Below, in pieces: positions 1-64,000 of a stretch of DNA of 64,000 nucleotides. The notes below the pieces were generated by a model, which was given only the letters and a program-made list of their open reading frames with translations, had not been told where the DNA came from and ran no database searches. The position numbers and the translations under genes were made by a program. The DNA is from an uncultured Chitinophaga sp. (GTDB lineage: Bacteria > Bacteroidota > Bacteroidia > Cytophagales > Cyclobacteriaceae): assembly GCA_902168205.1 (NCBI GenBank), contig CABHOK010000003.1:744001-808000 (forward strand), given 5' to 3'. Positions within the stretch are counted from its first letter, which is position 1; each line of letters begins with the position of its first letter.

Positions 1-301
1 TGCGAACTATACCATTACCGGATCGAGTCTTTGCCAATTCAACCGCTAACACCAAGGGTATGCTTCGCATATACATTTTGTTCCGTGTATAGATAGCAAG
101 GCGTGCAACAAACGCAGGGTCGTTCTTGGCGATCAATGCACGGATGCGATCTACGCGGTTATCGGTAGCCTCATAAAATTTATCGCTCAGCGAAGTGGTA
201 ACTACAGCACTATACAGCTCGGTACGTTCATCCAGTATATAGGCTTTTGTCTGGTGGTAGTTTACAGTTTCCTTTGCTTTACGAAATACATTGAATTTCA
301 T
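1..301 (-). CDS. TROVE-domain (Ro60/Rsr-like) RNA-binding protein, partial
   Basis: The reading frame starts at the ATG whose complement ends at 301 and leaves the window at base 1, so only about 100 N-terminal residues are visible. It begins MKFNVFRKAKETVNYH and contains LYSAVVTTSLSDKFYE, DRIRALIAKNDPAFVARLA and YMRSIPLVLAVELAKT. These match the start of the TROVE HEAT-like repeats of bacterial Ro60 orthologues, which bind Y RNAs and misfolded or damaged structured RNA. It is divergent from the WYL regulator at 400, so the two share a 98-bp control region. Its position beside tRNA-like arrays, two RNA ligases and an end-healing enzyme supports an RNA quality-control role. The C-terminal half, often a vWA-like domain, cannot be seen. 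Confidence 0.85.
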   Translation of the reverse strand, partial: MKFNVFRKAKETVNYHQTKAYILDERTELYSAVVTTSLSDKFYEATDNRVDRIRALIAKNDPAFVARLAIYTRNKMYMRSIPLVLAVELAKTRSGNGIVR

Positions 302-340
302 AACTCTTGCGTTTAATTGACGATTCAAAATTGAAAGGCA

Positions 341-363
341 ACTGCGCAGTCTTTTTGCGTAGT
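341..363. promoter_or_regulatory. Imperfect inverted repeat between the TROVE and WYL genes
   Basis: ACTGCGCA (341-348) and TGCGTAGT (356-363) form an inverted repeat (7 of 8 positions) with a 7-bp spacer, midway between the divergent TROVE and WYL genes. It is a plausible operator for the adjacent WYL regulator. No sequence shared with the array operators is seen here, and binding is inference. Confidence 0.35.
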
Positions 364-399
364 GGAAATTTTTTACTTCTTTTCTGAAAATATTTTCAA

Positions 400-2133
400 A
401 TGCCTGTTAATCGAAACGCCCTTATTCGTTACCGTACTATTGATAATTGTCTGAGAAACAGACACAGACGGTGGACGCTGGAAGATCTTGTAGAAGCTTG
501 TTCGGAAACACTATATGAATATGAAGGTATAGATAAAGGTGTAAGCAAGCGCACGGTGCAGATGGACATCCAGATGATGCGCAGCGACAAGTTAGGGTAT
601 AATGCTCCGATAATAGTAGAGGAGAAGAAATACTATAGCTATGAAGATTCGGAATATTCCATTACCAACATTCCGTTAACCGATCAGGACCTGGGCAAAC
701 TTACAGAGGTAGTAGAGATACTTCGCCAGTTTAAAGGCTTCAGTCATTTCCAGGAATTGAGCGGTATGGTGCAGCGTCTTGAGAATAAGATATATGCAGC
801 CAAAACAAACCAGGAGCCTGTTATTGATTTTGAAAAGAACGACAATCTGAAAGGACTGGAGCATATTGAGACACTATATCAGGCTATCATTAAAAAATGT
901 ACAGTAGAGTTGTGTTACCAGTCGTTTAAGGCTCGCAGTGCAAATACATTTCATTTTCATCCGTACTATTTAAAAGAGTATAGGAATCGCTGGTTTGTGA
1001 TCGGCATCAAGAAAAAGAATACGCCTATATTAACGCTGGCACTTGATCGTATTATCAGTATAAAAGATTGTGAGGTACGCTATGTACCCAAAGACTCTTT
1101 CAGCTTGCCGACATTCCTTCATGATGTGGTGGGGGTAAGCGTGAATCCGAATGGTCCGGTGGAGAAAGTTTTGATACAGGCTGATCATGAAACAGCTCCG
1201 TATATAATTACCAAGCCGCTGCATCATTCGCAACAAACTATAGAGAGTGGATCAGGTGGCGTAGTGATTTCATTGAACGTCCAGATTAATTTTGAGTTAG
1301 AACGTGAAATATTAGGGTTTGGCGACCGTGTAAAAGTACTAGCCCCGGAAAGATTGAAACGTAGAATAAAAACAATCCTGGAGCAGGCACTCAATCTTTA
1401 CCAGTTCGAATTCAATAATGCAGCGCTTCAAAGTACGGTAGAGAAATTAACACATAAGGGCTTTATGATTCTGCGTCATGTGTATGGTCGTAAGGAAGTA
1501 AATGCTATGAAGATGGAGATTGCGCGGTATTTAAAAGATAAGGGATTGGATGAAAATACACATGCCATCCGTAACCTGCTACAGGAAATTCCGATATTGA
1601 AGGAGACTATATTTAATAGTAACCTGTTGCAGGTACTGAAAAAAATAAATCCTGATCTGTTCCTGACAAAAGCGATATTCTTTGACAAGACACCGGATGC
1701 CAACTGGTATGTTACCTGGCATCAGGATATTGTGATTAATGTGGCGGAGAAAATAGAGCATGACGGTTTTTCGGGTTGGACAAAGAAATTTGGTGTACAT
1801 GGTGTTTGCCCTCCGGATGAAATTTTAAAAAATACATTTACCATACGTATTCATCTGGATGATACAGATGAGACAAACGGAGCTTTGAAAGTTATACCCG
1901 GTTCTCACAACAAGCGATTGTCTGATGAGGAGATCAATCTGATAGCGCAGAATAGTATACCGTATATATGTGAAGTTGAAGCTTGCGGTATTCAGATTAT
2001 GAAACCCTTGCTGCTACATGCATCATCAAAGGCTACGAGCCAGAAGCACAGACGGGTTATACACTTGGAATTTAACACGATGAAATTGCCGGGCGGCTTA
2101 GCGTGGGCTGAGAAGCGGGATATAGCTATTTGA
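400..2133 (+). CDS. WYL-domain transcriptional regulator fused to a PhyH-like 2OG-Fe(II) dioxygenase domain
   Basis: The 577-residue protein has a DeoR/WYL-regulator-like N-terminal helix-turn-helix region (about 1-80) and a WYL ligand-sensing domain (about 150-240, with FHFHPYYLKEYRNRWFVIG). A WCX-like region follows to about 340. Residues 345-577 resemble phytanoyl-CoA dioxygenases: WHQD gives the H441-x-D443 iron pair, then GSH at 501-503, the distal iron ligand is probably H540, and R551/R552 could hold 2-oxoglutarate. WYL proteins commonly regulate nucleic-acid defence and repair loci. A dioxygenase on the same chain is unusual and might sense metabolite or oxidative state, or modify RNA. 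It is divergent from the TROVE gene and its last 8 bp overlap the convergent higA-like gene. It is the best candidate regulator of the island. Confidence 0.85.
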   Translation: MPVNRNALIRYRTIDNCLRNRHRRWTLEDLVEACSETLYEYEGIDKGVSKRTVQMDIQMMRSDKLGYNAPIIVEEKKYYSYEDSEYSITNIPLTDQDLGKLTEVVEILRQFKGFSHFQELSGMVQRLENKIYAAKTNQEPVIDFEKNDNLKGLEHIETLYQAIIKKCTVELCYQSFKARSANTFHFHPYYLKEYRNRWFVIGIKKKNTPILTLALDRIISIKDCEVRYVPKDSFSLPTFLHDVVGVSVNPNGPVEKVLIQADHETAPYIITKPLHHSQQTIESGSGGVVISLNVQINFELEREILGFGDRVKVLAPERLKRRIKTILEQALNLYQFEFNNAALQSTVEKLTHKGFMILRHVYGRKEVNAMKMEIARYLKDKGLDENTHAIRNLLQEIPILKETIFNSNLLQVLKKINPDLFLTKAIFFDKTPDANWYVTWHQDIVINVAEKIEHDGFSGWTKKFGVHGVCPPDEILKNTFTIRIHLDDTDETNGALKVIPGSHNKRLSDEEINLIAQNSIPYICEVEACGIQIMKPLLLHASSKATSQKHRRVIHLEFNTMKLPGGLAWAEKRDIAI

Positions 2134-2434
2134 TAGTCTTAACAGTTTTAGGGATCAGGCTTTTTATTTTAATACCGCCTGACTCTTTATAACCCTTTGC
2201 CAGATCGAAGTGAAGTTGCGCCTGAAGCCAGAATTCTGGTGTGGTGTCAAACGCTTTGCTGAGCTTAAAGGCCATCTCTACTGAAATAGCATACTCACCT
2301 TTTAATATAGCGTATAGATTTTTACGAGCAATGCCCAGCGCTTCCGCTACATCTGTGATGGCCAGTCGATGAGGTTTGATGTATAACTCTTCAAGGATCT
2401 GACCGGGGTGAGCGGGACTGTGCATTCGTAACAT
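2126..2434 (-). CDS. higA: HigA-family antitoxin (XRE helix-turn-helix)
   Basis: The 102-residue protein has the HigA/VapI layout: HPGQILEELYIKP at the N-terminus, an XRE helix-turn-helix in the middle (ITDVAEALGIARKNLYAIL) and TTPEFWLQAQLHFDL after it. It should neutralise the HigB-like toxin encoded 5 bp upstream and repress the pair. The toxin-first gene order is typical of higBA. The gene overlaps the end of the WYL gene by 8 bp on the other strand. It is another candidate to bind the palindromes in the 2.72-2.78 kb control region. Confidence 0.88.
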   Translation of the reverse strand: MLRMHSPAHPGQILEELYIKPHRLAITDVAEALGIARKNLYAILKGEYAISVEMAFKLSKAFDTTPEFWLQAQLHFDLAKGYKESGGIKIKSLIPKTVKTIK

Positions 2435-2439
2435 ACTTA

Positions 2440-2712
2440 TTATTTGGGTTCCTGCTTATAATTTAATTGGCGTATCTCTCCGTCAACGAACCGGAATGTA
2501 AATATACCCGCACCGTGAACGGTAAGGCGATAGCTATCGCTGTCTTCTTCAAGAACACTCACGTGGGCGATCGAAAGATCCCGAATATCTTGAGCAGCGT
2601 GGATCACCGAAAGCCATAACAATAAAAAGCCTTTCAACTCCCGTGATATGCCGGAAGCTGTTCCTTTTTCAAAGAGACTTTTTAAAACGTTATGACGAAT
2701 TGAAACAATCAT
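2440..2712 (-). CDS. higB: HigB-like RelE-superfamily mRNA interferase toxin
   Basis: The 90-residue protein begins MIVSIRHNVLKSLFEKGT, has the central block DLSIAHVSVLEEDSDSYRLTVHGAG and ends FTFRFVDGEIRQLNYKQ. This fits the RelE/HigB fold of ribosome-dependent mRNA endonucleases, although the C-terminal catalytic residues look degenerate and the family call is less certain than for HigA. It is the first gene of a two-gene operon with the antitoxin. Its promoter faces away from tRNA-like array A, so toxin expression and the array share one intergenic control region. Confidence 0.7.
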   Translation of the reverse strand: MIVSIRHNVLKSLFEKGTASGISRELKGFLLLWLSVIHAAQDIRDLSIAHVSVLEEDSDSYRLTVHGAGIFTFRFVDGEIRQLNYKQEPK

Positions 2713-2720
2713 GTAAGTGT

Positions 2721-2749
2721 CAACGTTTTTACGTTGGGCGACAAAAATA
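2721..2749 (-). promoter_or_regulatory. higBA promoter and probable autorepression operator
   Basis: On the minus strand TATTTTTG (complement of 2742-2749) matches the Bacteroidetes -7 consensus TAnnTTTG. Just downstream, CAACGT-TTTT-ACGTTG (2721-2736) is a perfect 6-bp inverted repeat lying over the expected transcription start and 8 bp before the toxin start codon. That position suits autorepression by HigA or HigBA. Confidence 0.6.
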
Positions 2750-2758
2750 AAAAAATAT

Positions 2759-2800
2759 TGTTACCCGTGGGGTGACAATTTAAAAGTAATTATATATTTG
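2759..2800 (+). promoter_or_regulatory. Array A operator and promoter
   Basis: TGTTACC-CGTGG-GGTGACA (2759-2777) is an inverted repeat with one mismatch between half-sites, placed over the -33 region. TATATTTG (2793-2800) is a perfect -7 element followed by CATCAT. The same arrangement recurs upstream of array B and, with small changes, at 16914. Repression or activation from this site is inference. Confidence 0.75.
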
Positions 2801-2805
2801 CATCA

Positions 2806-2985
2806 TAATACAGAATAATAAGATGAAACCCGGTATTAACATATTCAATCTAAACGCTTCGCATAGCATATGCTTTGTGCCGAAGAATTATTGGATTTTC
2901 CCGGGGAGGGTTGACTATATATAGTATTAGTGATAGATATAGTATTAACAGAAACCCCGGGAAATAGAATATCCCGGGGTTTTTT
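2806..2985 (+). ncRNA. Leader RNA of array A with terminator/antiterminator
   Basis: The transcript expected from the TATATTTG promoter first folds as ATTCAAT (2842-2848) with ATTGGAT (2890-2896), enclosing CTTCG (2857-2861) with CGAAG (2881-2885). The segment 2897-2906 (TTTCCCGGGG) is fully complementary to 2955-2964 (CCCCGGGAAA). Alternatively 2952-2962 pairs with 2972-2982 as an 11-bp stem followed by a T-run, an intrinsic terminator. The two helices exclude each other. It could be an attenuator controlling readthrough into array A, or the end of a separate small RNA. Because CCCGGG is self-complementary, many pairings are possible. Confidence 0.6.
2952..2985 (+). terminator. Intrinsic terminator at the end of leader A
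   Basis: AAACCCCGGGA (2952-2962) pairs with TCCCGGGGTTT (2972-2982) around a 9-nt loop and is followed by further T residues. It lies only 20 bp before the first tRNA-like gene, so array A is expressed only by readthrough or from a promoter I cannot see. Confidence 0.75.
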
Positions 2986-3001
2986 GTTTTGTTTTTTTTA
3001 C

Positions 3002-3074
3002 GGACATATAGCTCAGTTGGTAGAGCAAGGCGCTGTTAACGCCTGGGTCGGTGGATCGTGCCCATCTATGTCCG
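3002..3074 (+). tRNA. tRNA-Asn(GTT)-like RNA with aberrant T-loop
   Basis: This is a complete cloverleaf. The acceptor GGACATA (3002-3008) pairs perfectly with TATGTCC (3067-3073). The D-arm is GCTC-AGTTGGTA-GAGC, and the anticodon arm AGGCG-CTGTTAA-CGCCT has anticodon GTT (Asn). A 5-nt variable region and the T-stem GGTGG:CCATC follow. The T-loop is ATCGTGC where canonical tRNAs have TTCRANY, so T54 and A58 are replaced. G3074 is the discriminator, followed by CA. The body looks selected for, but the T-loop would weaken the elbow and the usual modifications. It may be a working tRNA, but a mimic is more likely given its neighbours. Confidence 0.8.
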
Positions 3075-3079
3075 CAGAT

Positions 3080-3140
3080 ATCCGGCAGTTGAGGTATATA
3101 TCTCAAAAGTTTATGCATGCGCGTAAATGATCTGCCGGAT
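3080..3140 (+). ncRNA. Structured RNA element, three-way junction
   Basis: ATCCGGCAG (3080-3088) pairs perfectly with CTGCCGGAT (3132-3140). Inside lie two hairpins: TTGAG:CTCAA (3089-3093 with 3102-3106, 8-nt loop) and TTTATGC:GCGTAAA (3110-3116 with 3121-3127, 4-nt loop, one G-T pair). There is no T-arm, so it is not a cloverleaf. It could be a processing element, a degenerate tRNA mimic, or a Y-RNA-like fold for the TROVE protein. Confidence 0.5.
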
Positions 3141-3151
3141 TGCGTAATCAA

Positions 3152-3231
3152 CACCCGCATGTTCCAGGGAGGCGGACAAGTATATACACGTATATACTTT
3201 GTCGGGGCAGGTTCAATTCCAGGCCGGGTGA
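3152..3231 (+). ncRNA. tRNA-like RNA with long central hairpin
   Basis: CACCCG (3152-3157) pairs with CGGGTG (3225-3230). Before the 3' acceptor strand there is a T-arm-like element with canonical loop TTCAATT (3212-3218), but two of the five T-stem pairs are mismatched. The middle is a long hairpin, GACAA plus GTATATA (3175-3186) against TATATAC plus TTGTC (3191-3203) with one bulged T, replacing the D and anticodon arms. No anticodon can be assigned. Confidence 0.5.
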
Positions 3232-3256
3232 GTTTTTAAAGCTAGTAATTTTTTTA

Positions 3257-3333
3257 CGAGGTGTATCGGCTCATGCTTATACCATGTCGAAACCGTAGTT
3301 GGTAGCACGCAGGTTCAACTCCTGCCGCCTCGA
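3257..3333 (+). ncRNA. tRNA-like RNA with canonical 3' half and deviant 5' half
   Basis: The acceptor CGAGGTG (3257-3263) pairs fully with CGCCTCG (3326-3332, one G-T). The T-arm GCAGG-TTCAACT-CCTGC (3309-3325) is canonical. A3333 is followed by CA. Between them, CATG-CTTATAC-CATG (3272-3286) forms a 4-bp hairpin with a 7-nt loop, and a second weak ACC:GGT hairpin follows. Neither resembles a normal D or anticodon arm in the expected order. AGTTGGTAGC, a typical D-loop string, lies out of place at 3297-3306. It looks like a rearranged tRNA. Confidence 0.6.
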
Positions 3334-3387
3334 CAAAATATGAAGTATATATACGTGATAATTGCATGATTGTGGAATCTAATAAGG

Positions 3388-3414
3388 TGGCCGGAGGTAA
3401 AGATATTCCGGCCA
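3388..3414 (+). promoter_or_regulatory. Hairpin competing with the Lys-like acceptor stem
   Basis: TGGCCGG (3388-3394) duplicates the 3' acceptor strand of the following Lys-like RNA (3471-3477). It can therefore pair with that RNA's 5' acceptor strand (3408-3414), forming a strong hairpin instead of the cloverleaf. This could control processing or folding of the Lys-like RNA, or be a duplication scar. Confidence 0.45.
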
Positions 3415-3478
3415 AAGCATTAAGGTGATGCTTCCCACTTTTAATGGGAAGAACGCGGATCAATACTGCGTGGCCGGA
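3408..3478 (+). tRNA. tRNA-Lys(TTT)-like RNA with aberrant T-loop
   Basis: All four arms are present. The acceptor CCGGCCA (3408-3414) pairs perfectly with TGGCCGG (3471-3477). The D-arm GCAT-TAAGGTG-ATGC has a short loop. The anticodon arm TCCCA-CTTTTAA-TGGGA (3433-3449) carries the standard Lys loop with anticodon TTT, and the T-arm is CGCGG-ATCAATA-CTGCG. The T-loop starts with A instead of T, as in the Asn-like RNA. A3478 is followed by CA, and the Phe-like RNA begins 4 nt later. tRNA-Lys(UUU) is the classical substrate of the anticodon nuclease PrrC, which makes this a plausible decoy. Confidence 0.75.
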
Positions 3479-3482
3479 CAAC

Positions 3483-3555
3483 GGAGATTAAGCTAACTAA
3501 GTAGAAGCGTGGTTCTGAAAAAGCTAAGGACCTGGAGCGTTACCAGGAATCTCCA
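3483..3555 (+). tRNA. tRNA-Phe(GAA)-like RNA with aberrant D- and T-loops
   Basis: The acceptor GGAGATT (3483-3489) pairs perfectly with AATCTCC (3548-3554). A 3-bp D-stem GCT:AGC encloses a loop lacking the conserved GG. The anticodon arm TGGTT-CTGAAAA-AGCTA (3510-3526, two G-T pairs) has anticodon GAA. The T-arm CCTGG-AGCGTTA-CCAGG has a perfect stem, but its loop lacks the TTCRA motif. A3555 is followed by CA. Because D-loop G18/G19 and T-loop T55/C56 are both lost, the tertiary elbow cannot form normally and use in translation is doubtful. Confidence 0.72.
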
Positions 3556-3562
3556 CAGGGTA

Positions 3563-3607
3563 TGCAGATCAGAGAGGAGAGTATATCTCTCCGAATCGTG
3601 TGCTGCA
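3563..3607 (+). ncRNA. Stem-loop element between Phe-like RNA and last array A element
   Basis: TGCAG (3563-3567) pairs with CTGCA (3603-3607), and GGAGAG-TATAT-CTCTCC (3576-3592) forms an internal hairpin. No anticodon or T-arm is recognisable. It may be a spacer hairpin or another degenerate mimic. Confidence 0.4.
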
Positions 3608-3613
3608 AGGCCG

Positions 3614-3702
3614 GTGGCGTGATAGCATAGTCGCAGATAAATGCGTTTTGTTGTGGTATACATCGCAATGAAAAGATCGAGGTTAAAGCCCTCCGCGCCA
3701 CA
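3614..3702 (+). ncRNA. tRNA-like RNA closing array A; end may act as terminator
   Basis: GTGGCGTG (3614-3621) pairs with CGCGCCAC (3694-3701, one G-T). A D-arm-like GCAT:ATGC (3624-3627 with 3641-3644), a long central arm built on TTGTG:CGCAA around GTATACAT, and a T-arm-like GAGG-TTAAAGC-CCTC (3679-3693) follow. If the end follows the pattern of the other elements, A3700 is the discriminator before CA. The closing stem is followed by AATTTTTTA, so it can also serve as the intrinsic terminator of array A. No anticodon can be assigned with confidence. Confidence 0.5.
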
Positions 3703-3735
3703 ATTTTTTATATAGTATAAAAATAAATATATAAA

Positions 3736-3779
3736 TGTTACCCGATAGGTAACAAAAGTAAAGTCAAATCGTATATTTG
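3736..3779 (+). promoter_or_regulatory. Array B operator and promoter
   Basis: TGTTACC-CGATA-GGTAACA (3736-3754) is a perfect 7-bp inverted repeat, and TATATTTG (3772-3779) is a perfect -7 element followed by CATCAT, as at array A. Spacing between the start of the operator and the end of the -7 element differs by only 2 bp between the two copies. This points to one regulator controlling both arrays. Confidence 0.78.
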
Positions 3780-3784
3780 CATCA

Positions 3785-3935
3785 TGAATCAGATAAATAC
3801 ATATAGCTCATATCACCCGCATCACCCCGAAGCAAAATCGGGTGGGAGGACAGACTATATAAGTCTGATTGATTCATAGATGGTGTAACTATACATAAGG
3901 AATCATAAAGCCTCCCGAACACGGAGGCTTTTTTT
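3785..3935 (+). ncRNA. Leader RNA of array B with terminator
   Basis: TGAATCA (3785-3791) pairs with TGATTCA (3870-3876). This encloses a CACCCCGA/TCGGGTG hairpin (one bulged C) and CAGACT-ATATA-AGTCTG (3851-3867). GGGAGG (3844-3849) can pair with CCTCCC (3911-3916), which is part of the terminator 5' arm (AAAGCCTCC 3907-3915 with GGAGGCTTT 3923-3931, then a T-run). The layout parallels leader A: structured 5' domain, purine-rich GGGAGG, a GACTATAT motif, then a terminator. It may be an attenuator or a separate small RNA. Confidence 0.6.
3907..3935 (+). terminator. Intrinsic terminator at the end of leader B
   Basis: AAAGCCTCC (3907-3915) pairs with GGAGGCTTT (3923-3931) around a 7-nt loop, followed by a T-run to 3935. 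It lies about 95 bp before the tRNA-Tyr gene, so array B also needs readthrough or a hidden promoter. Confidence 0.75.
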
Positions 3936-3954
3936 GTTTGAATAAATATAGGGT

Positions 3955-4011
3955 AATGGAGGAGTCTGGTCATCCTCGCCTGCATTGGAAGCATCCCGAT
4001 AGTTATCGGGA
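3955..4011 (+). ncRNA. Possible tRNA-like remnant interrupted by a palindrome
   Basis: GAGGA-loop-TCCTC (3959-3977) resembles a D-arm, and CCTGC-ATTGGAA-GCATC (3979-3995) resembles an anticodon arm with the potential anticodon TGG (Pro). Only three of its stem pairs form. The expected T-arm position is taken by the palindrome at 3994-4011, and no matching acceptor strands are found. It could be a decayed or insertion-interrupted array member. Confidence 0.3.
3994..4011. repeat. REP-like palindrome TCCCGATAGTTATCGGGA
   Basis: A perfect 7-8 bp inverted repeat closely related to the one at 4129-4146 (shared pattern TCCCGAYARTTRTCGGGA). Both copies sit inside array B elements. Such short GC-ended palindromes are typical of dispersed intergenic repeats in Bacteroidota. 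Confidence 0.6.
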
Positions 4012-4028
4012 CTACAATTTAGTTGAAT

Positions 4029-4111
4029 CGGAGAGTAGACCGTAAGTGGAAGCGGGCCGCTCTGTAAAAGCGGTGTCATAGACCTTGGATGTTCGATTCA
4101 TCCCTCTCCGA
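4029..4111 (+). tRNA. tRNA-Tyr(GTA)
   Basis: The acceptor CGGAGAG (4029-4035) pairs perfectly with CTCTCCG (4104-4110), and A4111 is the discriminator. The anticodon arm CCGCT-CTGTAAA-AGCGG (4057-4073) has the typical Tyr loop. A 13-nt variable region with GTC:GAC fits a class II tRNA. The T-arm GGATG-TTCGATT-CATCC is canonical. The D-arm GACC:GGGC contains one mismatch. It is the most canonical member of either array and could be a functional tRNA. Note that its first pair is C-G, whereas bacterial tRNA-Tyr normally starts with G. Confidence 0.75.
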
Positions 4112-4121
4112 CTTTGTATAT

Positions 4122-4170
4122 GGTGGTGTCCCGACAATTGTCGGGATGAGTTCGAGCCTCATGCATCACC
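4122..4170 (+). ncRNA. Minimal tRNA-like RNA (acceptor, one hairpin, T-arm)
   Basis: GGTGGTG (4122-4128) pairs with CATCACC (4164-4170, one G-T). The T-arm ATGAG-TTCGAGC-CTCAT (4146-4162) is perfect and canonical, followed by one unpaired G. Only the palindrome TCCCGACAATTGTCGGGA (4129-4146) lies between, in place of the D and anticodon arms, and its last base is shared with the T-stem. The result would be a mini-tRNA of 49 nt without an anticodon. It could be a real mini-tRNA mimic or a tRNA gene whose centre was replaced by a repeat. Confidence 0.5.
4129..4146. repeat. REP-like palindrome TCCCGACAATTGTCGGGA
   Basis: A perfect inverted repeat, a sequence variant of the palindrome at 3994-4011, occupying the centre of the minimal tRNA-like RNA. 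Confidence 0.6.
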
Positions 4171-4255
4171 CGTGATGTTTATTGTTGTTGACTATATTTT
4201 TTAATGAGCGTACATAATCCATTTCCGGATGTTTCGTTGTGTATTAATCAACAGT

Positions 4256-4293
4256 AAAGGCTTCCCATAACCACAGGAAGCCTTTCGCTTTTT
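4256..4293 (+). terminator. Terminator of array B
   Basis: AAAGGCTTCC (4256-4265) pairs perfectly with GGAAGCCTTT (4276-4285) around a 10-nt loop, followed by CGCTTTTT. It separates array B from the convergent HD-Pnk gene and could act in both directions. The tail before it repeats GTTGACTATAT (4187-4197), the same 11-mer as in leader A (2910-2920). Confidence 0.75.
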
Positions 4294-4310
4294 AAAGTAT
4301 ATATCACTAA

Positions 4311-5423
4311 TCAGTGATCCGTAACACAATACTCCACATCGTGCGCTTCAAATATACAGGGTACCTCCAGTTTAGGGAGCATACGAAATATAGCGGCTTG
4401 TGGAACCGCATGTTCACGATTGCTATTTTGTGCCAGCCATGTTTTGAACGGAACTTCAATGTATACCAGTTTGACGTGTGCTTTGTAGGTTACAAACAGA
4501 TCGATCCATTGCGATCGCATTTGCCGGGTAATATTCGTTGCGTTCCATACAAAAGGTTGTCGCTTTCGAAGAAATTCTTTGGCTTGTTCTTTCGCGAGTT
4601 GTACAGCCCAACCGGTGGCAGAAGTGTCATCGGGTTTGAGCTTGTATTCTCTTCGAATCGCATCGAGGCTTACCATAGGCCAATCGTTGTAATGCTTTTT
4701 TATATACCGATCCTTGCCCATACCAGGTAAACCTGAGAGCATAACAACATTTGTTTTCAGATCGTCAAATGGAATATAGTCGGGATGTGCATCGTCTTTG
4801 TGAAAGTATGTGAATTGTGCCAGCGGTGTAGCAAAAGATTTTCGGGAATGCCAACATGCTTGTTCTTCACAATACACATCAAAAAAATTGATACGATCCA
4901 GCAGTTCTTGCTGATCCTGACAAATTCGTCCCGATACATCAGCACGTGCAAGAGCTGATAATAATTTCAGATCGACACGCAACGATGCTTCGAGTAAGGC
5001 TTTCACCGGGTTTGTTTTTTCCATCAGCCAGAGCGGTAGTCCGTGGTAACGCACCAGGGCTGCAATGCGTTCGCGTTGCTGAAATGGTATACCGAGTTCG
5101 TATAGTAGCCTTCGCGTTGTAAATTCACCTTTACGGGCATGACCATGCGAGGTGATGCGGCCGTTGTCTTCCACAACCGTTGTAGAACGTTTCTCAACAT
5201 CGTGAAGCAATGCTGCTGTCCAAAGTATCTCCTGTTCCTCTCGGTTCAATCTTTGAAAAGATGTTGCATCCGTTAACGCCTTCAATACCATTTGCGTATG
5301 TATAGCAACATCGCCTTCAGCATGATGAATAGAATCCTGCGGTACATTTCGCATGTCGACAACCCAATCGAATCGCTCCTCCAGGTGTTCCCAATCTTTA
5401 TTTATCGATAATGACCAGTTCAT
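4311..5423 (-). CDS. HD-Pnk: HD phosphoesterase fused to 5'-OH polynucleotide kinase
   Basis: The 370-residue protein heals broken RNA ends. The N-terminal HD domain (H74-D75 in LLHDVEKR, further histidines at 93, 95 and 127) should remove 2',3'-cyclic phosphates. The C-terminal P-loop kinase (GLPGMGKD at 231-238, SLDAIRRE with likely base D254, VWNATN at 292-297, YIEVP near 321) should phosphorylate 5'-OH ends. This order matches HD-Pnk enzymes characterised from Runella slithyformis. It lies 16 bp downstream of an RNA ligase gene, so healing and sealing are co-expressed. The gene converges on tRNA-like array B. Substrate choice is inferred. Confidence 0.9.
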   Translation of the reverse strand: MNWSLSINKDWEHLEERFDWVVDMRNVPQDSIHHAEGDVAIHTQMVLKALTDATSFQRLNREEQEILWTAALLHDVEKRSTTVVEDNGRITSHGHARKGEFTTRRLLYELGIPFQQRERIAALVRYHGLPLWLMEKTNPVKALLEASLRVDLKLLSALARADVSGRICQDQQELLDRINFFDVYCEEQACWHSRKSFATPLAQFTYFHKDDAHPDYIPFDDLKTNVVMLSGLPGMGKDRYIKKHYNDWPMVSLDAIRREYKLKPDDTSATGWAVQLAKEQAKEFLRKRQPFVWNATNITRQMRSQWIDLFVTYKAHVKLVYIEVPFKTWLAQNSNREHAVPQAAIFRMLPKLEVPCIFEAHDVEYCVTDH

Positions 5424-5439
5424 ATTTTTATAGTTAAAA

Positions 5440-6135
5440 TTATACGTGTGGGTATTCCCACAACAACTTCGCTCTTCGCCAGTGGCGTGTCCAATGCTCG
5501 TCTGTCTTTACATGTCCTTTGCGGACATATTTAAAAACGTTATGCATGAAATCATTCACGTCATATTCTTCTGTATTCCTGCTTACGATACCTTCACACG
5601 TGCAGGGCGCTTCGCTTTGTATATCCTGCGAATTCAGTATACTGCTTTGACGCGTAAGCGCCAGTACGTTTTCTCGAAACGTTGCTTCGGTGGTAGGCTG
5701 AACAATCTTTAATTCAGGTACCGTGGGGAAATCAAACATGGCTGCATAGAATTTTACTTCTTCCCAGCTCAACCACACATCGTGCATGCGAACAGCGAAA
5801 ACATAGTAGTGATGTTCCAGTTTCCGGTATTCGATCGAATGTATAGCGTACAGATTCTCACCAAAGATTTCAATGTCACCGAGATCATTCCTGATCAACT
5901 CCCATCGCTGGCGGATTTCTTTTGTCCACGCAGATACCGTTGGCGCGGCATGCGACCGTGCAAAGACACCATAGCGACTGAGACAGTTGTTCTCACCATC
6001 CAGTTTTTCGGTGTGCACAATAGTTTTCAATTTATTTACATCCGACCAATAGTCATGATGAATGCGATCGTCACTGGTTGTACCCGGTGAAAAGGGATAG
6101 TGATAGGTTCGTCCATATTTTCTGGAGATACTCAT
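5440..6135 (-). CDS. ATP-dependent RNA ligase (Rnl family)
   Basis: The 231-residue protein has the nucleotidyltransferase motifs of RNA ligases. Motif I is EKLDGEN with adenylylated lysine K44, a motif III region lies around 110-116 (YYVFAVR), motif IV is EGIVSR (181-186) and motif V is FKYVRK (201-206). The N-terminal RKYGRTYHYPFSPGTTSDDR block is typical of short bacterial Rnl proteins. It seals 3'-OH and 5'-phosphate ends such as those produced by the HD-Pnk encoded 16 bp downstream. There is no large C-terminal domain, so specificity may depend on a partner. A possible promoter lies about 220 bp upstream. Confidence 0.9.
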   Translation of the reverse strand: MSISRKYGRTYHYPFSPGTTSDDRIHHDYWSDVNKLKTIVHTEKLDGENNCLSRYGVFARSHAAPTVSAWTKEIRQRWELIRNDLGDIEIFGENLYAIHSIEYRKLEHHYYVFAVRMHDVWLSWEEVKFYAAMFDFPTVPELKIVQPTTEATFRENVLALTRQSSILNSQDIQSEAPCTCEGIVSRNTEEYDVNDFMHNVFKYVRKGHVKTDEHWTRHWRRAKLLWEYPHV

Positions 6136-6169
6136 AGTCTTGTAATTTGAATTTGGAAATAAACAGAAT

Positions 6170-6297
6170 CGTCCGGACGTGATGAATTATATATAGCGCA
6201 TCGCTATAGGTATAGCACGATCAAGACTGATTGAATACGGTAATACCATTCTTTCCCGCGGGAACACGGGATGTTGTGATGGATGGTATAGTATTAC
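6170..6297. other. Inverted-repeat-rich leader upstream of the RNA ligase gene
   Basis: This stretch holds CGTCCGGACG (6170-6179), ATAGCGCATCGCTAT (about 6193-6207) and TTCCCGCGGGAA (6253-6264). ATACCAT (6243-6249) can pair with ATGGTAT (6283-6289), or alternatively GTAATAC (6240-6246) with GTATTAC (6291-6297). On the minus strand this would be the 5' leader of the ligase transcript. It could be regulatory or an unrecognised small RNA. Confidence 0.35.
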
Positions 6298-6355
6298 AAG
6301 ACGAGCATGTTAAAGTCCCTCGTTTTAAAGGGTTGAACTGTTTAAAAGTGTGCTA

Positions 6356-6363
6356 CAAAGATA
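6356..6363 (-). promoter_or_regulatory. Candidate promoter for the ligase/HD-Pnk operon
   Basis: The minus strand reads TATCTTTG, a perfect TAnnTTTG -7 element, about 220 bp upstream of the ligase start codon. I see no clear -33 element, so the call is tentative. Confidence 0.35.
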
Positions 6364-6420
6364 GAACAAACTTTTGGATGAAAACGTCAAACACTATAAG
6401 AAGTTGCAATCAGGATATAT

Positions 6421-7599
6421 TTATTCCTGCACAATAGGGAAGTACCATGGTGTTCCGAAAAAACCTTTCATTTCGGCTATAGCGATCTCATCACCTATAG
6501 ACGTCAGGTTATACTCTTCTGAATTGATGGTTACCTTTTCAATCTTTTCAGCATCGTGCCATGATGTAACAATGATATAGTACGTAGTACTTCGACCTTT
6601 GCTTATTTCTTTTTGAATAATGCTAGTCTTATAATATTGAGGAGAAGAACTATCGAACAGGCAGTTTGATACTGTATACGCGCCAAAGCTGTAGGAGTAC
6701 GCGAGAATCATTAAGGTAAAGATGACAAAGTAATCCTGGGCACTTTTGAACGTTGGAAGTTTGGTGGCAATCAGAATGAGTATAATTAACAGGACAGCAA
6801 ATGTGCCTGTGGTGATCCAGAGTTGGCTAAATTCCAATATGTTGTAATCGAACAATCCCCGAAGAGTAAGGCTCAGCCCTGCCATAATAAAACCCGTTGC
6901 GACCGATGGGTACGCGTTATTCTTTCGTTCATCCACACGAAGCAGCCCGCGGTATAGGTATAGCAGGATAATGATAACAACCGGGTAGGCTATACCAATG
7001 ATTAGTACGATCGTATAAAATATAGGGTAGAATGTCATCCAGAAAAACAATACAAAGCCGACAGCGTTGGTGATCCTGGCTATCCGTCTTGCCTCAGCCA
7101 GCCGATGCTCTCTTGCTTGTTGTGAAAGTCCAAGGGCATCATCGTTCAGAATACTTTTCTCCTGGTCGGCAAATTCCTGCTTATTCAGGTCCGTGAATGT
7201 TGAAGCTAGCCATGCTGTGATCTGGTCTGCTTTTTCGAGGTATGTACTTGTTTTAATTTTTTTGTGCTGTGCATTTTTAGGAATAATATATATACCGTTG
7301 CGTTCAATCTTGTAGCCAAGAACATCTTCAAACTTCAGGGTTCGTGAGGCGATCGGATTTATACTGGTGACGTGATCGTTGCCAATAATAAACCTGCTCT
7401 GTATGGTATCGATAAGACCATACGCAAACAGGCACGTCATAACCAGTGCGCCCATGGCCAGCAGGGGTGCTATAAACGGACTGACGCCTTCGGCAGTAAA
7501 GATAAAGAAAATGGTAGATAGAAATGATACCATTAAGATAGGAGCGAAGATATATATAAATATTCTCCAGCCTTTCGCGATTCGGTAAGTGCCTTGCAT
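6421..7599 (-). CDS. Integral membrane protein with PH-like domain
   Basis: This 392-residue protein is not recognised as a named family. Two membrane segments lie near the N-terminus (about 10-65). They are followed by a soluble stretch resembling bacterial PH domains (SRFIIGNDHVTSINPIASRT, residues about 68-130) and then about six more hydrophobic segments between about 175 and 315. The hydrophilic C-terminus ends FFGTPWYFPIVQE. It is the third gene of a same-strand row, 96 bp after the AAA/M41 protease gene and a short GC hairpin. Association with RNA repair is by position only. Confidence 0.55.
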   Translation of the reverse strand: MQGTYRIAKGWRIFIYIFAPILMVSFLSTIFFIFTAEGVSPFIAPLLAMGALVMTCLFAYGLIDTIQSRFIIGNDHVTSINPIASRTLKFEDVLGYKIERNGIYIIPKNAQHKKIKTSTYLEKADQITAWLASTFTDLNKQEFADQEKSILNDDALGLSQQAREHRLAEARRIARITNAVGFVLFFWMTFYPIFYTIVLIIGIAYPVVIIILLYLYRGLLRVDERKNNAYPSVATGFIMAGLSLTLRGLFDYNILEFSQLWITTGTFAVLLIILILIATKLPTFKSAQDYFVIFTLMILAYSYSFGAYTVSNCLFDSSSPQYYKTSIIQKEISKGRSTTYYIIVTSWHDAEKIEKVTINSEEYNLTSIGDEIAIAEMKGFFGTPWYFPIVQE

Positions 7600-7695
7600 G
7601 ATTGGATAGATCGTCTTTCAAAACTAGTAAATAGCGTGCATTTCTGTATAGAAGAAGTGAAGGCAAGGAAGTTCTATACTTTCTTGCCTTCTGCT

Positions 7696-9756
7696 TTAAC
7701 TAAGTTCAAGCTCGACAGCTTCCGAAGCTACTTTAACAGCTTCCTGTATTTGCAGCTCTATAACCTCATGGAAATTATAGTACTGGTCTTTGCCGATAAA
7801 GCCCTCTGTGCGAACCCACTCTTCGGTGCTATAGCGTTTAATAAAATCGCCGATCATGGTTTCTTCCATGCGTGCATGCGTAGTGAGGTAAGAGCCCATT
7901 TTGAGCAAAAGAAGTTTATTCCTCAACAGAATACTTTCAGCCTCCTGCATGCAGGATTTGATGACACGGATTGCCTCCTGTGAATATATTTCAGTATGAT
8001 AAAAGCTGTCCTCATTGCTGGAGTTTGCTGCAACTACGTGGATCGGATCGCTTCCCATAGCGTACTGTCTCACGGCACGGTTTGCCAGTTCGCTGGCATT
8101 TTCAATATCATGTCGTACACCAGACGAAGTATGGTCATCACCAAAGATCAGCTTCTCTGCCGCGTATCCTCCAAGTGTGAGGATTATATCTTTCCGGATA
8201 GAATCCTTCGTCATCGGACCATTAGGAAAATTGATCATGCAAAATCCCTCACCGTCATCAGACGCAGTCTTTGATACTGCAACAGAAGGAAGTATACGCA
8301 ACGTAAGTGCTGCAAGAATAGCATGTCCGGCTTCATGGATGCCGGTGTGAGCTTGCGTACTCTTGCTGGTGGTCTTGCGAAGATTGTCAATCTTCAGGTT
8401 TACTTCATCCAGCAAAGAATATATATACTTGCCGTTCGCATCACAGATTTCAAACAGAAAATGTTCCTCGGCATAGTACCAGTGGACCGTGGCGGTTGTT
8501 ATGTTCTTATCTATGATCTCCATAACAAGTTTACCAATACGGGATTCGATCAAATTCTTGATCGTAGTAAATACGGGGCGTGTTCCTTGTGAAGGGAAAA
8601 CACCTTCTGCATATACTATATCAATTATGGAATCGTCAAAATCCATGCTCCATCCAAAAGAAACTTTTACGAATTTGCCGATGCGCTCCAACTCTCGTGC
8701 GATCAATTGGCGGAAGTGTATATTCTTGAAAGATTTATAGATAACATGGTTGTTACCCAATCGCGCAATTTGTTCGCTGCGAAATCTTTTACGAAGTGCA
8801 CTTTTAATCGTTGCAATGGTAATATGCGTTGTTGCTTCGTAAAATTCATCAGCACTTATATCCGGATTCATACTATGACTCATCGGATATGCTTCGTCCA
8901 GATTACCAAGCACGAAAATAAGCGCTTGCGATAAATCGAGTTCCTTCGTGGCCGGGCGAGTCTTCATAGCTTCCAGTATAAATTTCTTCAGTTCCGGAAG
9001 AGACAATGTTTTGATATGTTCCCGTATATAGTCTTTGGAGAAATCATCGTGCTCGAACAGGTCGTAAACACCTCCTATGAAATCTTTTGATAAAAAATAC
9101 TTTTTACTCAGGGGTTCGTTGTAGCGGTCATGATGATCAAAGAAGAATGGTTCAAACAGTTTCAGAAAAACTTCTTCTTCTGCAACAACCTCTCCATTCT
9201 CTAAAATAACTCCACTTTTGATGGCTTTGTCCAATCTCTTGATGCAGCTGTCGGCCCTGAAAAGCATATAGGTACTATTGCTGGGTATATATTCAATCTT
9301 CCCGGAATCCAGTAAATCCCAGATCACACGAAGTTTGTCTTTGCCCAATTCACGTTGGCCGTTGTCTAACGTTCTGGCGAATTGAAATTCATCGAGACAA
9401 ATAACAGCAGGTTTCTGGTGAAAGAACTCCAGGTCGTCTGTGAATATATTTTTAATCCATGTTGCTGAATCGGATTCAAACTCACCCATATCAATATGAG
9501 TATATAGTTTACGATGTTCCAGTAATTCAACAATGCATTGTATCAATGCCGTTTTTCCAGAGCCGGTCAATCCCCACAAGTTTACAACGGTAGGCCTGAG
9601 CTGTGCTTCCGGAAAAAGATACCACGGCATCATCAGCGATATTACTTCATCAATAACACTGTCCAGTCCGATGAAGCGTTCTTTCAACTGACTCGTAATA
9701 ATCTCCAGATTTTTCTTCTTCTCTTTTAGTTCCTTATGTGTAATGATTGTATCCAT
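7696..9756 (-). CDS. Soluble AAA+ ATPase fused to FtsH-type M41 metallopeptidase
   Basis: The N-terminal half (about 20-400) is a Clp/HslU-like AAA+ domain with Walker A GLTGSGKT (62-69) and Walker B VICLDEF. Residues about 465-650 match peptidase M41: HEAGH (H474, E475, H478) and D550 in SGVRHDIENASELA, the usual third zinc ligand of FtsH. Unlike FtsH there is no transmembrane segment, and the ATPase is of a different AAA+ type. It should unfold and degrade proteins in the cytosol. The start codon lies 4 bp after the rtcB stop, so the genes are co-transcribed and probably coupled. The target, perhaps a toxin or a damaged repair factor, is unknown. Confidence 0.85.
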   Translation of the reverse strand: MDTIITHKELKEKKKNLEIITSQLKERFIGLDSVIDEVISLMMPWYLFPEAQLRPTVVNLWGLTGSGKTALIQCIVELLEHRKLYTHIDMGEFESDSATWIKNIFTDDLEFFHQKPAVICLDEFQFARTLDNGQRELGKDKLRVIWDLLDSGKIEYIPSNSTYMLFRADSCIKRLDKAIKSGVILENGEVVAEEEVFLKLFEPFFFDHHDRYNEPLSKKYFLSKDFIGGVYDLFEHDDFSKDYIREHIKTLSLPELKKFILEAMKTRPATKELDLSQALIFVLGNLDEAYPMSHSMNPDISADEFYEATTHITIATIKSALRKRFRSEQIARLGNNHVIYKSFKNIHFRQLIARELERIGKFVKVSFGWSMDFDDSIIDIVYAEGVFPSQGTRPVFTTIKNLIESRIGKLVMEIIDKNITTATVHWYYAEEHFLFEICDANGKYIYSLLDEVNLKIDNLRKTTSKSTQAHTGIHEAGHAILAALTLRILPSVAVSKTASDDGEGFCMINFPNGPMTKDSIRKDIILTLGGYAAEKLIFGDDHTSSGVRHDIENASELANRAVRQYAMGSDPIHVVAANSSNEDSFYHTEIYSQEAIRVIKSCMQEAESILLRNKLLLLKMGSYLTTHARMEETMIGDFIKRYSTEEWVRTEGFIGKDQYYNFHEVIELQIQEAVKVASEAVELELS

Positions 9757-9760
9757 ACGT

Positions 9761-11170
9761 TTAATCTTTAGCCATCCGAACTATCTTCGGATGAAATTTA
9801 CCTTCAACATCCACCAGGGTATGTTGACTTTTTATGACCAACTCGATGTCTTTATAGGCACCGGGTGATTCTTCTGTGCTGCCTCCCATTAAGGTTACCT
9901 TCTCCGCTTGCAGCATTTTTTTCATGCTGCTCATGGTAGTAGTTTCCCGCGCTTTTTGTCGCGACATCTTTCGGCCGGCACCGTGTGAAGCTGAGTTTAA
10001 TGATGCTTCGTTACCGAGACCCCGCACAATAAATCCCGGAGCCACCATGCTGCCCGGTATAATTCCATATATACCTGGAGCCGCCGGCGTTGCGCCTTTA
10101 CGGTGTACGATATACTCGTTACCATCGGCCAGTGTTTCGCGCCAGGCAAAGTTGTGATGGTTTTCTACCGTGCTCAGAACTTTTGCACCCAGTGCTTTGC
10201 ACAGGTTACGGTGTATACGTTCGTGACAAGCCTTAGCATATTCACCGGCAAGATTCATCGATAGCCAATACTCTTCGCCTTCGGCACTGTCCAATGTAAG
10301 CCAGGCAAGTTGTTTTGCCTCGCGCGGAAGCTTGCAACGATTCATTGCTATAGCGGTATAATGCTGTGCTATATTTGCTCCGAGACTTCTGGAACCAGAG
10401 TGCGATAGTATAGCCATATAGTTACCCGGTGGCAATCCGAGTGTGTTGGTTTCATATAGTGCTACGGTACCAAATTCCACAAAGTGATTTCCGGAGCCCG
10501 AACTTCCCAGCTGCTTAACGGCTTTACCATGCAGGCGTTTCAGAAGATCGGTCAATTGAAAGTCTGCGTGATCAAGTATAGCATGCTCTTGTACTTGCTC
10601 CAGTCCGCCATCATTACCGAAGTGTGTTTCCCGCTCAAGCACTTTCTTTAACTCGTGCGTACGGTGTTCGGTATAGCTGGCCGGCAGATCAAGAATGCTG
10701 AGTGCCATGCGACAGCCAATGTCCATACCTACTCCATAAGGTATAATAGCGTTGTGCGTTGCCAGTACACCGCCAATCGGCAGGCCATAGCCATGGTGTG
10801 CATCCGGCATCAGTGCGCCTTTTACCGCTATAGGAAGTCGCATGGCAAGTTCCATTTGCTGAATGGCATTGGTGTCGATGTGCTTGCTGCCAAACATATC
10901 AAAGTGCCGCGGTTCATCTTCCAGCAAATAGGTCTCGCTCACGGGTGTCTCATCGGGAGCGTTTATAAGTTTGTGTGCCAATATGCTGAGGGTTGCATGC
11001 TGCGTGTAGCGATGCGGTTGCTCCAGTATATCAGTCAGTAATGTTAGTTTTTCCTCGTTGGGTGTATGCTTGAAGTGCCGGTTCATTAAGTTTAAGGCGA
11101 GGCTTCGTGCTACATCCGTAGGGAAAGAAATGACCTGAAGGTCTTTTATTGTTAATTTTTGTTTGCCCAT
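9761..11170 (-). CDS. rtcB: RNA ligase RtcB
   Basis: RtcB joins RNA 2',3'-cyclic phosphate or 3'-phosphate ends directly to 5'-OH ends, using GTP and Mn2+. Visible signatures are PDAHHGYGLPIGGV, GMDIGCRM (metal-binding Cys), GSGNHFVEF and SHGAGRKMSR containing the guanylylated histidine. I chose the start at 11170 (MGKQKLTIKDLQ, about 469 residues). An upstream in-frame ATG would add 30 residues of non-family sequence. It leads a probable operon with the AAA/M41 protease and the membrane protein. Together with HD-Pnk/Rnl it gives this locus two independent sealing chemistries for nuclease-cut RNA. Confidence 0.93.
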   Translation of the reverse strand: MGKQKLTIKDLQVISFPTDVARSLALNLMNRHFKHTPNEEKLTLLTDILEQPHRYTQHATLSILAHKLINAPDETPVSETYLLEDEPRHFDMFGSKHIDTNAIQQMELAMRLPIAVKGALMPDAHHGYGLPIGGVLATHNAIIPYGVGMDIGCRMALSILDLPASYTEHRTHELKKVLERETHFGNDGGLEQVQEHAILDHADFQLTDLLKRLHGKAVKQLGSSGSGNHFVEFGTVALYETNTLGLPPGNYMAILSHSGSRSLGANIAQHYTAIAMNRCKLPREAKQLAWLTLDSAEGEEYWLSMNLAGEYAKACHERIHRNLCKALGAKVLSTVENHHNFAWRETLADGNEYIVHRKGATPAAPGIYGIIPGSMVAPGFIVRGLGNEASLNSASHGAGRKMSRQKARETTTMSSMKKMLQAEKVTLMGGSTEESPGAYKDIELVIKSQHTLVDVEGKFHPKIVRMAKD

Positions 11171-11644
11171 AAAGGTTTTACAATAGAGCATAGGTATGCG
11201 CACAGGAGCAGCGTTCCTTTGTTGATAAACAAAGTATATCTGTTTCGAAACGGTATACACGAACGCGTATAGCGCTACGAACGCAATCCTTGCAAGACTA
11301 TGCCTGAAGTTTTACTTGTTTTGATTTTTGTTGGCAAGAAAATGCCGAACCACATCCGGTAAATGTTACCGTAGCGGGTTATTTGAAGATATGTAAAGTA
11401 AGCACCAGCATAAAATTTTCTCCCTCGCTTAAAATAAAACATGGATGAGGTGAAATGCTTTTGCAAAGGTAATGCGTTTTACGATACGGCAATGTGAAGG
11501 TTGAAAAAATAATTACAACTGCTTGTATCAGCGTACGGAAAACTATTGCAGGAGTGTGCCATACTTTCGGATTCAATTCTTTAATTTTGACTCAGAACGA
11601 AATGTATTTTAATCTCGTTCTGTAGAACTAACCCAGGCGCCATC
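11171..11644. promoter_or_regulatory. rtcB/nuoC divergent intergenic region with repeats
   Basis: Upstream of rtcB lie a perfect palindrome GTTTCGAAAC (11242-11251) and two direct repeats ACGAACGC (11259-11266 and 11277-11284) spaced 18 bp apart, compatible with a dimeric or tandem regulator site. On the minus strand TATACTTTG near 11229-11237 resembles a -7 element. No gene or RNA is recognised in the remaining 11290-11575. Confidence 0.4.
11582..11622 (+). promoter_or_regulatory. nuoC promoter and leader hairpin
   Basis: TAATTTTG (11582-11589) matches the -7 consensus. Just downstream CAGAACGA (11593-11600) pairs perfectly with TCGTTCTG (11615-11622), giving an 8-bp hairpin at the 5' end of the nuoC mRNA 22 bp before the start codon. 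It may stabilise the mRNA or control translation. Confidence 0.5.
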
Positions 11645-12127
11645 ATGACCATCGATGATATAGTTTCGTTGCTTTCGGATATAGTTACCCCTGATCAGAT
11701 CAAAGCTGATCGTATGGTGACACCTCACGCAATCATAGTCGACAGGGCTAAACTCGTTGAAGTCTGTAGCAAGCTTCAGCAAAATGCTTCGACCTATTTT
11801 GATATGCTGTCGTGTGTAACCGGTATAGATAACGGTGTGCAGGCTGCTACCATGGAAGTAGTATATAATCTATACTCCATTCCCTATAATTTTCAATTGA
11901 TGGTTAAAGTAATTCTGCCGCGCGAAAATCCGGTGATCGATACGGTAACCCATCTCTGGAAATCTGCAGACTGGATGGAGCGCGAAGTGTTTGATATGTA
12001 TGGTATAGTATTTACCAATCACCCGGATCTTCGCAGAATTCTGATGCCTGCCGATTGGGAAGGATACCCGCTACGCAAAGACTACACGCACCAGGAATAC
12101 TATCGCGATATAAAAGTTGAATACTAA
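11645..12127 (+). CDS. nuoC: NADH-quinone oxidoreductase subunit C
   Basis: The 160-residue protein carries the NuoC signature: SADWMEREVFDMYGIVFTNH, then DLRRILMPADWEGYPLRKDY near the C-terminus. NuoC is part of the peripheral arm of respiratory complex I on the cytoplasmic side. nuoD follows 42 bp downstream in the same direction. The family-typical length and intact motifs suggest a functional housekeeping gene. The other nuo genes are not in this window, so the operon is split or short here. Confidence 0.95.
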   Translation: MTIDDIVSLLSDIVTPDQIKADRMVTPHAIIVDRAKLVEVCSKLQQNASTYFDMLSCVTGIDNGVQAATMEVVYNLYSIPYNFQLMVKVILPRENPVIDTVTHLWKSADWMEREVFDMYGIVFTNHPDLRRILMPADWEGYPLRKDYTHQEYYRDIKVEY

Positions 12128-12169
12128 AAACTCCAAGCTAACAGCTCGCAGCTCATAGCTAAAAACACC

Positions 12170-13390
12170 ATGCCCACAGATCGTATACAGTATAAATATA
12201 AAGAAGGAAGTTTAGCACTATCAGAGCCAAATAAACTGAACCCGGAGAATCTGCGGTCGGAGGAGATGATTATCAACCTCGGCCCACAGCACCCTTCCAC
12301 GCACGGTGTGTTGCGCCTGGAAGTGTTGATGGATGGCGAGATAGTAAAGGATGTAGTGCCGCACATCGGGTACCTGCACCGTTGCTTTGAGAAGCATGCC
12401 GAGAATCTTCCCTACAACCAGGTTATACCGTTTGTTGACCGGCTCGATTATGTTGCCGCCATGAGTAACGAACATGTATACGCTATGGGTGTAGAGCGCA
12501 TGCTGGGAATTGAAAACCAGATTCCGAAACGTGTAGAGTATATACGGGTGATGATGGCGGAGTTGAATCGTATTGCTTCTCACTTTATAGCAATCGGTAC
12601 GTATGGCATGGACATTGGTGCATTTACTCCGTTCTTCTGGATCATGCGCGATCGCGAACATATACTGCGTTTACTGGAGTGGGCCTCGGGTGCCCGCTTG
12701 CTATATAACTATATCTGGATTGGTGGTTTGTTCTATGATGTGCCGGTAGGTTTCGAAGATCGTTGCCGCGAGTTTATAAACTATATCAAGCCGAAACTGC
12801 AGGAGCTTGAGACAGTGTTGATCGAAAATAAAATCTTTATCGATCGTACGGCAAACGTAGGTGTGCTGCCGCTTGATCTTGCTATAAATGCCGGTGTAAC
12901 CGGACCAGTGCTGCGGGCCTCAGGTTTGCGTTTTGATCTGCGCAGGGTAGATGGTTACTCGGTATACCCGGAGCTTGATTTTGATATACCGATCGGTGAG
13001 GGAAAGGTGGGACAGGTTGGTGATTGCTGGGACAGAACCTATGTGCGTTATCAGGAATTACACGAGTCGATCAAGATCATTGAGCAATGTCTTGATAAAC
13101 TCACCAAAGAGCATATACGTACGCGTGACTTTGATCCACAGGCCTTAGTGCCGAAAAAGATCAGACCGAAGGCGCAGGATTTTTATATCCGTGGCGAAAT
13201 TCCAAAAGGTGAGTTGGGCTTTTTCTTTCGTGCTGATGGTCGCAGTGATATACCGTTCCGGTGCAAATGCAGGTCATGCAGCTTCGTGAATCTTTCTGTA
13301 CTGCCGGATATATCGAAAGGTATATTGGTGGCTGACCTGATCGCTATTATCGGTTCGATCGATGTGGTGATGGGCGAGGTTGACCGGTAA
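12170..13390 (+). CDS. nuoD: NADH-quinone oxidoreductase subunit D
   Basis: The 406-residue protein is the 49-kDa-type subunit that helps form the quinone pocket of complex I. It has LGPQHPSTHGVLR near residue 40, HIGYLHRCFEKHAE and RLDYVAAMSNEH, and ends IAIIGSIDVVMGEVDR, all typical of NuoD. It follows nuoC in a probable two-gene operon. Its stop codon directly abuts the end of the convergent Uma2 gene, leaving no intergenic terminator. Confidence 0.96.
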   Translation: MPTDRIQYKYKEGSLALSEPNKLNPENLRSEEMIINLGPQHPSTHGVLRLEVLMDGEIVKDVVPHIGYLHRCFEKHAENLPYNQVIPFVDRLDYVAAMSNEHVYAMGVERMLGIENQIPKRVEYIRVMMAELNRIASHFIAIGTYGMDIGAFTPFFWIMRDREHILRLLEWASGARLLYNYIWIGGLFYDVPVGFEDRCREFINYIKPKLQELETVLIENKIFIDRTANVGVLPLDLAINAGVTGPVLRASGLRFDLRRVDGYSVYPELDFDIPIGEGKVGQVGDCWDRTYVRYQELHESIKIIEQCLDKLTKEHIRTRDFDPQALVPKKIRPKAQDFYIRGEIPKGELGFFFRADGRSDIPFRCKCRSCSFVNLSVLPDISKGILVADLIAIIGSIDVVMGEVDR

Positions 13391-13936
13391 TTAATACGGG
13401 CTGAAGATGGCAGCCATGTTTATACTAAAGCTCGGAAGTATATCTTCGCCATCTAACAATTCTTTAAATGGTTTTATAATCACATCACCGTTACTCCGGT
13501 ATATGGTGGTTGTTCTTTTCTTCGGATTTACCATCCATGCCAACTGGCAGCCGTTGTCGATCCACTCGTTCATTTTCGATTCTACAGAGGATGGAGAGTC
13601 AGAAGGCGATATAATTTCAATAACAAAATCCGGACAGATGTGCGTGAATTTCTGGCGCTCGCTCGTTGGTATTTGATTCCATCGTTCCTTCTTTATAAAG
13701 GCAGCATCAGCAGCGCGTATGGCACTGTTGGGCAATGTAAAACCTGCGCTCGAATCGAATGCGTATCCTGATTTCTTTTGCTTATTCCATATACCCAGTT
13801 CGGTAGCGATATCAAAATTATAACGGCCCGTTTCTGACCATGTGGGTTCCATTACAATAATCTCTCCCAATGAATTTCGCTCAATTTGGTATGGCTCGTT
13901 TTTTCGGCAGAAATGGAAGAATTGATCATCAGACAT
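13391..13936 (-). CDS. Uma2-family (DUF820) putative restriction-like endonuclease
   Basis: The 181-residue protein has the Uma2 fold pattern with PD-(D/E)XK-like residues: DAAFIKKERW, then CPDFVIEIISPSDS, and KMNEWIDNGCQLAWMVNPKKRTTTIYR. Such proteins are widespread, mostly uncharacterised and often near mobile DNA. Here it converges on nuoD with no gap and appears to stand alone. The N-terminal FHFCRKNEPYQIERNSLGEII is typical for the family. The substrate is unknown. Confidence 0.85.
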   Translation of the reverse strand: MSDDQFFHFCRKNEPYQIERNSLGEIIVMEPTWSETGRYNFDIATELGIWNKQKKSGYAFDSSAGFTLPNSAIRAADAAFIKKERWNQIPTSERQKFTHICPDFVIEIISPSDSPSSVESKMNEWIDNGCQLAWMVNPKKRTTTIYRSNGDVIIKPFKELLDGEDILPSFSINMAAIFSPY

Positions 13937-14117
13937 ATTGCATAACTTTAATCATAAAGATACTTCTGTAGCCGTGGTTTTATATGGTTGATATGAATAT
14001 ATTTTCATCCTGTATTGCCCACAGTGATAAGAGTATATATTACCTTTAGGTGGTACAATATTTTACGGTAGAATATTTCAATAAGGAAATTATTTTCCTG
14101 AGATAATACATAATGCG

Positions 14118-15623
14118 ATGATCCGAATACTCTCATCTCAACAGATAAAGGCGCTTGATGCTTATACAATCCAGCATGAACCGATAGCATCGATCGATCT
14201 TATGGAGCGCGCGTGTCGTGCATTTGTAAACTGGTTCACGGAAAGATTTGATGGGAGGAATACAATCGCCATAGTATGCGGCACAGGCAATAATGGTGGC
14301 GATGGCCTAGGTATAGCACGCATGCTGCAGGAGTGGAGTTATTCTGTAAAAGTGTTCGTGATCCGCGGATCGTCTGAAACAGAAGATTTTAAAGTAAATC
14401 TCGAACGACTGCGGGGTAAGGTTGAGGTCGTGGAAATAACTTCGCTGGATGAGACTATATTTTCAGAATATGACGTACTGATTGACGCTATATTTGGCTC
14501 CGGACTTACGCGACCGCCGGAAGGACTCTTTGCGCAGGCTATACATCTTATGAACAAGTCTGTTGCCGTACGCATTGCTGTAGATATACCCTCCGGTTTA
14601 CTGGCCGATAAAGTTTCCAAAGGCGAAATTTTCAAGGCTGACTTTACGGTCACCTTTCAAATGCCAAAGCTCGCTTTTCTTTTTCCTTCGAACCATTCGT
14701 TTACAGGTACATGGTGTACGGTAGATATAGGTTTGAACAAATCATTTATAAAAGAACAACAGACTTCGTATTACTATATCGCAGCAAAGGATATTAGGAC
14801 GATACTGAAGCCGAGATCGAAGTTTGATCATAAAGGAACGTACGGTCATGCGTTGCTTATGGCCGGTAGTTACGGTAAAATAGGAGCCGCATTGCTTTCC
14901 GGCCGAGCCGTATTGCGTGCAGGTGTAGGGTTGCTTACCATGCATGTGCCGGAATGTGGCTATGTCATTCTGCAAAGTTCCATACCGGAAGCAATGGCGA
15001 GTATAGATGAACATATACATTTCATTACTGCCATCCCGGAATTGGATAAATATACTGTTGTGGGTACAGGCCCAGGATTAGGCCAGGATAAATTAACCGT
15101 AAAAGCATTTCGTAAACTGCTCGAAGATTTCAGGAAACCTGTTGTGTTGGATGCTGATGCGCTAAATATACTTTCTGATAATCGCGAGTTGCTGTTATTG
15201 ATACCGGCAGGAAGTATACTTACTCCGCATCCCAAAGAATTTGAACGATTGGTTGGCAAATGGTCTGACGATTTTGAGCGACTCGACAAACAGAAGTCGC
15301 TGGCAAAGCAGTTAAAGTCGGTAGTGGTGTTAAAAGGAGCGAACACATCGATCGCATCACCGGAAGGTGCAGTGTATTTCAACTCTACCGGAAATCCCGG
15401 AATGGCTACAGGCGGAACTGGCGATGTGCTCACGGGGATCTTAACAGGACTACTGGCGCAGGGATATTCGTCTCTGGATACGGCTATAGCAGGTGTTTAC
15501 CTTCATGGGTTGTCGGGTGATATTGCTGCCCGCGAGCGCAGCATGGTATCGCTCATCGCTTCAGACATCATTGAGTTTTTGCCGGCTGCATTCAAAAAGA
15601 TCATACACGAGCAAAAAGTTTAG
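14118..15623 (+). CDS. nnr: Bifunctional NAD(P)HX epimerase/ADP-dependent dehydratase
   Basis: This 501-residue enzyme repairs hydrated NADH and NADPH. The N-terminal YjeF epimerase domain (1-215) has CGTGNNGGDGLG at 54-65. The C-terminal ribokinase-like dehydratase domain (about 225-501) has GTYGHALLMAGSYGKIGAA, LTPHPKEFERL and GNPGMATGGTGDVLTG. Both halves are intact. It stands alone upstream of apt, 67 bp away. Confidence 0.95.
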   Translation: MIRILSSQQIKALDAYTIQHEPIASIDLMERACRAFVNWFTERFDGRNTIAIVCGTGNNGGDGLGIARMLQEWSYSVKVFVIRGSSETEDFKVNLERLRGKVEVVEITSLDETIFSEYDVLIDAIFGSGLTRPPEGLFAQAIHLMNKSVAVRIAVDIPSGLLADKVSKGEIFKADFTVTFQMPKLAFLFPSNHSFTGTWCTVDIGLNKSFIKEQQTSYYYIAAKDIRTILKPRSKFDHKGTYGHALLMAGSYGKIGAALLSGRAVLRAGVGLLTMHVPECGYVILQSSIPEAMASIDEHIHFITAIPELDKYTVVGTGPGLGQDKLTVKAFRKLLEDFRKPVVLDADALNILSDNRELLLLIPAGSILTPHPKEFERLVGKWSDDFERLDKQKSLAKQLKSVVVLKGANTSIASPEGAVYFNSTGNPGMATGGTGDVLTGILTGLLAQGYSSLDTAIAGVYLHGLSGDIAARERSMVSLIASDIIEFLPAAFKKIIHEQKV

Positions 15624-15643
15624 CCGGTAGATGCTTTTGTAGT

Positions 15644-15672
15644 TGAACTGTACCGTTGGAATTTTACTTTTG
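15644..15672 (+). promoter_or_regulatory. apt promoter
   Basis: TTG (15644-15646) and TACTTTTG (15665-15672), separated by 18 bp, match the Bacteroidetes -33 and -7 elements. They lie 18 bp before the apt start codon. Confidence 0.5.
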
Positions 15673-15690
15673 ATACTTTAAAACATTTGC

Positions 15691-16224
15691 ATGCAGCTCT
15701 CAGACAAGATCAAACACACCATTCGTGATGTTCATGATTATCCCAAGCCGGGTATAATTTTCAAAGATATAACGCCTGTGTTGTCTGATCCGGTGCTGAT
15801 GCATGAAATAGCCGGGCAACTGAAGCAGGATTTTCAGGGCCAAAAGCTGGATGCTATTGCTGCAGTTGAGGCGCGCGGATTTATCTTCGGATCGATTCTG
15901 GCGCACGAGCTTGGCTGCCGGTTTATACCCATCCGCAAGGCCGGCAAGCTTCCGTATAAAGTGAGAAGAAAAGAATACGACCTGGAGTATGGTACTGCGT
16001 GCATTGAAGTACACGAAGATGCCATTCAATCCGGCTGGCGAGTACTGGTGCAGGATGATCTGCTTGCTACCGGAGGAACGGCAGGGGCTGCCGCTGCCTT
16101 GATTGAAAGTTTTGGAGCCACCGTTGCCGGATTTTCTTTCATTATAAACCTGAGCTTTTTGCCGGGATATAGTCTTTTGAAAGAACGTTTCGGAGTAGAC
16201 CCACATTTTTTAACTGAATATTAA
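15691..16224 (+). CDS. apt: Adenine phosphoribosyltransferase
   Basis: The 177-residue enzyme salvages adenine to AMP using PRPP. It has PKPGIIFKDITPVL near the N-terminus, the adenine-pocket region AVEARGFIFGS and the PRPP loop VQDDLLATGGTAGAA at 120-134. Length and motifs are typical for Apt. A promoter lies just upstream, and a Lon N-domain gene follows after 30 bp. Confidence 0.95.
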   Translation: MQLSDKIKHTIRDVHDYPKPGIIFKDITPVLSDPVLMHEIAGQLKQDFQGQKLDAIAAVEARGFIFGSILAHELGCRFIPIRKAGKLPYKVRRKEYDLEYGTACIEVHEDAIQSGWRVLVQDDLLATGGTAGAAAALIESFGATVAGFSFIINLSFLPGYSLLKERFGVDPHFLTEY

Positions 16225-16254
16225 CCTTATTGCTGTCAAGTTTGTTTGAGAGGT

Positions 16255-16842
16255 ATGGATGAGACCGTTCATATTCCGATGTTCCCGCTGGCCATATTGC
16301 CATTACCGGGTGAACTTGTACCCCTTCATATTTTTGAGCCTCGTTATCGGCAGTTGTTACAGGATGCCGAGACTAATGATGTAACGTTTGGTATTTACTT
16401 TAGTCATGAGATCAACCAGGTAAAGCTCGGTTCACTCATGCGCCTGGATAGTATAATTAAACGCTATGCAGGAGGAGAGTCTGATATCATTGTGAAATGC
16501 GAAGATGTTTTTAATATGGACAAGCTCGCGCTTACCTATAAGTCAAAAATGTATCCGGGCGCTGATGTGCGTTTTCACCAGGTGGATCTTAACAGGATGC
16601 CATCGCTCACGTTGTATGAATTGTTCCTGGAATACCTGAAGAACCGTAACATCAATCAGTACAGCACACATTTCACGGTATACCAGATTGCCTGTGAACT
16701 AAGTCTTGATCTAAACGACCGCTATAAATTTCTACGCTTACCACACGATAAACACGACCAGTTCTTATTGAACAGAATTCGCTATCAATTGCATTTGCTG
16801 AGCAGTGAAGCACGCAGTAAAGATGTATATCATCTCAACTGA
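16255..16842 (+). CDS. Lon N-terminal (substrate-binding) domain protein
   Basis: The protein of about 195 residues consists only of a LonA N-domain: IPMFPLAILPLPGELVPLHIFEPRYRQLL at the start is the hallmark. There is no AAA or protease domain. Such stand-alone proteins may bind unfolded or specific substrates as adaptors. I chose ATG at 16255 rather than the in-frame TTG 9 bp upstream. It follows apt closely and may be co-transcribed. Confidence 0.85.
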   Translation: MDETVHIPMFPLAILPLPGELVPLHIFEPRYRQLLQDAETNDVTFGIYFSHEINQVKLGSLMRLDSIIKRYAGGESDIIVKCEDVFNMDKLALTYKSKMYPGADVRFHQVDLNRMPSLTLYELFLEYLKNRNINQYSTHFTVYQIACELSLDLNDRYKFLRLPHDKHDQFLLNRIRYQLHLLSSEARSKDVYHLN

Positions 16843-16913
16843 TTGTTCTGTCGGCAATCTGTATCCTTCCGGTTTAGTTTTCGTTACAGGTGTCTTTTCG
16901 GTTATATATAGTC

Positions 16914-16957
16914 TGTTACCTTTTAGGTGACGTGCGTTAACAAACAATTAACGTTTG
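16914..16957 (+). promoter_or_regulatory. Third copy of the array operator with promoter
   Basis: TGTTACC-TTTTA-GGTGACG (16914-16932) matches the array A operator half-sites in 13 of 14 positions. It is followed at exactly the array B spacing by TTAACGTTTGCAT (TTTG ending 16957), a near -7 element. It precedes the secreted-protein gene at 17017. It may place that gene in the same regulon as the tRNA-like arrays. Confidence 0.5.
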
Positions 16958-17016
16958 CATGGCAACATTATACTGTAAAGAGGCGTCTTTGAGGTATATA
17001 TTTAATCAAGACCCTT

Positions 17017-17595
17017 ATGAAAAAGACCCTTTCAGTTTTAATGCTGCTGGTTGCTATAGGCAGTACAGCATTGGCTTTGCCTACGGAGAATCCTGCGCCC
17101 GCGAGCGGTGTTGGTATTATGAAGAAAGGAAAGACCTTCCATGTATTTTACAAAGCCGCAAAATTATCGGATGTGAAGATCTTCATTCGCAACGAACGAA
17201 ATGATCTTGTATTTGCAGAAACTATCCGCAAGACAGACGGCTTTGTTCGTCCCTATAATTTTACGCAACTCGAAGATGGCGAGTATACCGTGGAAGTAAT
17301 TGACTGTACACATCGCCAGGTTCAGAAGATAACGCATGGATTAAAGCCATTGGATAAACTCGCGCATGTGGTTCGTGTGTCACCTACCGAGAATAAATTT
17401 TTATTAACACTCCCGAATAAAGTACATAACATCATTTCGGTGAAGATTTACGGATACAAACACCAGTTAGTATACGAAGAATTGCTGGAGATAACGGATG
17501 ACTTCGCCAAGCTGTATAACCTGAACCAGATCAACGATGAATTTTCGTTTGAGATCACAGATGAAGAAGGAAATGTTAAAGTTCTGTCGTATTAA
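17017..17595 (+). CDS. Secreted beta-sandwich protein, paralogue of 17897-18484
   Basis: The 192-residue protein starts with a signal peptide (MKKTLSVLMLLVAIGSTALA). It has two similar beta-rich halves: VKIFIRNERNDLVFAETI with DGFVRPYNFTQLEDGEYTVEV, and VKIYGYKHQLVYEELL with DDFAKLYNLNQINDEFSFEI. This pattern recalls DUF3244-like exported domains of Bacteroidota. The function is unknown. A neighbouring gene encodes a paralogue. The promoter region carries an operator like those of the tRNA-like arrays. A terminator follows at 17644. Confidence 0.6.
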   Translation: MKKTLSVLMLLVAIGSTALALPTENPAPASGVGIMKKGKTFHVFYKAAKLSDVKIFIRNERNDLVFAETIRKTDGFVRPYNFTQLEDGEYTVEVIDCTHRQVQKITHGLKPLDKLAHVVRVSPTENKFLLTLPNKVHNIISVKIYGYKHQLVYEELLEITDDFAKLYNLNQINDEFSFEITDEEGNVKVLSY

Positions 17596-17643
17596 CGAAT
17601 AACATTTTTAGAAGGAGTGCTCCGGTAGAATAATATAGCAAGG

Positions 17644-17669
17644 GCAGTCATGCAAATGACTGCTTTTTT
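17644..17669 (+). terminator. Intrinsic terminator
   Basis: GCAGTCAT (17644-17651) and ATGACTGC (17656-17663) form a perfect 8-bp stem with a GCAA loop and a following T-run, 48 bp after the secreted-protein gene. Confidence 0.8.
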
Positions 17670-17838
17670 CATTGACAAAGGAACTATAGCGGCCAGTAGT
17701 GCAAACGTTGTATTAAAATGAATCATACCGAGAGCGTTTGCAGCAAGTATATATACCCTCTTTTGATTGATTTCTACTTCGAAATTTCTGCAAACGTTAT
17801 TTATAGTTAAAAAAAATGTTTCCTTACAACAGTCGGCC

Positions 17839-17865
17839 TTGAGTAATGCTGCCACGTTACATTTG
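17839..17865 (+). promoter_or_regulatory. Promoter of the second secreted-protein gene
   Basis: TTG (17839-17841) and TACATTTG (17858-17865), 16 bp apart, match -33 and -7 elements upstream of the ATG at 17897. No TGTTACC operator is present here, unlike at the paralogue. Confidence 0.55.
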
Positions 17866-17896
17866 TATCGTAAACAAAAAACAAACAAAGTCGATT

Positions 17897-18484
17897 ATGA
17901 AAATTAAATCACTTTTCATTGCAGCGCTCGTAGTAGTAAGTGCAAACGTGATGGCTCTTGGAAAGGAAGAGCCTGCTAACAACAAAGGTCTGGCTGTGGT
18001 ACCTGTTAAAGGTGCAGATGTATTCAAGGTAATTTACAAAGCTGAAAATGCAGGTAAAATCAAATTGAATATCTACAACACAAAATCTGAATTGGTGTTT
18101 ACTGAAACATTTACTGGTACAGATGGTTTCATCTGCCCATTGAACTTCTCAGGTCTTCAATTCGGTGAGTATACAATCGAGTTAATCGATGCTACGGGTA
18201 AGAGAACTGAAAAAGTAAACTATAAGCCTGTTAGTGCATCTCCTAAAAATGTACACATTGCAAAATTAGCGAATGAGAATGGCAAATTCCTCGTGTCTGT
18301 ATCTTCTACAGGTAGCGAGCAGATCAATGTAAAGATCTACGATGCTGCTAACAATCTTGTTCATAGCGAAAACAAAACAGTTGATGGTAACTTCGCTCAA
18401 CTTTATACAGTAAAGAATGTAACAGGTTCACTGACATTCGAAGTAACTGACAAATCTGGTAACACGAAAACTGTTCGGTTCTAA
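17897..18484 (+). CDS. Secreted beta-sandwich protein, paralogue of 17017-17595
   Basis: The ATG at 17897 gives a 195-residue precursor with signal peptide MKIKSLFIAALVVVSANVMA. Two repeats follow, around IKLNIYNTKSELVFTETF with DGFICPLNFSGLQFGEYTIEL, and VKIYDAANNLVHSENKTV with DGNFAQLYTVKNVTGSLTFEV. The same scheme is seen in the upstream neighbour, so the pair arose by tandem duplication. The codon pattern looks tuned for high expression and the promoter is good. Its role is unknown, perhaps an abundant periplasmic or surface protein. Confidence 0.65.
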   Translation: MKIKSLFIAALVVVSANVMALGKEEPANNKGLAVVPVKGADVFKVIYKAENAGKIKLNIYNTKSELVFTETFTGTDGFICPLNFSGLQFGEYTIELIDATGKRTEKVNYKPVSASPKNVHIAKLANENGKFLVSVSSTGSEQINVKIYDAANNLVHSENKTVDGNFAQLYTVKNVTGSLTFEVTDKSGNTKTVRF

Positions 18485-18511
18485 GAATTAACATAATTCA
18501 TTAACCGTACG

Positions 18512-18540
18512 AAAGCCTTCCCTCACCGGAAGGCTTTTGT
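18512..18540 (+). terminator. Intrinsic terminator
   Basis: AAAGCCTTCC (18512-18521) pairs perfectly with GGAAGGCTTT (18528-18537) 27 bp after the secreted-protein gene. Confidence 0.8.
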
Positions 18541-18675
18541 ATTTATAGCCCTATATATAAATACAACAATAAATAATGATGTTTGTCTATATGGAATGCT
18601 GATAGATTGCATTTTGAATTTTAACTGAAATCGCTACTTTTACCTTATCGCAAACGATTAACGTAAACTATCCTT

Positions 18676-19533
18676 ATGAAAAAAATTCTTGTCCCGACAG
18701 ACTTTTCCAAACCGGCTGCTATTGCAGCAGATGTAGCTGCTGACATTGCCAGACGCTCCGGTAGTGAAATCACATTGCTTCATGTAATTGAAGAAGCTAC
18801 AGAGGGTTCTATCAACATCGAAGGAGAAGCTACTTATGGCGGTAACTGGGAAGAGAAACTGTTCACGGCAAAGCTGATTGAGAAAGCCCAGAAGCAGATG
18901 GAGAAGTTCGCTTCCGAGTCAAGATTTGAAGGTTTGAAAGTGCGCCAGAAACTCAGAATAGGAACACCTTTTCATGGTATGAATGCTATCATCACCGAGA
19001 ATAAAGTTGATCTTGTTGTGATGGGAACATCAGGCCGCAGTGCACTGGAGCAAATGATCATTGGTTCCAATACTGAAAAGGTTGTACGCCATTCGCATTG
19101 CCCTGTATTAACGGTACAGAACAAACCGGCTACCAAGGAGTTTAAGAACATCGTGTATGCAACATCCATGGATAAGGATGAAGAAGTATTCTCAAAAATA
19201 GTAAGAAGAACACAACAGGTTTATGATTCAACCATTCACCTGGTGCGCATCAATACACCTTCTAACTTCCAGCGCGATGCTGTGGTGAAGAAGTATATGG
19301 AGAGCTTCGCCAAGAAATTGCAGTTGAAGAACTATACCATCAACGTATTCAACGACATTAGCGAAGAGGAGGGCATCATCTATTTTGCTGACAGCATTAA
19401 CGCAGATATGATTGCCATGGCTACACACGGACGCACAGGTTTTGCGCACGTACTGGCCGGAAGCATCGCTGAAGATGTGGTGAGCCACTCCAAGCGCCCG
19501 GTACTTACATTCGTGACGAAAGCAAGAAAGTAA
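18676..19533 (+). CDS. Universal stress protein with two UspA domains
   Basis: The 285-residue protein has tandem Usp domains. The first (MKKILVPTDFSKPAAIAADV) has the ATP-binding GTSGRSALEQMIIGSNTEKVVRHS split pattern and VPTDFS start. The second (about 150-285) ends THGRTGFAHVLAGSIAEDVVSHSKRPVLTF. Such proteins bind ATP or act in stress survival. It is monocistronic, ending in a strong terminator at 19554. Confidence 0.92.
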   Translation: MKKILVPTDFSKPAAIAADVAADIARRSGSEITLLHVIEEATEGSINIEGEATYGGNWEEKLFTAKLIEKAQKQMEKFASESRFEGLKVRQKLRIGTPFHGMNAIITENKVDLVVMGTSGRSALEQMIIGSNTEKVVRHSHCPVLTVQNKPATKEFKNIVYATSMDKDEEVFSKIVRRTQQVYDSTIHLVRINTPSNFQRDAVVKKYMESFAKKLQLKNYTINVFNDISEEEGIIYFADSINADMIAMATHGRTGFAHVLAGSIAEDVVSHSKRPVLTFVTKARK

Positions 19534-19553
19534 AAGTCATAACTCATTGGCAT

Positions 19554-19588
19554 AAAGGCCGTTTCATGTCTGTGGAACGGCCTTTTTT
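19554..19588 (+). terminator. Intrinsic terminator
   Basis: AAAGGCCGTT (19554-19563) pairs with AACGGCCTTT (19576-19585), followed by further T residues, 20 bp after the universal stress protein gene. Confidence 0.85.
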
Positions 19589-19714
19589 CTTTTTTGTTAT
19601 CTTTAGATTGATTTTTCGTGAACAAGGGCTTTTGGCATCGCCTCTCAGGGCTTGCATTGGCAATGTTTACCTGAAACCGTTAAAGAACTCACTAACCTCC
19701 TTATCCAGTTACAC

Positions 19715-22168
19715 ATGGAGTACCTGCTGTTTGTCCTTCTCTTGATCAGTTTCATTATTCTGATCACGATCAAGAACAATTTTTCATCTCAACTGCTACT
19801 GCTTCAAAAGAAAATGGATGATCTCGCTCGAGAGATCACACGCCTGCAAAGCAAAATGATTGAGCAACCCATCATTGTAAAACCTGAAGAGCAAACACAG
19901 GTGGTTGAGAAGCCGGTTGCGCATACCGCTCCCGTAATAACGCCTTTTGTTGAAGAGAAGAAAGAGGTTGAGAAACCAATCGAACAGGTTGTAGTGCCAA
20001 CTCCTCCGAAAGAAGAACCTGTACAGATTCCGGTTCTGGAAGAGAAGGAGGAAGTGGAAGAAGCATTGCCGCCTATTGAATTGAATGCGCCACGTGTAAC
20101 GCCTCCGTTGCCTCCCGAAAAGCCCGGCTTCTTCGAGCGCAATCCCGACCTGGAAAAATTCATTGGAGAGAACCTCGCCAACAAGATTGGTATTGGTATA
20201 CTCGTGCTCGGTATAGGTTTCTTTGTTAAGTATGCGATTGATCAGGACTGGATCAACGAGATCGGTCGTGTACTCATAGGTATAGCTTGTGGTGGTATAT
20301 TGATTGGTGTGGCGCATTGGATGCGTAAAACATTTGCTGCGTTCAGCTCGGTGTTGGTTGGCGGTGGTATAGCGGTGCTCTATTTTACCATTGCTATTGC
20401 ATTTCATGAATATGCACTATTCAGTCAGACGGCTGCATTTATACTCATGGTGATCATCACCGGGTTTACCATTGTATTGTCGCTTGCCTATAATCGCATT
20501 GAACTTGCTGTGGTGGGTATATTGGGTGGTTTTGCATCGCCATTCATGGTAAGTACAGGTGAAGGTAACTATGTCGTTTTATTTACCTATATATTGATAC
20601 TGGATGTTGGTATGCTCGTGCTGGCATACTATAAGAAATGGAACCTGGTTAACATCATCGCCTATGTGTTTACGTTGATCTTGTTCGGCTCGTGGCTCGG
20701 TGCAAAATACGATGGTACCAATGTAGGTATGATGCGCGGTGGTATTGTGTTCGCCACGTTGTTCTACCTGGTGTTCTTTGCTATGAATATCATCAACAAC
20801 ATTCGTAATCGTGTAACCTTTCAGTCGATTGAAATAACGCTTTTGCTTAGCAATACATTCTGCTACTATGCTGCCGGTATGTATATACTTGATAACGCTG
20901 CCGGTGAGAACTTCAAAGGATTATTCACGGCTTTGCTCGGTATATTTAACTTCATTTTTGCGTATTCGCTCTATAAGAATGAACGTGTAGATCGCAACCT
21001 GGTATTTCTGCTCATCGGACTTGTGCTTACGTTTATAAGTCTGGCAGCACCAGTACAGTTGGAAGGAAACTATATAACATTGTTCTGGGCAGCCGAAGCC
21101 GTATTGTTGTTATGGCTCTCGCAGAAGTCGGGTATCAGGTTGATGAAGCTTGCTTCTGTGCTTGTTATGGCGCTCATGATCATCAGTCTCGTGATGGATT
21201 GGGAACAGCTATACTTTAGCGGTGCAACGGAGCTCACCGTAATTGTCAATAAAGCCTATATTACAAGTATTGCTGTGTTACTTTCGATTGCCGGTACACT
21301 TCACTTCCTCAAGTTTGAGACAGACGAGTACCAGGAATATGTAAAGCCTTATCGATTACTGTTGAACCTCGGTGGTATTCTGTTGCTGTATGCTTCACAG
21401 TTCCTCGAGTTGCAGTATCAGCTTCCGAGATTTGTAGATGATTTTACTGCGGTGCTGATCATCATCGGTTGCTATAATTTACTTTTTATAACGGCATTGT
21501 TACTGGCTGAATCGAAGCTTGGTTTACCGGAGCAACTTCGCCAGGCATTTTCGGGATGGGGAGCAGTGGCTATACTGTCTTTCCTGTTATTCTATCACGG
21601 CCAGACAATTGAAGCACGTGATAATTACCTGACCGGAAATGCTACGTTTACCGGGTTCGGCTTCCATTATGTGTATATAGCTTTGTTGCTGGTAATTTCA
21701 GTGCTTACTCTCAGGCGTGTACAGCAACTCACCAGCTTCAACGAAGCGAGCCATAATATTTATTCGTGGGTTTATATATCATTCTTTGTATTCCTGGCGA
21801 GTGCCGAGCTTGATCACACTGTATTGCTGATTGGTTATTCGGGTATTGAATCGATGGATCACATCCTCACGCAAAATCACAAGATCGGCTTCCCGATCCT
21901 GTGGGGTATAGCATCGTTCCTGCTCATTGCGATTGGGTTGAAAACCAAGAAAAAACATTTGCGTATCATCTCATTAACCCTGTTGCTGATTACACTGGTG
22001 AAACTTTTCGTGGTGGACATCCGTGGTATTTCAGAAGGAGGGAAGATTGCAGCATTTATATCACTGGGTATATTGTTGCTGGTGGTGTCGTTCATGTATC
22101 AACGCCTCAAGAAATTGTTACTCGCAGATGAACCGGTGCAAAACAGCGACCAAACCGAAGGGAAATGA
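19715..22168 (+). CDS. DUF2339 polytopic membrane protein
   Basis: I chose ATG at 19715 (MEYLLFVLLLISFIILI), giving about 817 residues. After one N-terminal membrane segment comes a coiled-coil and a Pro/Glu-rich linker (about 30-145), then more than twenty membrane segments beginning NKIGIGILVLGIGFFVKYA. This is the DUF2339 arrangement. The function is unknown; it is often paired with DUF3999 proteins. The next gene encodes one and overlaps the stop by ATGA, indicating translational coupling. Confidence 0.88.
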   Translation: MEYLLFVLLLISFIILITIKNNFSSQLLLLQKKMDDLAREITRLQSKMIEQPIIVKPEEQTQVVEKPVAHTAPVITPFVEEKKEVEKPIEQVVVPTPPKEEPVQIPVLEEKEEVEEALPPIELNAPRVTPPLPPEKPGFFERNPDLEKFIGENLANKIGIGILVLGIGFFVKYAIDQDWINEIGRVLIGIACGGILIGVAHWMRKTFAAFSSVLVGGGIAVLYFTIAIAFHEYALFSQTAAFILMVIITGFTIVLSLAYNRIELAVVGILGGFASPFMVSTGEGNYVVLFTYILILDVGMLVLAYYKKWNLVNIIAYVFTLILFGSWLGAKYDGTNVGMMRGGIVFATLFYLVFFAMNIINNIRNRVTFQSIEITLLLSNTFCYYAAGMYILDNAAGENFKGLFTALLGIFNFIFAYSLYKNERVDRNLVFLLIGLVLTFISLAAPVQLEGNYITLFWAAEAVLLLWLSQKSGIRLMKLASVLVMALMIISLVMDWEQLYFSGATELTVIVNKAYITSIAVLLSIAGTLHFLKFETDEYQEYVKPYRLLLNLGGILLLYASQFLELQYQLPRFVDDFTAVLIIIGCYNLLFITALLLAESKLGLPEQLRQAFSGWGAVAILSFLLFYHGQTIEARDNYLTGNATFTGFGFHYVYIALLLVISVLTLRRVQQLTSFNEASHNIYSWVYISFFVFLASAELDHTVLLIGYSGIESMDHILTQNHKIGFPILWGIASFLLIAIGLKTKKKHLRIISLTLLLITLVKLFVVDIRGISEGGKIAAFISLGILLLVVSFMYQRLKKLLLADEPVQNSDQTEGK

Positions 22169-23409
22169 TGAAACGATATATAGGTATAGCAATTTTAAGT
22201 ATCGGATTTATTCCTGCCGTTGCACAGCAGTTTAAAGCAGAGGCAACGCTGCCTTTAACTGATGCGGATGGTTTCTATCGGGTATTGATTACGCCTGAAG
22301 TTGCAGCGTACCCTAACCAGACTTTCAGCAACGTGCGCCTATATGACGCACAACAAAAAGAGGTCCCCTATATACTGGAACAAGAGCAGCCGGTTTACCA
22401 GAAAGAACAATTTCGTGAGTATACTATCGTAGAAAAGAAACAGGAGCCGGGTTGCTGTACAATGCTTATCCTGGAAAATCCGGAGAAGGCCGCTATCAAC
22501 AATATAAACCTGCTCATTCGCAATGCCGAGGTGATAAAGGAAGCAACACTTTCAGGAAGTGACGATCAGAAGAGCTGGTTTGTCATCAAGGAGAAGTTTA
22601 CGCTTCAGTCCATCGATAATCCGAATGAAGCGGCTGCGATGAAAACGGTGAACTTCCCGTTGAGCAATTATACCTACTACCAGTTGCGTATCAATAACTC
22701 TACACAAGCTCCGTTGAATATCATCAAAGCCGGGTATTACAACGCGCTTACGTCAATAGGTGCGTACACAGAAGTGTCACCGCGAAGCATAGCAACGGCC
22801 GATAGCATCAAACAGAAAAAGACTTATATACATGTATTCTTTGATACGTTGCGTTTACTTGATAAAGTAGAATTGTCGTTAACGGGTACTCCTTACTTTA
22901 TGAGACAGGTAGATGTATACGAGCGCCAGGCACGGAACACGAAGAAAGGTGTAAAAGATTATTATGAGTTCGTTACATCATTCGGCATCAGCTCAGCGGG
23001 TGCAGCCATTGTACATTTACCCATGGTAAAAAGTCGCGAGCTTATGCTGGTAGTGGACAACCAGGATAATCCATCACTTACGGTATCATCTCTCAAAGTA
23101 CACCAGCTTAACCGTTACCTGGTGGCGTGGTTGAAGAAAGGAGAGAAGTATACTTTGCGCTTTGGCAACGAGCAACTCGCTGAACCATCGTACGATCTCG
23201 CGTTTTTTAAAGACAGCCTTTCGTATCAGTCAACGGTGCTGAAAGTACAGAATGTGCGGGCTATACAAGAGGCTGGTAAAAAGGAAGAGTCACCAACATT
23301 CTTTACTGACAAACGGGTTATCTGGGTAGCGATTATACTCGTGATTGGTATACTCGGCTTTATGTCCGTACGACTTATTCGGGAAACGAATACACAGAAG
23401 AAGGTATAA
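22165..23409 (+). CDS. DUF3999-like exported protein with C-terminal membrane anchor
   Basis: The 414-residue protein has a signal peptide (MKRYIGIAILSIGFIPAVAQ) and a long beta-rich periplasmic region. A single C-terminal membrane helix (WVAIILVIGILGFMSVRLI) precedes a short basic tail. It overlaps the DUF2339 gene by 4 bp, the usual partnership of the two families. The proteins probably form a membrane complex of unknown role. Confidence 0.75.
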   Translation: MMKRYIGIAILSIGFIPAVAQQFKAEATLPLTDADGFYRVLITPEVAAYPNQTFSNVRLYDAQQKEVPYILEQEQPVYQKEQFREYTIVEKKQEPGCCTMLILENPEKAAINNINLLIRNAEVIKEATLSGSDDQKSWFVIKEKFTLQSIDNPNEAAAMKTVNFPLSNYTYYQLRINNSTQAPLNIIKAGYYNALTSIGAYTEVSPRSIATADSIKQKKTYIHVFFDTLRLLDKVELSLTGTPYFMRQVDVYERQARNTKKGVKDYYEFVTSFGISSAGAAIVHLPMVKSRELMLVVDNQDNPSLTVSSLKVHQLNRYLVAWLKKGEKYTLRFGNEQLAEPSYDLAFFKDSLSYQSTVLKVQNVRAIQEAGKKEESPTFFTDKRVIWVAIILVIGILGFMSVRLIRETNTQKKV

Positions 23410-23428
23410 CAACTGCTATACCTTCTTC
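23397..23428. terminator. Bidirectional hairpin between convergent genes
   Basis: GAAGAAGGTATA (23397-23408) pairs perfectly with TATACCTTCTTC (23417-23428). It overlaps the DUF3999 stop codon and lies before the convergent gene ending at 23444. There is no long T-run, so its efficiency is uncertain. Confidence 0.5.
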
Positions 23429-23443
23429 TGAATTAATGTATAC

Positions 23444-23878
23444 CTACTGTGGAAACTTGAACGATTGCCGTGCAATCATCTTCCAACTGCCGGCCTGTTT
23501 CTGCCAAACAATCAATACACCAAGTTTTACGTTCCCCGGTTTACCGCCATCATTTGTTTTAGCAGTGAGTGTGTGGCGCACAAGCGCTACATTTCCAGCA
23601 ATGCTGATGGTTTGATCGGTGAGATCAATCGTAACAAAATCTGAGTTGCCATTGGTGAGATTATCAACAAAGGCAGCCTTGTCTTCAATCTTGCCAGCGG
23701 AGTGTCCATACGTCAATTCATTGGCAGCGAGTTTTTCCAGCGTAGCTTTATCGCTATCGACCATCGCTTTGCGCAGGGCTTCAACAGCGTTTGCTACTTC
23801 TTTTTCTTCGGCAGTTTGTGCCTGGGTTGTGGTTGCTATACTCATGAGTAATACGAAGAGGGTTAAGATAATTTTCAT
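23444..23878 (-). CDS. Secreted NTF2/SnoaL-like (DUF4440) protein
   Basis: ATG at 23878 gives a 144-residue protein with a signal peptide (MKIILTLFVLLMSIATTTQA). The rest matches small nuclear-transport-factor-2-like domains: VEALRKAMVDSDKATLEKLAANELTYGHS and VLIVWQKQAGSWKMIARQSFKFP. Family members bind or convert small ligands, but the role here is unknown. It lies 28 bp downstream of the acyl-CoA dehydrogenase stop, perhaps in one transcript. Confidence 0.8.
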   Translation of the reverse strand: MKIILTLFVLLMSIATTTQAQTAEEKEVANAVEALRKAMVDSDKATLEKLAANELTYGHSAGKIEDKAAFVDNLTNGNSDFVTIDLTDQTISIAGNVALVRHTLTAKTNDGGKPGNVKLGVLIVWQKQAGSWKMIARQSFKFPQ

Positions 23879-23906
23879 AACTATATAGGTTAACGAAGTG
23901 ACCTTG

Positions 23907-25262
23907 TTATACAAATGCACTTTGTCCGGTAATGGCGCGACCTACAATCAATGTGTTGATCTCTTTCGTGCCTTCATACGAATAGATCGCTTCCGAGTCG
24001 GCCACGAAGCGTGCTATATCATACTCGATCAATATACCATTGCCGCCAAACAGTTCACGGGCATGACTTACAATATCGCGTGTGCGCAACGTACAGAATA
24101 CCTTGGCAAGCGAAGCCTGTTCATCGGTAAGTTTACCAACGTCTTGTAACTGCGAAAGCCTGCATACCATGGTTTGCATAGCCGTAAGGTTGCTCAACAT
24201 TTCCACGAGTAAATCCTGTACCATCTGGAAGCTGCTGATGGTTCTGCCAAACTGTTTGCGTTCGTTGGTATAGCGCAGCGCACTTTCATACGCACCACGT
24301 GCACAGCCTACAGCTTGCCACGCTACACCGGCACGTGTCATGCGCAATACTTTCGCTGTGTCTTTAAACGATGTGGCATTTTGCAGTCGGTTGCTTTCAT
24401 GTACTTCACAATTGGTAAGTGTGATGAGTGCATTTTGTACAATGCGCAACGCCATCTTCCCTTTGATCTTATCGGCCTGAAAACCTTTTGTGCCTTTCTC
24501 TACAATGAAGCCTTTTACATTGCCATCGTCAAGATCGCGCGCCCAGATTACAACCAGGTCGGCAAAGGTAGCATTGCCGATCCATTTCTTTTGCCCGTTC
24601 AGAACCCACGTATCCCCTACACGCTTGCAGGTACAGGTCAATCCGCCGGCAGCACCAGAGCCAACTTCAGGCTCTGTTAATCCGAAGGCGCCAATCAATT
24701 CCATCTTCTGCATGCGCGGCAGCCATTGCTGTTTCTGTTCTTCGCTGCCGCAGTAATATATACTGCCCATAGCGAGTCCGCTTTGTACACCGAAGAATGT
24801 AGAGGTAGAGCAATCAACACGCGCCATCTCCATCGCGAGGAAACCTTCGAGTAAACTCGACATCCCCGGACAACCATAACCCTGATATGTAAGCCCGCAT
24901 ATATTCAGCTTCGCCATCTCGGGAATGATCTGATGCGGAAATTCATCCTTAAGCCAATACTCATTTGCTATAGGCTTGATGTGCTCCTGCATGAAAGCGC
25001 GTACCTGTAATTGTATAGCACGCTCTTCCGGAGTAAGCCATTGGTGTAGATCATAGAAGTCTCCGTCTATCTCCGGAAACTCATGCTTCTTCTTTCCACC
25101 CTCCATATACTTCATCAGCTTTTGCAAGTCTTCACCTTTCATGCTGCTGACGAGGCTTACCATTTTTGAAATATCTACTTTCTCGGAAAGTTTGCCGATC
25201 TGATCGAGATCGAGTTGCTGCAGTAATCCTACAGTTGATTTTATCTTCTTGAATATCGACAT
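23907..25262 (-). CDS. Acyl-CoA dehydrogenase, glutaryl-CoA dehydrogenase-like
   Basis: From the ATG at 25262 the enzyme has about 451 residues. The first 75 form an unusual helical extension before the family core (PEERAIQLQVRAFMQEHIKPI). The core shows GAFGLTEPEVGSGAAG (flavin region), GQKKWIGNATFADLVVIWA, and SYEGTKEINTLIVGRAITG with the catalytic glutamate in YEGT, as in glutaryl-CoA dehydrogenases. It oxidises an acyl-CoA with FAD. The natural substrate cannot be fixed from sequence. Confidence 0.9.
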   Translation of the reverse strand: MSIFKKIKSTVGLLQQLDLDQIGKLSEKVDISKMVSLVSSMKGEDLQKLMKYMEGGKKKHEFPEIDGDFYDLHQWLTPEERAIQLQVRAFMQEHIKPIANEYWLKDEFPHQIIPEMAKLNICGLTYQGYGCPGMSSLLEGFLAMEMARVDCSTSTFFGVQSGLAMGSIYYCGSEEQKQQWLPRMQKMELIGAFGLTEPEVGSGAAGGLTCTCKRVGDTWVLNGQKKWIGNATFADLVVIWARDLDDGNVKGFIVEKGTKGFQADKIKGKMALRIVQNALITLTNCEVHESNRLQNATSFKDTAKVLRMTRAGVAWQAVGCARGAYESALRYTNERKQFGRTISSFQMVQDLLVEMLSNLTAMQTMVCRLSQLQDVGKLTDEQASLAKVFCTLRTRDIVSHARELFGGNGILIEYDIARFVADSEAIYSYEGTKEINTLIVGRAITGQSAFV

Positions 25263-25361
25263 GCCTGTATCGTTGTTGAAAAACGAAGATAGAAGAAAGT
25301 AGGCAGCAGGCAAAAGTGGTTCGGGCAGAGCGGTAATTACCGAGGGAGAGATGTATAGATA

Positions 25362-25709
25362 TTATGTATCCGGAGATATACTTTTGGACTTGGCTGTTTT
25401 GGGAGCGGTTTCCTGCCACGATAAATTAAGCGCATCTTCGAACATGGATTTGCGCACACGCTTCAGTTCAATGCATGTCCAGCCGCGCTTGCCCCACGCA
25501 CCTTTTACCGGGTAAAATATAGTATTGTTGTATTTGCAGAACACGGATTGATCGACCGGGGATAATTTTACAACGGCACGCTTCTCCGAAGGCCATAACG
25601 TAAGGAATATACGTTTCTTGACGCGATAGGATGGACGACCCCAATGATCATGCTCATCGGTGTCGGGAAGAGACAAGGCCAGTTTATGTACGGTTTCAAG
25701 ATCGACCAT
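25362..25709 (-). CDS. MmcQ/YjbR-family protein
   Basis: The 115-residue protein has the family signature HDHWGRPSYRVKKRIFLTLWP, followed by VKLSPVDQSVFCKYN and GKRGWTCIELKRV. MmcQ/YjbR proteins adopt a CyaY-like fold and are annotated as DNA-binding, with little functional evidence. It stands alone between the acyl-CoA dehydrogenase and GMC oxidoreductase genes. Confidence 0.88.
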   Translation of the reverse strand: MVDLETVHKLALSLPDTDEHDHWGRPSYRVKKRIFLTLWPSEKRAVVKLSPVDQSVFCKYNNTIFYPVKGAWGKRGWTCIELKRVRKSMFEDALNLSWQETAPKTAKSKSISPDT

Positions 25710-25782
25710 ATATAAAATACAATTTATAGCGCAAGATATATAGTATGCGGCATTTTGAGATTGTATGAACGCGACATCCCGG

Positions 25783-27507
25783 TTACAGGTTTTGTCTTTT
25801 TAGCTCATTAACGGCATAACGTGCTGCACGTGCCGTTAAGGCCATGTATAAAATCGATGGACTCTGGTTGCCGGTGCTCGTCATGCAGGCACCATCGGTT
25901 ACAAATACATTCTTGCAGGCGTGCAACTGGTTCCAGGCATTGAGCAGTGAAGTCTTGGGATCTTTACCCATGCGACAACCGCCCATCTCGTGAATGTCCA
26001 ATCCGGGAGCTTGTTGGGTATCATACGCATCTATATTTTTACACCCGGCCTTCTCCAGCATCTCCGAGCTTTGGGTAATGAAGTCTTTGATCATCTTTTC
26101 ATCATTGTCATCATACCCAACCGATGTTACCAGCAACGGTATACCCCATTGATCTTTTTCTGTATCACTCAGCCGCACGTGGTTGGTTTCTTTCGGTATC
26201 GTTTCACCTTGCATATACATATAGGCCCGCCAGTTACCGGACGATGCCACAGCTTCTTTCAATGCAGAACCACACGCAGCATCCACAGCTTCCTGTTTAC
26301 CACGGGTACGGTATGCGCCCGTGAACGTGGTAAAGCCTCCCATGTAGTCGGTGTCCTGTTTGCCAAGATTACGGTAATTGGCAAGGATAGGCTCGGTAGG
26401 ATTTCTGCCGTAGTAATACTGATCGTCAAAGCCATCCATATCAGCACTCACGGATGCGCGGTAATTATGGAAGGCTATATATTTACCGAGTAATCCATTG
26501 TCATTGCCAAGTCCGGCCGGGAAACGATTGGAGGTTGAGTTAAGCAGTATAAGATTACTGTTCAGTGCCGATGCATTCACAAAGATTACTTTTGCAAAAT
26601 ACTCGGTTGCTTCATGGGTATTGGCATCGATGATGCGCACACCTTTGGCTTTACCCTTTTGGTCATCGTATAGTATAGAATGAACAACAGCATGCGGACG
26701 TATGGTAAGATTACCGGTCTTCTGTGCCCACGGTAATGTAGATGAGACAGAACTGAAGTATCCGCCAAACGGACAACCGCGCATACACAGGTTGCGTGCC
26801 TGGCATTTACCGCGACCTTGCTGCAAATGTATATCCTGCGGTTGTGTTATGTGCGCCCAACGCGCCTGCACAAGAAAGCGATCTTTATAGTGCTGCTGTA
26901 TACTTTTCTGAACATGCGCTTCAACACAATTGAAGTCGAACGGAGGGAGGAACTCGCCATCGGGCATAGCTTCTATACCATCGTTATTGCCACATACGCC
27001 AATGAACTTCTCTACGTGCGAGTACCATGGAGCAATATCATTATACCCGATAGGCCATTCTATACCATAACCAAATTTAGCAGGTGCTATAAATTCATGT
27101 TTACTCCATCGCTGACAGGCGCGTCCCCAGATGATAGATTTGCCACCCACCTGGTATCCGCGAATCCAATCGAAAGGCTTGTCTTGTATATAGGGATGAT
27201 CTTTATCCTGTATAAAGAAATGCTGTGTGTCTTCACCGAATCCAGCAGCTTTGCTGATAAGCGGGTTAGCGTCTCTATATTCCTGCGTCACTCTTCCTCG
27301 ATGTGTGAATTCCCACGGATGTTTGGTCGCGGTAGGGTAATCTTTGTTGTGAACTATATTTCGTCCGCGCTCCAGTACCAATGTCCGTAATCCATGCTCG
27401 CATAATTCTTTGGCGGCCCATCCTCCGGAAATTCCGGAGCCGATCACAATTGCATCGAATGTGTTTTGGTCGATGCCTGTGCTGTTAACGTTGATTGGTG
27501 AAATCAT
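25783..27507 (-). CDS. GMC-family FAD-dependent oxidoreductase
   Basis: The 574-residue protein has the N-terminal FAD-binding motif DAIVIGSGISGGWAAKEL with the acceptor residues VLERGR. It also has the family-typical VGGKSIIWGRACQRW and a C-terminal block (HEMGGCRMGKDPKTS, then TDGACMTSTGNQSPSILYMAL) that holds the catalytic His/Asn region. It resembles the large subunit of Bacteroidota sugar or polyol dehydrogenases. The usual small gluconate-dehydrogenase-type subunit is not adjacent. No signal peptide is seen. Confidence 0.9.
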   Translation of the reverse strand: MISPINVNSTGIDQNTFDAIVIGSGISGGWAAKELCEHGLRTLVLERGRNIVHNKDYPTATKHPWEFTHRGRVTQEYRDANPLISKAAGFGEDTQHFFIQDKDHPYIQDKPFDWIRGYQVGGKSIIWGRACQRWSKHEFIAPAKFGYGIEWPIGYNDIAPWYSHVEKFIGVCGNNDGIEAMPDGEFLPPFDFNCVEAHVQKSIQQHYKDRFLVQARWAHITQPQDIHLQQGRGKCQARNLCMRGCPFGGYFSSVSSTLPWAQKTGNLTIRPHAVVHSILYDDQKGKAKGVRIIDANTHEATEYFAKVIFVNASALNSNLILLNSTSNRFPAGLGNDNGLLGKYIAFHNYRASVSADMDGFDDQYYYGRNPTEPILANYRNLGKQDTDYMGGFTTFTGAYRTRGKQEAVDAACGSALKEAVASSGNWRAYMYMQGETIPKETNHVRLSDTEKDQWGIPLLVTSVGYDDNDEKMIKDFITQSSEMLEKAGCKNIDAYDTQQAPGLDIHEMGGCRMGKDPKTSLLNAWNQLHACKNVFVTDGACMTSTGNQSPSILYMALTARAARYAVNELKRQNL

Positions 27508-27545
27508 AGAGAGGGTTTGGTGTAATGGAGATGGTGCTTCTAAGC

Positions 27546-27655
27546 ATCAGAGTCCCGGAGACCGGTGACTCTGATTGGGTTCATGTCTTTATATGTTTCC
27601 TTATAGTATAGTTCTGCCTCTAAATTATCAAAGTCCGGAAACCGGTGACTCTGAT
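27546..27655. repeat. Two direct copies of an imperfect palindrome
   Basis: ATCAGAGTC (27546-27554) pairs with GACTCTGAT (27567-27575). A second copy at 27627-27655 repeats GTCCGGA, ACCGGTGACTCTGAT and has one stem mismatch. The pair lies between the GMC and M1 peptidase genes and looks like dispersed REP-like elements. Confidence 0.6.
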
Positions 27656-27670
27656 GGCGGCTCATAAATG

Positions 27671-29260
27671 CTACTCGTATATTACGCGCTTCAGGTAAAA
27701 CACTTCCGGGTCAATAACCGGTGTTGTTGAACTGGTTATTGTTGTCCCTTCTTTATCCAGTGTTACACGTTTTGTTCCGGCATCAGTCTGTATATCGATT
27801 GGAAACGGAGTGTCAAAATTTAACGGTTCAATTTTGTATTTATTGTCAGCCGTCTGTTTAACGAGTATCTCCAGTTTATTGGTAGTATACAGGAACAGGT
27901 CAAAATAAGGTTTCAGATTTTGTCCTGAAGCTTTGCTGAACAACTGCTCTACATCCTCGGTGCTCACGAGGTGATCGTAGGTATACTGCGGATCGGTAGC
28001 AAGCTTCTTCAGGGTTGGGAAGAATATATCATCACCAATTACATAGCGTATGGTGTGCAAGAAGAACGCTCCCTTACCGTAAATGTCTCCGTGGTATACT
28101 ACATCCGTGTCCAGGTTCTTTCCCTGTACAATCGCTTTTTGATTTTGTGTAGCACGCGCGGTTTGCTGCATGCGCTTTCGGTAGGCAGCTTCTCCGTCCA
28201 GCTCGCGCGTATATAGATGATCGCCAAACGTGCAGATACCCTCCTGTATCCACATATCAGCCCAATCTATACCGGTGACTTTGTTACCCCACCATTCGTG
28301 TCCGAGTTCGTGGTGTAACAGCCAGTCGAAATCTTTACCACCTGCTTTTGCATACCGGAATTTGTTACCGTATGCATTAAGAGATTGATGCTCCATGCCG
28401 AGGTGTGGTGTTTCGCAGATCGCGATCTTCTCTTTTACCCAGGGATATTCGCCAAAGTATTTTTCCTGCACCCGTACACTTTGTTCAAATATATCCAGCA
28501 GGTGTTTTGCGCGATGTTTGTGTTCTTCCAATATATAGATCTGCAGCGGCACGTTATTGCCATTCACGGTAGTATAGTCGCGGGATACGATAACATACTT
28601 CCCGATGTTGAAAAGTATACTATAGTTGTTAATGGTATAGCTGGTCTTCCAGTGATAGGTGCTCTTGTTGCCTTTGGTAGAAACGTTTTTGAGTAGACCA
28701 GGACCAGCTACATATAGTCCTTTTGGTACCGTGATGATGAGGTCCGCACCTTCGTTTGGTTCATCGCTGGGATGATCTTTACACGGATAGTATATCTTGG
28801 CGCCTTCACTCTGACACGTAATGGCTACCCACGGATTGCCGAGTGAATCTTTCGCCCACTGAAAACCTCCGATCCACGGTGCGCGTTCGGCTATACCGGG
28901 CTTGCCTCCGTACGCAATCTTTACTTTAACTTTTCCGGCTGCCACGGGTGTAGCAGGAGTAATGCGTATCAGGTCATCGTCTTGTGTAAAGGGTTGTTCT
29001 TTTTTGTTTACCCATACTTTCTTTACGGTTAACAAATGTACCAGGTCGAATAATAAAACATCCGTTGCTTTTGATGTGATCAGATCGATCTCGGCATAGC
29101 CATCTATACTTTGTTGTGCCGGATCAACATCCAGTGCGATGGTATAATGCCGGATGTCCATCAAGGCCTGCTCAGGTTTTAAGATACCACCTGATTTCAG
29201 GTTCTGTGCCTGAACACTGCTGATAAAAATGATTGATACAAGTAGAAGGAGACTTCGCAT
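27671..29260 (-). CDS. Secreted M1-family zinc aminopeptidase
   Basis: The 529-residue precursor begins with a signal peptide (MRSLLLLVSIIFISSVQA). The gluzincin site HHELGHEWW gives H317, E318 and H321, with third ligand E340 in WIQEGICTF. GMEHQS (288-293) stands in place of the canonical GAMEN exopeptidase motif. It should cleave N-terminal residues from peptides in the periplasm. It is shorter than classical PepN because it lacks the large C-terminal helical domain. Confidence 0.92.
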   Translation of the reverse strand: MRSLLLLVSIIFISSVQAQNLKSGGILKPEQALMDIRHYTIALDVDPAQQSIDGYAEIDLITSKATDVLLFDLVHLLTVKKVWVNKKEQPFTQDDDLIRITPATPVAAGKVKVKIAYGGKPGIAERAPWIGGFQWAKDSLGNPWVAITCQSEGAKIYYPCKDHPSDEPNEGADLIITVPKGLYVAGPGLLKNVSTKGNKSTYHWKTSYTINNYSILFNIGKYVIVSRDYTTVNGNNVPLQIYILEEHKHRAKHLLDIFEQSVRVQEKYFGEYPWVKEKIAICETPHLGMEHQSLNAYGNKFRYAKAGGKDFDWLLHHELGHEWWGNKVTGIDWADMWIQEGICTFGDHLYTRELDGEAAYRKRMQQTARATQNQKAIVQGKNLDTDVVYHGDIYGKGAFFLHTIRYVIGDDIFFPTLKKLATDPQYTYDHLVSTEDVEQLFSKASGQNLKPYFDLFLYTTNKLEILVKQTADNKYKIEPLNFDTPFPIDIQTDAGTKRVTLDKEGTTITSSTTPVIDPEVFYLKRVIYE

Positions 29261-29412
29261 ACGTAGTTTAAGTTTTTTTTCAAGTTAAGGTTTTAGCAAT
29301 CAATATAGAAGACTACAAGGAAACACTACATGAGAGGATGGGATAGGGGAGAATTGGTTTGGAAATTGGAAAATTTGAAGATTGGAATATTAAGAAGTTC
29401 TGTGCCCAGAAG

Positions 29413-29458
29413 ACTTTCCGACTTCCCGGACTTCCCGACTTCCCGGACTTCCCGACTC
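29413..29458. repeat. Minisatellite of about 9-10 bp units
   Basis: Units of GACTTCCCG and GGACTTCCCG alternate in tandem about five times upstream of the outer-membrane protein gene. A GA-rich low-complexity tract (29330-29395) precedes it. No coding function is supported. Confidence 0.7.
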
Positions 29459-29550
29459 TTCCTACTCCTGCCTTCCAAAAAAAATCTTCCAACCACATGG
29501 GGGTACCACCCAACTCCATTGTCATAAAGGCGATTAAACACAAAACGGTT

Positions 29551-30210
29551 ATGAAAAAGAATCTTACGAGTATGACATTATTCCTGCTGCTGATCGCTGG
29601 CTGCGCGTACGCTCAGGATGAGATGCAAACAGTTTTTAAAAGCGGAGGACGTATAACAGGTTATGGTGCACTTACCAATAAGTTTACTGGTATACGTGGC
29701 AAGTATGCAAATATATCCGGTGTATATGGTGGAGTATATTTGAATCAGCGCTTGTTTTTAGGGTTAGGTGGGGCTGCATCTACCAATGATATAGCAGTGC
29801 CTGCGGAATATAGCGCTATACCGGGTGCTGACCTCACGTATCAATACGGGCAATGTGGTTTGGTAACGGAGTATGTATTGAATTCCAATAAACTTTTTCA
29901 CGTAACGTTCAGCCTCTTTTCGGGTGCAGGGTTTACGCTTCAATATGATCGCCATGACTGGGACGACTGGGATGATTGGGATGATGATGACGATTTTGAT
30001 GATCGTTGGGACCGCGATAACTCGCACGATGAAAACTGGTTCACGGTAGTGGAGCCAGGTGTACAGGTTGAGGTAAATGTTTTCAAGTGGATGCGTTTCA
30101 GCCCGGGTGTAAGTTACCGTGCTGCGTTTGGTAGTGATGGAAAAGGTTTATCCGACAGTGACCTGAGTGATATATCCTACAACGTTACTTTGAAGTTTGG
30201 ACGATTCTAA
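29551..30210 (+). CDS. Outer-membrane beta-barrel-like protein with Asp/Trp-rich loop
   Basis: From ATG at 29551 the 219-residue precursor has a signal peptide (MKKNLTSMTLFLLLIAGCAYA) and alternating amphipathic strands, ending SYNVTLKFGRF with a terminal aromatic residue as in beta-barrels. Around residues 130-157 is an extremely acidic insert made of repeated DWD and DD units with WDR, likely an extracellular or metal-binding loop. The function is unknown. A bidirectional terminator follows. Confidence 0.7.
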   Translation: MKKNLTSMTLFLLLIAGCAYAQDEMQTVFKSGGRITGYGALTNKFTGIRGKYANISGVYGGVYLNQRLFLGLGGAASTNDIAVPAEYSAIPGADLTYQYGQCGLVTEYVLNSNKLFHVTFSLFSGAGFTLQYDRHDWDDWDDWDDDDDFDDRWDRDNSHDENWFTVVEPGVQVEVNVFKWMRFSPGVSYRAAFGSDGKGLSDSDLSDISYNVTLKFGRF

Positions 30211-30219
30211 ACATCAGGG

Positions 30220-30258
30220 AAAAAGGTCGCGGATGTAGTATTACTCCGCGACCTTTTT
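30220..30258. terminator. Bidirectional intrinsic terminator
   Basis: AAAAAGGTCGCGGA (30220-30233) pairs perfectly with TCCGCGACCTTTTT (30245-30258). The 14-bp stem with A-run and T-run serves both the outer-membrane protein gene and the convergent small membrane protein gene, whose stop codon lies inside the hairpin. Confidence 0.88.
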
Positions 30259-30549
30259 CTGTTTAAATATATAGTTGTCGATGGATTCACAACCGGAGTC
30301 GTGGTTGTGCTTCATGATCCAGGCAACATTCTTGCCGTTCTTCTGCAATTGCTTTTGATGCTCGGCACGTCTCACCAGCATATAGAGTAGTATCATCAGT
30401 ATAATAATCAGTACATATACCAAAGCAATGATGGAGCGTTTCATTTTTATGTAACGCGAATGCCTTGCCATAAGCTTGTTATAGTTCCGGTGCCGTGCTA
30501 TCTGCCCGGGACTGATCGTACGCCTCAATCGTATTTCATTCCTTGACAT
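30241..30549 (-). CDS. Small single-span membrane protein, possible anti-sigma partner
   Basis: This 102-residue protein is not recognised. It has a basic N-terminus (SRNEIRLRRT), one clear membrane helix (SIIALVYVLIIILMILLYMLV at about 39-59) and a short polar tail. Its start overlaps the end of the ECF sigma gene by 14 bp, so the two are translationally coupled. Small membrane proteins in this position often act as anti-sigma factors; that role is inferred only from context. Confidence 0.5.
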   Translation of the reverse strand: MSRNEIRLRRTISPGQIARHRNYNKLMARHSRYIKMKRSIIALVYVLIIILMILLYMLVRRAEHQKQLQKNGKNVAWIMKHNHDSGCESIDNYIFKQKKVAE

Positions 30550-31114
30550 CGTACTTAATGCGTATGTTAAAGTTTTTTCGTAATCGGTCTAATGCCCTGT
30601 AGGTTCGCATCTTTGCTCCGCTCTCGGTTATATCGAGGATGAAAGCAATTTCCTTAAAATCTTTGTCTTCAAAAAAGCGAAGCTCCAATACTTGCAGCAT
30701 ATCGGTGGGTAATTCTTTGAAGTACCGCAGCAATTGCTCCATCATCTCTTCATCCCAGCCGTCATTTGCCTGCTCGAACAACTCGCGTACGCGCACTTCT
30801 TCAATGCTGAATACTTTGTCGTTCTTCTTTTTGCGATAGTGTTTGTTCACTTCATTGCTGGCAATCTTGTATAGCCAGGCGGAGAAAGGCACCCCGCGAA
30901 ATTCATAACGGCCTATATTTTTAAGCACACTTAAAAAAGTCTGCGAACAAAGATCATCCGTCAGTTCTTCATCATCGGTTTGGCGGTAAATGAAGTTGAA
31001 AATGCGGTCAAAGTATTTTTCGTAAAGCTCTCCGAAAGCCTTAGGATTCCGCTTGGCCCGTTCCAGGATGGCGTACTCGTGTTGTATCTCGGCTTCTGTC
31101 ATGCTGCGCTGCAA
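30536..31114 (-). CDS. ECF-type RNA polymerase sigma factor
   Basis: The protein of about 190 residues has sigma region 2 (NPKAFGELYEKYFDRIFNFIYRQ, then GVPFSAWLYKIASNEVNKHYR) and region 4 (LPTDMLQVLELRFFEDKDFKEIAFILDI, then GAKMRTYRALDRLRK). It belongs to the RpoE-like ECF group. A second in-frame ATG 12 bp downstream is an alternative start. It is followed by the overlapping small membrane protein. Confidence 0.93.
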   Translation of the reverse strand: MQRSMTEAEIQHEYAILERAKRNPKAFGELYEKYFDRIFNFIYRQTDDEELTDDLCSQTFLSVLKNIGRYEFRGVPFSAWLYKIASNEVNKHYRKKKNDKVFSIEEVRVRELFEQANDGWDEEMMEQLLRYFKELPTDMLQVLELRFFEDKDFKEIAFILDITESGAKMRTYRALDRLRKNFNIRIKYDVKE

Positions 31115-31176
31115 CTACAACACTATAATCCGAAGGAATAAACAAAGTCACAAGTGGCGGGTAATTTTAGTTATAC

Positions 31177-31220
31177 TCATAGCCGATCGTGCGCTATTCA
31201 CACGCAACGATCGGCTATGA
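31177..31220. terminator. Strong hairpin downstream of the ABC permease gene
   Basis: CATAGCCGATCGT (31178-31190) pairs perfectly with ACGATCGGCTATG (31207-31219), extended by a T-A pair. It sits between the permease stop and the upstream side of the sigma gene, as expected for a terminator or mRNA-end stabiliser, although there is no T-run. Confidence 0.5.
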
Positions 31221-31228
31221 GATGATAT

Positions 31229-33607
31229 TTATTCACTTCGCAATGTGTCAACGGGGTTGATAAGTGCTGCACGGACGGCCTGGAAGCTGGCCGTACCAAA
31301 TGCAATGACAATGGAAAGTAAAGCGGCCATAACAAATGGCCATGCACTTAAATCAGTGCGATATGCGAAATCGTTCAGCCATTGCTTCATTAACCAATAA
31401 GCCACGGGTATGGCAATACCAATGGCGATGATAACAAGCTTGGTGAAATCTTTGGTAATAAGAAGTACGATGCCTGACGCTGTGGCGCCCATAACTTTTC
31501 GAATGCCGATCTCTTTTGTTTTTTGTGCCGCAGAAAATGAAACGAGACCGAACAATCCGAGGCAGGCAATTATAATCGTTAAGGTTGCAAACGTAGTGCT
31601 CACCATGCTCATGCGTTCTTCGTTGGCATACATCGCATTATACTCCTGATCCAGAAAAGTATACTCAAACGGCCGATGAGGTGTAACGGTAGTACAGATT
31701 GATTTCAGCCCGGCAATTTGTTCGTGTGTATTGCCTTCTTTCAATTTTATAAATATAGCGCTCAGCTGATACGACTCTGTAAAGAGTATAAGCGGTGCTA
31801 TCTTCTGTTGCAGTGGTGCAAAGTGAAAATCTTTTACAATGCCTACAATTTCACCTTTACGGTTATTCATATCGATCGTAGTGCCAATGGCATGCTCGTT
31901 GGTTAGTCCGAGTTCTTTAATAGTGGATTCATTCAATACAAATGAGTATATAGTATCCTTCTCCATGCGTATATAGTCATTCTCGGTAAAGTTGCGTCCC
32001 GCTACAATCTCCATGTTCAGTGCCGGTATAAAATCAGGATCTACAGCGTTGGCTGTAACCATCATGCCGATCTGGTTTGCAGACCCGGGCAACGTTAAGG
32101 AGTAACCACCATTAATCTGTGTGGGCGATTCGATAGCACGTGCAACATGCGTGGCAATGCCACTGCGCAGTATCTCGGTTTTTAATTCATTGTATACCTT
32201 TTTCGTTTGTGCATCCATCGGTATAATCACAACATTGTCTTTGCTATAGCCCAGTTTTTTGCTCTGAATAAAAGAAAGCTGATTGAGCACGACAATCGTA
32301 CCGATGATGAGTATAATGGAAATACTGAACTGTGTTACCACGAGGCTTTGCCGTAACCAGATGCCTTTGCCCGAAGTTTTAAAATTACCTTTCAATACGC
32401 GTACCGGTTTAAAACCTGTAATGGCAAATGCCGGGTATGCGCCCGCGAGTATAGCAATGATAACGGCTGCGCCAACCGATGCCAGTATAAACTGCGGATG
32501 AAAGAGTAACGAAGAATCGAATTGCTTGCCGGTGATCTGGTTGAAGAGCGGTAAATTAATCTTTGCGATAATAAACGCGACCACCAGTGCTATAAACGTA
32601 ATAACAACAGATTCGCTGATGAACTGAAGGAAGAGTTGCTGGCGCAACGCACCCACTACCTTGCGGATGCCAACTTCCTTCGCGCGGTCGGCAGCACGTG
32701 CTGTTGCCAGGTTAATGTAGTTGATGCAGGCTATAAGTAAAACCAGTAAAGCAATGGAGCCAAATATATAGATATACTGCACATCACTCGCCAGGCCGGA
32801 GTGCAAGTATATATCTTTCAACTGGAAGAAATTATACTTTACATAATCGCCCGGGTTGGTCAGGTCAGAGGCTAGTTCTTTTTTTACAAGCTCATTGGTC
32901 TTGCTTACCAGTGATGCTACGTTCGTTTGGGGAGCCAGCACTATATAGGTTTCGTAATTGGCCGTCCACCAAATGGCTTCGCGCGAAGCAGGTAATGAAG
33001 AGAACGAAGCTATAAAATCAAGTTTCAATGTAGAGTTTGTCGGAACATCTTCCATTAACCCGGTAATGGTATACGCTGCATCGTTATTAACCTTTATCGT
33101 TTTACCAATGATATCTTCACTGTCAAAATACTTCTTGGCCATCGAGCGCGTCAGTATAACAGAGTTGGGTTCTGTTAAAGCCTTGTCGGGATTGCCTTTG
33201 AGCAGTGGGAAGGAGAATACATGGAAGAACGTACTATCTGCATAGCTAAAGCCATGCTCCTGGAATAACTTATTATCATGTTGAAGAATAAAGCCGTTGT
33301 AAGCCGAAGCGTTATAGATACGCACGCCTGTCTCAACTTCCGCAAAGTTCTTTTGCATGGCAGGCAGTAGCGCTGTTGGTGACACCGGTGTTTTGGAGGT
33401 CTGGCCACCGAAGCTATATTCGAGACAACCGCGGTAAACACGATCAGCCTTTTCGTGAAACTTATCGTAACTTAGTTCGTGTTTGATCCACATTACCAGC
33501 AACAGGCAGGTGGCGAGGCCAAGACTCAGGCCGAACACGTTGATAAGGGAATACGACAAGTGTTTGCGCAGGCTTCGAAAAGCAATGAGGAAATAGTTTT
33601 TGATCAT
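31229..33607 (-). CDS. MacB/FtsX-type ABC transporter permease
   Basis: The 792-residue protein has two repeats of MacB-like periplasmic domain plus FtsX permease core. It starts MIKNYFLIAFRSLRKHLSYS with TM1 at about 20-42. GIRKVVGALRQQLFLQF and GIRKVMGATASGIVLLI are the paired coupling segments, and it ends AALINPVDTLRSE. No ATPase gene is adjacent. In Bacteroidota such two-unit permeases are common and act in export or stress response. It is divergent from the propeller histidine kinase at 33765, which may regulate it. Confidence 0.92.
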   Translation of the reverse strand: MIKNYFLIAFRSLRKHLSYSLINVFGLSLGLATCLLLVMWIKHELSYDKFHEKADRVYRGCLEYSFGGQTSKTPVSPTALLPAMQKNFAEVETGVRIYNASAYNGFILQHDNKLFQEHGFSYADSTFFHVFSFPLLKGNPDKALTEPNSVILTRSMAKKYFDSEDIIGKTIKVNNDAAYTITGLMEDVPTNSTLKLDFIASFSSLPASREAIWWTANYETYIVLAPQTNVASLVSKTNELVKKELASDLTNPGDYVKYNFFQLKDIYLHSGLASDVQYIYIFGSIALLVLLIACINYINLATARAADRAKEVGIRKVVGALRQQLFLQFISESVVITFIALVVAFIIAKINLPLFNQITGKQFDSSLLFHPQFILASVGAAVIIAILAGAYPAFAITGFKPVRVLKGNFKTSGKGIWLRQSLVVTQFSISIILIIGTIVVLNQLSFIQSKKLGYSKDNVVIIPMDAQTKKVYNELKTEILRSGIATHVARAIESPTQINGGYSLTLPGSANQIGMMVTANAVDPDFIPALNMEIVAGRNFTENDYIRMEKDTIYSFVLNESTIKELGLTNEHAIGTTIDMNNRKGEIVGIVKDFHFAPLQQKIAPLILFTESYQLSAIFIKLKEGNTHEQIAGLKSICTTVTPHRPFEYTFLDQEYNAMYANEERMSMVSTTFATLTIIIACLGLFGLVSFSAAQKTKEIGIRKVMGATASGIVLLITKDFTKLVIIAIGIAIPVAYWLMKQWLNDFAYRTDLSAWPFVMAALLSIVIAFGTASFQAVRAALINPVDTLRSE

Positions 33608-33764
33608 AGATTCCGGGTTTAAAAAACACCAATAAGACTTAATTTACCGTGCCGGGGTTGCAGCAAGCTGTATTTTTTTGCAGATAGACTGTAAAGAAGT
33701 TAAATACCGAAATATGCGTGATAACAGTTCATTCCGGATACTCGTTCTTTGTAAGAATATTTGT

Positions 33765-36737
33765 ATGAGCCGGTGCCGTTTTTTCTGTATCATTTTCCTT
33801 CTTTTAACACAAGCAGGCTGGGCTCAGAATTATCCATACTCAACGCGCAATTATACTGCCGTTGACGGATTACCCCAGTCGCAGGTCACTTCGGTTGTTG
33901 AAGACAGCAACGGATATTTATGGATCGCCACACAGGGAGGAGGACTTGCCCGCTTCGATGGCAAGGAGTTCAAAGTATATACTACCAAAGATGGTTTGTT
34001 CTCCAACAACATCACATCACTACTCATCGATCGTCATCATAATATATGGATACTCCATGCACATGGCGTTACGCGTTTTAACGGGCATACCTTCAAGCGT
34101 TTTCAAAATAAAAAGGGACAACATGTTATGTATAGGAGGATATATGAGTTGGGAGACTCTATATTTTTTCTGGCCGGCAATGGTATAGGAAAGATATACC
34201 AGGACTCGCTGCACTACTGGAATAAAACACTGGTAGAAGGAAAGTTTATCTGGCGCGCTATACAAACACCGCAGGGTGTACATTGCTTTTTTCTGGATGA
34301 TGGCTCATACTATGTAAAGACACCCAACGAGTCGTTCTCATTTTCTTCTGATGTTGAGACGGGTAAAACGTATTATCCCTTTATATACAAGAGCAACATC
34401 GCATTTCGAAGTTCAGTCGGGTATTTCATTGTAAATTATAAAGAGCGCAAAGTAGAACCCTTGCAGTTGCCGTTAAAGCACATGATTCTGCTATACGATG
34501 AAAAGGAAGATGTTTTCTGGACGCGCGATGGCGCGAACCTGCTGCGTGAGAAGGTAACAGGCAATGAAGTAAAGCGTGATACGATATTAAAAGATGTCTC
34601 GGTTTTGCAGGTGCTGAAAGATTCCGAAGGCAACACGTGGTTTGCATCAGACGGTCGCGGGCTCTATAAATATTTCATTCAGGATTTTAATCGCTGCAGC
34701 TCCGAGAATCTGCGCGGTGTCATGTCTATACTAAACGACAGGAGCGGGGCAAAATGGATTGGGACACTGAATAAAGGACTGCATCGCATCAAGAACGGAA
34801 AGACAACTTCGTTTGTCGATCCGCACGAATCCTATCGAAACAGCATCGGTGTTGTGAAGCAGGCTCCCGGTGGTACTATATGGGTGGGCACAACGTTCGG
34901 GCTAGGCAAATACGATGAAGCACACAACAAATTTATCTGGTATACACGGGAAAATGGGCTCTCCGGTAATCTGATATCCGCGATCGAGTTTGATGAAAAT
35001 GGCGATCTGTGGGCCGGCACCGGTGGCGGACTGTCTCATTACGATGGCAAGGAGTTTCATAACTATAATACAACAAACGGATTGCTGAGTAACGGTATAT
35101 GGCACCTGCATTATTCGAAGCGGTATAAAACTTTGTTTGTAGCCACGGATCTGAATATACAAACGATGCGTGATGGGAAACTCGATGTGGTACAAATTGC
35201 CGGGCTGAGCAATACATCGATCATGAGTATTCTTCCGTACCAGGATTCATTACTGACGCTGGGTACTGGTGGAGCAGGTGTTGTTATCTTCAATCCGAAA
35301 ACACGTACGCGCAAGTTTGTAACAACGGAACAAGGCCTTGCTTCTGACTTTATATATTTTGCTGCTGCAGATGATAAAGACAACCTGTGGATTGGTACGG
35401 AGAAAGGTATAAATCGTGTTAAGCTCGATCGTAAACTCGAAATACAGGAGAATTTATACTATGGTTATGACAACGGACTTACCGGAGTAGAAACCAATCT
35501 CAATGCGTTTGATCTGTCAGGAGGTCACAAGTATTTTGGTTTGGTGGATGGGTTGTATGAATTCAACGATCTGAGTGATGAGCCGGGTAAATCATTTGAT
35601 CTGCACCTTACTGACGTAGATATATTTTACGGTGAGTATGAACCACGCGAATACTCAGATACAACAGATGGCTTCTTCAAGATACCCGTAAATCCTCAAC
35701 TTCCACCGGATCGGAATCACGTTACATTTTACTTTAACCGTGTAGACAAGCGCTATCCTAAATCAGTCAAGTTTAAATATTACCTCGAGAACTTTGATAA
35801 GAAATGGTCGCAGCCTTCTTCCATGAGCGAAGTTACCTATAGCAATCTTCCTCCGGGTAATTACGTGTTTCATGTGATGAGTACCGATAAGGAAGGAAGC
35901 TGGAGTCATAAAAAAATAGCGTATGCATTTTCCGTGAAGGCTCCGTTTTATCAGACTACATCATTTGTTGTGGGGCTATTGATTTTGATAGCCGGTATCA
36001 TCACGCTCATCATGTACCTGCGCGTGCGGCAAAAAGTAAACAAGATGCTGATGATGGAACGCATCCGCGCGAAAGAACAGGAAACGCTGCGAAAAGAAAT
36101 TGCGCGCGACTTCCACGATGAAATGGGGAACCAGCTTACACGCATCATTAACTATATAAGTCTGCTGAAGCTCAACGGCTATACCAATGGTAATGGCAAT
36201 GGCAACGGTACGGGTATTGGTAGCAGCGACCTGTATACCAAAGTGGAAGACTCTGCGAAGTATCTCTATACCGGTACGCGCGACTTTATCTGGTCTATCG
36301 ACCCGGTGAATGATGAACTGTCCAAACTGTTTATACACATCCGTGATTTTGGTGAGAAACTTTTTGAGGAGAAGAATATTCAGTTCCGCGCTTTCAATGA
36401 AGTAAAAGAGAAGATCAAACTTCCATACGGTTTCAGTCGCGAGGCGAACCTGATCTTTAAGGAAGCTATGACCAACGCATTCAAATATTCGGAAGCCCGT
36501 AACGTAGCCTTGCAGTTGAGGAGGACAGACGATCAGGGTTTTGAGATGAGTTTCGAAGACGATGGTATTGGCTTTTTGACCGGTGATATAGAAAAATCAA
36601 ACGGTCTTCAAAATATTCGTGAAAGAGCCGACAGGATTCACGGTGTTTTACGTATAACCAGTGTGAAGCATCACGGAACCAAGATTACCTTAAACTTCAA
36701 ACTAACCAAAACGCTCAAGTATGGCCTTGCCCTTTAA
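33765..36737 (+). CDS. Two-component propeller histidine kinase
   Basis: From ATG at 33765 the protein has 990 residues: signal peptide (MSRCRFFCIIFLLLTQAGWA), periplasmic Reg_prop beta-propeller repeats (for example GYLWIATQGGGLARFDGKEF), and a Y_Y_Y domain (about 630-715). One TM segment lies near 740-760. A HisKA_3-type core with H784 (ARDFHDEMGNQLTRI) and a C-terminal HATPase (EAMTNAFKYSEA, then FEDDGIGF) follow. A low-complexity Asn-Gly stretch (NGNGNGNGTGIG) interrupts the dimerisation helices. The NarL-type regulator gene overlaps its end. Confidence 0.93.
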   Translation: MSRCRFFCIIFLLLTQAGWAQNYPYSTRNYTAVDGLPQSQVTSVVEDSNGYLWIATQGGGLARFDGKEFKVYTTKDGLFSNNITSLLIDRHHNIWILHAHGVTRFNGHTFKRFQNKKGQHVMYRRIYELGDSIFFLAGNGIGKIYQDSLHYWNKTLVEGKFIWRAIQTPQGVHCFFLDDGSYYVKTPNESFSFSSDVETGKTYYPFIYKSNIAFRSSVGYFIVNYKERKVEPLQLPLKHMILLYDEKEDVFWTRDGANLLREKVTGNEVKRDTILKDVSVLQVLKDSEGNTWFASDGRGLYKYFIQDFNRCSSENLRGVMSILNDRSGAKWIGTLNKGLHRIKNGKTTSFVDPHESYRNSIGVVKQAPGGTIWVGTTFGLGKYDEAHNKFIWYTRENGLSGNLISAIEFDENGDLWAGTGGGLSHYDGKEFHNYNTTNGLLSNGIWHLHYSKRYKTLFVATDLNIQTMRDGKLDVVQIAGLSNTSIMSILPYQDSLLTLGTGGAGVVIFNPKTRTRKFVTTEQGLASDFIYFAAADDKDNLWIGTEKGINRVKLDRKLEIQENLYYGYDNGLTGVETNLNAFDLSGGHKYFGLVDGLYEFNDLSDEPGKSFDLHLTDVDIFYGEYEPREYSDTTDGFFKIPVNPQLPPDRNHVTFYFNRVDKRYPKSVKFKYYLENFDKKWSQPSSMSEVTYSNLPPGNYVFHVMSTDKEGSWSHKKIAYAFSVKAPFYQTTSFVVGLLILIAGIITLIMYLRVRQKVNKMLMMERIRAKEQETLRKEIARDFHDEMGNQLTRIINYISLLKLNGYTNGNGNGNGTGIGSSDLYTKVEDSAKYLYTGTRDFIWSIDPVNDELSKLFIHIRDFGEKLFEEKNIQFRAFNEVKEKIKLPYGFSREANLIFKEAMTNAFKYSEARNVALQLRRTDDQGFEMSFEDDGIGFLTGDIEKSNGLQNIRERADRIHGVLRITSVKHHGTKITLNFKLTKTLKYGLAL

Positions 36738-37353
36738 GAAGCGCGTTATGATCGTGGAAGACGATCAGGAAATACGCAACAGTTTTAATCTGATCGTAAA
36801 CAGCTCGCAGAAGTTCATGGTGGTAAATGCCTATGGAAGCTGCGAAGAAGCCATCGACAATCTGAATCGCGACAAGCCTGAAATTGTTTTGATGGATGTA
36901 GAGTTGCCCGGCATGAACGGTATACAAGGTACGAAGGTGATTAAAGACAAGAGTCCGCATACCGATATCGTGATGGTTACCGTTTATGAAGATAGCGAGC
37001 TTGTATTTGAAGCACTCAAAGCCGGGGCATCCGGGTATATAACCAAGAGTGCCAACTACATGGAGTTGCTCGCAGCATTAGAAGAAATAGTAAAAGGAGG
37101 AGCACCTATGAGTAGCCGTATAGCACGCATGGTTATCGACAACTTTCACGTCAACCCAAACTCACCGCTTACCAAGCGTGAGACAGAGATTCTGCAGCTC
37201 ATTTCAGAGGGCAAAACCTATACGCAGATATCAGAAGAGTTGTTCATCTCCAAAGAAACCGCGAAGACACACATCAAAAATATTTACTCGAAGTTGCAGG
37301 TTAACAGTAAATCAGAAGCTATCGCGAAAGCGAACCTCGAAAAATTAATCTAA
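36721..37353 (+). CDS. NarL/FixJ-type response regulator
   Basis: The 210-residue protein has a receiver domain (MIVEDD at 10-15, phosphoacceptor D59 in VLMDVELPGMNG) and a LuxR-type helix-turn-helix (TKRETEILQLISEGKTYTQIS, then FISKETAKTHIKNIYSKL). Its start codon lies 17 bp inside the end of the kinase gene, ensuring coupled translation. Targets are unknown; the divergent permease and the downstream SusCD operon are neighbours. Confidence 0.94.
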   Translation: MALPFKKRVMIVEDDQEIRNSFNLIVNSSQKFMVVNAYGSCEEAIDNLNRDKPEIVLMDVELPGMNGIQGTKVIKDKSPHTDIVMVTVYEDSELVFEALKAGASGYITKSANYMELLAALEEIVKGGAPMSSRIARMVIDNFHVNPNSPLTKRETEILQLISEGKTYTQISEELFISKETAKTHIKNIYSKLQVNSKSEAIAKANLEKLI

Positions 37354-37407
37354 CGTTAACCGACACGGCACACATTTTTAATAGTAAATGCATAACACTG
37401 CATCAGG

Positions 37408-37440
37408 AAAAGTCCGGTGAATGAAAATTACCGGACTTTT
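37408..37440 (+). terminator. Intrinsic terminator
   Basis: AAAAGTCCGGT (37408-37418) pairs perfectly with ACCGGACTTTT (37430-37440), 55 bp after the response regulator gene. Confidence 0.85.
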
Positions 37441-37499
37441 CTGTTGTTGTGAGTGAAACATATTATAAAATCAACCGTATTGGGTGATAGAATTTAACT

Positions 37500-37617
37500 A
37501 GTAACATTGAAACTTTACGACACAATCCTTCCTCATACAAGTAGAAATTTCTTCATAAGTTTAGGTTAATGAAAAAAATTTCAGAAGGATTTGCCCCTCA
37601 GACGGAGGGGCTTTTTT
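37500..37617 (+). ncRNA. Possible small RNA ending in its own terminator
   Basis: GCCCCTC (37593-37599) and GAGGGGC (37605-37611) form a perfect stem with a T-run (37612-37617). It is separate from the upstream terminator at 37408-37440 and no gene lies between. This implies a short non-coding transcript, but I see no convincing promoter. From 37618 to 38084 there is only a CACGGA-rich low-complexity patch near 37758-37785. Confidence 0.35.
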
Positions 37618-38084
37618 ATTTCTATCCAATCGTGTTTCGTGTTGATTTTCATTTGTAGAAAAATATCCCATGGGCTACACGCAGAACTGTCTCATTCACG
37701 ATAAGCAACATTATGCATCATTTATACTAACAAACGTTTATATATATACTTAGGACACGGAAGCTTCACGGATGCACGGAGCGGTGATGTATAATTTCTA
37801 ATCATCATGTAATGTCGGTATAGCAAAATGTTGTGCGTTTAGTGTCTTATTCGTCAGCCTGCAGGCACAGCTATATATAGTATGTAGCGTGATTCTACCT
37901 TCAATCGCCTGCTCACGCCATTCGCAATAAAATATAACCCTCCATACGTTATTTATTGATATCCAATATACCGACTCGGTAGTCATTTATTTCGCATTTC
38001 CTTTTGTGAGTTTTGGTATAACATCGCTGCCAACCGCTTGCGGCTTGGGGGGTGGAGTCGATTTTTATAACAAACCCAACTTGT

Positions 38085-41000
38085 ATGAGGAAGATTTTAC
38101 TAGCATGCTGCTTTTGCCTCTTGCATATAACTGTTGCATGGGCACAAGAGCGAACCGTTACCGGTAAGGTAACAGCGAAAGAAGACGGGACAGCCTTGCC
38201 CGGAGTGAATGTGGTGGTGAAAGGCACTACTACGGGTACTGTAACCGATGTGGAAGGTAATTATACCTTGCGTGCACCGGCATCCGGTGGTACATTGATT
38301 TTTTCGTTCATCGGATTAATAACACAGGAAGTTGAGATCGGAGAACGCACCACGGTTGATTTGCAGATGTCGCAGGACATCACACAACTCGGTGAAGTAA
38401 TTGTAACGGCTGTTGGTATCGAGCGTGAGAAAAAAGCTCTTGGCTACTCCGTTGAGACAGTGGGCGGTAACAAAGTGCAGCAGGTATCAGAACCTGATCC
38501 GTTGCGCGCACTTACCGGAAAAGTGCCGGGGGTAAATATTATATCTTCCAGCGGTGCTCCCGGAAGTTCTACGCGCATTACCATACGCGGTAACTCTTCG
38601 ATGCTGAACAGCAATCAGCCGTTGTTTGTAGTAGATGGTATACCCTATAACAACGATTATGTTACTACCGAAGGAACGAACACCAACACCGGTGGTCTTA
38701 CATCCGGTGGTGCATTCTCCAGTCGTATATCCGATCTCGATCCGAATGATATCAAGTCTATATCCATTCTGAAAGGTGCTACAGCTGCAGCGTTGTATGG
38801 TGCACGTGCTGCAAATGGTGTGATCGTTATCACAACAAAATCAGGTTCTGCTACCGCGAGTAAAAAGGGACTCGAAGTTACGTATAGCGGAACATACGGC
38901 ATCGAGAAAATTGCCAACCTGCCAAACTTCCAGAATACATACGGAACCGGTTCTAACTTTTCGTATGCACAGGCCAACGGATCGTGGGGAGCTCCGTTCA
39001 TCGGTACACGGCCGTATGCTACTCTGGACTCTATACCGCACTGGTATGCCGGACGAAATGGTATGAGTAATTACGATGGTGTAAAAGTTCCATACCGCGC
39101 ATACCCCAACAACGTAAAAGATTTTTTTGAGACAGGACAGATCTTTGAAAACTCAATCTCTATATCCGGTGGTAACGAGAAGTCCGCTATATCTGTAACA
39201 TTGTCTCAACTCAATCAAAAAGGTTTTGTTCCCGAAACAGAGTTCCTTCGCCACAACATCAGTCTCGGTGGTAAAACTACATTGGCTAACGGTCTCATTA
39301 TAGGAGCTAATCTTGCTTATACCCGTTCATTGCAGGATGGTGTGTTGAGTGGCGCACCGAGTGCTACATCAGGCGATCCGTCAGCTTTTGCACGTACGCT
39401 ATATTTCGGTCGTAACTGGGATGTCCAGGGACAGCCTTATCAAAATCCGGTTGATAACGGAAGTGAGTTCATGGTAGGAAGAGACCAGGTAAACAACCCG
39501 TACTGGTCTGTGAAGAATACCGGTATACGCGGAAAGGTAGATCGGTATGTAGCTTCCGTGAATGCATCGTATGATATACTCGACTGGTTGAATGTATCGT
39601 ATCGCATTGGTATGAATGCATTCTCACAACGCCAGGTAGAATTTCAGCGACCGAACGGTGCAGGTAGTCCGCTTGGTACTATTACAGAGTTAAACGTAAC
39701 ACACGATGAGATAAACTCCGATCTGATTGCTACAGCAACAAAAGATATAGGGGAGAATCTGAATATACGTGCCCTCGTGGGATGGAACGTAAACCAGCGC
39801 ACCAGCCAGACACAATCGGTTAATGGTGTAGGGTATGTTGTATTTAATATAGATGATATCGACAATACAAATGATGTTACACCGAACGGAGGAAGTTACT
39901 CGCGCAGAAGACTATATGGTTTTTATGGTGATGTAAGTTTAGGCTATAAAGACTGGGCGTTCCTGACATTAACAGGTCGGAACGATTGGTCTTCTACGTT
40001 GCCTGTAAAAAACAGAAGCTTCTTCTATCCGGCCGCCAATGCGTCTATTATACTCAATGAAGCGTTGGGTATGCAACCCGGTTTAATCAACAGTATAAAG
40101 ATCCGCGGAGGTTGGGCTAACGTAGGTAATGATACCGATCCATACCTGCTCAACACAGTATATATAGTTAACGACTACGATAATGTTACTGGCAATGCAG
40201 CCGGCAGACCTTTTACACCTGCAGGTGGCGCTACTATACCTACTGCCGGGCAAAGTGCTGTGTTGTCTGATCCGAACCTGAAACCTGAAAAAACACGCGA
40301 AGTAGAAGCAGGTTTTGATCTTGCCCTGTGGAACGATCGCATCGGTATAAACTTCACATACTATGATAAAAAATCAAGCGATCAGATTGCACAGATATCA
40401 CTACCGGAAGAAACCGGATTCCAGGCGCAGCTTACCAACTTTGGTACTGTTACCAATAAAGGTATAGAGCTTGGTGTTTCTGTAACACCGGTACAACTGA
40501 GCAATGGTTTATCGTGGACTATATTAGGTTCATTTACCCGTAACCGTAACGAGATCCTTGAACTGCGCCAGGGTGTAAGTGAAATACAATTCGGTTCAGG
40601 ATTTACCGGTTCCGTAATTTCCGTTCACAGACCAGGCGAACAATATGGACAGTTACTCGGCACAGTAGATGCGCGTGATGATGAAGGTAATCTGTTGATT
40701 GATCCGTCCAGCGGACAGTTTATACGCAAACTCAATCCGGAGCTTATCGGTAACCCAAACCCTGATTTCATTCTCGGTATAACCAATACAGTAACGTTCA
40801 AAGGATTGACTATATCTGCACTATGGGATTTACGCCAGGGTGGCGATCTGTTCTCAACAACCGCTAACTCTATATTAGGTCGTGGAGTACTGGCATACCA
40901 GGCCGATCGTGAAGGCAATGCTATACTCAAAGGAGTATATGGTAACCCGGAAACATTCGAGCCTTACCTGGATGATGCAGGAAACAAAATTCCGAATGAG

Positions 41001-41333
41001 ACCATGATCGAAGTGAACTCGCTATATTTTGGTGAGACCTTCGCAGTGAACGCAGCTGATGAATGGTCTGTGTTCGATGCTACAACATACAGGCTACGTG
41101 AAGCATCCATTACCTATGCATTTCCGAAATCACTTTTACAACGCACACCATTCGGTGCAGTAAGTATTGGTGTAACCGGTCGCAACTTGTGGAATTACTC
41201 ACCGCACATGCCGAAAGATCTTAACTACGATCCGGAAACAAACCAGTTCGGTGCCCGCAATGTACAGGGTATAGAATATAGCACGACTCCTTCCGCAAGA
41301 AGATTTGCTGTAACACTGCGCGCTACTTTTTAA
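38085..41333 (+). CDS. SusC/RagA-family TonB-dependent transporter
   Basis: From ATG at 38085 the protein has 1082 residues. It comprises a signal peptide, a carboxypeptidase-regulatory-like domain (RTVTGKVTAKEDGTALPGV, about 20-100), the TonB plug (VDGIPYNND, GATAAALYGARAANGVI, about 105-235) and a large beta-barrel ending RRFAVTLRATF. It imports an oligosaccharide or peptide bound by the SusD partner encoded 18 bp downstream. No glycoside hydrolase is in the operon, so the substrate cannot be inferred. Regulation may come from the upstream two-component pair. Confidence 0.95.
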   Translation: MRKILLACCFCLLHITVAWAQERTVTGKVTAKEDGTALPGVNVVVKGTTTGTVTDVEGNYTLRAPASGGTLIFSFIGLITQEVEIGERTTVDLQMSQDITQLGEVIVTAVGIEREKKALGYSVETVGGNKVQQVSEPDPLRALTGKVPGVNIISSSGAPGSSTRITIRGNSSMLNSNQPLFVVDGIPYNNDYVTTEGTNTNTGGLTSGGAFSSRISDLDPNDIKSISILKGATAAALYGARAANGVIVITTKSGSATASKKGLEVTYSGTYGIEKIANLPNFQNTYGTGSNFSYAQANGSWGAPFIGTRPYATLDSIPHWYAGRNGMSNYDGVKVPYRAYPNNVKDFFETGQIFENSISISGGNEKSAISVTLSQLNQKGFVPETEFLRHNISLGGKTTLANGLIIGANLAYTRSLQDGVLSGAPSATSGDPSAFARTLYFGRNWDVQGQPYQNPVDNGSEFMVGRDQVNNPYWSVKNTGIRGKVDRYVASVNASYDILDWLNVSYRIGMNAFSQRQVEFQRPNGAGSPLGTITELNVTHDEINSDLIATATKDIGENLNIRALVGWNVNQRTSQTQSVNGVGYVVFNIDDIDNTNDVTPNGGSYSRRRLYGFYGDVSLGYKDWAFLTLTGRNDWSSTLPVKNRSFFYPAANASIILNEALGMQPGLINSIKIRGGWANVGNDTDPYLLNTVYIVNDYDNVTGNAAGRPFTPAGGATIPTAGQSAVLSDPNLKPEKTREVEAGFDLALWNDRIGINFTYYDKKSSDQIAQISLPEETGFQAQLTNFGTVTNKGIELGVSVTPVQLSNGLSWTILGSFTRNRNEILELRQGVSEIQFGSGFTGSVISVHRPGEQYGQLLGTVDARDDEGNLLIDPSSGQFIRKLNPELIGNPNPDFILGITNTVTFKGLTISALWDLRQGGDLFSTTANSILGRGVLAYQADREGNAILKGVYGNPETFEPYLDDAGNKIPNETMIEVNSLYFGETFAVNAADEWSVFDATTYRLREASITYAFPKSLLQRTPFGAVSIGVTGRNLWNYSPHMPKDLNYDPETNQFGARNVQGIEYSTTPSARRFAVTLRATF

Positions 41334-41351
41334 TCATTAACAAGCAATCTT

Positions 41352-43034
41352 ATGAGTTTCAGATTTCATAAAATAATAGCAGCCTTCGCTTGTCTCACCT
41401 TACTGAGCTGCGAAAAAGATTTTCTGGATATAAACGATGATCCGAGTAACCCGCTCGATGTATCGCTCGAACTGTTGTTGCCTTCTGTACAACTTGATAT
41501 GGCAGGTTCACTTGGTACAAGTACGGCAGGTCTCTCGCAGATAACCAGCACCTATATGCACCAGCTTGTACAACGCAGCAACCAGAATGATTATGGTGTG
41601 CAGGGTACGGATAGTGGTGTGCAATCGCCCTGGCTTGTACTCTATACACGTGCACTTGCTGATAATGAGAATATCATCAAAAAAGCAACCGAGCAGGAAG
41701 CATGGCCTTACCTGGGTATGGCCCAGGCGATGAAAGCCTATACCTATAGCATCATGGTTGACTTATGGGGTGATGTTCCGTATTCAGAAGCACATCAGGC
41801 TCCACAGAATCTTTTACCGAAATATGATCAGGGTGAAGCTATATATCCACAGTTGCTCACGTTGCTTGACGAAGCAAAAGCGAACCTGGAGAAGGAGTCT
41901 ATATTTGAAGTAGGCGATGAAGATCTCTTCTACGGTGGTGATACCGATCTCTGGATCAAGTTTATCAACTCGGTAAAACTTAAACTATATAACCAGATCA
42001 GACTGGTGGATGACGTAACGGCTGAAGTAGATGCATTGATCACCGAAGATAACTTCATCAGCAGCGAAGCAGAAGATTTCGAAATGGAGTATGGCACCAG
42101 CGTAGGTCCTGATAACCGTAACCCCGGCTATGTACAAGAGTGGGCGCCCGGCACAGCAAACTACTATATCAGTCCGTACTTCTACGAGATTATGGCGAAC
42201 CTCAACACCTTCAATCATCCTGACTATGGAGGAAAGATCGATGTAACTGATCCGCGTATACCATACTATTTCTATAATCAGATAGGAGAGGTAAGTCAGT
42301 CCAGTTCACCGGAGAATCCATGCTCATACTGCTATGGATATATAGATCCAAACACAGAAGAGTTCGTTATCAAAGTGCCTGCTTTACAAGGTACCGGCAT
42401 GGTGTCTGTATTTGCATTCTCACTGAATATAGATCCGAATGAAGGATATGGACAGGGATCTTCTCAAACCGTTGCCGGCCTGTATCCGCTGGGTGGTAAA
42501 TATGATGATGGCGAAGGTGGTACATCCAACTTCAATGGTTATCCGCAAACACCACAACGTCTTCTGAATTACTATGCTGTGAAATTTATACAGGCTGAGT
42601 TATTCCTGAGTAACACAGCAACCGGCGATGCACGACTTACATTTCGCGATGCCATGCGTGCGTCATTTGCCAAAGTAAATGAGATAGCCGAAACAGCCGG
42701 TGCACCGGTAATTACCACAACAGCACGCGATAACTATATAAATGCTGTACTCGCTGCATACGATGCTGCCGATGATGCCGGTAAACTCGAACACATCATG
42801 ACGCAGAAATGGATAGCAAGTTTCGGATGGGGTGTTGATATGTATACTGATTTCAGAAGAACCGGTTTCCCATTGTTGTTTGATGGCAACACCGATAACC
42901 TCAGCTTCACCATTCGCACCAAAGAGTTTCCATTTGCATACCCATGGCCAACCAATAACCTGGCCGTGAACAGCAATGCTCCGGCACAGAAAGTAGTAAC
43001 CAGCAATGAGGCTAAACCATTCTGGATGAAGTAA
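41352..43034 (+). CDS. SusD/RagB-family surface lipoprotein
   Basis: The 560-residue lipoprotein (lipobox LLSCEKDFLDIND) has the TPR-rich SusD-like fold: WPYLGMAQAMKAYTYSIMVDLWGDVPYSEA, SVKLKLYNQIRLVDD and, near the C-terminus, WIASFGWGVDMYTDFRRTGFP. It binds ligand at the surface and hands it to the SusC channel. It lies 18 bp after susC and is followed directly by a second lipoprotein gene. Confidence 0.94.
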   Translation: MSFRFHKIIAAFACLTLLSCEKDFLDINDDPSNPLDVSLELLLPSVQLDMAGSLGTSTAGLSQITSTYMHQLVQRSNQNDYGVQGTDSGVQSPWLVLYTRALADNENIIKKATEQEAWPYLGMAQAMKAYTYSIMVDLWGDVPYSEAHQAPQNLLPKYDQGEAIYPQLLTLLDEAKANLEKESIFEVGDEDLFYGGDTDLWIKFINSVKLKLYNQIRLVDDVTAEVDALITEDNFISSEAEDFEMEYGTSVGPDNRNPGYVQEWAPGTANYYISPYFYEIMANLNTFNHPDYGGKIDVTDPRIPYYFYNQIGEVSQSSSPENPCSYCYGYIDPNTEEFVIKVPALQGTGMVSVFAFSLNIDPNEGYGQGSSQTVAGLYPLGGKYDDGEGGTSNFNGYPQTPQRLLNYYAVKFIQAELFLSNTATGDARLTFRDAMRASFAKVNEIAETAGAPVITTTARDNYINAVLAAYDAADDAGKLEHIMTQKWIASFGWGVDMYTDFRRTGFPLLFDGNTDNLSFTIRTKEFPFAYPWPTNNLAVNSNAPAQKVVTSNEAKPFWMK

Positions 43035-43054
43035 TGAACTTAAAAGAAATGATT

Positions 43055-43975
43055 ATGAAGAAGATACTATATTCATGGATGTTGCTTGGCCTCGTGGTTT
43101 TGTTTGCCTGTGAAGAGCAGGGCAGACTGGGGTTAGATGAATCGGAAGTAGGCTTTAACTTCCGTATGATACCAAGCGCCACATCGTTTAACCTGGCAGA
43201 TACTGATCCGAGTGTAACGTTCACCATGTACTCGGAAACCAACAATATAAAAAAGGTAAATGTAGTGGTGGAACTATACCAGTTCCTGAACAATTCGCGC
43301 ACCTGGCGATTTAACCTTGCCGAGATTGATGGTGCTGCCATTACCAATGACGGTACAACCAAAATTACCGTTCCGCTATCAGCGTTTGCAGATGCAACCG
43401 GTGTTGATCCTGCTTCACTGGGTGGAGGTGATGTATTTACTATATATAATGTAGTAGAGCTTGAAAACGGAAAAGTATATCCGGATACACTTGATCTTGA
43501 TGGTAAGAAATATATCAATACTGAAAATTCCTACTTCCCTTCCGGAGCTACTACCAGCTTTACCGGCCAGCTCAACTTTCCGATGGTATGTTCTGTGTCA
43601 TCTCCGTTTACCGGTACCTATACCGTTACGGATGACTGCGGACTTTTTTCTGGCGATGTAGTGTTGGCCACCGTAGCAGGTAATCCTGTGCAGCGTACAT
43701 TTACAGGTACATGGGCCATTGATGAAGACAACGTGTTCTCCGGTATAGGCTTTGATTTAGACTTGACGTGTGGTCGCGTGTTTGTACAAACTCAAAGTAT
43801 AGGTTTAGGATGTGGAGGGGGAAGTAATGTGGATGTAGCAACCTCCAGCATTGACGATCTCGGTCCCGGACTATACGATGATCTGGATGATGGACAGTTT
43901 ACGGTTAATGTCAGATACCCTAACGCAGCTTGTTTCGGGGGCTTCGATTGTGCGCTAACGTTCACCAAGAAGTAA
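43055..43975 (+). CDS. Lipoprotein of the SusCD operon
   Basis: I chose ATG at 43055 (MKKILYSWMLLGLVVLFACEEQ) because it gives a clean lipoprotein signal. An in-frame ATG at 43034 overlaps the susD stop. The 306-residue product is beta-rich with a C-terminal segment containing several cysteines (GFDLDLTCGRVF, LGCGGGSN, ACFGGFDCAL). It is not a recognised enzyme. Position suggests an accessory surface glycan- or ligand-binding protein. Confidence 0.65.
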   Translation: MKKILYSWMLLGLVVLFACEEQGRLGLDESEVGFNFRMIPSATSFNLADTDPSVTFTMYSETNNIKKVNVVVELYQFLNNSRTWRFNLAEIDGAAITNDGTTKITVPLSAFADATGVDPASLGGGDVFTIYNVVELENGKVYPDTLDLDGKKYINTENSYFPSGATTSFTGQLNFPMVCSVSSPFTGTYTVTDDCGLFSGDVVLATVAGNPVQRTFTGTWAIDEDNVFSGIGFDLDLTCGRVFVQTQSIGLGCGGGSNVDVATSSIDDLGPGLYDDLDDGQFTVNVRYPNAACFGGFDCALTFTKK

Positions 43976-44004
43976 GTCAGGTTTTGTAACAAAAGTTTGA
44001 AAAT

Positions 44005-44038
44005 AAGGCTGTTTCCAATTTGAGGAGGCAGCCTTTTA
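44005..44038 (+). terminator. Intrinsic terminator of the SusCD operon
   Basis: AAGGCTG (44005-44011) pairs with CAGCCTT (44029-44035), followed by TTAT, 30 bp after the lipoprotein gene. The stem is short, so confidence is moderate. Confidence 0.6.
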
Positions 44039-44144
44039 TCTTTCCTGACAATTTGTTGATGAAAAGTCACATGTAGGTTTTTAGTCCATTTTTTTAAGAA
44101 AGTGAAGCCTAACATTCCGTAGTTGCAACATACTTTACTGCATT

Positions 44145-46088
44145 ATGCACCTAAGGTCTGTTACCTTAATAACCTTTTTATTACTACCATTAGTGGCATT
44201 GTGCCAGTATAAGTCTGTCGATAGTCTGGAGTATGCTATTCAGCATGATGCAGACGACAGCACAAAGGTGCTGCACATCAATCGTCTTGTTACTATTTTA
44301 CGTGAACGAAACAATACCAAGGCATTTCGCTATGCACAACAGGCGTACGAGCTTGCACGGAATATAAATTACCAGGCAGGACTCGCTCCCGCACAAGAGA
44401 ATTTAGCGTGGATTTACTATCGCCTCGGTAATCTTTCGGAAGCCTTTCAACTTTCGGTAGATGCTTTGCAAACCAGCGAGCTGCAGTTGGATACCGCCAC
44501 CATGGCGCGCAGCATTAACAGTATAGCCGCTATATATTTTGAACAGAAACTTTTTGCGCAGGCTAATAATTATTTCAGGCGTGCCTATAAACTCAACGAA
44601 GCCATTGGCGATCATGCTACCGCGGCCCGTACGCTGGCGAATATAGCGTATGTACACCTGCGTAATAATCAGTATGATTCCGCTATACTTTTCTCACAGC
44701 GTGCTTATGACTTAAGTAACGGCGTTGAGAATAAATATACCCGCAGTGCTGTATTGCGTGTGCTGGGCGATATCGATATGTATAGGAAGGATTATCACAA
44801 CGGGTTGATCAAGTTCAGCCAGGCATTGCAACTTGCACGCGGCGATTCCAAAACATACCACGAAGCTTCTGTACTTCGCAGAATCGGCCATCTATACCTG
44901 GAGCGAAACCAGCCCGACTTTGCCCTGAAGTATCTTTTTGAAAATGTAGCGCTGGCTAAAAAGTACGGCTACCAGGATGAACTGGAGAGTACCTATAAAC
45001 TTATTTCAAGTGCCTTTCTGGCCAAGCGTAATCATTCGAAAGCATTGGAGTATCAAACAGCGTATCAGTTAATACACGATTCACTATACGATCAGAAGAA
45101 CAGCGAATACCTGGCGTTGCAGCAAGCTCGCTTTGATTCGGAGATGAAGGAAACGCAAATCGAGTTACTCACCAAAGATGCTGAATTGAAACAGGAAGAG
45201 ATCAACAACCAGCGCGTGTGGATATACTTTTCGTTCGGCTGCCTTACCCTGGTGCTCATTATTGTGTTTGTATTGATCTATAACAACCAGATTAAAAAAC
45301 GCGCGCACGATAAATTAGCCGAGAAGAACCGCGAGATAGCCTTGCAGGCGTTACAGCTGGGCAACATGAATGAGATCAAGAGTAAATTATTCTCCATTAT
45401 CAGTCACGATTTGCGCGGACCACTGGCAAGTCTCCGGGGGTTGATGAATTTAGTGGAGGATACCGGTCTTACGCAGGAAGAGTTTCAGTATGCTTCCAAT
45501 ACACTCAAGCAGAACCTGGATTCGGTGCAGGAGAACCTGGAGAATTTACTATACTGGTCGCAATCACAATTAAAAGGACTGCAGGTAAATATAGAGCCTA
45601 TATGTGCCAAGGAAGTTGCCGATAAAATTATAGCGCTGTACGATGAGACCGCGCGCAGCAAAGATGTAAAGATCGTGAACGAGCTCGAAAAAGATATGCA
45701 CGTTCGCGCAGACAAGAATCACCTGCACATGATCTTTCGCAACCTGCTGTCCAATGCCATCAAGTTCAACTCACACAAAGGTCTTGTTACCATTTCGCAT
45801 ACGACAGACAAAGGGTATATGAAAATATCGGTGTCTGATTCCGGTGTAGGTATAGCAGCCGATGATGTTGTAAAGCTCTTCAATGCCGAAACACATTTTA
45901 CCAAGCTCGGTACCAACCAGGAAAAAGGAGTTGGTATAGGCTTGTTGCTGATCAAGGAATTTATAGAACACAACGGAGGCTCTATCGGTGTAAAAAGTCA
46001 GGAGGGTAAAGGAACAACGTTCACGTTCAGCCTGCAACTGCACAAGTCCTATATAGAAAAAGAAGGAGCACTAAGCTCCTCCTTTTAA
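44145..46088 (+). CDS. TPR-containing sensor histidine kinase
   Basis: The 647-residue protein has a signal peptide (MHLRSVTLITFLLLPLVALC), about seven TPR units (60-320) and a coiled coil. One TM helix (359-380) is followed by a HisKA core (FSIISHDLRGPLASLRG, H421) and a HATPase domain (NLLSNAIKFN, then VSDSGVGIAADD and KGVGIGLLLIKEF). No cognate regulator is adjacent. Its last 18 bp overlap the convergent DUF2911 gene. It resembles the kinase at 51126. Confidence 0.93.
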   Translation: MHLRSVTLITFLLLPLVALCQYKSVDSLEYAIQHDADDSTKVLHINRLVTILRERNNTKAFRYAQQAYELARNINYQAGLAPAQENLAWIYYRLGNLSEAFQLSVDALQTSELQLDTATMARSINSIAAIYFEQKLFAQANNYFRRAYKLNEAIGDHATAARTLANIAYVHLRNNQYDSAILFSQRAYDLSNGVENKYTRSAVLRVLGDIDMYRKDYHNGLIKFSQALQLARGDSKTYHEASVLRRIGHLYLERNQPDFALKYLFENVALAKKYGYQDELESTYKLISSAFLAKRNHSKALEYQTAYQLIHDSLYDQKNSEYLALQQARFDSEMKETQIELLTKDAELKQEEINNQRVWIYFSFGCLTLVLIIVFVLIYNNQIKKRAHDKLAEKNREIALQALQLGNMNEIKSKLFSIISHDLRGPLASLRGLMNLVEDTGLTQEEFQYASNTLKQNLDSVQENLENLLYWSQSQLKGLQVNIEPICAKEVADKIIALYDETARSKDVKIVNELEKDMHVRADKNHLHMIFRNLLSNAIKFNSHKGLVTISHTTDKGYMKISVSDSGVGIAADDVVKLFNAETHFTKLGTNQEKGVGIGLLLIKEFIEHNGGSIGVKSQEGKGTTFTFSLQLHKSYIEKEGALSSSF

Positions 46089-47204
46089 CTTCTTCACTTC
46101 CGCTTCGTACTGCGGTAAAAATGCTTTCTGATTTTCGGGTATATTTTTGATCGCGATCTCCCAGTTTTTGATAGCGTTCTTTTTATCGCCTGTTGCCGAA
46201 TAGCCGCGGGCGAGGCCTACATAGGTAGTAAATTTATCATCCGGGTGAAGCTGGCGATTCGTCTTGAATACTTCCATAGCCTTATCCGTTTTACCGGCAG
46301 CCAGTAACGCTCTTCCGTACTGGTGTACTTCAGCAACATTCGCAGTCGGGTGTTTGATAGCTTTGCCCATCACAACATCAGCCTCACTATCGCGATTCAT
46401 TGCATATAGCACCTGTGCTTTGGTTTGGAGTGAAGCAAAATCTTCGCGACCTATAAACTGACCACTGATCGCGTTGTCGGCCCATGTCAAAGCTTCCTCG
46501 AGGTTAATCTTGTTACGTGCACAAAACTGTGCTGCATCCATCCAGGGCTGATAGTCAAAGCCCATGCGATTACCCATCAGCTCTCCGCGTATCTGCGACA
46601 GGTATATTTCATTTACATGGGGTACATCAATCTTGAACGGTATACGTTTATTTTCCCACTGCAGGTAGGCTACAGCACTGGCAGCCTCACGGTCGGTAAA
46701 GCTAAAGGTAAGGTACTCGGTATATTCTGCATCCTGAGGCGATGTTTTTACGCGCAGTGCATCTTCTTTCGGATCATAGTAATAACTTCCCCAGCGCGTT
46801 GAGTTTGTAGAGAAGATCCAGTTCCAGTTACCTTCTTTTTCAACATCGAGAAAAAGTCCGTAGGTACCGGCTTTGATACTTTCGCCACCGATCTTTACAT
46901 CGTGCGAAAAAGTGATCGTAGTATTTTCATTGGCACCGGCACGCCACGGCGCAGCCTTGGATGTACCATAGCCCTGGTCTATAAATCCATAATGTACCAG
47001 CTCGCCCCAGATGTGACCCTTACGATCTTCACCATTCGGCCCGTGCACATTCGGGCTGCTATACTGGATAGTTACGGAGACAGGACCAATCCATTGTGTA
47101 ACACTTGATCTCTGGTTGTCGCCACTGGGTGGTAAAGAGATACTTTGCGCGAACGCGCTCATGCCTGCTGCCAGGCACATGACTACAGCTAGAATTTTTT
47201 TCAT
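46071..47204 (-). CDS. DUF2911 protein with C-terminal TPR region
   Basis: The 377-residue precursor has a signal peptide (MKKILAVVMCLAAGMSAFA) and a DUF2911 domain (about 25-195: SPNVHGPNGEDRKGHIWGELV, WRAGANENTTITFSHDVKIGG). Helical TPR-like repeats follow to about residue 370. DUF2911 proteins are abundant in Bacteroidota and of unknown function, probably periplasmic. It overlaps the kinase gene convergently by 18 bp. Confidence 0.9.
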   Translation of the reverse strand: MKKILAVVMCLAAGMSAFAQSISLPPSGDNQRSSVTQWIGPVSVTIQYSSPNVHGPNGEDRKGHIWGELVHYGFIDQGYGTSKAAPWRAGANENTTITFSHDVKIGGESIKAGTYGLFLDVEKEGNWNWIFSTNSTRWGSYYYDPKEDALRVKTSPQDAEYTEYLTFSFTDREAASAVAYLQWENKRIPFKIDVPHVNEIYLSQIRGELMGNRMGFDYQPWMDAAQFCARNKINLEEALTWADNAISGQFIGREDFASLQTKAQVLYAMNRDSEADVVMGKAIKHPTANVAEVHQYGRALLAAGKTDKAMEVFKTNRQLHPDDKFTTYVGLARGYSATGDKKNAIKNWEIAIKNIPENQKAFLPQYEAEVKKLKGGA

Positions 47205-47276
47205 GGGGTTGTAAGGTTAATTATATAGTAATTAAACGATTGTATCGCAGCTGCGATGTCACCCTCCACACGGTAT

Positions 47277-48188
47277 TTACAGCGTTCCTTTTTGAAGCGC
47301 TTTTGTCGGCACTAAAACCTGAAGAGCGGCAGGCATCAAAGAAATTTCAAACTCGGTATGATGGCCGCCCGGTTCGCCATCTACATGGAATGCTACAGGC
47401 TTGGATGTTTTTATTGCTATAGATTTAGCGGCCCGCATATCGCAGAATGATGATGCATTGCTAAGACCACCCGTAAACATATTATATACAAAATCAACAC
47501 GATATACCGGCACCTTCTTTACCAGTGTAACATGCAACAACTGGTCGCACACCGAAGCCGCGGGAGCGATGCGTGCATTATTACCGTACTGCGATGAATT
47601 GGCAATAGCCACTATAAATGCGCGACTCGGAAATGTTATACCATCGATCGATACTTCCATATCAAACTCCCGGAATGCAAAGAACTCTTCCACCGTAAGT
47701 TTTACATAGCCGGCCAGTCCGCGTTTGGTCTTGCCGCCAAACAGATTCGCGATGTGTCCGTCAAAACCAATTCCCGATACATTTAGTGAAAGCTTGCCAT
47801 TCACGGTAAACGTATCCATGTTCAATACTGTACTTTGAAATAAAGACTCTGCTGCCTGACCAACGGTGAGTGGAATACCAAGATGTCGCGAGAGACCGTT
47901 GCCAGAGCCACGCGGTATAATGCCCATGGGTATAGATGCCTTTAGTGCACCGCGTGCTACTTCGTTAATGGTTCCATCGCCTCCTACGGCTACAACAAAA
48001 TCAAAGCCCTGCTGTTTCGCTCCTTCGGCAAGCTCTACAGCATGACCGGCAGCCTGCGTAAACTCAACTGTACACTCTGCGTTATTTTTTACGCACGCCT
48101 CTACAATGCGTCCTTCAACCTGCGGCTGGTAGCTCGTGCCTGCATACTTGTTGACTATAAATAATACCTTCTTACCTTCGTTGTTCAC
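47277..48188 (-). CDS. Diacylglycerol/lipid kinase (DagK catalytic domain)
   Basis: The 303-residue protein has the lipid kinase N-domain with VVAVGGDGTINEVARG and PRGSGNGLSRHLGIP (ATP-binding and catalytic region). Its C-terminal beta domain contains VSGIGFDGHIANLFG and HVDGEPGG. It phosphorylates a lipid such as diacylglycerol or sphingosine at the membrane. No cofactor gene is adjacent. It is divergent from the small gene at 48210. Confidence 0.92.
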   Translation of the reverse strand: MNNEGKKVLFIVNKYAGTSYQPQVEGRIVEACVKNNAECTVEFTQAAGHAVELAEGAKQQGFDFVVAVGGDGTINEVARGALKASIPMGIIPRGSGNGLSRHLGIPLTVGQAAESLFQSTVLNMDTFTVNGKLSLNVSGIGFDGHIANLFGGKTKRGLAGYVKLTVEEFFAFREFDMEVSIDGITFPSRAFIVAIANSSQYGNNARIAPAASVCDQLLHVTLVKKVPVYRVDFVYNMFTGGLSNASSFCDMRAAKSIAIKTSKPVAFHVDGEPGGHHTEFEISLMPAALQVLVPTKALQKGTL

Positions 48189-48209
48189 GCCTCAACATTA
48201 CTAATTTTT

Positions 48210-48557
48210 ATGGACATGCATTTCCTCTCGCAGCGAAAGTTATTGTTCAAAGCCTGGAATACTGAAACCAGGTTGCTGATGCGACTCGACAGTATCGATT
48301 GTGTAAAAGGAGCGCTGTATAAAAAAGATCATATACTTCTCCCGTTTACCGGTATGTATGATAAAGCCGGTGATGAACTATACGAGATGGATGTTGTGCT
48401 GATGGGCACCGGTAAATTTGTGATTGTGTGGGATGGAGACCCCGTTGCGTGGCAACTGGTAAACATAACAGACAATACGATACTGCAACCGCTCACACAG
48501 GCGGCAGCCAAAACGGTAGTACGTTTGTGTTGTTACTTTGAGTCGGAGAAGAATTGA
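48210..48557 (+). CDS. Small protein resembling YopX-type domains
   Basis: The 115-residue protein begins with a KLLFKAWNTETRLLMRL segment, followed by LLPFTGMYDKAGDELYEMDVV and KFVIVWDGDPVAWQLV. These recall the phage-associated YopX pattern (KFRAWD, FTGLKDKNGKEIYEGDIV, VVEW), but divergence is large and the assignment is tentative. There are no phage genes nearby. The end lies 1 bp from the convergent acyl carrier protein gene. Confidence 0.5.
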   Translation: MDMHFLSQRKLLFKAWNTETRLLMRLDSIDCVKGALYKKDHILLPFTGMYDKAGDELYEMDVVLMGTGKFVIVWDGDPVAWQLVNITDNTILQPLTQAAAKTVVRLCCYFESEKN

Positions 48558-48558
48558 A

Positions 48559-48804
48559 TTACTTCTTCTTGCTCACCTTGTCCTGGATATAGCTTACAGC
48601 TTGTCCGTAGGTCTGGAGTTTTTCGGCATCATCATCCGGTATACGAATGTCGAAAGTCTGCTCGAATTCCATCACGATTTCAGCGTAGTCGAGGGAGTCT
48701 ATTCCAAGGTCTTTTACAAAATTGGCTTCGGGAGTTATTTCAGATGCAGCGATGCCGAGTTTTTCTGTTAGAATTTTGGTGACTTTCTCAGGAATGTCTT
48801 GCAT
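48559..48804 (-). CDS. Acyl carrier protein
   Basis: From ATG at 48804 the protein has 81 residues and contains the phosphopantetheine site LGIDSLDYAEIVMEFEQTF with the modified serine in DSL. It is followed by DDDAEKLQTYGQAVSYIQDK. It probably serves fatty-acid or specialised lipid synthesis. It is isolated from fatty-acid genes, so it may be a second, non-housekeeping ACP. Confidence 0.92.
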   Translation of the reverse strand: MQDIPEKVTKILTEKLGIAASEITPEANFVKDLGIDSLDYAEIVMEFEQTFDIRIPDDDAEKLQTYGQAVSYIQDKVSKKK

Positions 48805-48939
48805 AGCGTGATGTTGTATGGATCGGGGCAAATGTATTAAATCCGTTTCAAATTTCTAAAATCCCCGTTCAGATCGATTCAAGCGATTCGTAATCAGCGA
48901 AATGGGGTGTCTCAATCGAGATGATCAATGCCACCCATA

Positions 48940-50313
48940 TCAGAATCGCATAAAGAACTCTGTGCCTTTGCCCATAGTAGATTTCACCGAAAGCGTGCCC
49001 TGATGCTGGCGCATGATCTGCCGCGACAAGCTCAGTCCTATACCCGACCCGGTCTTCTTGGTAGTAAAGAACGGAATGAAAATCTTCTCGATCGCCTCCT
49101 GATCAATACCCGTACCGTTGTCTTTTACAGCAATGACAGGTCGCGACTTGTCATTGAGGTACGCGCGCAGTTCGATGATCTTCGGGTCCTGATCTTCAAA
49201 TGCCTGAATTGCATTTTTAAACAGGTTGATAATTACCTGCTCGATCATATTCTTATCGGCAGATATAGTCAGGTCTTCCGGATATACCGAGATGGAAAGC
49301 TGGATATTCTTTTCACTCACATCTTTGCGATGCAGCATGGTAAGTTCTTCCAGTAGCGGGCGCACATCGATCTGTACCGGGCGCGGCTTCGGTATAGCGG
49401 TAAGACTTCTGAACTCTTTTACGAAATGTATAAGTCCTTCGCTTCGCTTGCTGATGGTTTGTAATGAAAGATGAATGTCGCTCAGCTGATCTTTACTCAG
49501 CGGCATGCCGTTATCTTCCTGTATATGCGGCTTCAGTTCTTCTTCAACAATACCCGCTAAAGATGAGATTGGCGTTACTGAATTCATGATCTCGTGCGTA
49601 AGTACACGCACCAGGTTTTGCCAGGCTTCCATCTCTTTCTCTTCAAGTTCGTTCTGGATGTTTTGAACGGAAATGAGTTTCACATTTTCACCGCGTAGTG
49701 TAAGCTCGATGGCATAGATGGAAAGTTGTACAATCTCTTCACCGATCTTGAGGCGCACCAGCTCGCGGCCACCGGTTTTTAATTTCGTGAATACATTTAC
49801 GAGTGTATCGCTCACGTCTTTCAGATCACTGATGTTATCGATGCGATTTGTCTTCAGGAGTTTCCGTGCTGCGCTGTTGAAGATCTCCACGGTGCCATCT
49901 TCTTTGAATACCATGAGTCCGATCCCCACGTGCATCACAATGTTTTTGAAGAAGAGAAATTCAGAATCCTTCTCACTGCGGGCACTGCGTAACTTCAGCA
50001 AGGCATTGTTAAGCTCCTGGTGTAAACGCTTTACGGCCGGATCATCGCTCTCGGTTTTAAACGAATAGGAGAGATCATCAAACTTTACAGAGTCAAGGAA
50101 CGATGCTATGTTTTCGTGCGAGCGATCGAGGTATGTTATAAGCAGTTTGATTTGGTATGCACTCAGTGCTAAAAAGATCAGCGCATAGATCCAGTCACCT
50201 TTCGAAAAGGCGAAGAAGCAGAATAAAAAGATAGAGGCAGCCAGTGCTGCTACCCGCGGTACTACTGGTGATCGCCAGTTAAAATCCATAAGCATCAAAT
50301 TGTAGAGGGGCAA
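48940..50313 (-). CDS. NtrY-like sensor histidine kinase
   Basis: The 457-residue protein has two N-terminal membrane helices (about 19-36 and 41-61) and a PAS domain (about 115-220, GIGLMVFKEDGTVEIFNSAARKLL). A HisKA core with H240 (VRVLTHEIMNSVTPIS) and a HATPase (EQVIINLFKNAIQAFED, KDNGTGID, KKTGSGIGLSLSRQI) follow. Such kinases usually act with an NtrC-type, sigma-54-dependent regulator; none is seen next to it here. Confidence 0.93.
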   Translation of the reverse strand: MPLYNLMLMDFNWRSPVVPRVAALAASIFLFCFFAFSKGDWIYALIFLALSAYQIKLLITYLDRSHENIASFLDSVKFDDLSYSFKTESDDPAVKRLHQELNNALLKLRSARSEKDSEFLFFKNIVMHVGIGLMVFKEDGTVEIFNSAARKLLKTNRIDNISDLKDVSDTLVNVFTKLKTGGRELVRLKIGEEIVQLSIYAIELTLRGENVKLISVQNIQNELEEKEMEAWQNLVRVLTHEIMNSVTPISSLAGIVEEELKPHIQEDNGMPLSKDQLSDIHLSLQTISKRSEGLIHFVKEFRSLTAIPKPRPVQIDVRPLLEELTMLHRKDVSEKNIQLSISVYPEDLTISADKNMIEQVIINLFKNAIQAFEDQDPKIIELRAYLNDKSRPVIAVKDNGTGIDQEAIEKIFIPFFTTKKTGSGIGLSLSRQIMRQHQGTLSVKSTMGKGTEFFMRF

Positions 50314-51125
50314 TACGTCCTACACGAAAGTAACATTCCTTCCGGGTTACTAACGCAAAGATCCGGACACAAGTTGATAAAATAAAAGGTAAGATTTGCT
50401 ATGTACGGAAATGACACAAAAGTGTACGCAGCGTACAGTGGCATGCTTGAATTACCGGGTATGTGCTCCCTATCAAATCACATCTATACTTTGTCGGCAA
50501 TATCAAGGTTGCGTATAGATGTACCGATAATTAATTAGAGGTGCAAGTAATGAATTATATACCAGATGCTGTTCGCTGGTGTGGCTGCATCGGTAACAAG
50601 TATAGCGAACGATGTTCGTGAAAAATATCGAAATGAAGTGACGATATAATTTACACGTCAGGAGACTTAATCAGCGAACTACGATCAGCGTGTCGTGCTG
50701 AGTATATGTTTTTTGATTGGGATGAACGTGCTGCTTTAAAGCCGGAGCGAGGGAATGACAGTATGAAACGTCACATTCACAGTTAAATGAAGACGGTGGC
50801 AGGATGTAATATCTTCGTCTTCGATCATATATAAAGGCATGTAATCGCGGTGTCAGCGGTATAACGTAACCTTTTTTGACAGAACGCAGCCGGGCTTCCC
50901 AAAGTCTTGTTACACCGAAAATCTGGATTTACCGCTACCAAAGGCGTGTTTGTCGCGATAGCACTCAGCGAAACGTAATCCATGATGGGTTATGATGTTC
51001 TGTATGCCGCTTTTTGAAAAATACGCAACATTGATGTTGGATGTAATGAAAAACTATAATTCCCTTGTTGAATGCCCGCTGATGTATATAAGTTTACATT
51101 CGATTGTAACTTACAGAACCAAGGC
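50314..51125. other. Long gene-free region with a perfect palindrome
   Basis: No convincing gene or RNA is seen in this 812-bp stretch. TGTACGC-A-GCGTACA (50423-50437) is a perfect 15-bp palindrome about 110 bp upstream of the NtrY-like kinase gene, with a further TGTACG half-site near 50402. These look like regulator sites for the kinase gene. The rest may be decayed sequence. Confidence 0.45.
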
Positions 51126-53060
51126 ATGCCGCGACTGCTCATTACATTATCATTGTTGTTTTTGAGTATATCTTTTTGCTACCCGCAATCTGGTGAAATC
51201 GCGCTTTTGAATGAGGAACTGAAGGGCACTGCTAGCGATACAATCCAGGTTAATGTATACTGTGCTCTTTCCAAGTTCTATTGGTACCGGAATCCCGACA
51301 GCGCAATACTCATGGCAGACCAGGCGCTGGAACTTGCCCGAAAATACAACTTCAAAAAAGGCATTGCATTAAGTTGTGTTAACAAAGGCGTTGCCCTGGT
51401 TGCTAAAGGCAGATATCCCGATGCACTGCGTTGCCACCTGGAGGCTCTCAAGATCAGCGAAGAGCTGAAAATCAAAGGGCTTACCGGCAATAATTTCAAT
51501 AACATAGGTATAGTATACGCTACCATGGGCAACTATGACAAAGCGATTATATACTATGAGAAAGCACTCGCTATTTTTGAAGAGTATGGTAACGCGGCTA
51601 TGTTACCTACGATGATTAATATAGCAGATATGTACTCTAAGACGGAAGGCTACGCGAAGGCTATGGAGTATAATCAGCGGGCGTTGAATATAAGCCTTGA
51701 AGAGAAAGATACGGCTAACACCGGCATTATACTTTATAATATGGGTGAGACGCTGCATAAAACCGGGCAAGATGAAAAAGCCATGGAGTACCTGCAGGAG
51801 TCACTTGCTATTTCCATGCGTGTTCGTGATATAGAGGGTATTTCCTATAGTTATAATTTACTGTCCAGTATATACCTTGGTCAGAAACAATATCGTAAGA
51901 GTATATCGTACGCTGAAAAAAGTATTGAGAACCTGACCACAGCCGGTAATAAAGAAATATTGCTGGAAGCTTACCATACATTGTACAAAGGCTACGAGGG
52001 CATAAAGAACTATCGTAAATCGTTATACTATCGCAACCAGGAAATTGCGCTGAAAGAAGAAATGTTCAGCATCGAAAAAGAGCGCGAGGCTAACAATCTC
52101 CAGGCAGAGTACGATCTGCAGCGCAAGCAACACGAGATTGAAATGCTTGAAAAAGACAAGGCACTTCAGCAGCGTGAAATTATACGCGACAAATTCAGAA
52201 CGAAAACCTATATGGCGGGGCTTGCGTTGTTGATACTGATTATAACGTACCTGGTCATTTCAAATCAGCGCAGAAAGAAATTCAATGTACTGCTAAAGGA
52301 ACGCAACGCTGCTATAATAACGCAGAAGGAAAAGATCGATGAGCAGAATGCACACCTGGAAAAACTCAACACCGTCAAGAATAAATTACTCTCCATCATC
52401 AGTCACGATTTCAGAAGTCCGTTGAACTCGCTGCAAAGCATGGTAGAGCTCATTGGCGACGGCACACTCACCACAGCTGATATACGTCAGATGAGCACGC
52501 TTATGAGCGAGAAGCTGAACGTAACGGTACAGCTTGTGGAGAACATGCTGCATTGGGCCAAGAGCCAGATGGATGGTACGGTGCTGAACGCAGAACATTT
52601 CGATCTGCAGAAAGTAGTAGATGAGAACGTACGCCTGGCCAAAGGTCATGCCGATACCAAACGCGTACATATATCTGCACGGGTAGCTACACCGGCAATC
52701 GCTTTCGCCGATAAAGCTACGGTTGATATTGTGATACGCAACCTGGTGAACAACGCCATTAAGTTTTCACGCGCGGGCGATCGTCTTTCGCTTTCAGTAG
52801 TTGATCAGGAAAGGTTCGTGAAAGTTACTGTACAGGATACCGGTACAGGTATACCTACAGAAAAACAATCGAAGCTTTTTGATGGTGTTGGCGGTTTTAC
52901 AACACCGGGTACATCCAACGAGAAAGGTACCGGCCTTGGCTTGCCACTTTGTAAAGAACTGGTGGAAAAAAACGGGGGAACGATCTGGTTTGAAAGTGAA
53001 CCCGGTAAAGGAAGCTCCTTTATGTTTACCATTCCGCGCGATCGCCTAGAATTAGCGTAA
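51126..53060 (+). CDS. TPR-containing sensor histidine kinase
   Basis: ATG at 51126 gives 644 residues: signal peptide (MPRLLITLSLLFLSISFCYP), TPR repeats (about 40-310, for example GNNFNNIGIVYATMGNYDKAI) and a coiled coil. One TM helix lies near 365-385. HisKA (LLSIISHDFRSPLNSLQ, H427) and HATPase domains (NLVNNAIKFSRA, QDTGTGIPTEKQ, KGTGLGLPLCKEL) follow. The architecture matches the kinase at 44145. No partner regulator is adjacent. Confidence 0.92.
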   Translation: MPRLLITLSLLFLSISFCYPQSGEIALLNEELKGTASDTIQVNVYCALSKFYWYRNPDSAILMADQALELARKYNFKKGIALSCVNKGVALVAKGRYPDALRCHLEALKISEELKIKGLTGNNFNNIGIVYATMGNYDKAIIYYEKALAIFEEYGNAAMLPTMINIADMYSKTEGYAKAMEYNQRALNISLEEKDTANTGIILYNMGETLHKTGQDEKAMEYLQESLAISMRVRDIEGISYSYNLLSSIYLGQKQYRKSISYAEKSIENLTTAGNKEILLEAYHTLYKGYEGIKNYRKSLYYRNQEIALKEEMFSIEKEREANNLQAEYDLQRKQHEIEMLEKDKALQQREIIRDKFRTKTYMAGLALLILIITYLVISNQRRKKFNVLLKERNAAIITQKEKIDEQNAHLEKLNTVKNKLLSIISHDFRSPLNSLQSMVELIGDGTLTTADIRQMSTLMSEKLNVTVQLVENMLHWAKSQMDGTVLNAEHFDLQKVVDENVRLAKGHADTKRVHISARVATPAIAFADKATVDIVIRNLVNNAIKFSRAGDRLSLSVVDQERFVKVTVQDTGTGIPTEKQSKLFDGVGGFTTPGTSNEKGTGLGLPLCKELVEKNGGTIWFESEPGKGSSFMFTIPRDRLELA

Positions 53061-53085
53061 GTATATATATCAAAGTATATAGCAT

Positions 53086-53140
53086 AAAAAATCCTGCTAC
53101 GACTTTTCGGAAACATGGAAGGTCGCGCAGGATTTTTTTT
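53086..53140 (+). terminator. Intrinsic terminator
   Basis: AAAAAATCCTGC (53086-53097) pairs with GCAGGATTTTTT (53127-53138) with a T-run, 26 bp after the kinase gene. A second hairpin GATCCACC:GGTGGATC (53145-53152 with 53166-53173) serves the convergent myo-inositol oxygenase gene. Confidence 0.8.
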
Positions 53141-53215
53141 AGGAGATCCACCCGTAGCCGCTACAGGTGGATCATTACATTTTCCAGTGCTATGAAAAGT
53201 GTATGTATCGTTACA

Positions 53216-54088
53216 CTAGAATTTTAGCGTAGCGGGTAAATATTTGGCAACCAGGTCCTCGTAATAAGGACGCAGTTCAGTCCAGTTTGGAGGAGTCGGA
53301 TTTTTAGAGTATAGATCGTATGGATTGAAAACATTTACCCATTTGAACATCTTGTGGTCGTGCTCATCCATTAAATGATCGTATGCATGCTCACGGTGTT
53401 GCGCATAGAAAGAGTGATAGCGCAGCATATAGAGCGCAGGCTCCGGTAAATAATCTTTCATCATCTGGTATACATATTCATCGTGGCCCCACGACATGTG
53501 TACGTTTCGCAGGCCGCACTGGGGCTCATATATACCATATTTTGTATTGTATTTTTCGTTGTGATGATCCGGGTTGGCATCAAAGAATTCCGGGAACACA
53601 ATCTTGTCAGAATGTGCACAGCCTACCGGGAATGTATCGCCTACCACAGCCCACTGCGGTTCACCAAACAAACAAAGAACTTTACCCATGTCGTGAACCA
53701 AACCGGTTAACACCATCCAGTCAGGATGTCCGTCTCTGCGGATCGCTTCAGAAGTTTGCAACAGGTGTTGCATCTGGTCGAGGTCTGTATCCGGATCGGA
53801 ATCATCTACGAGTTGATTCAGAAAATCAAAAGCCGGCCATATAGACATTTCTTTTTTATCGAAGCGCAAAAAGTTCTCACGCTTCTGCATAACAAAATCA
53901 TAAGTCTGATACGTATGATTGAGTCTGTAAAATTCACGAACAGTATCCCGTTGCGGAGTCTCATAGTTCCTGTACTCTTCCACTGATTTTTGATCAGCTA
54001 TAGCTTCAGGATCCGGATACCTGCGTAACAAATCATCTTCCCATTCATCCAGATTTGTCAACGGATTACTTTCAATTTGAGGTTTCAT
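53216..54088 (-). CDS. myo-Inositol oxygenase
   Basis: From ATG at 54088 the enzyme has 290 residues. It shows the di-iron HD-type ligand set of MIOX: NHTYQTYDFV, LTGLVHDMGKVL, then SWGHDEYVYQMM and MLRYHSFYAQH. WAVVGDTFPVGC and NPYDLYSKN are also conserved. It oxidises myo-inositol to D-glucuronate with O2. MIOX is best known from eukaryotes and is sporadic in Bacteroidota. The divergent LacI regulator at 54259 is the likely regulator. Confidence 0.94.
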   Translation of the reverse strand: MKPQIESNPLTNLDEWEDDLLRRYPDPEAIADQKSVEEYRNYETPQRDTVREFYRLNHTYQTYDFVMQKRENFLRFDKKEMSIWPAFDFLNQLVDDSDPDTDLDQMQHLLQTSEAIRRDGHPDWMVLTGLVHDMGKVLCLFGEPQWAVVGDTFPVGCAHSDKIVFPEFFDANPDHHNEKYNTKYGIYEPQCGLRNVHMSWGHDEYVYQMMKDYLPEPALYMLRYHSFYAQHREHAYDHLMDEHDHKMFKWVNVFNPYDLYSKNPTPPNWTELRPYYEDLVAKYLPATLKF

Positions 54089-54258
54089 AAAATTGATTTG
54101 TTTAATTTTTGGAAAGCGAAAAAGGTGTACTCGTTTGGAATACACATATCGAACTTGGTGAATTATATCTGCTCAATCAACGATTTGTACCGGCTTATTT
54201 ACGAAACCGTTTTCGTATATAGATTGATTTTGCGTTATTTAACAAAGCCCAACGGTAC

Positions 54259-55275
54259 ATGAGTGTAACGATAAAGAAAATTGCGAAGGACCTTAATCTG
54301 GCTGTTTCAACAGTATCAAAAGCTTTACGCGATAGTCACGAGATAAGCGCTGAAACCAAAGCACGCGTTTTTGAATATGCCGCTAAACTGGACTATATAC
54401 CCAATCCGTATGCCAGCAGCTTAAAGAAAGGAAGAAGCGGAAACATTGCGGTGGTGCTACCCGAAGTAGCGGATAGTTTTTTCTCGGCAGCCATTAATGG
54501 TATAGAGTCCATTGCGCACGACAAGGGCTATCACACCATGGTATACCTCACACACGAAGATGTGCAGCGCGAGCAATCAATTGTACGTGAATTTCGCAAC
54601 GGACGAGTGGATGGTGTGTTAATGTCCATCGTAGCCAACGATGAAAAGTACGAGCACCTCACTGAACTATACGCCAATAAAATTCCACTCGTATTCTTTG
54701 ACCGTGTTTGTGAAAGTATTGAGACAGCCAGTGTCGTAACGAATGATTTTGATTCAGCGTATGCCGCAGCGAAACACCTCATTGACCAGGGCAGCAAGCG
54801 TATAGCATTCTTGTCTATGCCGGGTGAGCTCGCCATCATCAAGCACCGCCATCAGGGATATACCCAGGCATTACGCGACCATGCGCTGCCCGAGCGCGTA
54901 GTGTTTTGTACCGATAATGAAGATGAGAACAACGCTATAATAGAGCAGCTGCTCACAGCAAGTGATCGCCCGGATGGAATTATAGGCTCCATCGAAAAGG
55001 TAACGATGCCGGTATATAAAATATGTCATGCCCACCGCATCGCCATTCCATACGATATAAAAATTATAGGCTTCTCGCATTTACAGATAGCATCGTTGCT
55101 CTATCCTCCGCTTACTACCGTTACACAACCCGCATTTGAAATGGGCAAAGCAGCGGCTACCATTCTTTTTAAAGCGCTGGAGAAAAAGTATAATCTGAAG
55201 AACGAGCGCATTGTTATACCTTCCGTTTTAAATGTGCGTGCGTCAACGCACACGATGTCGATTGAAAATAAATAA
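54259..55275 (+). CDS. LacI-family transcriptional regulator
   Basis: The 338-residue protein has a LacI helix-turn-helix (TIKKIAKDLNLAVSTVSKALRD) with the hinge (AKLDYIPNPYASSLK). A periplasmic-binding-protein-like effector domain follows (GNIAVVLPEVADSFFSAAING, VFFDRVCESIETASVVTND, TTVTQPAFEMGKAAA). It is divergent from the myo-inositol oxygenase gene across 170 bp and lies upstream of the ECF/FecR/SusCD operons. An inositol- or sugar-derived effector is inferred. Confidence 0.93.
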   Translation: MSVTIKKIAKDLNLAVSTVSKALRDSHEISAETKARVFEYAAKLDYIPNPYASSLKKGRSGNIAVVLPEVADSFFSAAINGIESIAHDKGYHTMVYLTHEDVQREQSIVREFRNGRVDGVLMSIVANDEKYEHLTELYANKIPLVFFDRVCESIETASVVTNDFDSAYAAAKHLIDQGSKRIAFLSMPGELAIIKHRHQGYTQALRDHALPERVVFCTDNEDENNAIIEQLLTASDRPDGIIGSIEKVTMPVYKICHAHRIAIPYDIKIIGFSHLQIASLLYPPLTTVTQPAFEMGKAAATILFKALEKKYNLKNERIVIPSVLNVRASTHTMSIENK

Positions 55276-55346
55276 TATACTATATCTGCCCGGTGGCCGT
55301 GTTTTAAGGGCATTTTATACTTTTAAAGGATAGTATTTCGGTAAAG

Positions 55347-55354
55347 TATATTTG
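55347..55354 (+). promoter_or_regulatory. Promoter of the ECF sigma gene
   Basis: TATATTTG is a perfect -7 element 42 bp before the sigma factor start codon. No array-type operator is present here. Confidence 0.5.
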
Positions 55355-55396
55355 TCCTTTCGTATTTATTGCCTTTCTTTATAGAAGCGACCCTAT

Positions 55397-56053
55397 ATGA
55401 GCTCCCACCAGGACCCGCATGCTATACTTTGGAATACCTTTAAAAAAGGTGATTGGGAGGCGTATACCAGCCTATATCATGTATACTATCGCCTGCTGAA
55501 CAACTACGGCTATAAATTTACCCGTGATATAGACTTGATTGAAGATGCTATACACGATCTCTTCGTACGGCTGTGGACAAATCGCAACAACCTGGGTGAA
55601 CCTATTTCAGTAAAGAACTATTTATATAAGTCGCTTCGGAACATTCTGTTCAGAAAATTGAAAACACAATCGCGCTTCTTCGCGATACAAGACGATGAGG
55701 AATCTATACCGTTTGAAGTTGCACACGACAGCCAGTTGATCCTGAACGAAGAGGAGGCCATGCTGCAGGCCACCATCCGGAAAGTATTACATACCTTGCC
55801 CGCCCGTCAGCAGGAAATTATATACCTGCGATTTTACGATGGGCTCTCATACGAAGAGATTGCCGACATCATGGCTATACATATCAATTCAGCCTATAAA
55901 CTCTTATATAAGGCGCTTGAAAATGTACAGCAGTCACTGGGCGTATTAAGTATCGCTACAGTGGAAATCATGCTGCGAACCGTATTCGGCTCATCTGATT
56001 TCCAGAAATACATGCATCATGCGAATGGTGTAGTGCACGCGCATAGCGCTTGA
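55397..56053 (+). CDS. ECF RNA polymerase sigma factor (FecI-like)
   Basis: The 218-residue protein has region 2 (WEAYTSLYHVYYRLLNNYGYKFT, then LIEDAIHDLFVRLWTNR) and region 4 (LPARQQEIIYLRFYDGLSYEEIADIM) of Bacteroidota ECF sigma factors. It is followed after 231 bp by a FecR-type anti-sigma gene and an STN-containing SusC, the standard transenvelope signalling chain. The spacer contains a CT-rich tract and no gene. Confidence 0.92.
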   Translation: MSSHQDPHAILWNTFKKGDWEAYTSLYHVYYRLLNNYGYKFTRDIDLIEDAIHDLFVRLWTNRNNLGEPISVKNYLYKSLRNILFRKLKTQSRFFAIQDDEESIPFEVAHDSQLILNEEEAMLQATIRKVLHTLPARQQEIIYLRFYDGLSYEEIADIMAIHINSAYKLLYKALENVQQSLGVLSIATVEIMLRTVFGSSDFQKYMHHANGVVHAHSA

Positions 56054-56284
56054 GTCAAGAAGTAATGTGCCACCAATAACTTCTCTGACTTTCCGACTCT
56101 TCTTACTCCTTACTTCTTGCTCCTTAATCCTTTCCTGCTGATTTCGAAAAATGCTCGTCATGCAGATAATTCAGTGTGCTTGTGTGTATTCATTTGAAAT
56201 AATCTTTTGAAAATTTTCTTATTGGAAGGGATAATTTGGTCTGCTCAGGTCTAATAGGTATGAGTTTAACAGAATTCATACGAC

Positions 56285-57328
56285 ATGACCTATCGCGACT
56301 ACGCACAATACACACTATCTGATTTTTTAGAAGACGACTCCTTTATTCAATGGGTAATCCGGCCGGATGCCGGGAGTAATGCCTTCTGGCAAGCCTTCGT
56401 GGTACAATACCCACAGAAAGAAAAAGTAGTACGCGAAGCAGCAACCATAATACGGGTATATAGGAGTCAGTCATTCTTTGCAAATGAAGAACATCGCGAT
56501 GATGTATGGAAACGCATTGGTGCAACCCTGCAGCAGCAACAAACTATAGCGCCTGCTAAAACTGTACGCTTCCCTATATATGCGCGTATTGCGGCCTCTG
56601 TAACATTACTCCTCACTTGTACATATATACTCTGGATGGTGTTGGGTAAAGAAGCCCATACTATAAAAACTGCTTTTGGTGAAGTTAAAGCCATTACACT
56701 GCCCGATCAGTCGATCGTGATGCTCAATGGAAATTCAGAGCTTACCTATACAGGAATGTGGACACAGGACGAGCCACGCGAAGTATGGATAAAAGGTGAA
56801 GCATACTTTGATGTAAAGCACATCAACCAGGACACTGCTAATATTTTGCCGAATCATCGGTTCATCGTGCACGGAAATGGTATAGATATACAGGTACTCG
56901 GTACATCGTTCAATGTAAAGAGCCGCAGAAACAAAACCAATATAGCATTGCTGAGTGGGAAGATCGAAGTAAGCTATACCGATGCGTCACAGGTTTCTTC
57001 CGGTGGACTTGTGCTGATGCCCGGTGATTACGTTGAGTATGCCGGACAAAAGTTACTCTCCAAAAAGAAACTCAACCGACCACACAAGGTTGCCACATGG
57101 ACCGTGCGTGAAATAACCTTCATTGATCCATCGCTGAATGATATTATGGAAACGTTGCAGGACAGCTATGGATATTCTGTCAATGTAGAAGACCAGGAGT
57201 TGATGAATATGAAGATAGAAGGAGAAATCAGTGTAACGAGTGTAGATGAATTACTTGCACTCGCTTCGTCAACGCTGGACATCCGGATCGAGTCATCCGG
57301 TAAAGAGATTATTATAACACGGAAGTAA
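56285..57328 (+). CDS. FecR-family anti-sigma factor
   Basis: The 347-residue protein has an N-terminal cytosolic part and one TM helix (about 97-118, IAASVTLLLTCTYILWMVLG). A periplasmic FecR domain (IKTAFGEVKAITLPDQSIVMLNGNSELTY, then VLGTSFNVKSR) and a C-terminal DUF4974-like STN-contacting domain (FIDPSLNDIMETLQDSYGYSV) follow. It transmits the signal from the SusC STN domain to the ECF sigma factor. Confidence 0.94.
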   Translation: MTYRDYAQYTLSDFLEDDSFIQWVIRPDAGSNAFWQAFVVQYPQKEKVVREAATIIRVYRSQSFFANEEHRDDVWKRIGATLQQQQTIAPAKTVRFPIYARIAASVTLLLTCTYILWMVLGKEAHTIKTAFGEVKAITLPDQSIVMLNGNSELTYTGMWTQDEPREVWIKGEAYFDVKHINQDTANILPNHRFIVHGNGIDIQVLGTSFNVKSRRNKTNIALLSGKIEVSYTDASQVSSGGLVLMPGDYVEYAGQKLLSKKKLNRPHKVATWTVREITFIDPSLNDIMETLQDSYGYSVNVEDQELMNMKIEGEISVTSVDELLALASSTLDIRIESSGKEIIITRK

Positions 57329-57367
57329 GTTATATACCTGTATCTGCCTATACCTAAACCATACACT

Positions 57368-60300
57368 ATGAAAAATTTCGACTCAATTACACTATGTGGA
57401 TTCTTCTTGCTGGTGGTTGCCATCAACCTGTCTCCGGAATGTTTGGGACAGCAGTATGCCAGTGCATTTTCCGGAAATGTGCGCATCTCACAGAATAAAA
57501 CGGCTGTAAACGTGCCGTATGATGAAGATGGAAATCTTACACTGAAGGAGGCGCTTGAGCAGATCAAGACACGCTACCGGGTGAAGTTTGCCTATAAGGA
57601 AGGCTTGCTGGATGACAAGCGTGTATCCCGCGCATTGCTTAACAACACAGCCTATACTTTGGAAGAATTGCTGGAAAGAATTTTGGGTGGTGTAGCGTTG
57701 AACTATAAACGAATCAATAAACGGCAGTTCTCTATCTTCTCTTCTCCGCAGGAACAGAAAGAAGAAAATGCTCCAACAGAAGCCGAATCTTCCGAGACCG
57801 CTATACAAACCTCGATGGAAGAAACAGAACGTGTTCTGAAAGTATCCGGTATAGTTACCAGTCAGGATGACGGGTTGCCGCTGCCGGGCGTAAACGTTTT
57901 GCAGAAAGGAACAGCCAATGGTACAACTACAGATGCCGATGGTAAATATATACTTACACTACCCGATGAAGGCGGTATACTGGTGTTTTCCTTTATAGGA
58001 TATGCTATACAGGAAGTACCGGTAACGACACAAACAACGGTAGATGTTGTGATGCAGCAGGAAGCACAGTCGCTCAACGAAGTGGTTGTAACCGCGCTCG
58101 GTATAGAAAAAGAAAAAAGTGCCGTAGCCTATTCAGTAACCGAAGTAAAAGGTGAAGAGTTTACACAGGCACGCGAGAACAATGTAGCCAACGCGTTGAG
58201 TGGTAAGATTGCCGGTGTAAATGCAACCGGTATGTCTACCGGGCCGGGAGGATCAAGCCGAGTGGTGATTCGCGGAAATGGTTCGGTGACAGGCAATAGT
58301 CAGCCGCTCTATGTGATCAACGGTATGCCTATCGATAACTCTGTTCCCGGGGGAAGTGCAACACCCAACGGTATAACTAGCAACGTTGATCGCGGTGATG
58401 GCATAGCAGCCATCAATCCGGATGATATAGAGTCTATAACAGTTTTGAAAGGTGGTACAGCAGCAGCACTTTACGGCTCGCGCGGAGCCAACGGAGTTAT
58501 ACTTATTACTACAAAAAAAGGTCGTGCACAAAAAGGTGTAGGTATCGAGTATAATTCTACATTCTCCCTCGAACGCGTTTCTGTCTTCCCGGATTTTCAA
58601 TACGAATACGGACAAGGTGATGGAGGCGTAATGCCAACAACACTCGAGCAGGCACAGGCTACGGGACGAAGGTCGTTCGGAGCAAAGATCGATGGCTCTA
58701 CTGAGTATATGGCGGCCGATGGAAAGAATCATCCGTATACGGCACAACGCGATAATCTCAAAAACTTTTATCGCACCGGTACAACATTTACCAATACGCT
58801 TGCATTCTCGGGTGGTAACGATGTACTGCTATACCGCCTGTCACTCTCCGATCTGGACAGCAAGAGTATATTACCGAACAGCAAGTATAATCGCAAGACA
58901 GCAAACCTGAACATCAGCGCCAAACTGAGCGATCGCCTGCGCGTTGAATCGGTAGTCCAATATTCATTGGAGTCAGCTAAGAATCGTGCGAGTGCCGGTG
59001 ATGCATTGGGTAATCCCAATTGGACACCGTATGAAGTTGCCAACACCGTAGATATACGCTGGCTTGCACCTGGTTATGATGCACAAGGCAATGAAATTTT
59101 CTGGAATGATGCAGCCATTGCCAGCAACAGTTACTTCGTGGTAAACAAGTTCAAGGAAGAAGATGATAAGAATCGTTTTATAGGACAAGCTTCGATCGCG
59201 TATGATATCGTAAAGAACCTGACCTTGAAAGGAACGATCACGCGCGATTTCTATAACTATAATTATGTCAATATACTGCCCACCGGTACACTCTATACAC
59301 CACAAGGCGAGTATGCCGGTATAAAGTCAAACGTTTCAGAAACCAACGGTATGATCACCGCCAATTATAAAACAGAGATTGCCGGGAAGTTTGGTATATC
59401 TGTATTGACCGGTATCAACGGACGCAAGTTTGAGAACAAGCAACTGAACTTGTCCGGCAAAAACTATATACAGCCATACTTCTATAGTTTCTCCAACCTG
59501 GCTACATCTTCTACCGTGCCCTATACCGGTCGCGTTACAACGAACTCGGTGTTTGGCTCTGTCGATCTGGACTATAAAAGCATGTTGTTCCTTACAGCAA
59601 CCGGGCGACAGGATTGGTTCTCTACCTTAAGTCCGAAGAACAATCATATATTTTATCCGAGTGTTGGTGCAAGCTTCGTGTTGTCAGACGCAGTGTCTTT
59701 GCCACGTATCTTTAATCTGGCACGCATTCGCGCATCGTGGGCGCAGGTCGGTGGTGGTGGTCCTGATCCGTATGCCATCAACCTTACCTATAGCAGTGTT
59801 GCCAGTGCCAGCTCCGTGCCGTTGCAGAATGTTACGACACAATCGGATGGTACTACAGCAATCACCAATGTAAACCTGAAACCATTTACCTCTACAACAA
59901 CCGAAGTTGGTTTCAATATACAATTGCTCAATAACCGGTTGGGCCTGGATCTCGCCCTGTATAATCGCAAAACGACTGATGACATTGTGAAGGTGCCTAT
60001 ATCCAACACCTCCGGTTATAGCTCCGCTATACTTAATTCCGGTGAATTGAGTAATAAAGGAATTGAGTTGTTGCTCACCGGCACACCGGTTAAGACAACC
60101 AATTTCAGTTGGGAAACCAGCTATAATTTTGCCTACAATCAAAGCGAAGTGTTGAAACTCGCAGATGGTATAAGTACATTTTCCCTTGGAAACTCGGCAA
60201 ACGGCAATGCCTTTATCAACAACAAAGTTGGCAAGACCTACGGTGCTATATATGGATACCGGATGTTGCGCGATGATAATGGAAATGTAATTTATGATAC

Positions 60301-60880
60301 CAACTCCGGCCTGCCCTTGCAGACGGATATAAACCAGGAACTGGGCAAAGGCGTACCACCGCTCACAATGGGCTTCAACAGCGACTTCCGCTACAAGAAT
60401 ATATCGCTGAGCTTTTTGATAGATGGTAAATTCGGTAATAAAGTGTTTTCTGTAATGGAAGTATATGCCACACGGTTAGGTTTATTAAAGTCAACGCTGC
60501 CTGGGCGCGAGAATGGTTTAGTGCTAACCGGTGTAACAAAAACAGGCGACAGCTTTACCCGCACCATACCGGTAACCGAACTTCGAAGTGGCTACTATAA
60601 TAACCTGAACCGCTATACCGAATTGTTTGTACACGATGCCAGCTTTGTAAAGCTGCGCCAGGTAATTATATCATACCATATACCCGTTTCCAAAGTAAAA
60701 TTCCTGCGTATGCAATCGGCCAGTATAGCATTTGTGGCACGCAACCTGTTAACGTTCTATAAGAAGACAGACAACTTTGATCCGGAGACAAGTCTCACAA
60801 ACGGTCCTGCACAAGGTATAGAATCCATCGGCTTGCCGCGCACGCGTTCGTATGGAGTGAACCTGATGCTCAAATTCTAA
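57368..60880 (+). CDS. SusC-family transporter with STN signalling domain
   Basis: The 1170-residue protein has a signal peptide, an STN domain (about 40-115, LTLKEALEQIKTRYRVKFAYK), a carboxypeptidase-regulatory-like domain (about 155-235) and a TonB plug (VINGMPIDNSV, GGTAAALYGSRGANGVI). The beta-barrel ends RSYGVNLMLKF. The STN domain links substrate uptake to the FecR/ECF pair encoded upstream. susD follows 18 bp downstream. The substrate is unknown; context suggests amino-sugar or inositol-type compounds. Confidence 0.95.
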   Translation: MKNFDSITLCGFFLLVVAINLSPECLGQQYASAFSGNVRISQNKTAVNVPYDEDGNLTLKEALEQIKTRYRVKFAYKEGLLDDKRVSRALLNNTAYTLEELLERILGGVALNYKRINKRQFSIFSSPQEQKEENAPTEAESSETAIQTSMEETERVLKVSGIVTSQDDGLPLPGVNVLQKGTANGTTTDADGKYILTLPDEGGILVFSFIGYAIQEVPVTTQTTVDVVMQQEAQSLNEVVVTALGIEKEKSAVAYSVTEVKGEEFTQARENNVANALSGKIAGVNATGMSTGPGGSSRVVIRGNGSVTGNSQPLYVINGMPIDNSVPGGSATPNGITSNVDRGDGIAAINPDDIESITVLKGGTAAALYGSRGANGVILITTKKGRAQKGVGIEYNSTFSLERVSVFPDFQYEYGQGDGGVMPTTLEQAQATGRRSFGAKIDGSTEYMAADGKNHPYTAQRDNLKNFYRTGTTFTNTLAFSGGNDVLLYRLSLSDLDSKSILPNSKYNRKTANLNISAKLSDRLRVESVVQYSLESAKNRASAGDALGNPNWTPYEVANTVDIRWLAPGYDAQGNEIFWNDAAIASNSYFVVNKFKEEDDKNRFIGQASIAYDIVKNLTLKGTITRDFYNYNYVNILPTGTLYTPQGEYAGIKSNVSETNGMITANYKTEIAGKFGISVLTGINGRKFENKQLNLSGKNYIQPYFYSFSNLATSSTVPYTGRVTTNSVFGSVDLDYKSMLFLTATGRQDWFSTLSPKNNHIFYPSVGASFVLSDAVSLPRIFNLARIRASWAQVGGGGPDPYAINLTYSSVASASSVPLQNVTTQSDGTTAITNVNLKPFTSTTTEVGFNIQLLNNRLGLDLALYNRKTTDDIVKVPISNTSGYSSAILNSGELSNKGIELLLTGTPVKTTNFSWETSYNFAYNQSEVLKLADGISTFSLGNSANGNAFINNKVGKTYGAIYGYRMLRDDNGNVIYDTNSGLPLQTDINQELGKGVPPLTMGFNSDFRYKNISLSFLIDGKFGNKVFSVMEVYATRLGLLKSTLPGRENGLVLTGVTKTGDSFTRTIPVTELRSGYYNNLNRYTELFVHDASFVKLRQVIISYHIPVSKVKFLRMQSASIAFVARNLLTFYKKTDNFDPETSLTNGPAQGIESIGLPRTRSYGVNLMLKF

Positions 60881-60898
60881 TCTTTAAACACGAAGATC

Positions 60899-62443
60899 AT
60901 GAAACATACAATACAGAAATATATCCAGGGAGTATTGCTGACCCCGGTTCTCTTCATGCTGGCGTGCGACAATAACTTTGATGACGTAAATACCAATCCG
61001 GATGCTGTCTCAAAAGTTACTCCGCAGTATATATTCAGCAAGGCACAGTATGATGGCGTGCGGTACGGAGGCAACACGCAGGCGTTGTTATTGGGAACCA
61101 TGCAGTATACCACAAGCTATAACGATGTTGCCGGATTTGGTTCCAAGTATGTAGCTTCTCAGAGTGCACAGTCCAGTTCAGTCTTTAGTCTTTCGTATCC
61201 CAACCAGATCAACGAGATCGGGGAAGTGATCAAAGCAGTACAGGACGACCCCACGCGGGTGAATATGTATGCCGTGGCAAGGATATGGCGCGTGTTCTGC
61301 TTCAGCCGCCTGACAGATCTATATGGCGATATACCTTATTCTGAAGCGGGCCAGGGGTATAATGCATCAGTCTTTCAGCCGGTATACGATACACAGCAAA
61401 GTATATATGCAGATATGCTGAAGGAGCTGGAGGAAGCCGTACAGAGTCTTGATGTAAATAACGCTGTTACATTCGGAACATCCGATCTTATCTATGGGGG
61501 TAATACAGCCCAATGGAAAAAGTTTGCATACTCCATGATGCTACGCCTCGGTATGCGCATGACAAAAGTAAATGCTGCAGAGGCTCAGGTATGGGTAACA
61601 AAAGCTATAGCCGGTGGTGTTATTACAAGCTATGCGGATATAGCGAAACTTACCTACATCGGTTCCGGTCAGGATATTAACAAGAATCCGTTAGCGTTGA
61701 GCATGCTCAACGATGACTATATCAAAGCCGATGGAGTCTCAAACACAGAGGGCGGTAAATATCAAAAAGTCTTTATTGATTCGTTGAAAGCAAATAACGA
61801 TCCGCGGCTTGGCGTATTGGCGGTGGTATATGTAGACGGTGTGGCAAGTTCTGATCCGGCTATACAGAAAGGTATGCCGGCCACGATAAACGGAGTGAAG
61901 CCTGCCGACTTTGTGACATACTCAGAGCCGAATCAAAAAACATTGCTGCGTGTAGCCGCGCCCATGTTACTCTTTACAGCAGCCGAAAGTAACTTCTTGC
62001 TTGCTGAAGCCGCGCTTCGTAACTGGTATACGGGTGAGACTGCGGATGAGCTTTATGAGAAAGCCGTTCGCGAGGCCATGTTGCAGTGGGATCTCATCAG
62101 TGGTACCGCCGGTACAATCTCAGAAGATGCCATAACAGACTATATCGATGCGCACCCGTTAGAGACAAGCGCTCCCATCGATGTGCAAATGGAACAGATA
62201 TATACGCAGTTCTGGCTGGGTATATTTCCGGATGCGCAGGAAGTATTCGCAAACTACAGGCGTACGGGATATCCGGCATTGGTTCCGAATAATTATCCCG
62301 GTAATGCCACCGGTGGTAAAATTTTCAGAAGATTCCTTTACCCGGTAAACGAAGCTACACTGAACACAGCATCCTATAACGAAGCCATCGGGAGACAAGG
62401 TCCTGATGATTTCCTGACCCGCGTGTGGTGGGACAAAGAATAG
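60899..62443 (+). CDS. SusD/RagB-family lipoprotein
   Basis: The 514-residue lipoprotein (lipobox FMLACDNNFDDVNTNPD) carries SusD-like features: FCFSRLTDLYGDIPYSEAGQ, KFAYSMMLRLGMRMTKV, LLFTAAESNFLLAEAALR and FWLGIFPDAQEVFANYRRTGYP. It is the ligand-binding lid for the upstream SusC. RidA-like and SelA-like genes follow in the same direction. Confidence 0.94.
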   Translation: MKHTIQKYIQGVLLTPVLFMLACDNNFDDVNTNPDAVSKVTPQYIFSKAQYDGVRYGGNTQALLLGTMQYTTSYNDVAGFGSKYVASQSAQSSSVFSLSYPNQINEIGEVIKAVQDDPTRVNMYAVARIWRVFCFSRLTDLYGDIPYSEAGQGYNASVFQPVYDTQQSIYADMLKELEEAVQSLDVNNAVTFGTSDLIYGGNTAQWKKFAYSMMLRLGMRMTKVNAAEAQVWVTKAIAGGVITSYADIAKLTYIGSGQDINKNPLALSMLNDDYIKADGVSNTEGGKYQKVFIDSLKANNDPRLGVLAVVYVDGVASSDPAIQKGMPATINGVKPADFVTYSEPNQKTLLRVAAPMLLFTAAESNFLLAEAALRNWYTGETADELYEKAVREAMLQWDLISGTAGTISEDAITDYIDAHPLETSAPIDVQMEQIYTQFWLGIFPDAQEVFANYRRTGYPALVPNNYPGNATGGKIFRRFLYPVNEATLNTASYNEAIGRQGPDDFLTRVWWDKE

Positions 62444-62467
62444 ACACTGAATCCAAACTTTATACTC

Positions 62468-62920
62468 ATGAAAGAACAACGCAGAAACGTGTTAAAGAAA
62501 CTGACAGCATCACTGGCCGGTATATTAGGGCTTGGTTATGCTGCACAGGCAGGGAATGATACCAGCAAAACTGCTTTTAATGTAACCACCGACCAGGAGA
62601 TACCACTATTCTCCGGAGCTGTGAAACATGGTGGTTTTGTATTTATTGCCGGCAAGGGTGCCCATTTTGAAGGTGATATAAAGGCGCATACCGAACATGT
62701 TTTAAAAGAACTTGAAAAAGAGCTGAAGAGCGCAGGCTCTTCCATGGACAATGTAGTAAAGGTAAATGTATACCTCAACGATATAAAAGACTACCAGGCT
62801 ATGAACGAAGTATACCGCGGCCGTTTTGGCAACAAGCCTCCCGTACGCACAACGGTAGGGGTAGGCGGTGGTGTACCGGGAAATTCGCTGGTAGAGATAG
62901 ATTGCATCGCGATCGTCTGA
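62468..62920 (+). CDS. Exported RidA-family protein
   Basis: The 150-residue protein starts with a twin-arginine-like leader (EQRRNVLKKLTASLAGILGLG) and continues with a complete RidA domain, including the substrate-binding R127 (PPVRTTVGVGGGVPGN) and the terminal EIDCIA. RidA proteins hydrolyse reactive enamine/imine products of PLP enzymes. It is followed by a PLP enzyme gene that also has a Tat-like leader, suggesting the two cooperate outside the cytoplasm. Confidence 0.9.
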   Translation: MKEQRRNVLKKLTASLAGILGLGYAAQAGNDTSKTAFNVTTDQEIPLFSGAVKHGGFVFIAGKGAHFEGDIKAHTEHVLKELEKELKSAGSSMDNVVKVNVYLNDIKDYQAMNEVYRGRFGNKPPVRTTVGVGGGVPGNSLVEIDCIAIV

Positions 62921-63096
62921 AAAATTTCCCCTCTCACGGGAATGTAATGTGTTAATTTTTTCTTCAGGCTTCTCACGTGCTCTTGCTTGGTTTGGTCAAG
63001 AGCCGTGGAAGCTATTGTTTAAAAGATAACTGTGAGCTTCGAGGTGTGAGCTGTGAGATTTTAAAATATAGTTATTACCATGATTAAGATTAAGAT

Positions 63097-64000
63097 ATGC
63101 CTAAACGCAGAGATGTATTAAAACAGATTTCAACGCTGCCTTTACTGGGTGGACTGGCTGCCAGTGTAATGCCGTTGGATATAGTGGCAGCACCACGGTA
63201 TAAAGATTATTTTAAGGAGCTGGGTATCCGTACGTTTATTAATGCTGCGGGTACCTATACTTCCATGACAGGGTCGCTTATGGCGGATGAAGTGGTGGAG
63301 GGTATACAGTATGCGTCCAAAGAATATGTATTGCTGGATGAGTTGCAGGATAAGGTAGGGGAGCGAATCGCGACCCTGTTACATTGTGAAGCCGCAACAG
63401 TTACTTCCGGGGCAGCATCGGCCATTACACTGGCAACGGCCGGTATATTAAGCGGCATGGATGAAAAGAAAGCTGCGATGATTCCTCATCTCGAAGGCAG
63501 CGGCATGAAAACGGAAGTGATCATGCAAAAGGCGCACGATATAGTATATGCACATGCGCTGCGTAACTGTGGCGTGAAAGTAATATTCGTGGAGACACGT
63601 GCCGAGCTTGAGAAGGCGATCAACAGTCAGACGGCGTTGATGTTCTTTGTGAACGCCAATAATTTCGAAGGGAAAATCCGCGCTGAAGAATTTGTGGAAG
63701 TTGCCCGAAAATATAGTATACCTACTATAAACGATTGTGCCGCGGATGTTCCACCGGTAGAGAATCTTTGGAAATATACCCGTATGGGATTCGACCTGGT
63801 GTGTTTCTCCGGGGGAAAAGGTATACGCGGTCCGCAAAGCGCAGGACTTCTGTTGGGAAGAAAAGACCTGGTTGCAGCGGCCCGGTTAAGTGCTCCGCCA
63901 CGCGGTAACACCGTAGGGCGTTGCATGAAAGTAAATAAGGAAGAAATTCTGGGAATGCTGATTGCGCTCGAAGTATACCTTGCCAGAGATCATGCGCAGG
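63097..64000 (+). CDS. Exported SelA-like PLP-dependent lyase/transferase, partial
   Basis: The frame opens at ATG 63097 and runs off the right edge (301 codons visible). It begins with a Tat-like leader (MPKRRDVLKQISTLPLLGG), then FINAAGTYTSMTGSLM, as in SelA/DgaE-type fold-I PLP enzymes. The likely PLP lysine is K241 (CFSGGKGIRGPQSAG) and INDCAADVPP supplies the cofactor-binding aspartate region. Relatives include selenocysteine synthase-like proteins and D-glucosaminate-6-phosphate ammonia-lyase. Ammonia-lyase chemistry would explain the adjacent RidA gene. The exact substrate cannot be given. Confidence 0.85.
   Translation, partial: MPKRRDVLKQISTLPLLGGLAASVMPLDIVAAPRYKDYFKELGIRTFINAAGTYTSMTGSLMADEVVEGIQYASKEYVLLDELQDKVGERIATLLHCEAATVTSGAASAITLATAGILSGMDEKKAAMIPHLEGSGMKTEVIMQKAHDIVYAHALRNCGVKVIFVETRAELEKAINSQTALMFFVNANNFEGKIRAEEFVEVARKYSIPTINDCAADVPPVENLWKYTRMGFDLVCFSGGKGIRGPQSAGLLLGRKDLVAAARLSAPPRGNTVGRCMKVNKEEILGMLIALEVYLARDHAQ

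What the first reader, a model, noticed from the sequence alone, without database searches (positions are those of the whole stretch)
1..11170. RNA-repair island built around two arrays of tRNA-like RNAs
Within 11 kb there are a TROVE/Ro60-like protein, a WYL regulator, HigBA, HD-Pnk, an Rnl ligase, an AAA/M41 protease and RtcB. A 1.5-kb protein-free core encodes at least six tRNA-like RNAs. Enzyme families are recognised from known motifs. The combination with tandem tRNA mimics under duplicated control modules is what I find novel. Working hypothesis: anticodon nucleases or damage trigger expression of decoy tRNAs, and healing/sealing enzymes restore cut tRNAs.
Basis: partly seen in the sequence, partly recalled or inferred. 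Interest (0 to 1): 0.95.

Follow-up and report, generated by a model that had tools for sequence, protein, structure and literature searches.

The report
Self-sensing spare-tRNA arrays beside RNA-repair genes
Next to a set of RNA-repair enzymes, this bacterium seems to carry clusters of extra transfer-RNA genes that switch on when the ribosome runs short of those same transfer RNAs, which would let it outlast attacks that destroy them.

Summary
The RNA-repair island is real and extends about 9 kb upstream of the window (two RlaP, Thg1, Pnk, a second RtcB, Band-7, complete TROVE). Its core (2.75-4.3 kb) holds ten tRNA or tRNA-like elements; ordinary Asn, Lys, Phe, Tyr, Pro and His tRNAs lie elsewhere in the genome. 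The array recurs in other genera; anticodon stems covary under fixed anticodons.

The "duplicated control modules" look like ribosome-mediated transcription attenuators: promoter, 21-45-codon leader peptide, terminator 20-38 nt past its stop, competing antiterminator in the leader tail (25 leaders). Leader codons match the tRNAs downstream: LLQLLALLL precedes four tRNA-Leu genes, FFFCC precedes Phe and Cys. Shuffling leaders among arrays reaches the observed match in 0 of 200,000 (12 classes) and 1 of 200,000 using scan-found leaders only. Taken singly, 21 of 36 leaders pass P<0.05.

Best reading: a spare-tRNA set that senses loss of particular tRNAs and supplies the same specificities while enzymes mend the rest. 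A promoter palindrome goes with HigBA (17 of 17 leaders; 0 of 17 where HigBA was not found). An array beside TROVE resembles Y RNAs. Replacement or decoy is undecided. All evidence is computational.

The parts
2..328 (-). N-terminal part of the TROVE/Ro60 protein (gene continues outside the window; complete as L003:14775-16328)
   Evidence: Pfam TROVE E=8.9e-30 on the complete gene
345..359 (.). Palindromic site CGCAAAAAGACTGCG between TROVE and WYL genes, candidate WYL-regulator site; same site before RtcB#1
   Evidence: only 2 exact matches in the 7.3-Mb genome, both in this island; binding inferred
400..2133 (+). WYL-WCX regulator fused to a PhyH (phytanoyl-CoA dioxygenase-like) domain
   Evidence: relatives
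2126..2434 (-). HigA antitoxin (HTH), candidate repressor of the array promoters
   Evidence: TIGR02607 E=5.7e-23; co-occurrence with palindrome
2440..2712 (-). HigB-like toxin
   Evidence: Pfam HigB-like 26.3 bits, just under cut-off 27
2759..2777 (.). Palindrome TGTTACC-N5-GGTGACA before promoter 1
2793..2800 (+). TATATTTG, Bacteroidota-type -7 element (type recalled), promoter 1
   Evidence: sequence; scan
2823..2924 (+). Leader peptide 1, MKPGINIFNLNASHSICFVPKNYWIFPGRVDYI
   Evidence: composition-blind scan; 14 of 32 residues are N/I/K/F, 7.6 expected
2953..2981 (+). Terminator 1; its 5' arm pairs with the leader tail (antiterminator -20.5 against terminator -17.8 kcal/mol)
   Evidence: P=0.001
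3002..3075 (+). Extra tRNA-Asn(GUU), T-loop ATCGTGC like one CAU tRNA of the genome
3080..3138 (+). Element A2: closing stem with two hairpins, no anticodon arm recognised
   Evidence: fold z=-3.84 (3080-3147); alignment of six
3152..3230 (+). Element A3: tRNA-like, acceptor and T arm, no anticodon recognised
   Evidence: found in seven other genomes by pattern; fold z=-1.73
3257..3334 (+). Element A4: tRNA-like with anticodon-type loop CTTATAC (UAU, taken as Ile)
   Evidence: model R1 hits
3408..3479 (+). Extra tRNA-Lys(UUU) with covarying anticodon stem
3483..3556 (+). Extra tRNA-Phe(GAA)
   Evidence: model R2 reaches other families
3614..3702 (+). Element A7: tRNA-like, anticodon arm replaced by a variable hairpin
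   Evidence: fold z=-2.74; alignment of six
3736..3754 (.). Palindrome TGTTACC-N5-GGTAACA before promoter 2
3784..3879 (+). Leader peptide 2, MNQINTYSSYHPHHPEAKSGGRTDYISLIDS
   Evidence: scan; 8 of 30 residues are P/Y/H, 3.4 expected
3908..3930 (+). Terminator 2 with antiterminator partner in leader 2
   Evidence: P=0.041
3950..4012 (+). Remnant of tRNA-Pro(UGG): 3' half replaced by a small palindrome; complete in G074
4029..4112 (+). Extra tRNA-Tyr(GUA) with long variable arm
4122..4171 (+). Shortened tRNA-His-like element (acceptor, inserted palindrome, T arm); complete tRNA-His(GUG) in G074 and G132
   Evidence: fold z=-3.89 (4118-4172)
4256..4285 (+). Terminator-like hairpin closing the array (seen by eye)
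   Evidence: sequence
4311..5423 (-). HD-Pnk end-healing enzyme
5440..6135 (-). ATP-grasp RNA ligase (Rnl)
   Evidence: Pfam RNA_ligase E=1.6e-29
6421..7599 (-). 392-aa protein, hydrophobic stretches by eye, no family
7696..9756 (-). AAA ATPase with FtsH-type M41 peptidase domain
9761..11260 (-). RtcB RNA ligase (second copy of the island)
   Evidence: Pfam RtcB E=1.4e-79

Best explanation
The core is an inducible spare-tRNA operon. Transcription starts at Bacteroidota-type promoters and normally stops at an intrinsic terminator, because a ribosome that finishes the short leader peptide sits on the leader's tail (segment 2). If a tRNA that the leader needs is missing, for example cut by an anticodon nuclease, the ribosome stalls upstream. 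Segment 2 is then free to pair with the 5' arm of the terminator, RNA polymerase reads on, and an array of divergent tRNAs of the same specificities is made. These stand in for the destroyed ones, and may also absorb nuclease, while HD-Pnk, Rnl, RtcB, Pnk, Thg1 and RlaP mend the damage. A second control acts on the promoters: probably HigA (palindrome GTTACC-N5-GGTAAC) in genomes with HigBA next door, and in some relatives a WYL-type site. Shown from sequence: elements, conservation, covariation, leader position, antiterminator potential, leader/array match, operator co-occurrence. Inferred: stalling as the trigger, tRNA cleavage as the cause, use of the spares in translation, HigA and WYL binding.
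For: Scans blind to peptide composition find 31 of the 36 leaders used; 5 were found by eye. 36 leaders in 12 hand-assigned homology classes: 0 of 200,000 shuffles of leaders among arrays reach the observed match; ARAGORN-only sets 3 and 1 of 200,000, without the Leu case 5; scan-found leaders only 1 of 200,000 (10 classes), or 28 and 11 of 200,000 with ARAGORN-only sets (8 classes). Single cases: MSTSYTFFLLQLLALLLWKAREPYV before four tRNA-Leu; MILIQNIFFFCCSPDF.. before Phe and Cys. In 25 of 25 leaders tested the best partner of the terminator's 5' arm ends 0-27 nt before the stop codon and the terminator starts 20-38 nt after it; 15 of 25 have P<=0.05; combined P 3.6e-16, or 1.5e-8 for 12 representatives. 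Canonical tRNA-Lys is 96-100% identical across 8 genomes while the array tRNA-Lys rewrites its anticodon stem with compensating changes under a fixed anticodon. N73 matches the canonical isotype in 95 of 120 array tRNAs against 52.6 on shuffling. Palindrome in 17 of 17 leaders with HigBA near, 0 of 17 where it was not found. In another family such an array sits directly before RlaP-Thg1-Hen1-Pnkp.
Against: No expression data. Taken singly, 15 of 36 leaders do not reach P<0.05; G163_L1, G182_L1, G321 and the G370/G339/G349 type show no enrichment at all. Sets and classes were delimited by hand. Residues V, W and D of leader 1 occur also in genomes without those tRNAs, and G486 keeps CC in its leader though its Cys tRNA is broken. 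Segment 1:2 pairing beats shuffles in only 3 of 16 leaders; the antiterminator of G454_L2 does not (P=0.61). A2, A3 and A7, and the Pro and His remnants of this window, cannot be ordinary tRNAs. Asn has T or C at 73 in four loci, and 50 of 110 comparable anticodon loops differ from those of the window genome's canonical tRNAs. 10 of 27 array genomes show no recognised repair enzyme in the fetched stretch.
Confidence: 0.7

Rival explanations
1. Decoys: the same attenuator-controlled arrays exist, but the RNAs mainly soak up anticodon nucleases or compete for them and are little used in translation.
For: Anticodons kept while bodies diverge; some elements lack an anticodon or D arm; [quoted passage not shown]
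Against: Discriminator bases largely kept; long variable arm kept in Tyr (by eye); many-membered tRNA sets in G160, G454 and G479; a decoy without an anticodon is useless against an anticodon nuclease.
Confidence: 0.3
2. The leaders sense amino-acid starvation, and the arrays are ordinary tRNA supplements made under starvation.
For: The anatomy is that of amino-acid-operon attenuators (comparison recalled); stalling does not tell an uncharged tRNA from a missing one.
Against: More tRNA does not cure starvation; one leader mixes many amino acids (G521, G479); 17 of 27 array genomes have an RNA-repair enzyme in the fetched stretch.
Confidence: 0.12
3. All the RNAs are Y-RNA-like partners of the TROVE protein rather than tRNA stand-ins.
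For: The array beside TROVE has YrlA-like matches (L003:13811-13923, E=4.8e-8, 43.5 bits against cut-off 69).
Against: G132, G136, G015 and G127 have arrays but no TROVE match in the fetched stretch (stretches of 12-20 kb); array A gives no Y RNA match.
Confidence: 0.08
4. Decaying mobile or phage-derived tRNA cluster without function.
For: Small palindromes inserted in several elements; Pro and His shortened in this window.
Against: Compensating changes across genera; leaders and terminators kept; a pattern-based scan that reaches close relatives only found no WYL-PhyH relative in viral contigs.
Confidence: 0.04

Closest known systems
Ribosome-mediated attenuation of amino-acid operons (trp, his, leu leaders; recalled)
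   Same: Leader peptide with control codons, terminator, competing antiterminator in the leader tail
   Different: Output is tRNAs of the sensed specificities, not biosynthetic enzymes; one leader covers many amino acids
rsr-yrlBA-rtcBA RNA-repair operon regulated by tRNA fragments (PMC7790460; summary and passages seen)
   Same: TROVE-type protein, tRNA-like Y RNAs, RtcB; response to damaged tRNA is the proposed theme
   Different: No RtcR-CARF among the island proteins scanned; adds attenuator-controlled arrays of tRNAs, HD-Pnk/Rnl, Thg1, RlaP and HigBA
Phage tRNA clusters thought to evade anticodon nucleases (PMC10264068; abstract and passages seen)
   Same: Extra tRNAs standing in for host tRNAs cut by nucleases
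   Different: Cellular, and apparently inducible by the missing tRNA itself. In the window the Asn, Lys, Phe and Tyr loops equal the canonical ones and the change is in stem and body; over all arrays 50 of 110 loops differ, so loop changes are not excluded
Pnkp-Hen1 and HD-Pnk RNA repair (recalled; Pfam matches)
   Same: End-healing and sealing genes present
   Different: Here coupled to a tRNA supply

Membership tests
Ribosome-mediated transcription attenuator | Short leader ORF enriched in control codons | tested here: met
   as a set; singly 21 of 36 leaders at P<0.05, both window leaders among them
Ribosome-mediated transcription attenuator | Intrinsic terminator shortly after the leader stop | tested here: met
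   25 of 25 at 20-38 nt; presence of a terminator was a criterion of the scans
Ribosome-mediated transcription attenuator | Antiterminator competing with the terminator, partner in leader tail | tested here: met
   15 of 25 at P<=0.05, 24 of 25 at P<=0.15
Ribosome-mediated transcription attenuator | Protector 1:2 hairpin | tested here: inconclusive
   P<=0.05 in 3 of 16 leaders
Ribosome-mediated transcription attenuator | Read-through on stalling at control codons | not testable with these tools
   needs reporters
tRNA gene | Cloverleaf with anticodon loop | tested here: met
   Asn, Lys, Phe, Tyr in window met; A2, A3, A7 and the Pro and His remnants not met
tRNA gene | Discriminator base N73 of the isotype | tested here: met
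   95 of 120 array tRNAs in 21 loci, some of them close relatives
tRNA gene | Aminoacylated and used by ribosomes | not testable with these tools
   none
Y RNA (YrlA) | Rfam RF02553 at cut-off | tested here: not met
   array B best 43.5 bits against 69; array A no match at E<=1
Y RNA (YrlA) | Bound by TROVE/Rsr | not testable with these tools
   none
RtcR-controlled rtcBA operon | RtcR with CARF and sigma-54 domains beside rtcB | tested here: not met
   not among the 19 island and flanking proteins scanned; rest of genome not searched
HD-Pnk | HD phosphoesterase plus P-loop kinase domains | tested here: met
   PF01966 and PF13671

The most novel reading that the evidence does not exclude
A general prokaryotic circuit in which tRNA genes are controlled by leader-peptide attenuators that read the codons of the very tRNAs encoded downstream. 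The cell thereby detects which tRNAs have been destroyed and transcribes body-swapped, nuclease-evading substitutes of just those specificities, with TA-derived HigA and WYL regulators as a second key and the repair enzymes' own operon under a similar attenuator (Gln/His-containing leader before Pnk-Thg1).
Probability: 0.5. Interest if true: 0.95.

Novelty: new variant of a known kind. Interest (0 to 1): 0.88.

Why it matters
Anticodon nucleases are widespread weapons in phage defence, toxin-antitoxin systems and bacteriocins (recalled; see also the passages). How a cell notices which tRNA is gone, and survives, is open. A circuit that measures tRNA loss by translation itself and answers with substitutes of the same specificity would be a direct solution. 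The leader peptides would also give a readable list of the tRNAs each lineage expects to lose. In the listings of eight full-text searches of an open-licence library I saw no description of tRNA genes under leader-peptide attenuation; only the listed rows were looked at, and the library lacks key papers, notably the 2016 survey of RNA-repair systems that I asked for.

Tried and rejected
Thg1 as supplier of G-1 to the array tRNA-His: dropped, since ARAGORN boundaries put G at -1 and C at 73 in the seven array tRNA-His listed. Classical 1:2 protector hairpin as a universal part: mostly not supported. Viral origin: no relative of the WYL-PhyH protein found in viral contigs by a scan that reaches close relatives only. 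Array A as Y RNA: no Rfam match. A CM of A4 used as a census: matches from 38 bits down were taken as ordinary tRNAs without checking and not counted. Gain of V, W and D in the G160 leader 1 as an argument: dropped, as the window's leader 1 has them too. PDB relatives: for HD-Pnk four chains deposited as Metallophosphoesterase over residues 225-341 (I recall them as a Pnkp kinase domain), none for the ligase. WYL-type sites before six leaders: random 160-nt windows from island-rich loci give as good a site in 63 of 2000, and four of the six leaders are one class, so this is weak.

Rows left out of the leader test: G427 (same as G412), G454 leader 1 and G479 leader 2 (seen by eye, long), leaders with no tRNA array downstream (before Pnk-Thg1), and alternative or nested ORFs that one search lists at the same terminators. 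Found by eye and not by the scans: G074_L2, G197_L2, G284, G521_L2, G479_L1. One search tested 25 leaders, one of them (own_L3) without tRNAs downstream; its 12 representatives are not the same as the 12 classes. G419, a weak hit, was not fetched.

Full report
What is there. The window lies at C3:744001-808000 of a 7.3-Mb genome, close to a MAG named Flammeovirgaceae UBA5867 (HD-Pnk 88% identical). The island continues upstream (L003): complete TROVE, a second tRNA/Y-RNA-like array, a Band-7 protein, a second RtcB, a small P-loop kinase, Thg1 and two RlaP nucleotidyltransferases. The WYL regulator carries a C-terminal PhyH domain.

The array. Between 2.75 and 4.31 kb I find no protein gene apart from two leader peptides; one search lists only short mechanical ORFs (66-75 aa). 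Ten elements can be told apart: Asn-GUU, A2, A3, A4 (UAU), Lys-UUU, Phe-GAA, A7, a Pro-UGG remnant, Tyr-GUA and a shortened His. ARAGORN sees three, Rfam adds Phe, and the rest follow from comparison with relatives. ARAGORN calls a canonical Asn, Lys, Phe, Tyr, His, Pro and Cys tRNA elsewhere in the same genome, so those array copies are extra; a canonical UAU tRNA was not seen. Relatives carry further members: Gln, Ser, Leu, Ile, Met, Val, Trp, Asp, Arg, Cys, Glu.

Conservation and covariation. Canonical tRNA-Lys is 100% identical in G074, G197, G213 and G136 and 96-97% in G015, G132 and G313. The array tRNA-Lys differs in four of five anticodon-stem pairs by changes on both sides, with anticodon and pairing intact. 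The Phe element behaves the same way; neighbouring loop positions vary in both. Covariance models find A4 strongly (E<=5e-20) in 17 of 390 family genomes and the Phe element in 9 of 390 genomes of the order, own genome included, reaching three other families.

Attenuators. Scans for promoter-like element, short ORF and terminator before tRNAs, blind to peptide composition, find the two leaders of the window and most of their relatives (31 of the 36 used). In 25 of 25 leaders tested the best partner of the terminator's 5' arm lies in the tail of the leader, ending 0-27 nt before the stop codon, and the terminator starts 20-38 nt after the stop. Against shuffled leaders P is at most 0.05 in 15 and at most 0.15 in 24 of 25; combined 3.6e-16, and 1.5e-8 for 12 representatives. 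The conventional 1:2 hairpin is significant in only 3 of 16 leaders.

Leaders match arrays. Examples: FFLLQLLALLL before Leu-CAG, UAG, CAA, UAA (G412); NYSFSDWGFFW before Lys, Asn, Trp, Asp, Phe, Tyr, Ser (G521); IFFFCC before Phe and Cys (G533); CYQHICYQ before Cys, a Tyr remnant and A4 (G156); LIQNQHCEKLQKN before Gln, Ile, Asn, Lys (G284); SSYRQPQP before Pro, Tyr, Gln, His, Arg, Ser, Ser (G132), where G160, which has three Leu tRNAs as well, reads HLHSSYRQLQPS. Over 12 homology classes no shuffle of 200,000 reaches the observed match, with either the first or the last listed leader of each class. With sets from ARAGORN alone the counts are 3 and 1 of 200,000; without the Leu leader 5; without Leu, G533 and G156 104. 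With scan-found leaders only: 1 of 200,000 with hand sets, 28 and 11 with ARAGORN sets. Singly, 21 of 36 leaders reach P<0.05; 15 do not, among them G132_L1, G015_L1, G160_L1, G163_L1, G182_L1, G313, G321, G454_L2 and the G370 type. In the window the match is moderate: 14 of 32 (7.6 expected) and 8 of 30 (3.4 expected).

Second control. Within 90 nt upstream of the leader ATG a palindrome GTTACC-N5-GGTAAC with at most one mismatch occurs in 17 of 17 leaders with HigA or HigB within 3.5 kb and in 0 of 17 where none was found in the fetched stretch; random 90-nt windows give it in 10 of 3000. The UBA5867 contig ends too early to judge HigBA. The palindrome is not confined to the arrays: the genome has two more perfect copies elsewhere. 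Six leaders without HigBA have a WYL-type site with 0-3 mismatches, four of them one class; random windows give that in 63 of 2000. In this genome the exact WYL-type site occurs only before TROVE/WYL and before RtcB#1. Binding is inferred.

Replacement or decoy. Of 122 array tRNAs called by ARAGORN in 21 loci, 120 have a named isotype. Their discriminator base agrees with the window genome's canonical isotype in 95, against 52.6 on shuffling (highest of 2000 shuffles: 69); 7 of the 25 misses are Ile, for which the list held no canonical tRNA. The anticodon loop equals the canonical one in 60 of 110 comparable cases and differs in 50. This favours chargeable substitutes. A2, A3, A7 and the shortened elements cannot be, so decoy or structural roles remain open.

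Association with repair. Counting one array per genome over 27 genomes with leader and array, an RNA-repair enzyme lies in the fetched stretch (6-20 kb) in 17: own, UBA5867, G074, G197, G132, G015, G136, G127, G313, G321, G284, G163, G182, G156, G454, G486, G533. In G136, G163 and G182 an ATP-grasp ligase lies inside the array; in G454 RlaP-Thg1-Hen1-Pnkp follow it directly. In 10 I do not see one (G370, G339, G349, G341, G160, G177, G412, G427, G521, G479); the first four still have the WYL-PhyH and AAA-M41 genes. A leader of its own precedes the Pnk-Thg1 operon (MIQKQLHIETQALAGEHHACEWGYMLP; relatives in G213 and G305), sharing QLHI; in this genome its antiterminator is not significant (P=0.11).

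Literature. [quoted passage not shown] PMC10264068 (abstract and passages) argues that phage tRNAs evade anticodon nucleases. PMC7824862 (passages) reviews phage tRNAs and repair enzymes. The listings of eight searches showed no tRNA genes under leader-peptide attenuation. The 2016 survey of RNA-repair systems was not held, so parts of the gene neighbourhood may be described there.

Noticed in passing
window 3989-4012, 4129-4146; also L004, L080, L118, L125, L217: Small palindromes such as TCCCGATAGNTATCGGGA and TCCGCCAGCTGGCGGA are inserted in or replace arms of array tRNAs, like small mobile repeats.
   Followed up: partly
L003:13760-14730 (upstream of the window): Second array between TROVE and Band-7: Cys-GCA and Lys-like tRNAs, YrlA-like matches below cut-off, and a motif GCCGTAGA..TTACTTCGGC repeated about four times (by eye).
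   Followed up: partly
L134:11930-12137, L138:11322-11535, L124 about 6040-6250: A similar RNA of about 190-210 nt with tRNA-like ends and a large insertion, in islands with Band-7 or TROVE (by eye).
   Followed up: no
window 400-2133: WYL regulator fused to a PhyH dioxygenase-like domain, with near full-length relatives in tens of genomes; what the oxygenase does in such a regulator is unknown.
   Followed up: partly
L117 about 3033-2686; similar ORFs by eye in L118, L215, L219: A DUF4180 protein (Pfam for the L117 copy) sits inside the array between its two halves.
   Followed up: partly
L005-L016, L018: The Rnl plus HD-Pnk pair occurs in Xenorhabdus species; ARAGORN finds no tRNA in those loci.
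   Followed up: no
L003 about 10770, L115:8073, L121 about 1976: A leader with Gln/His codons and a terminator precedes the Pnk-Thg1 repair operon itself.
   Followed up: partly
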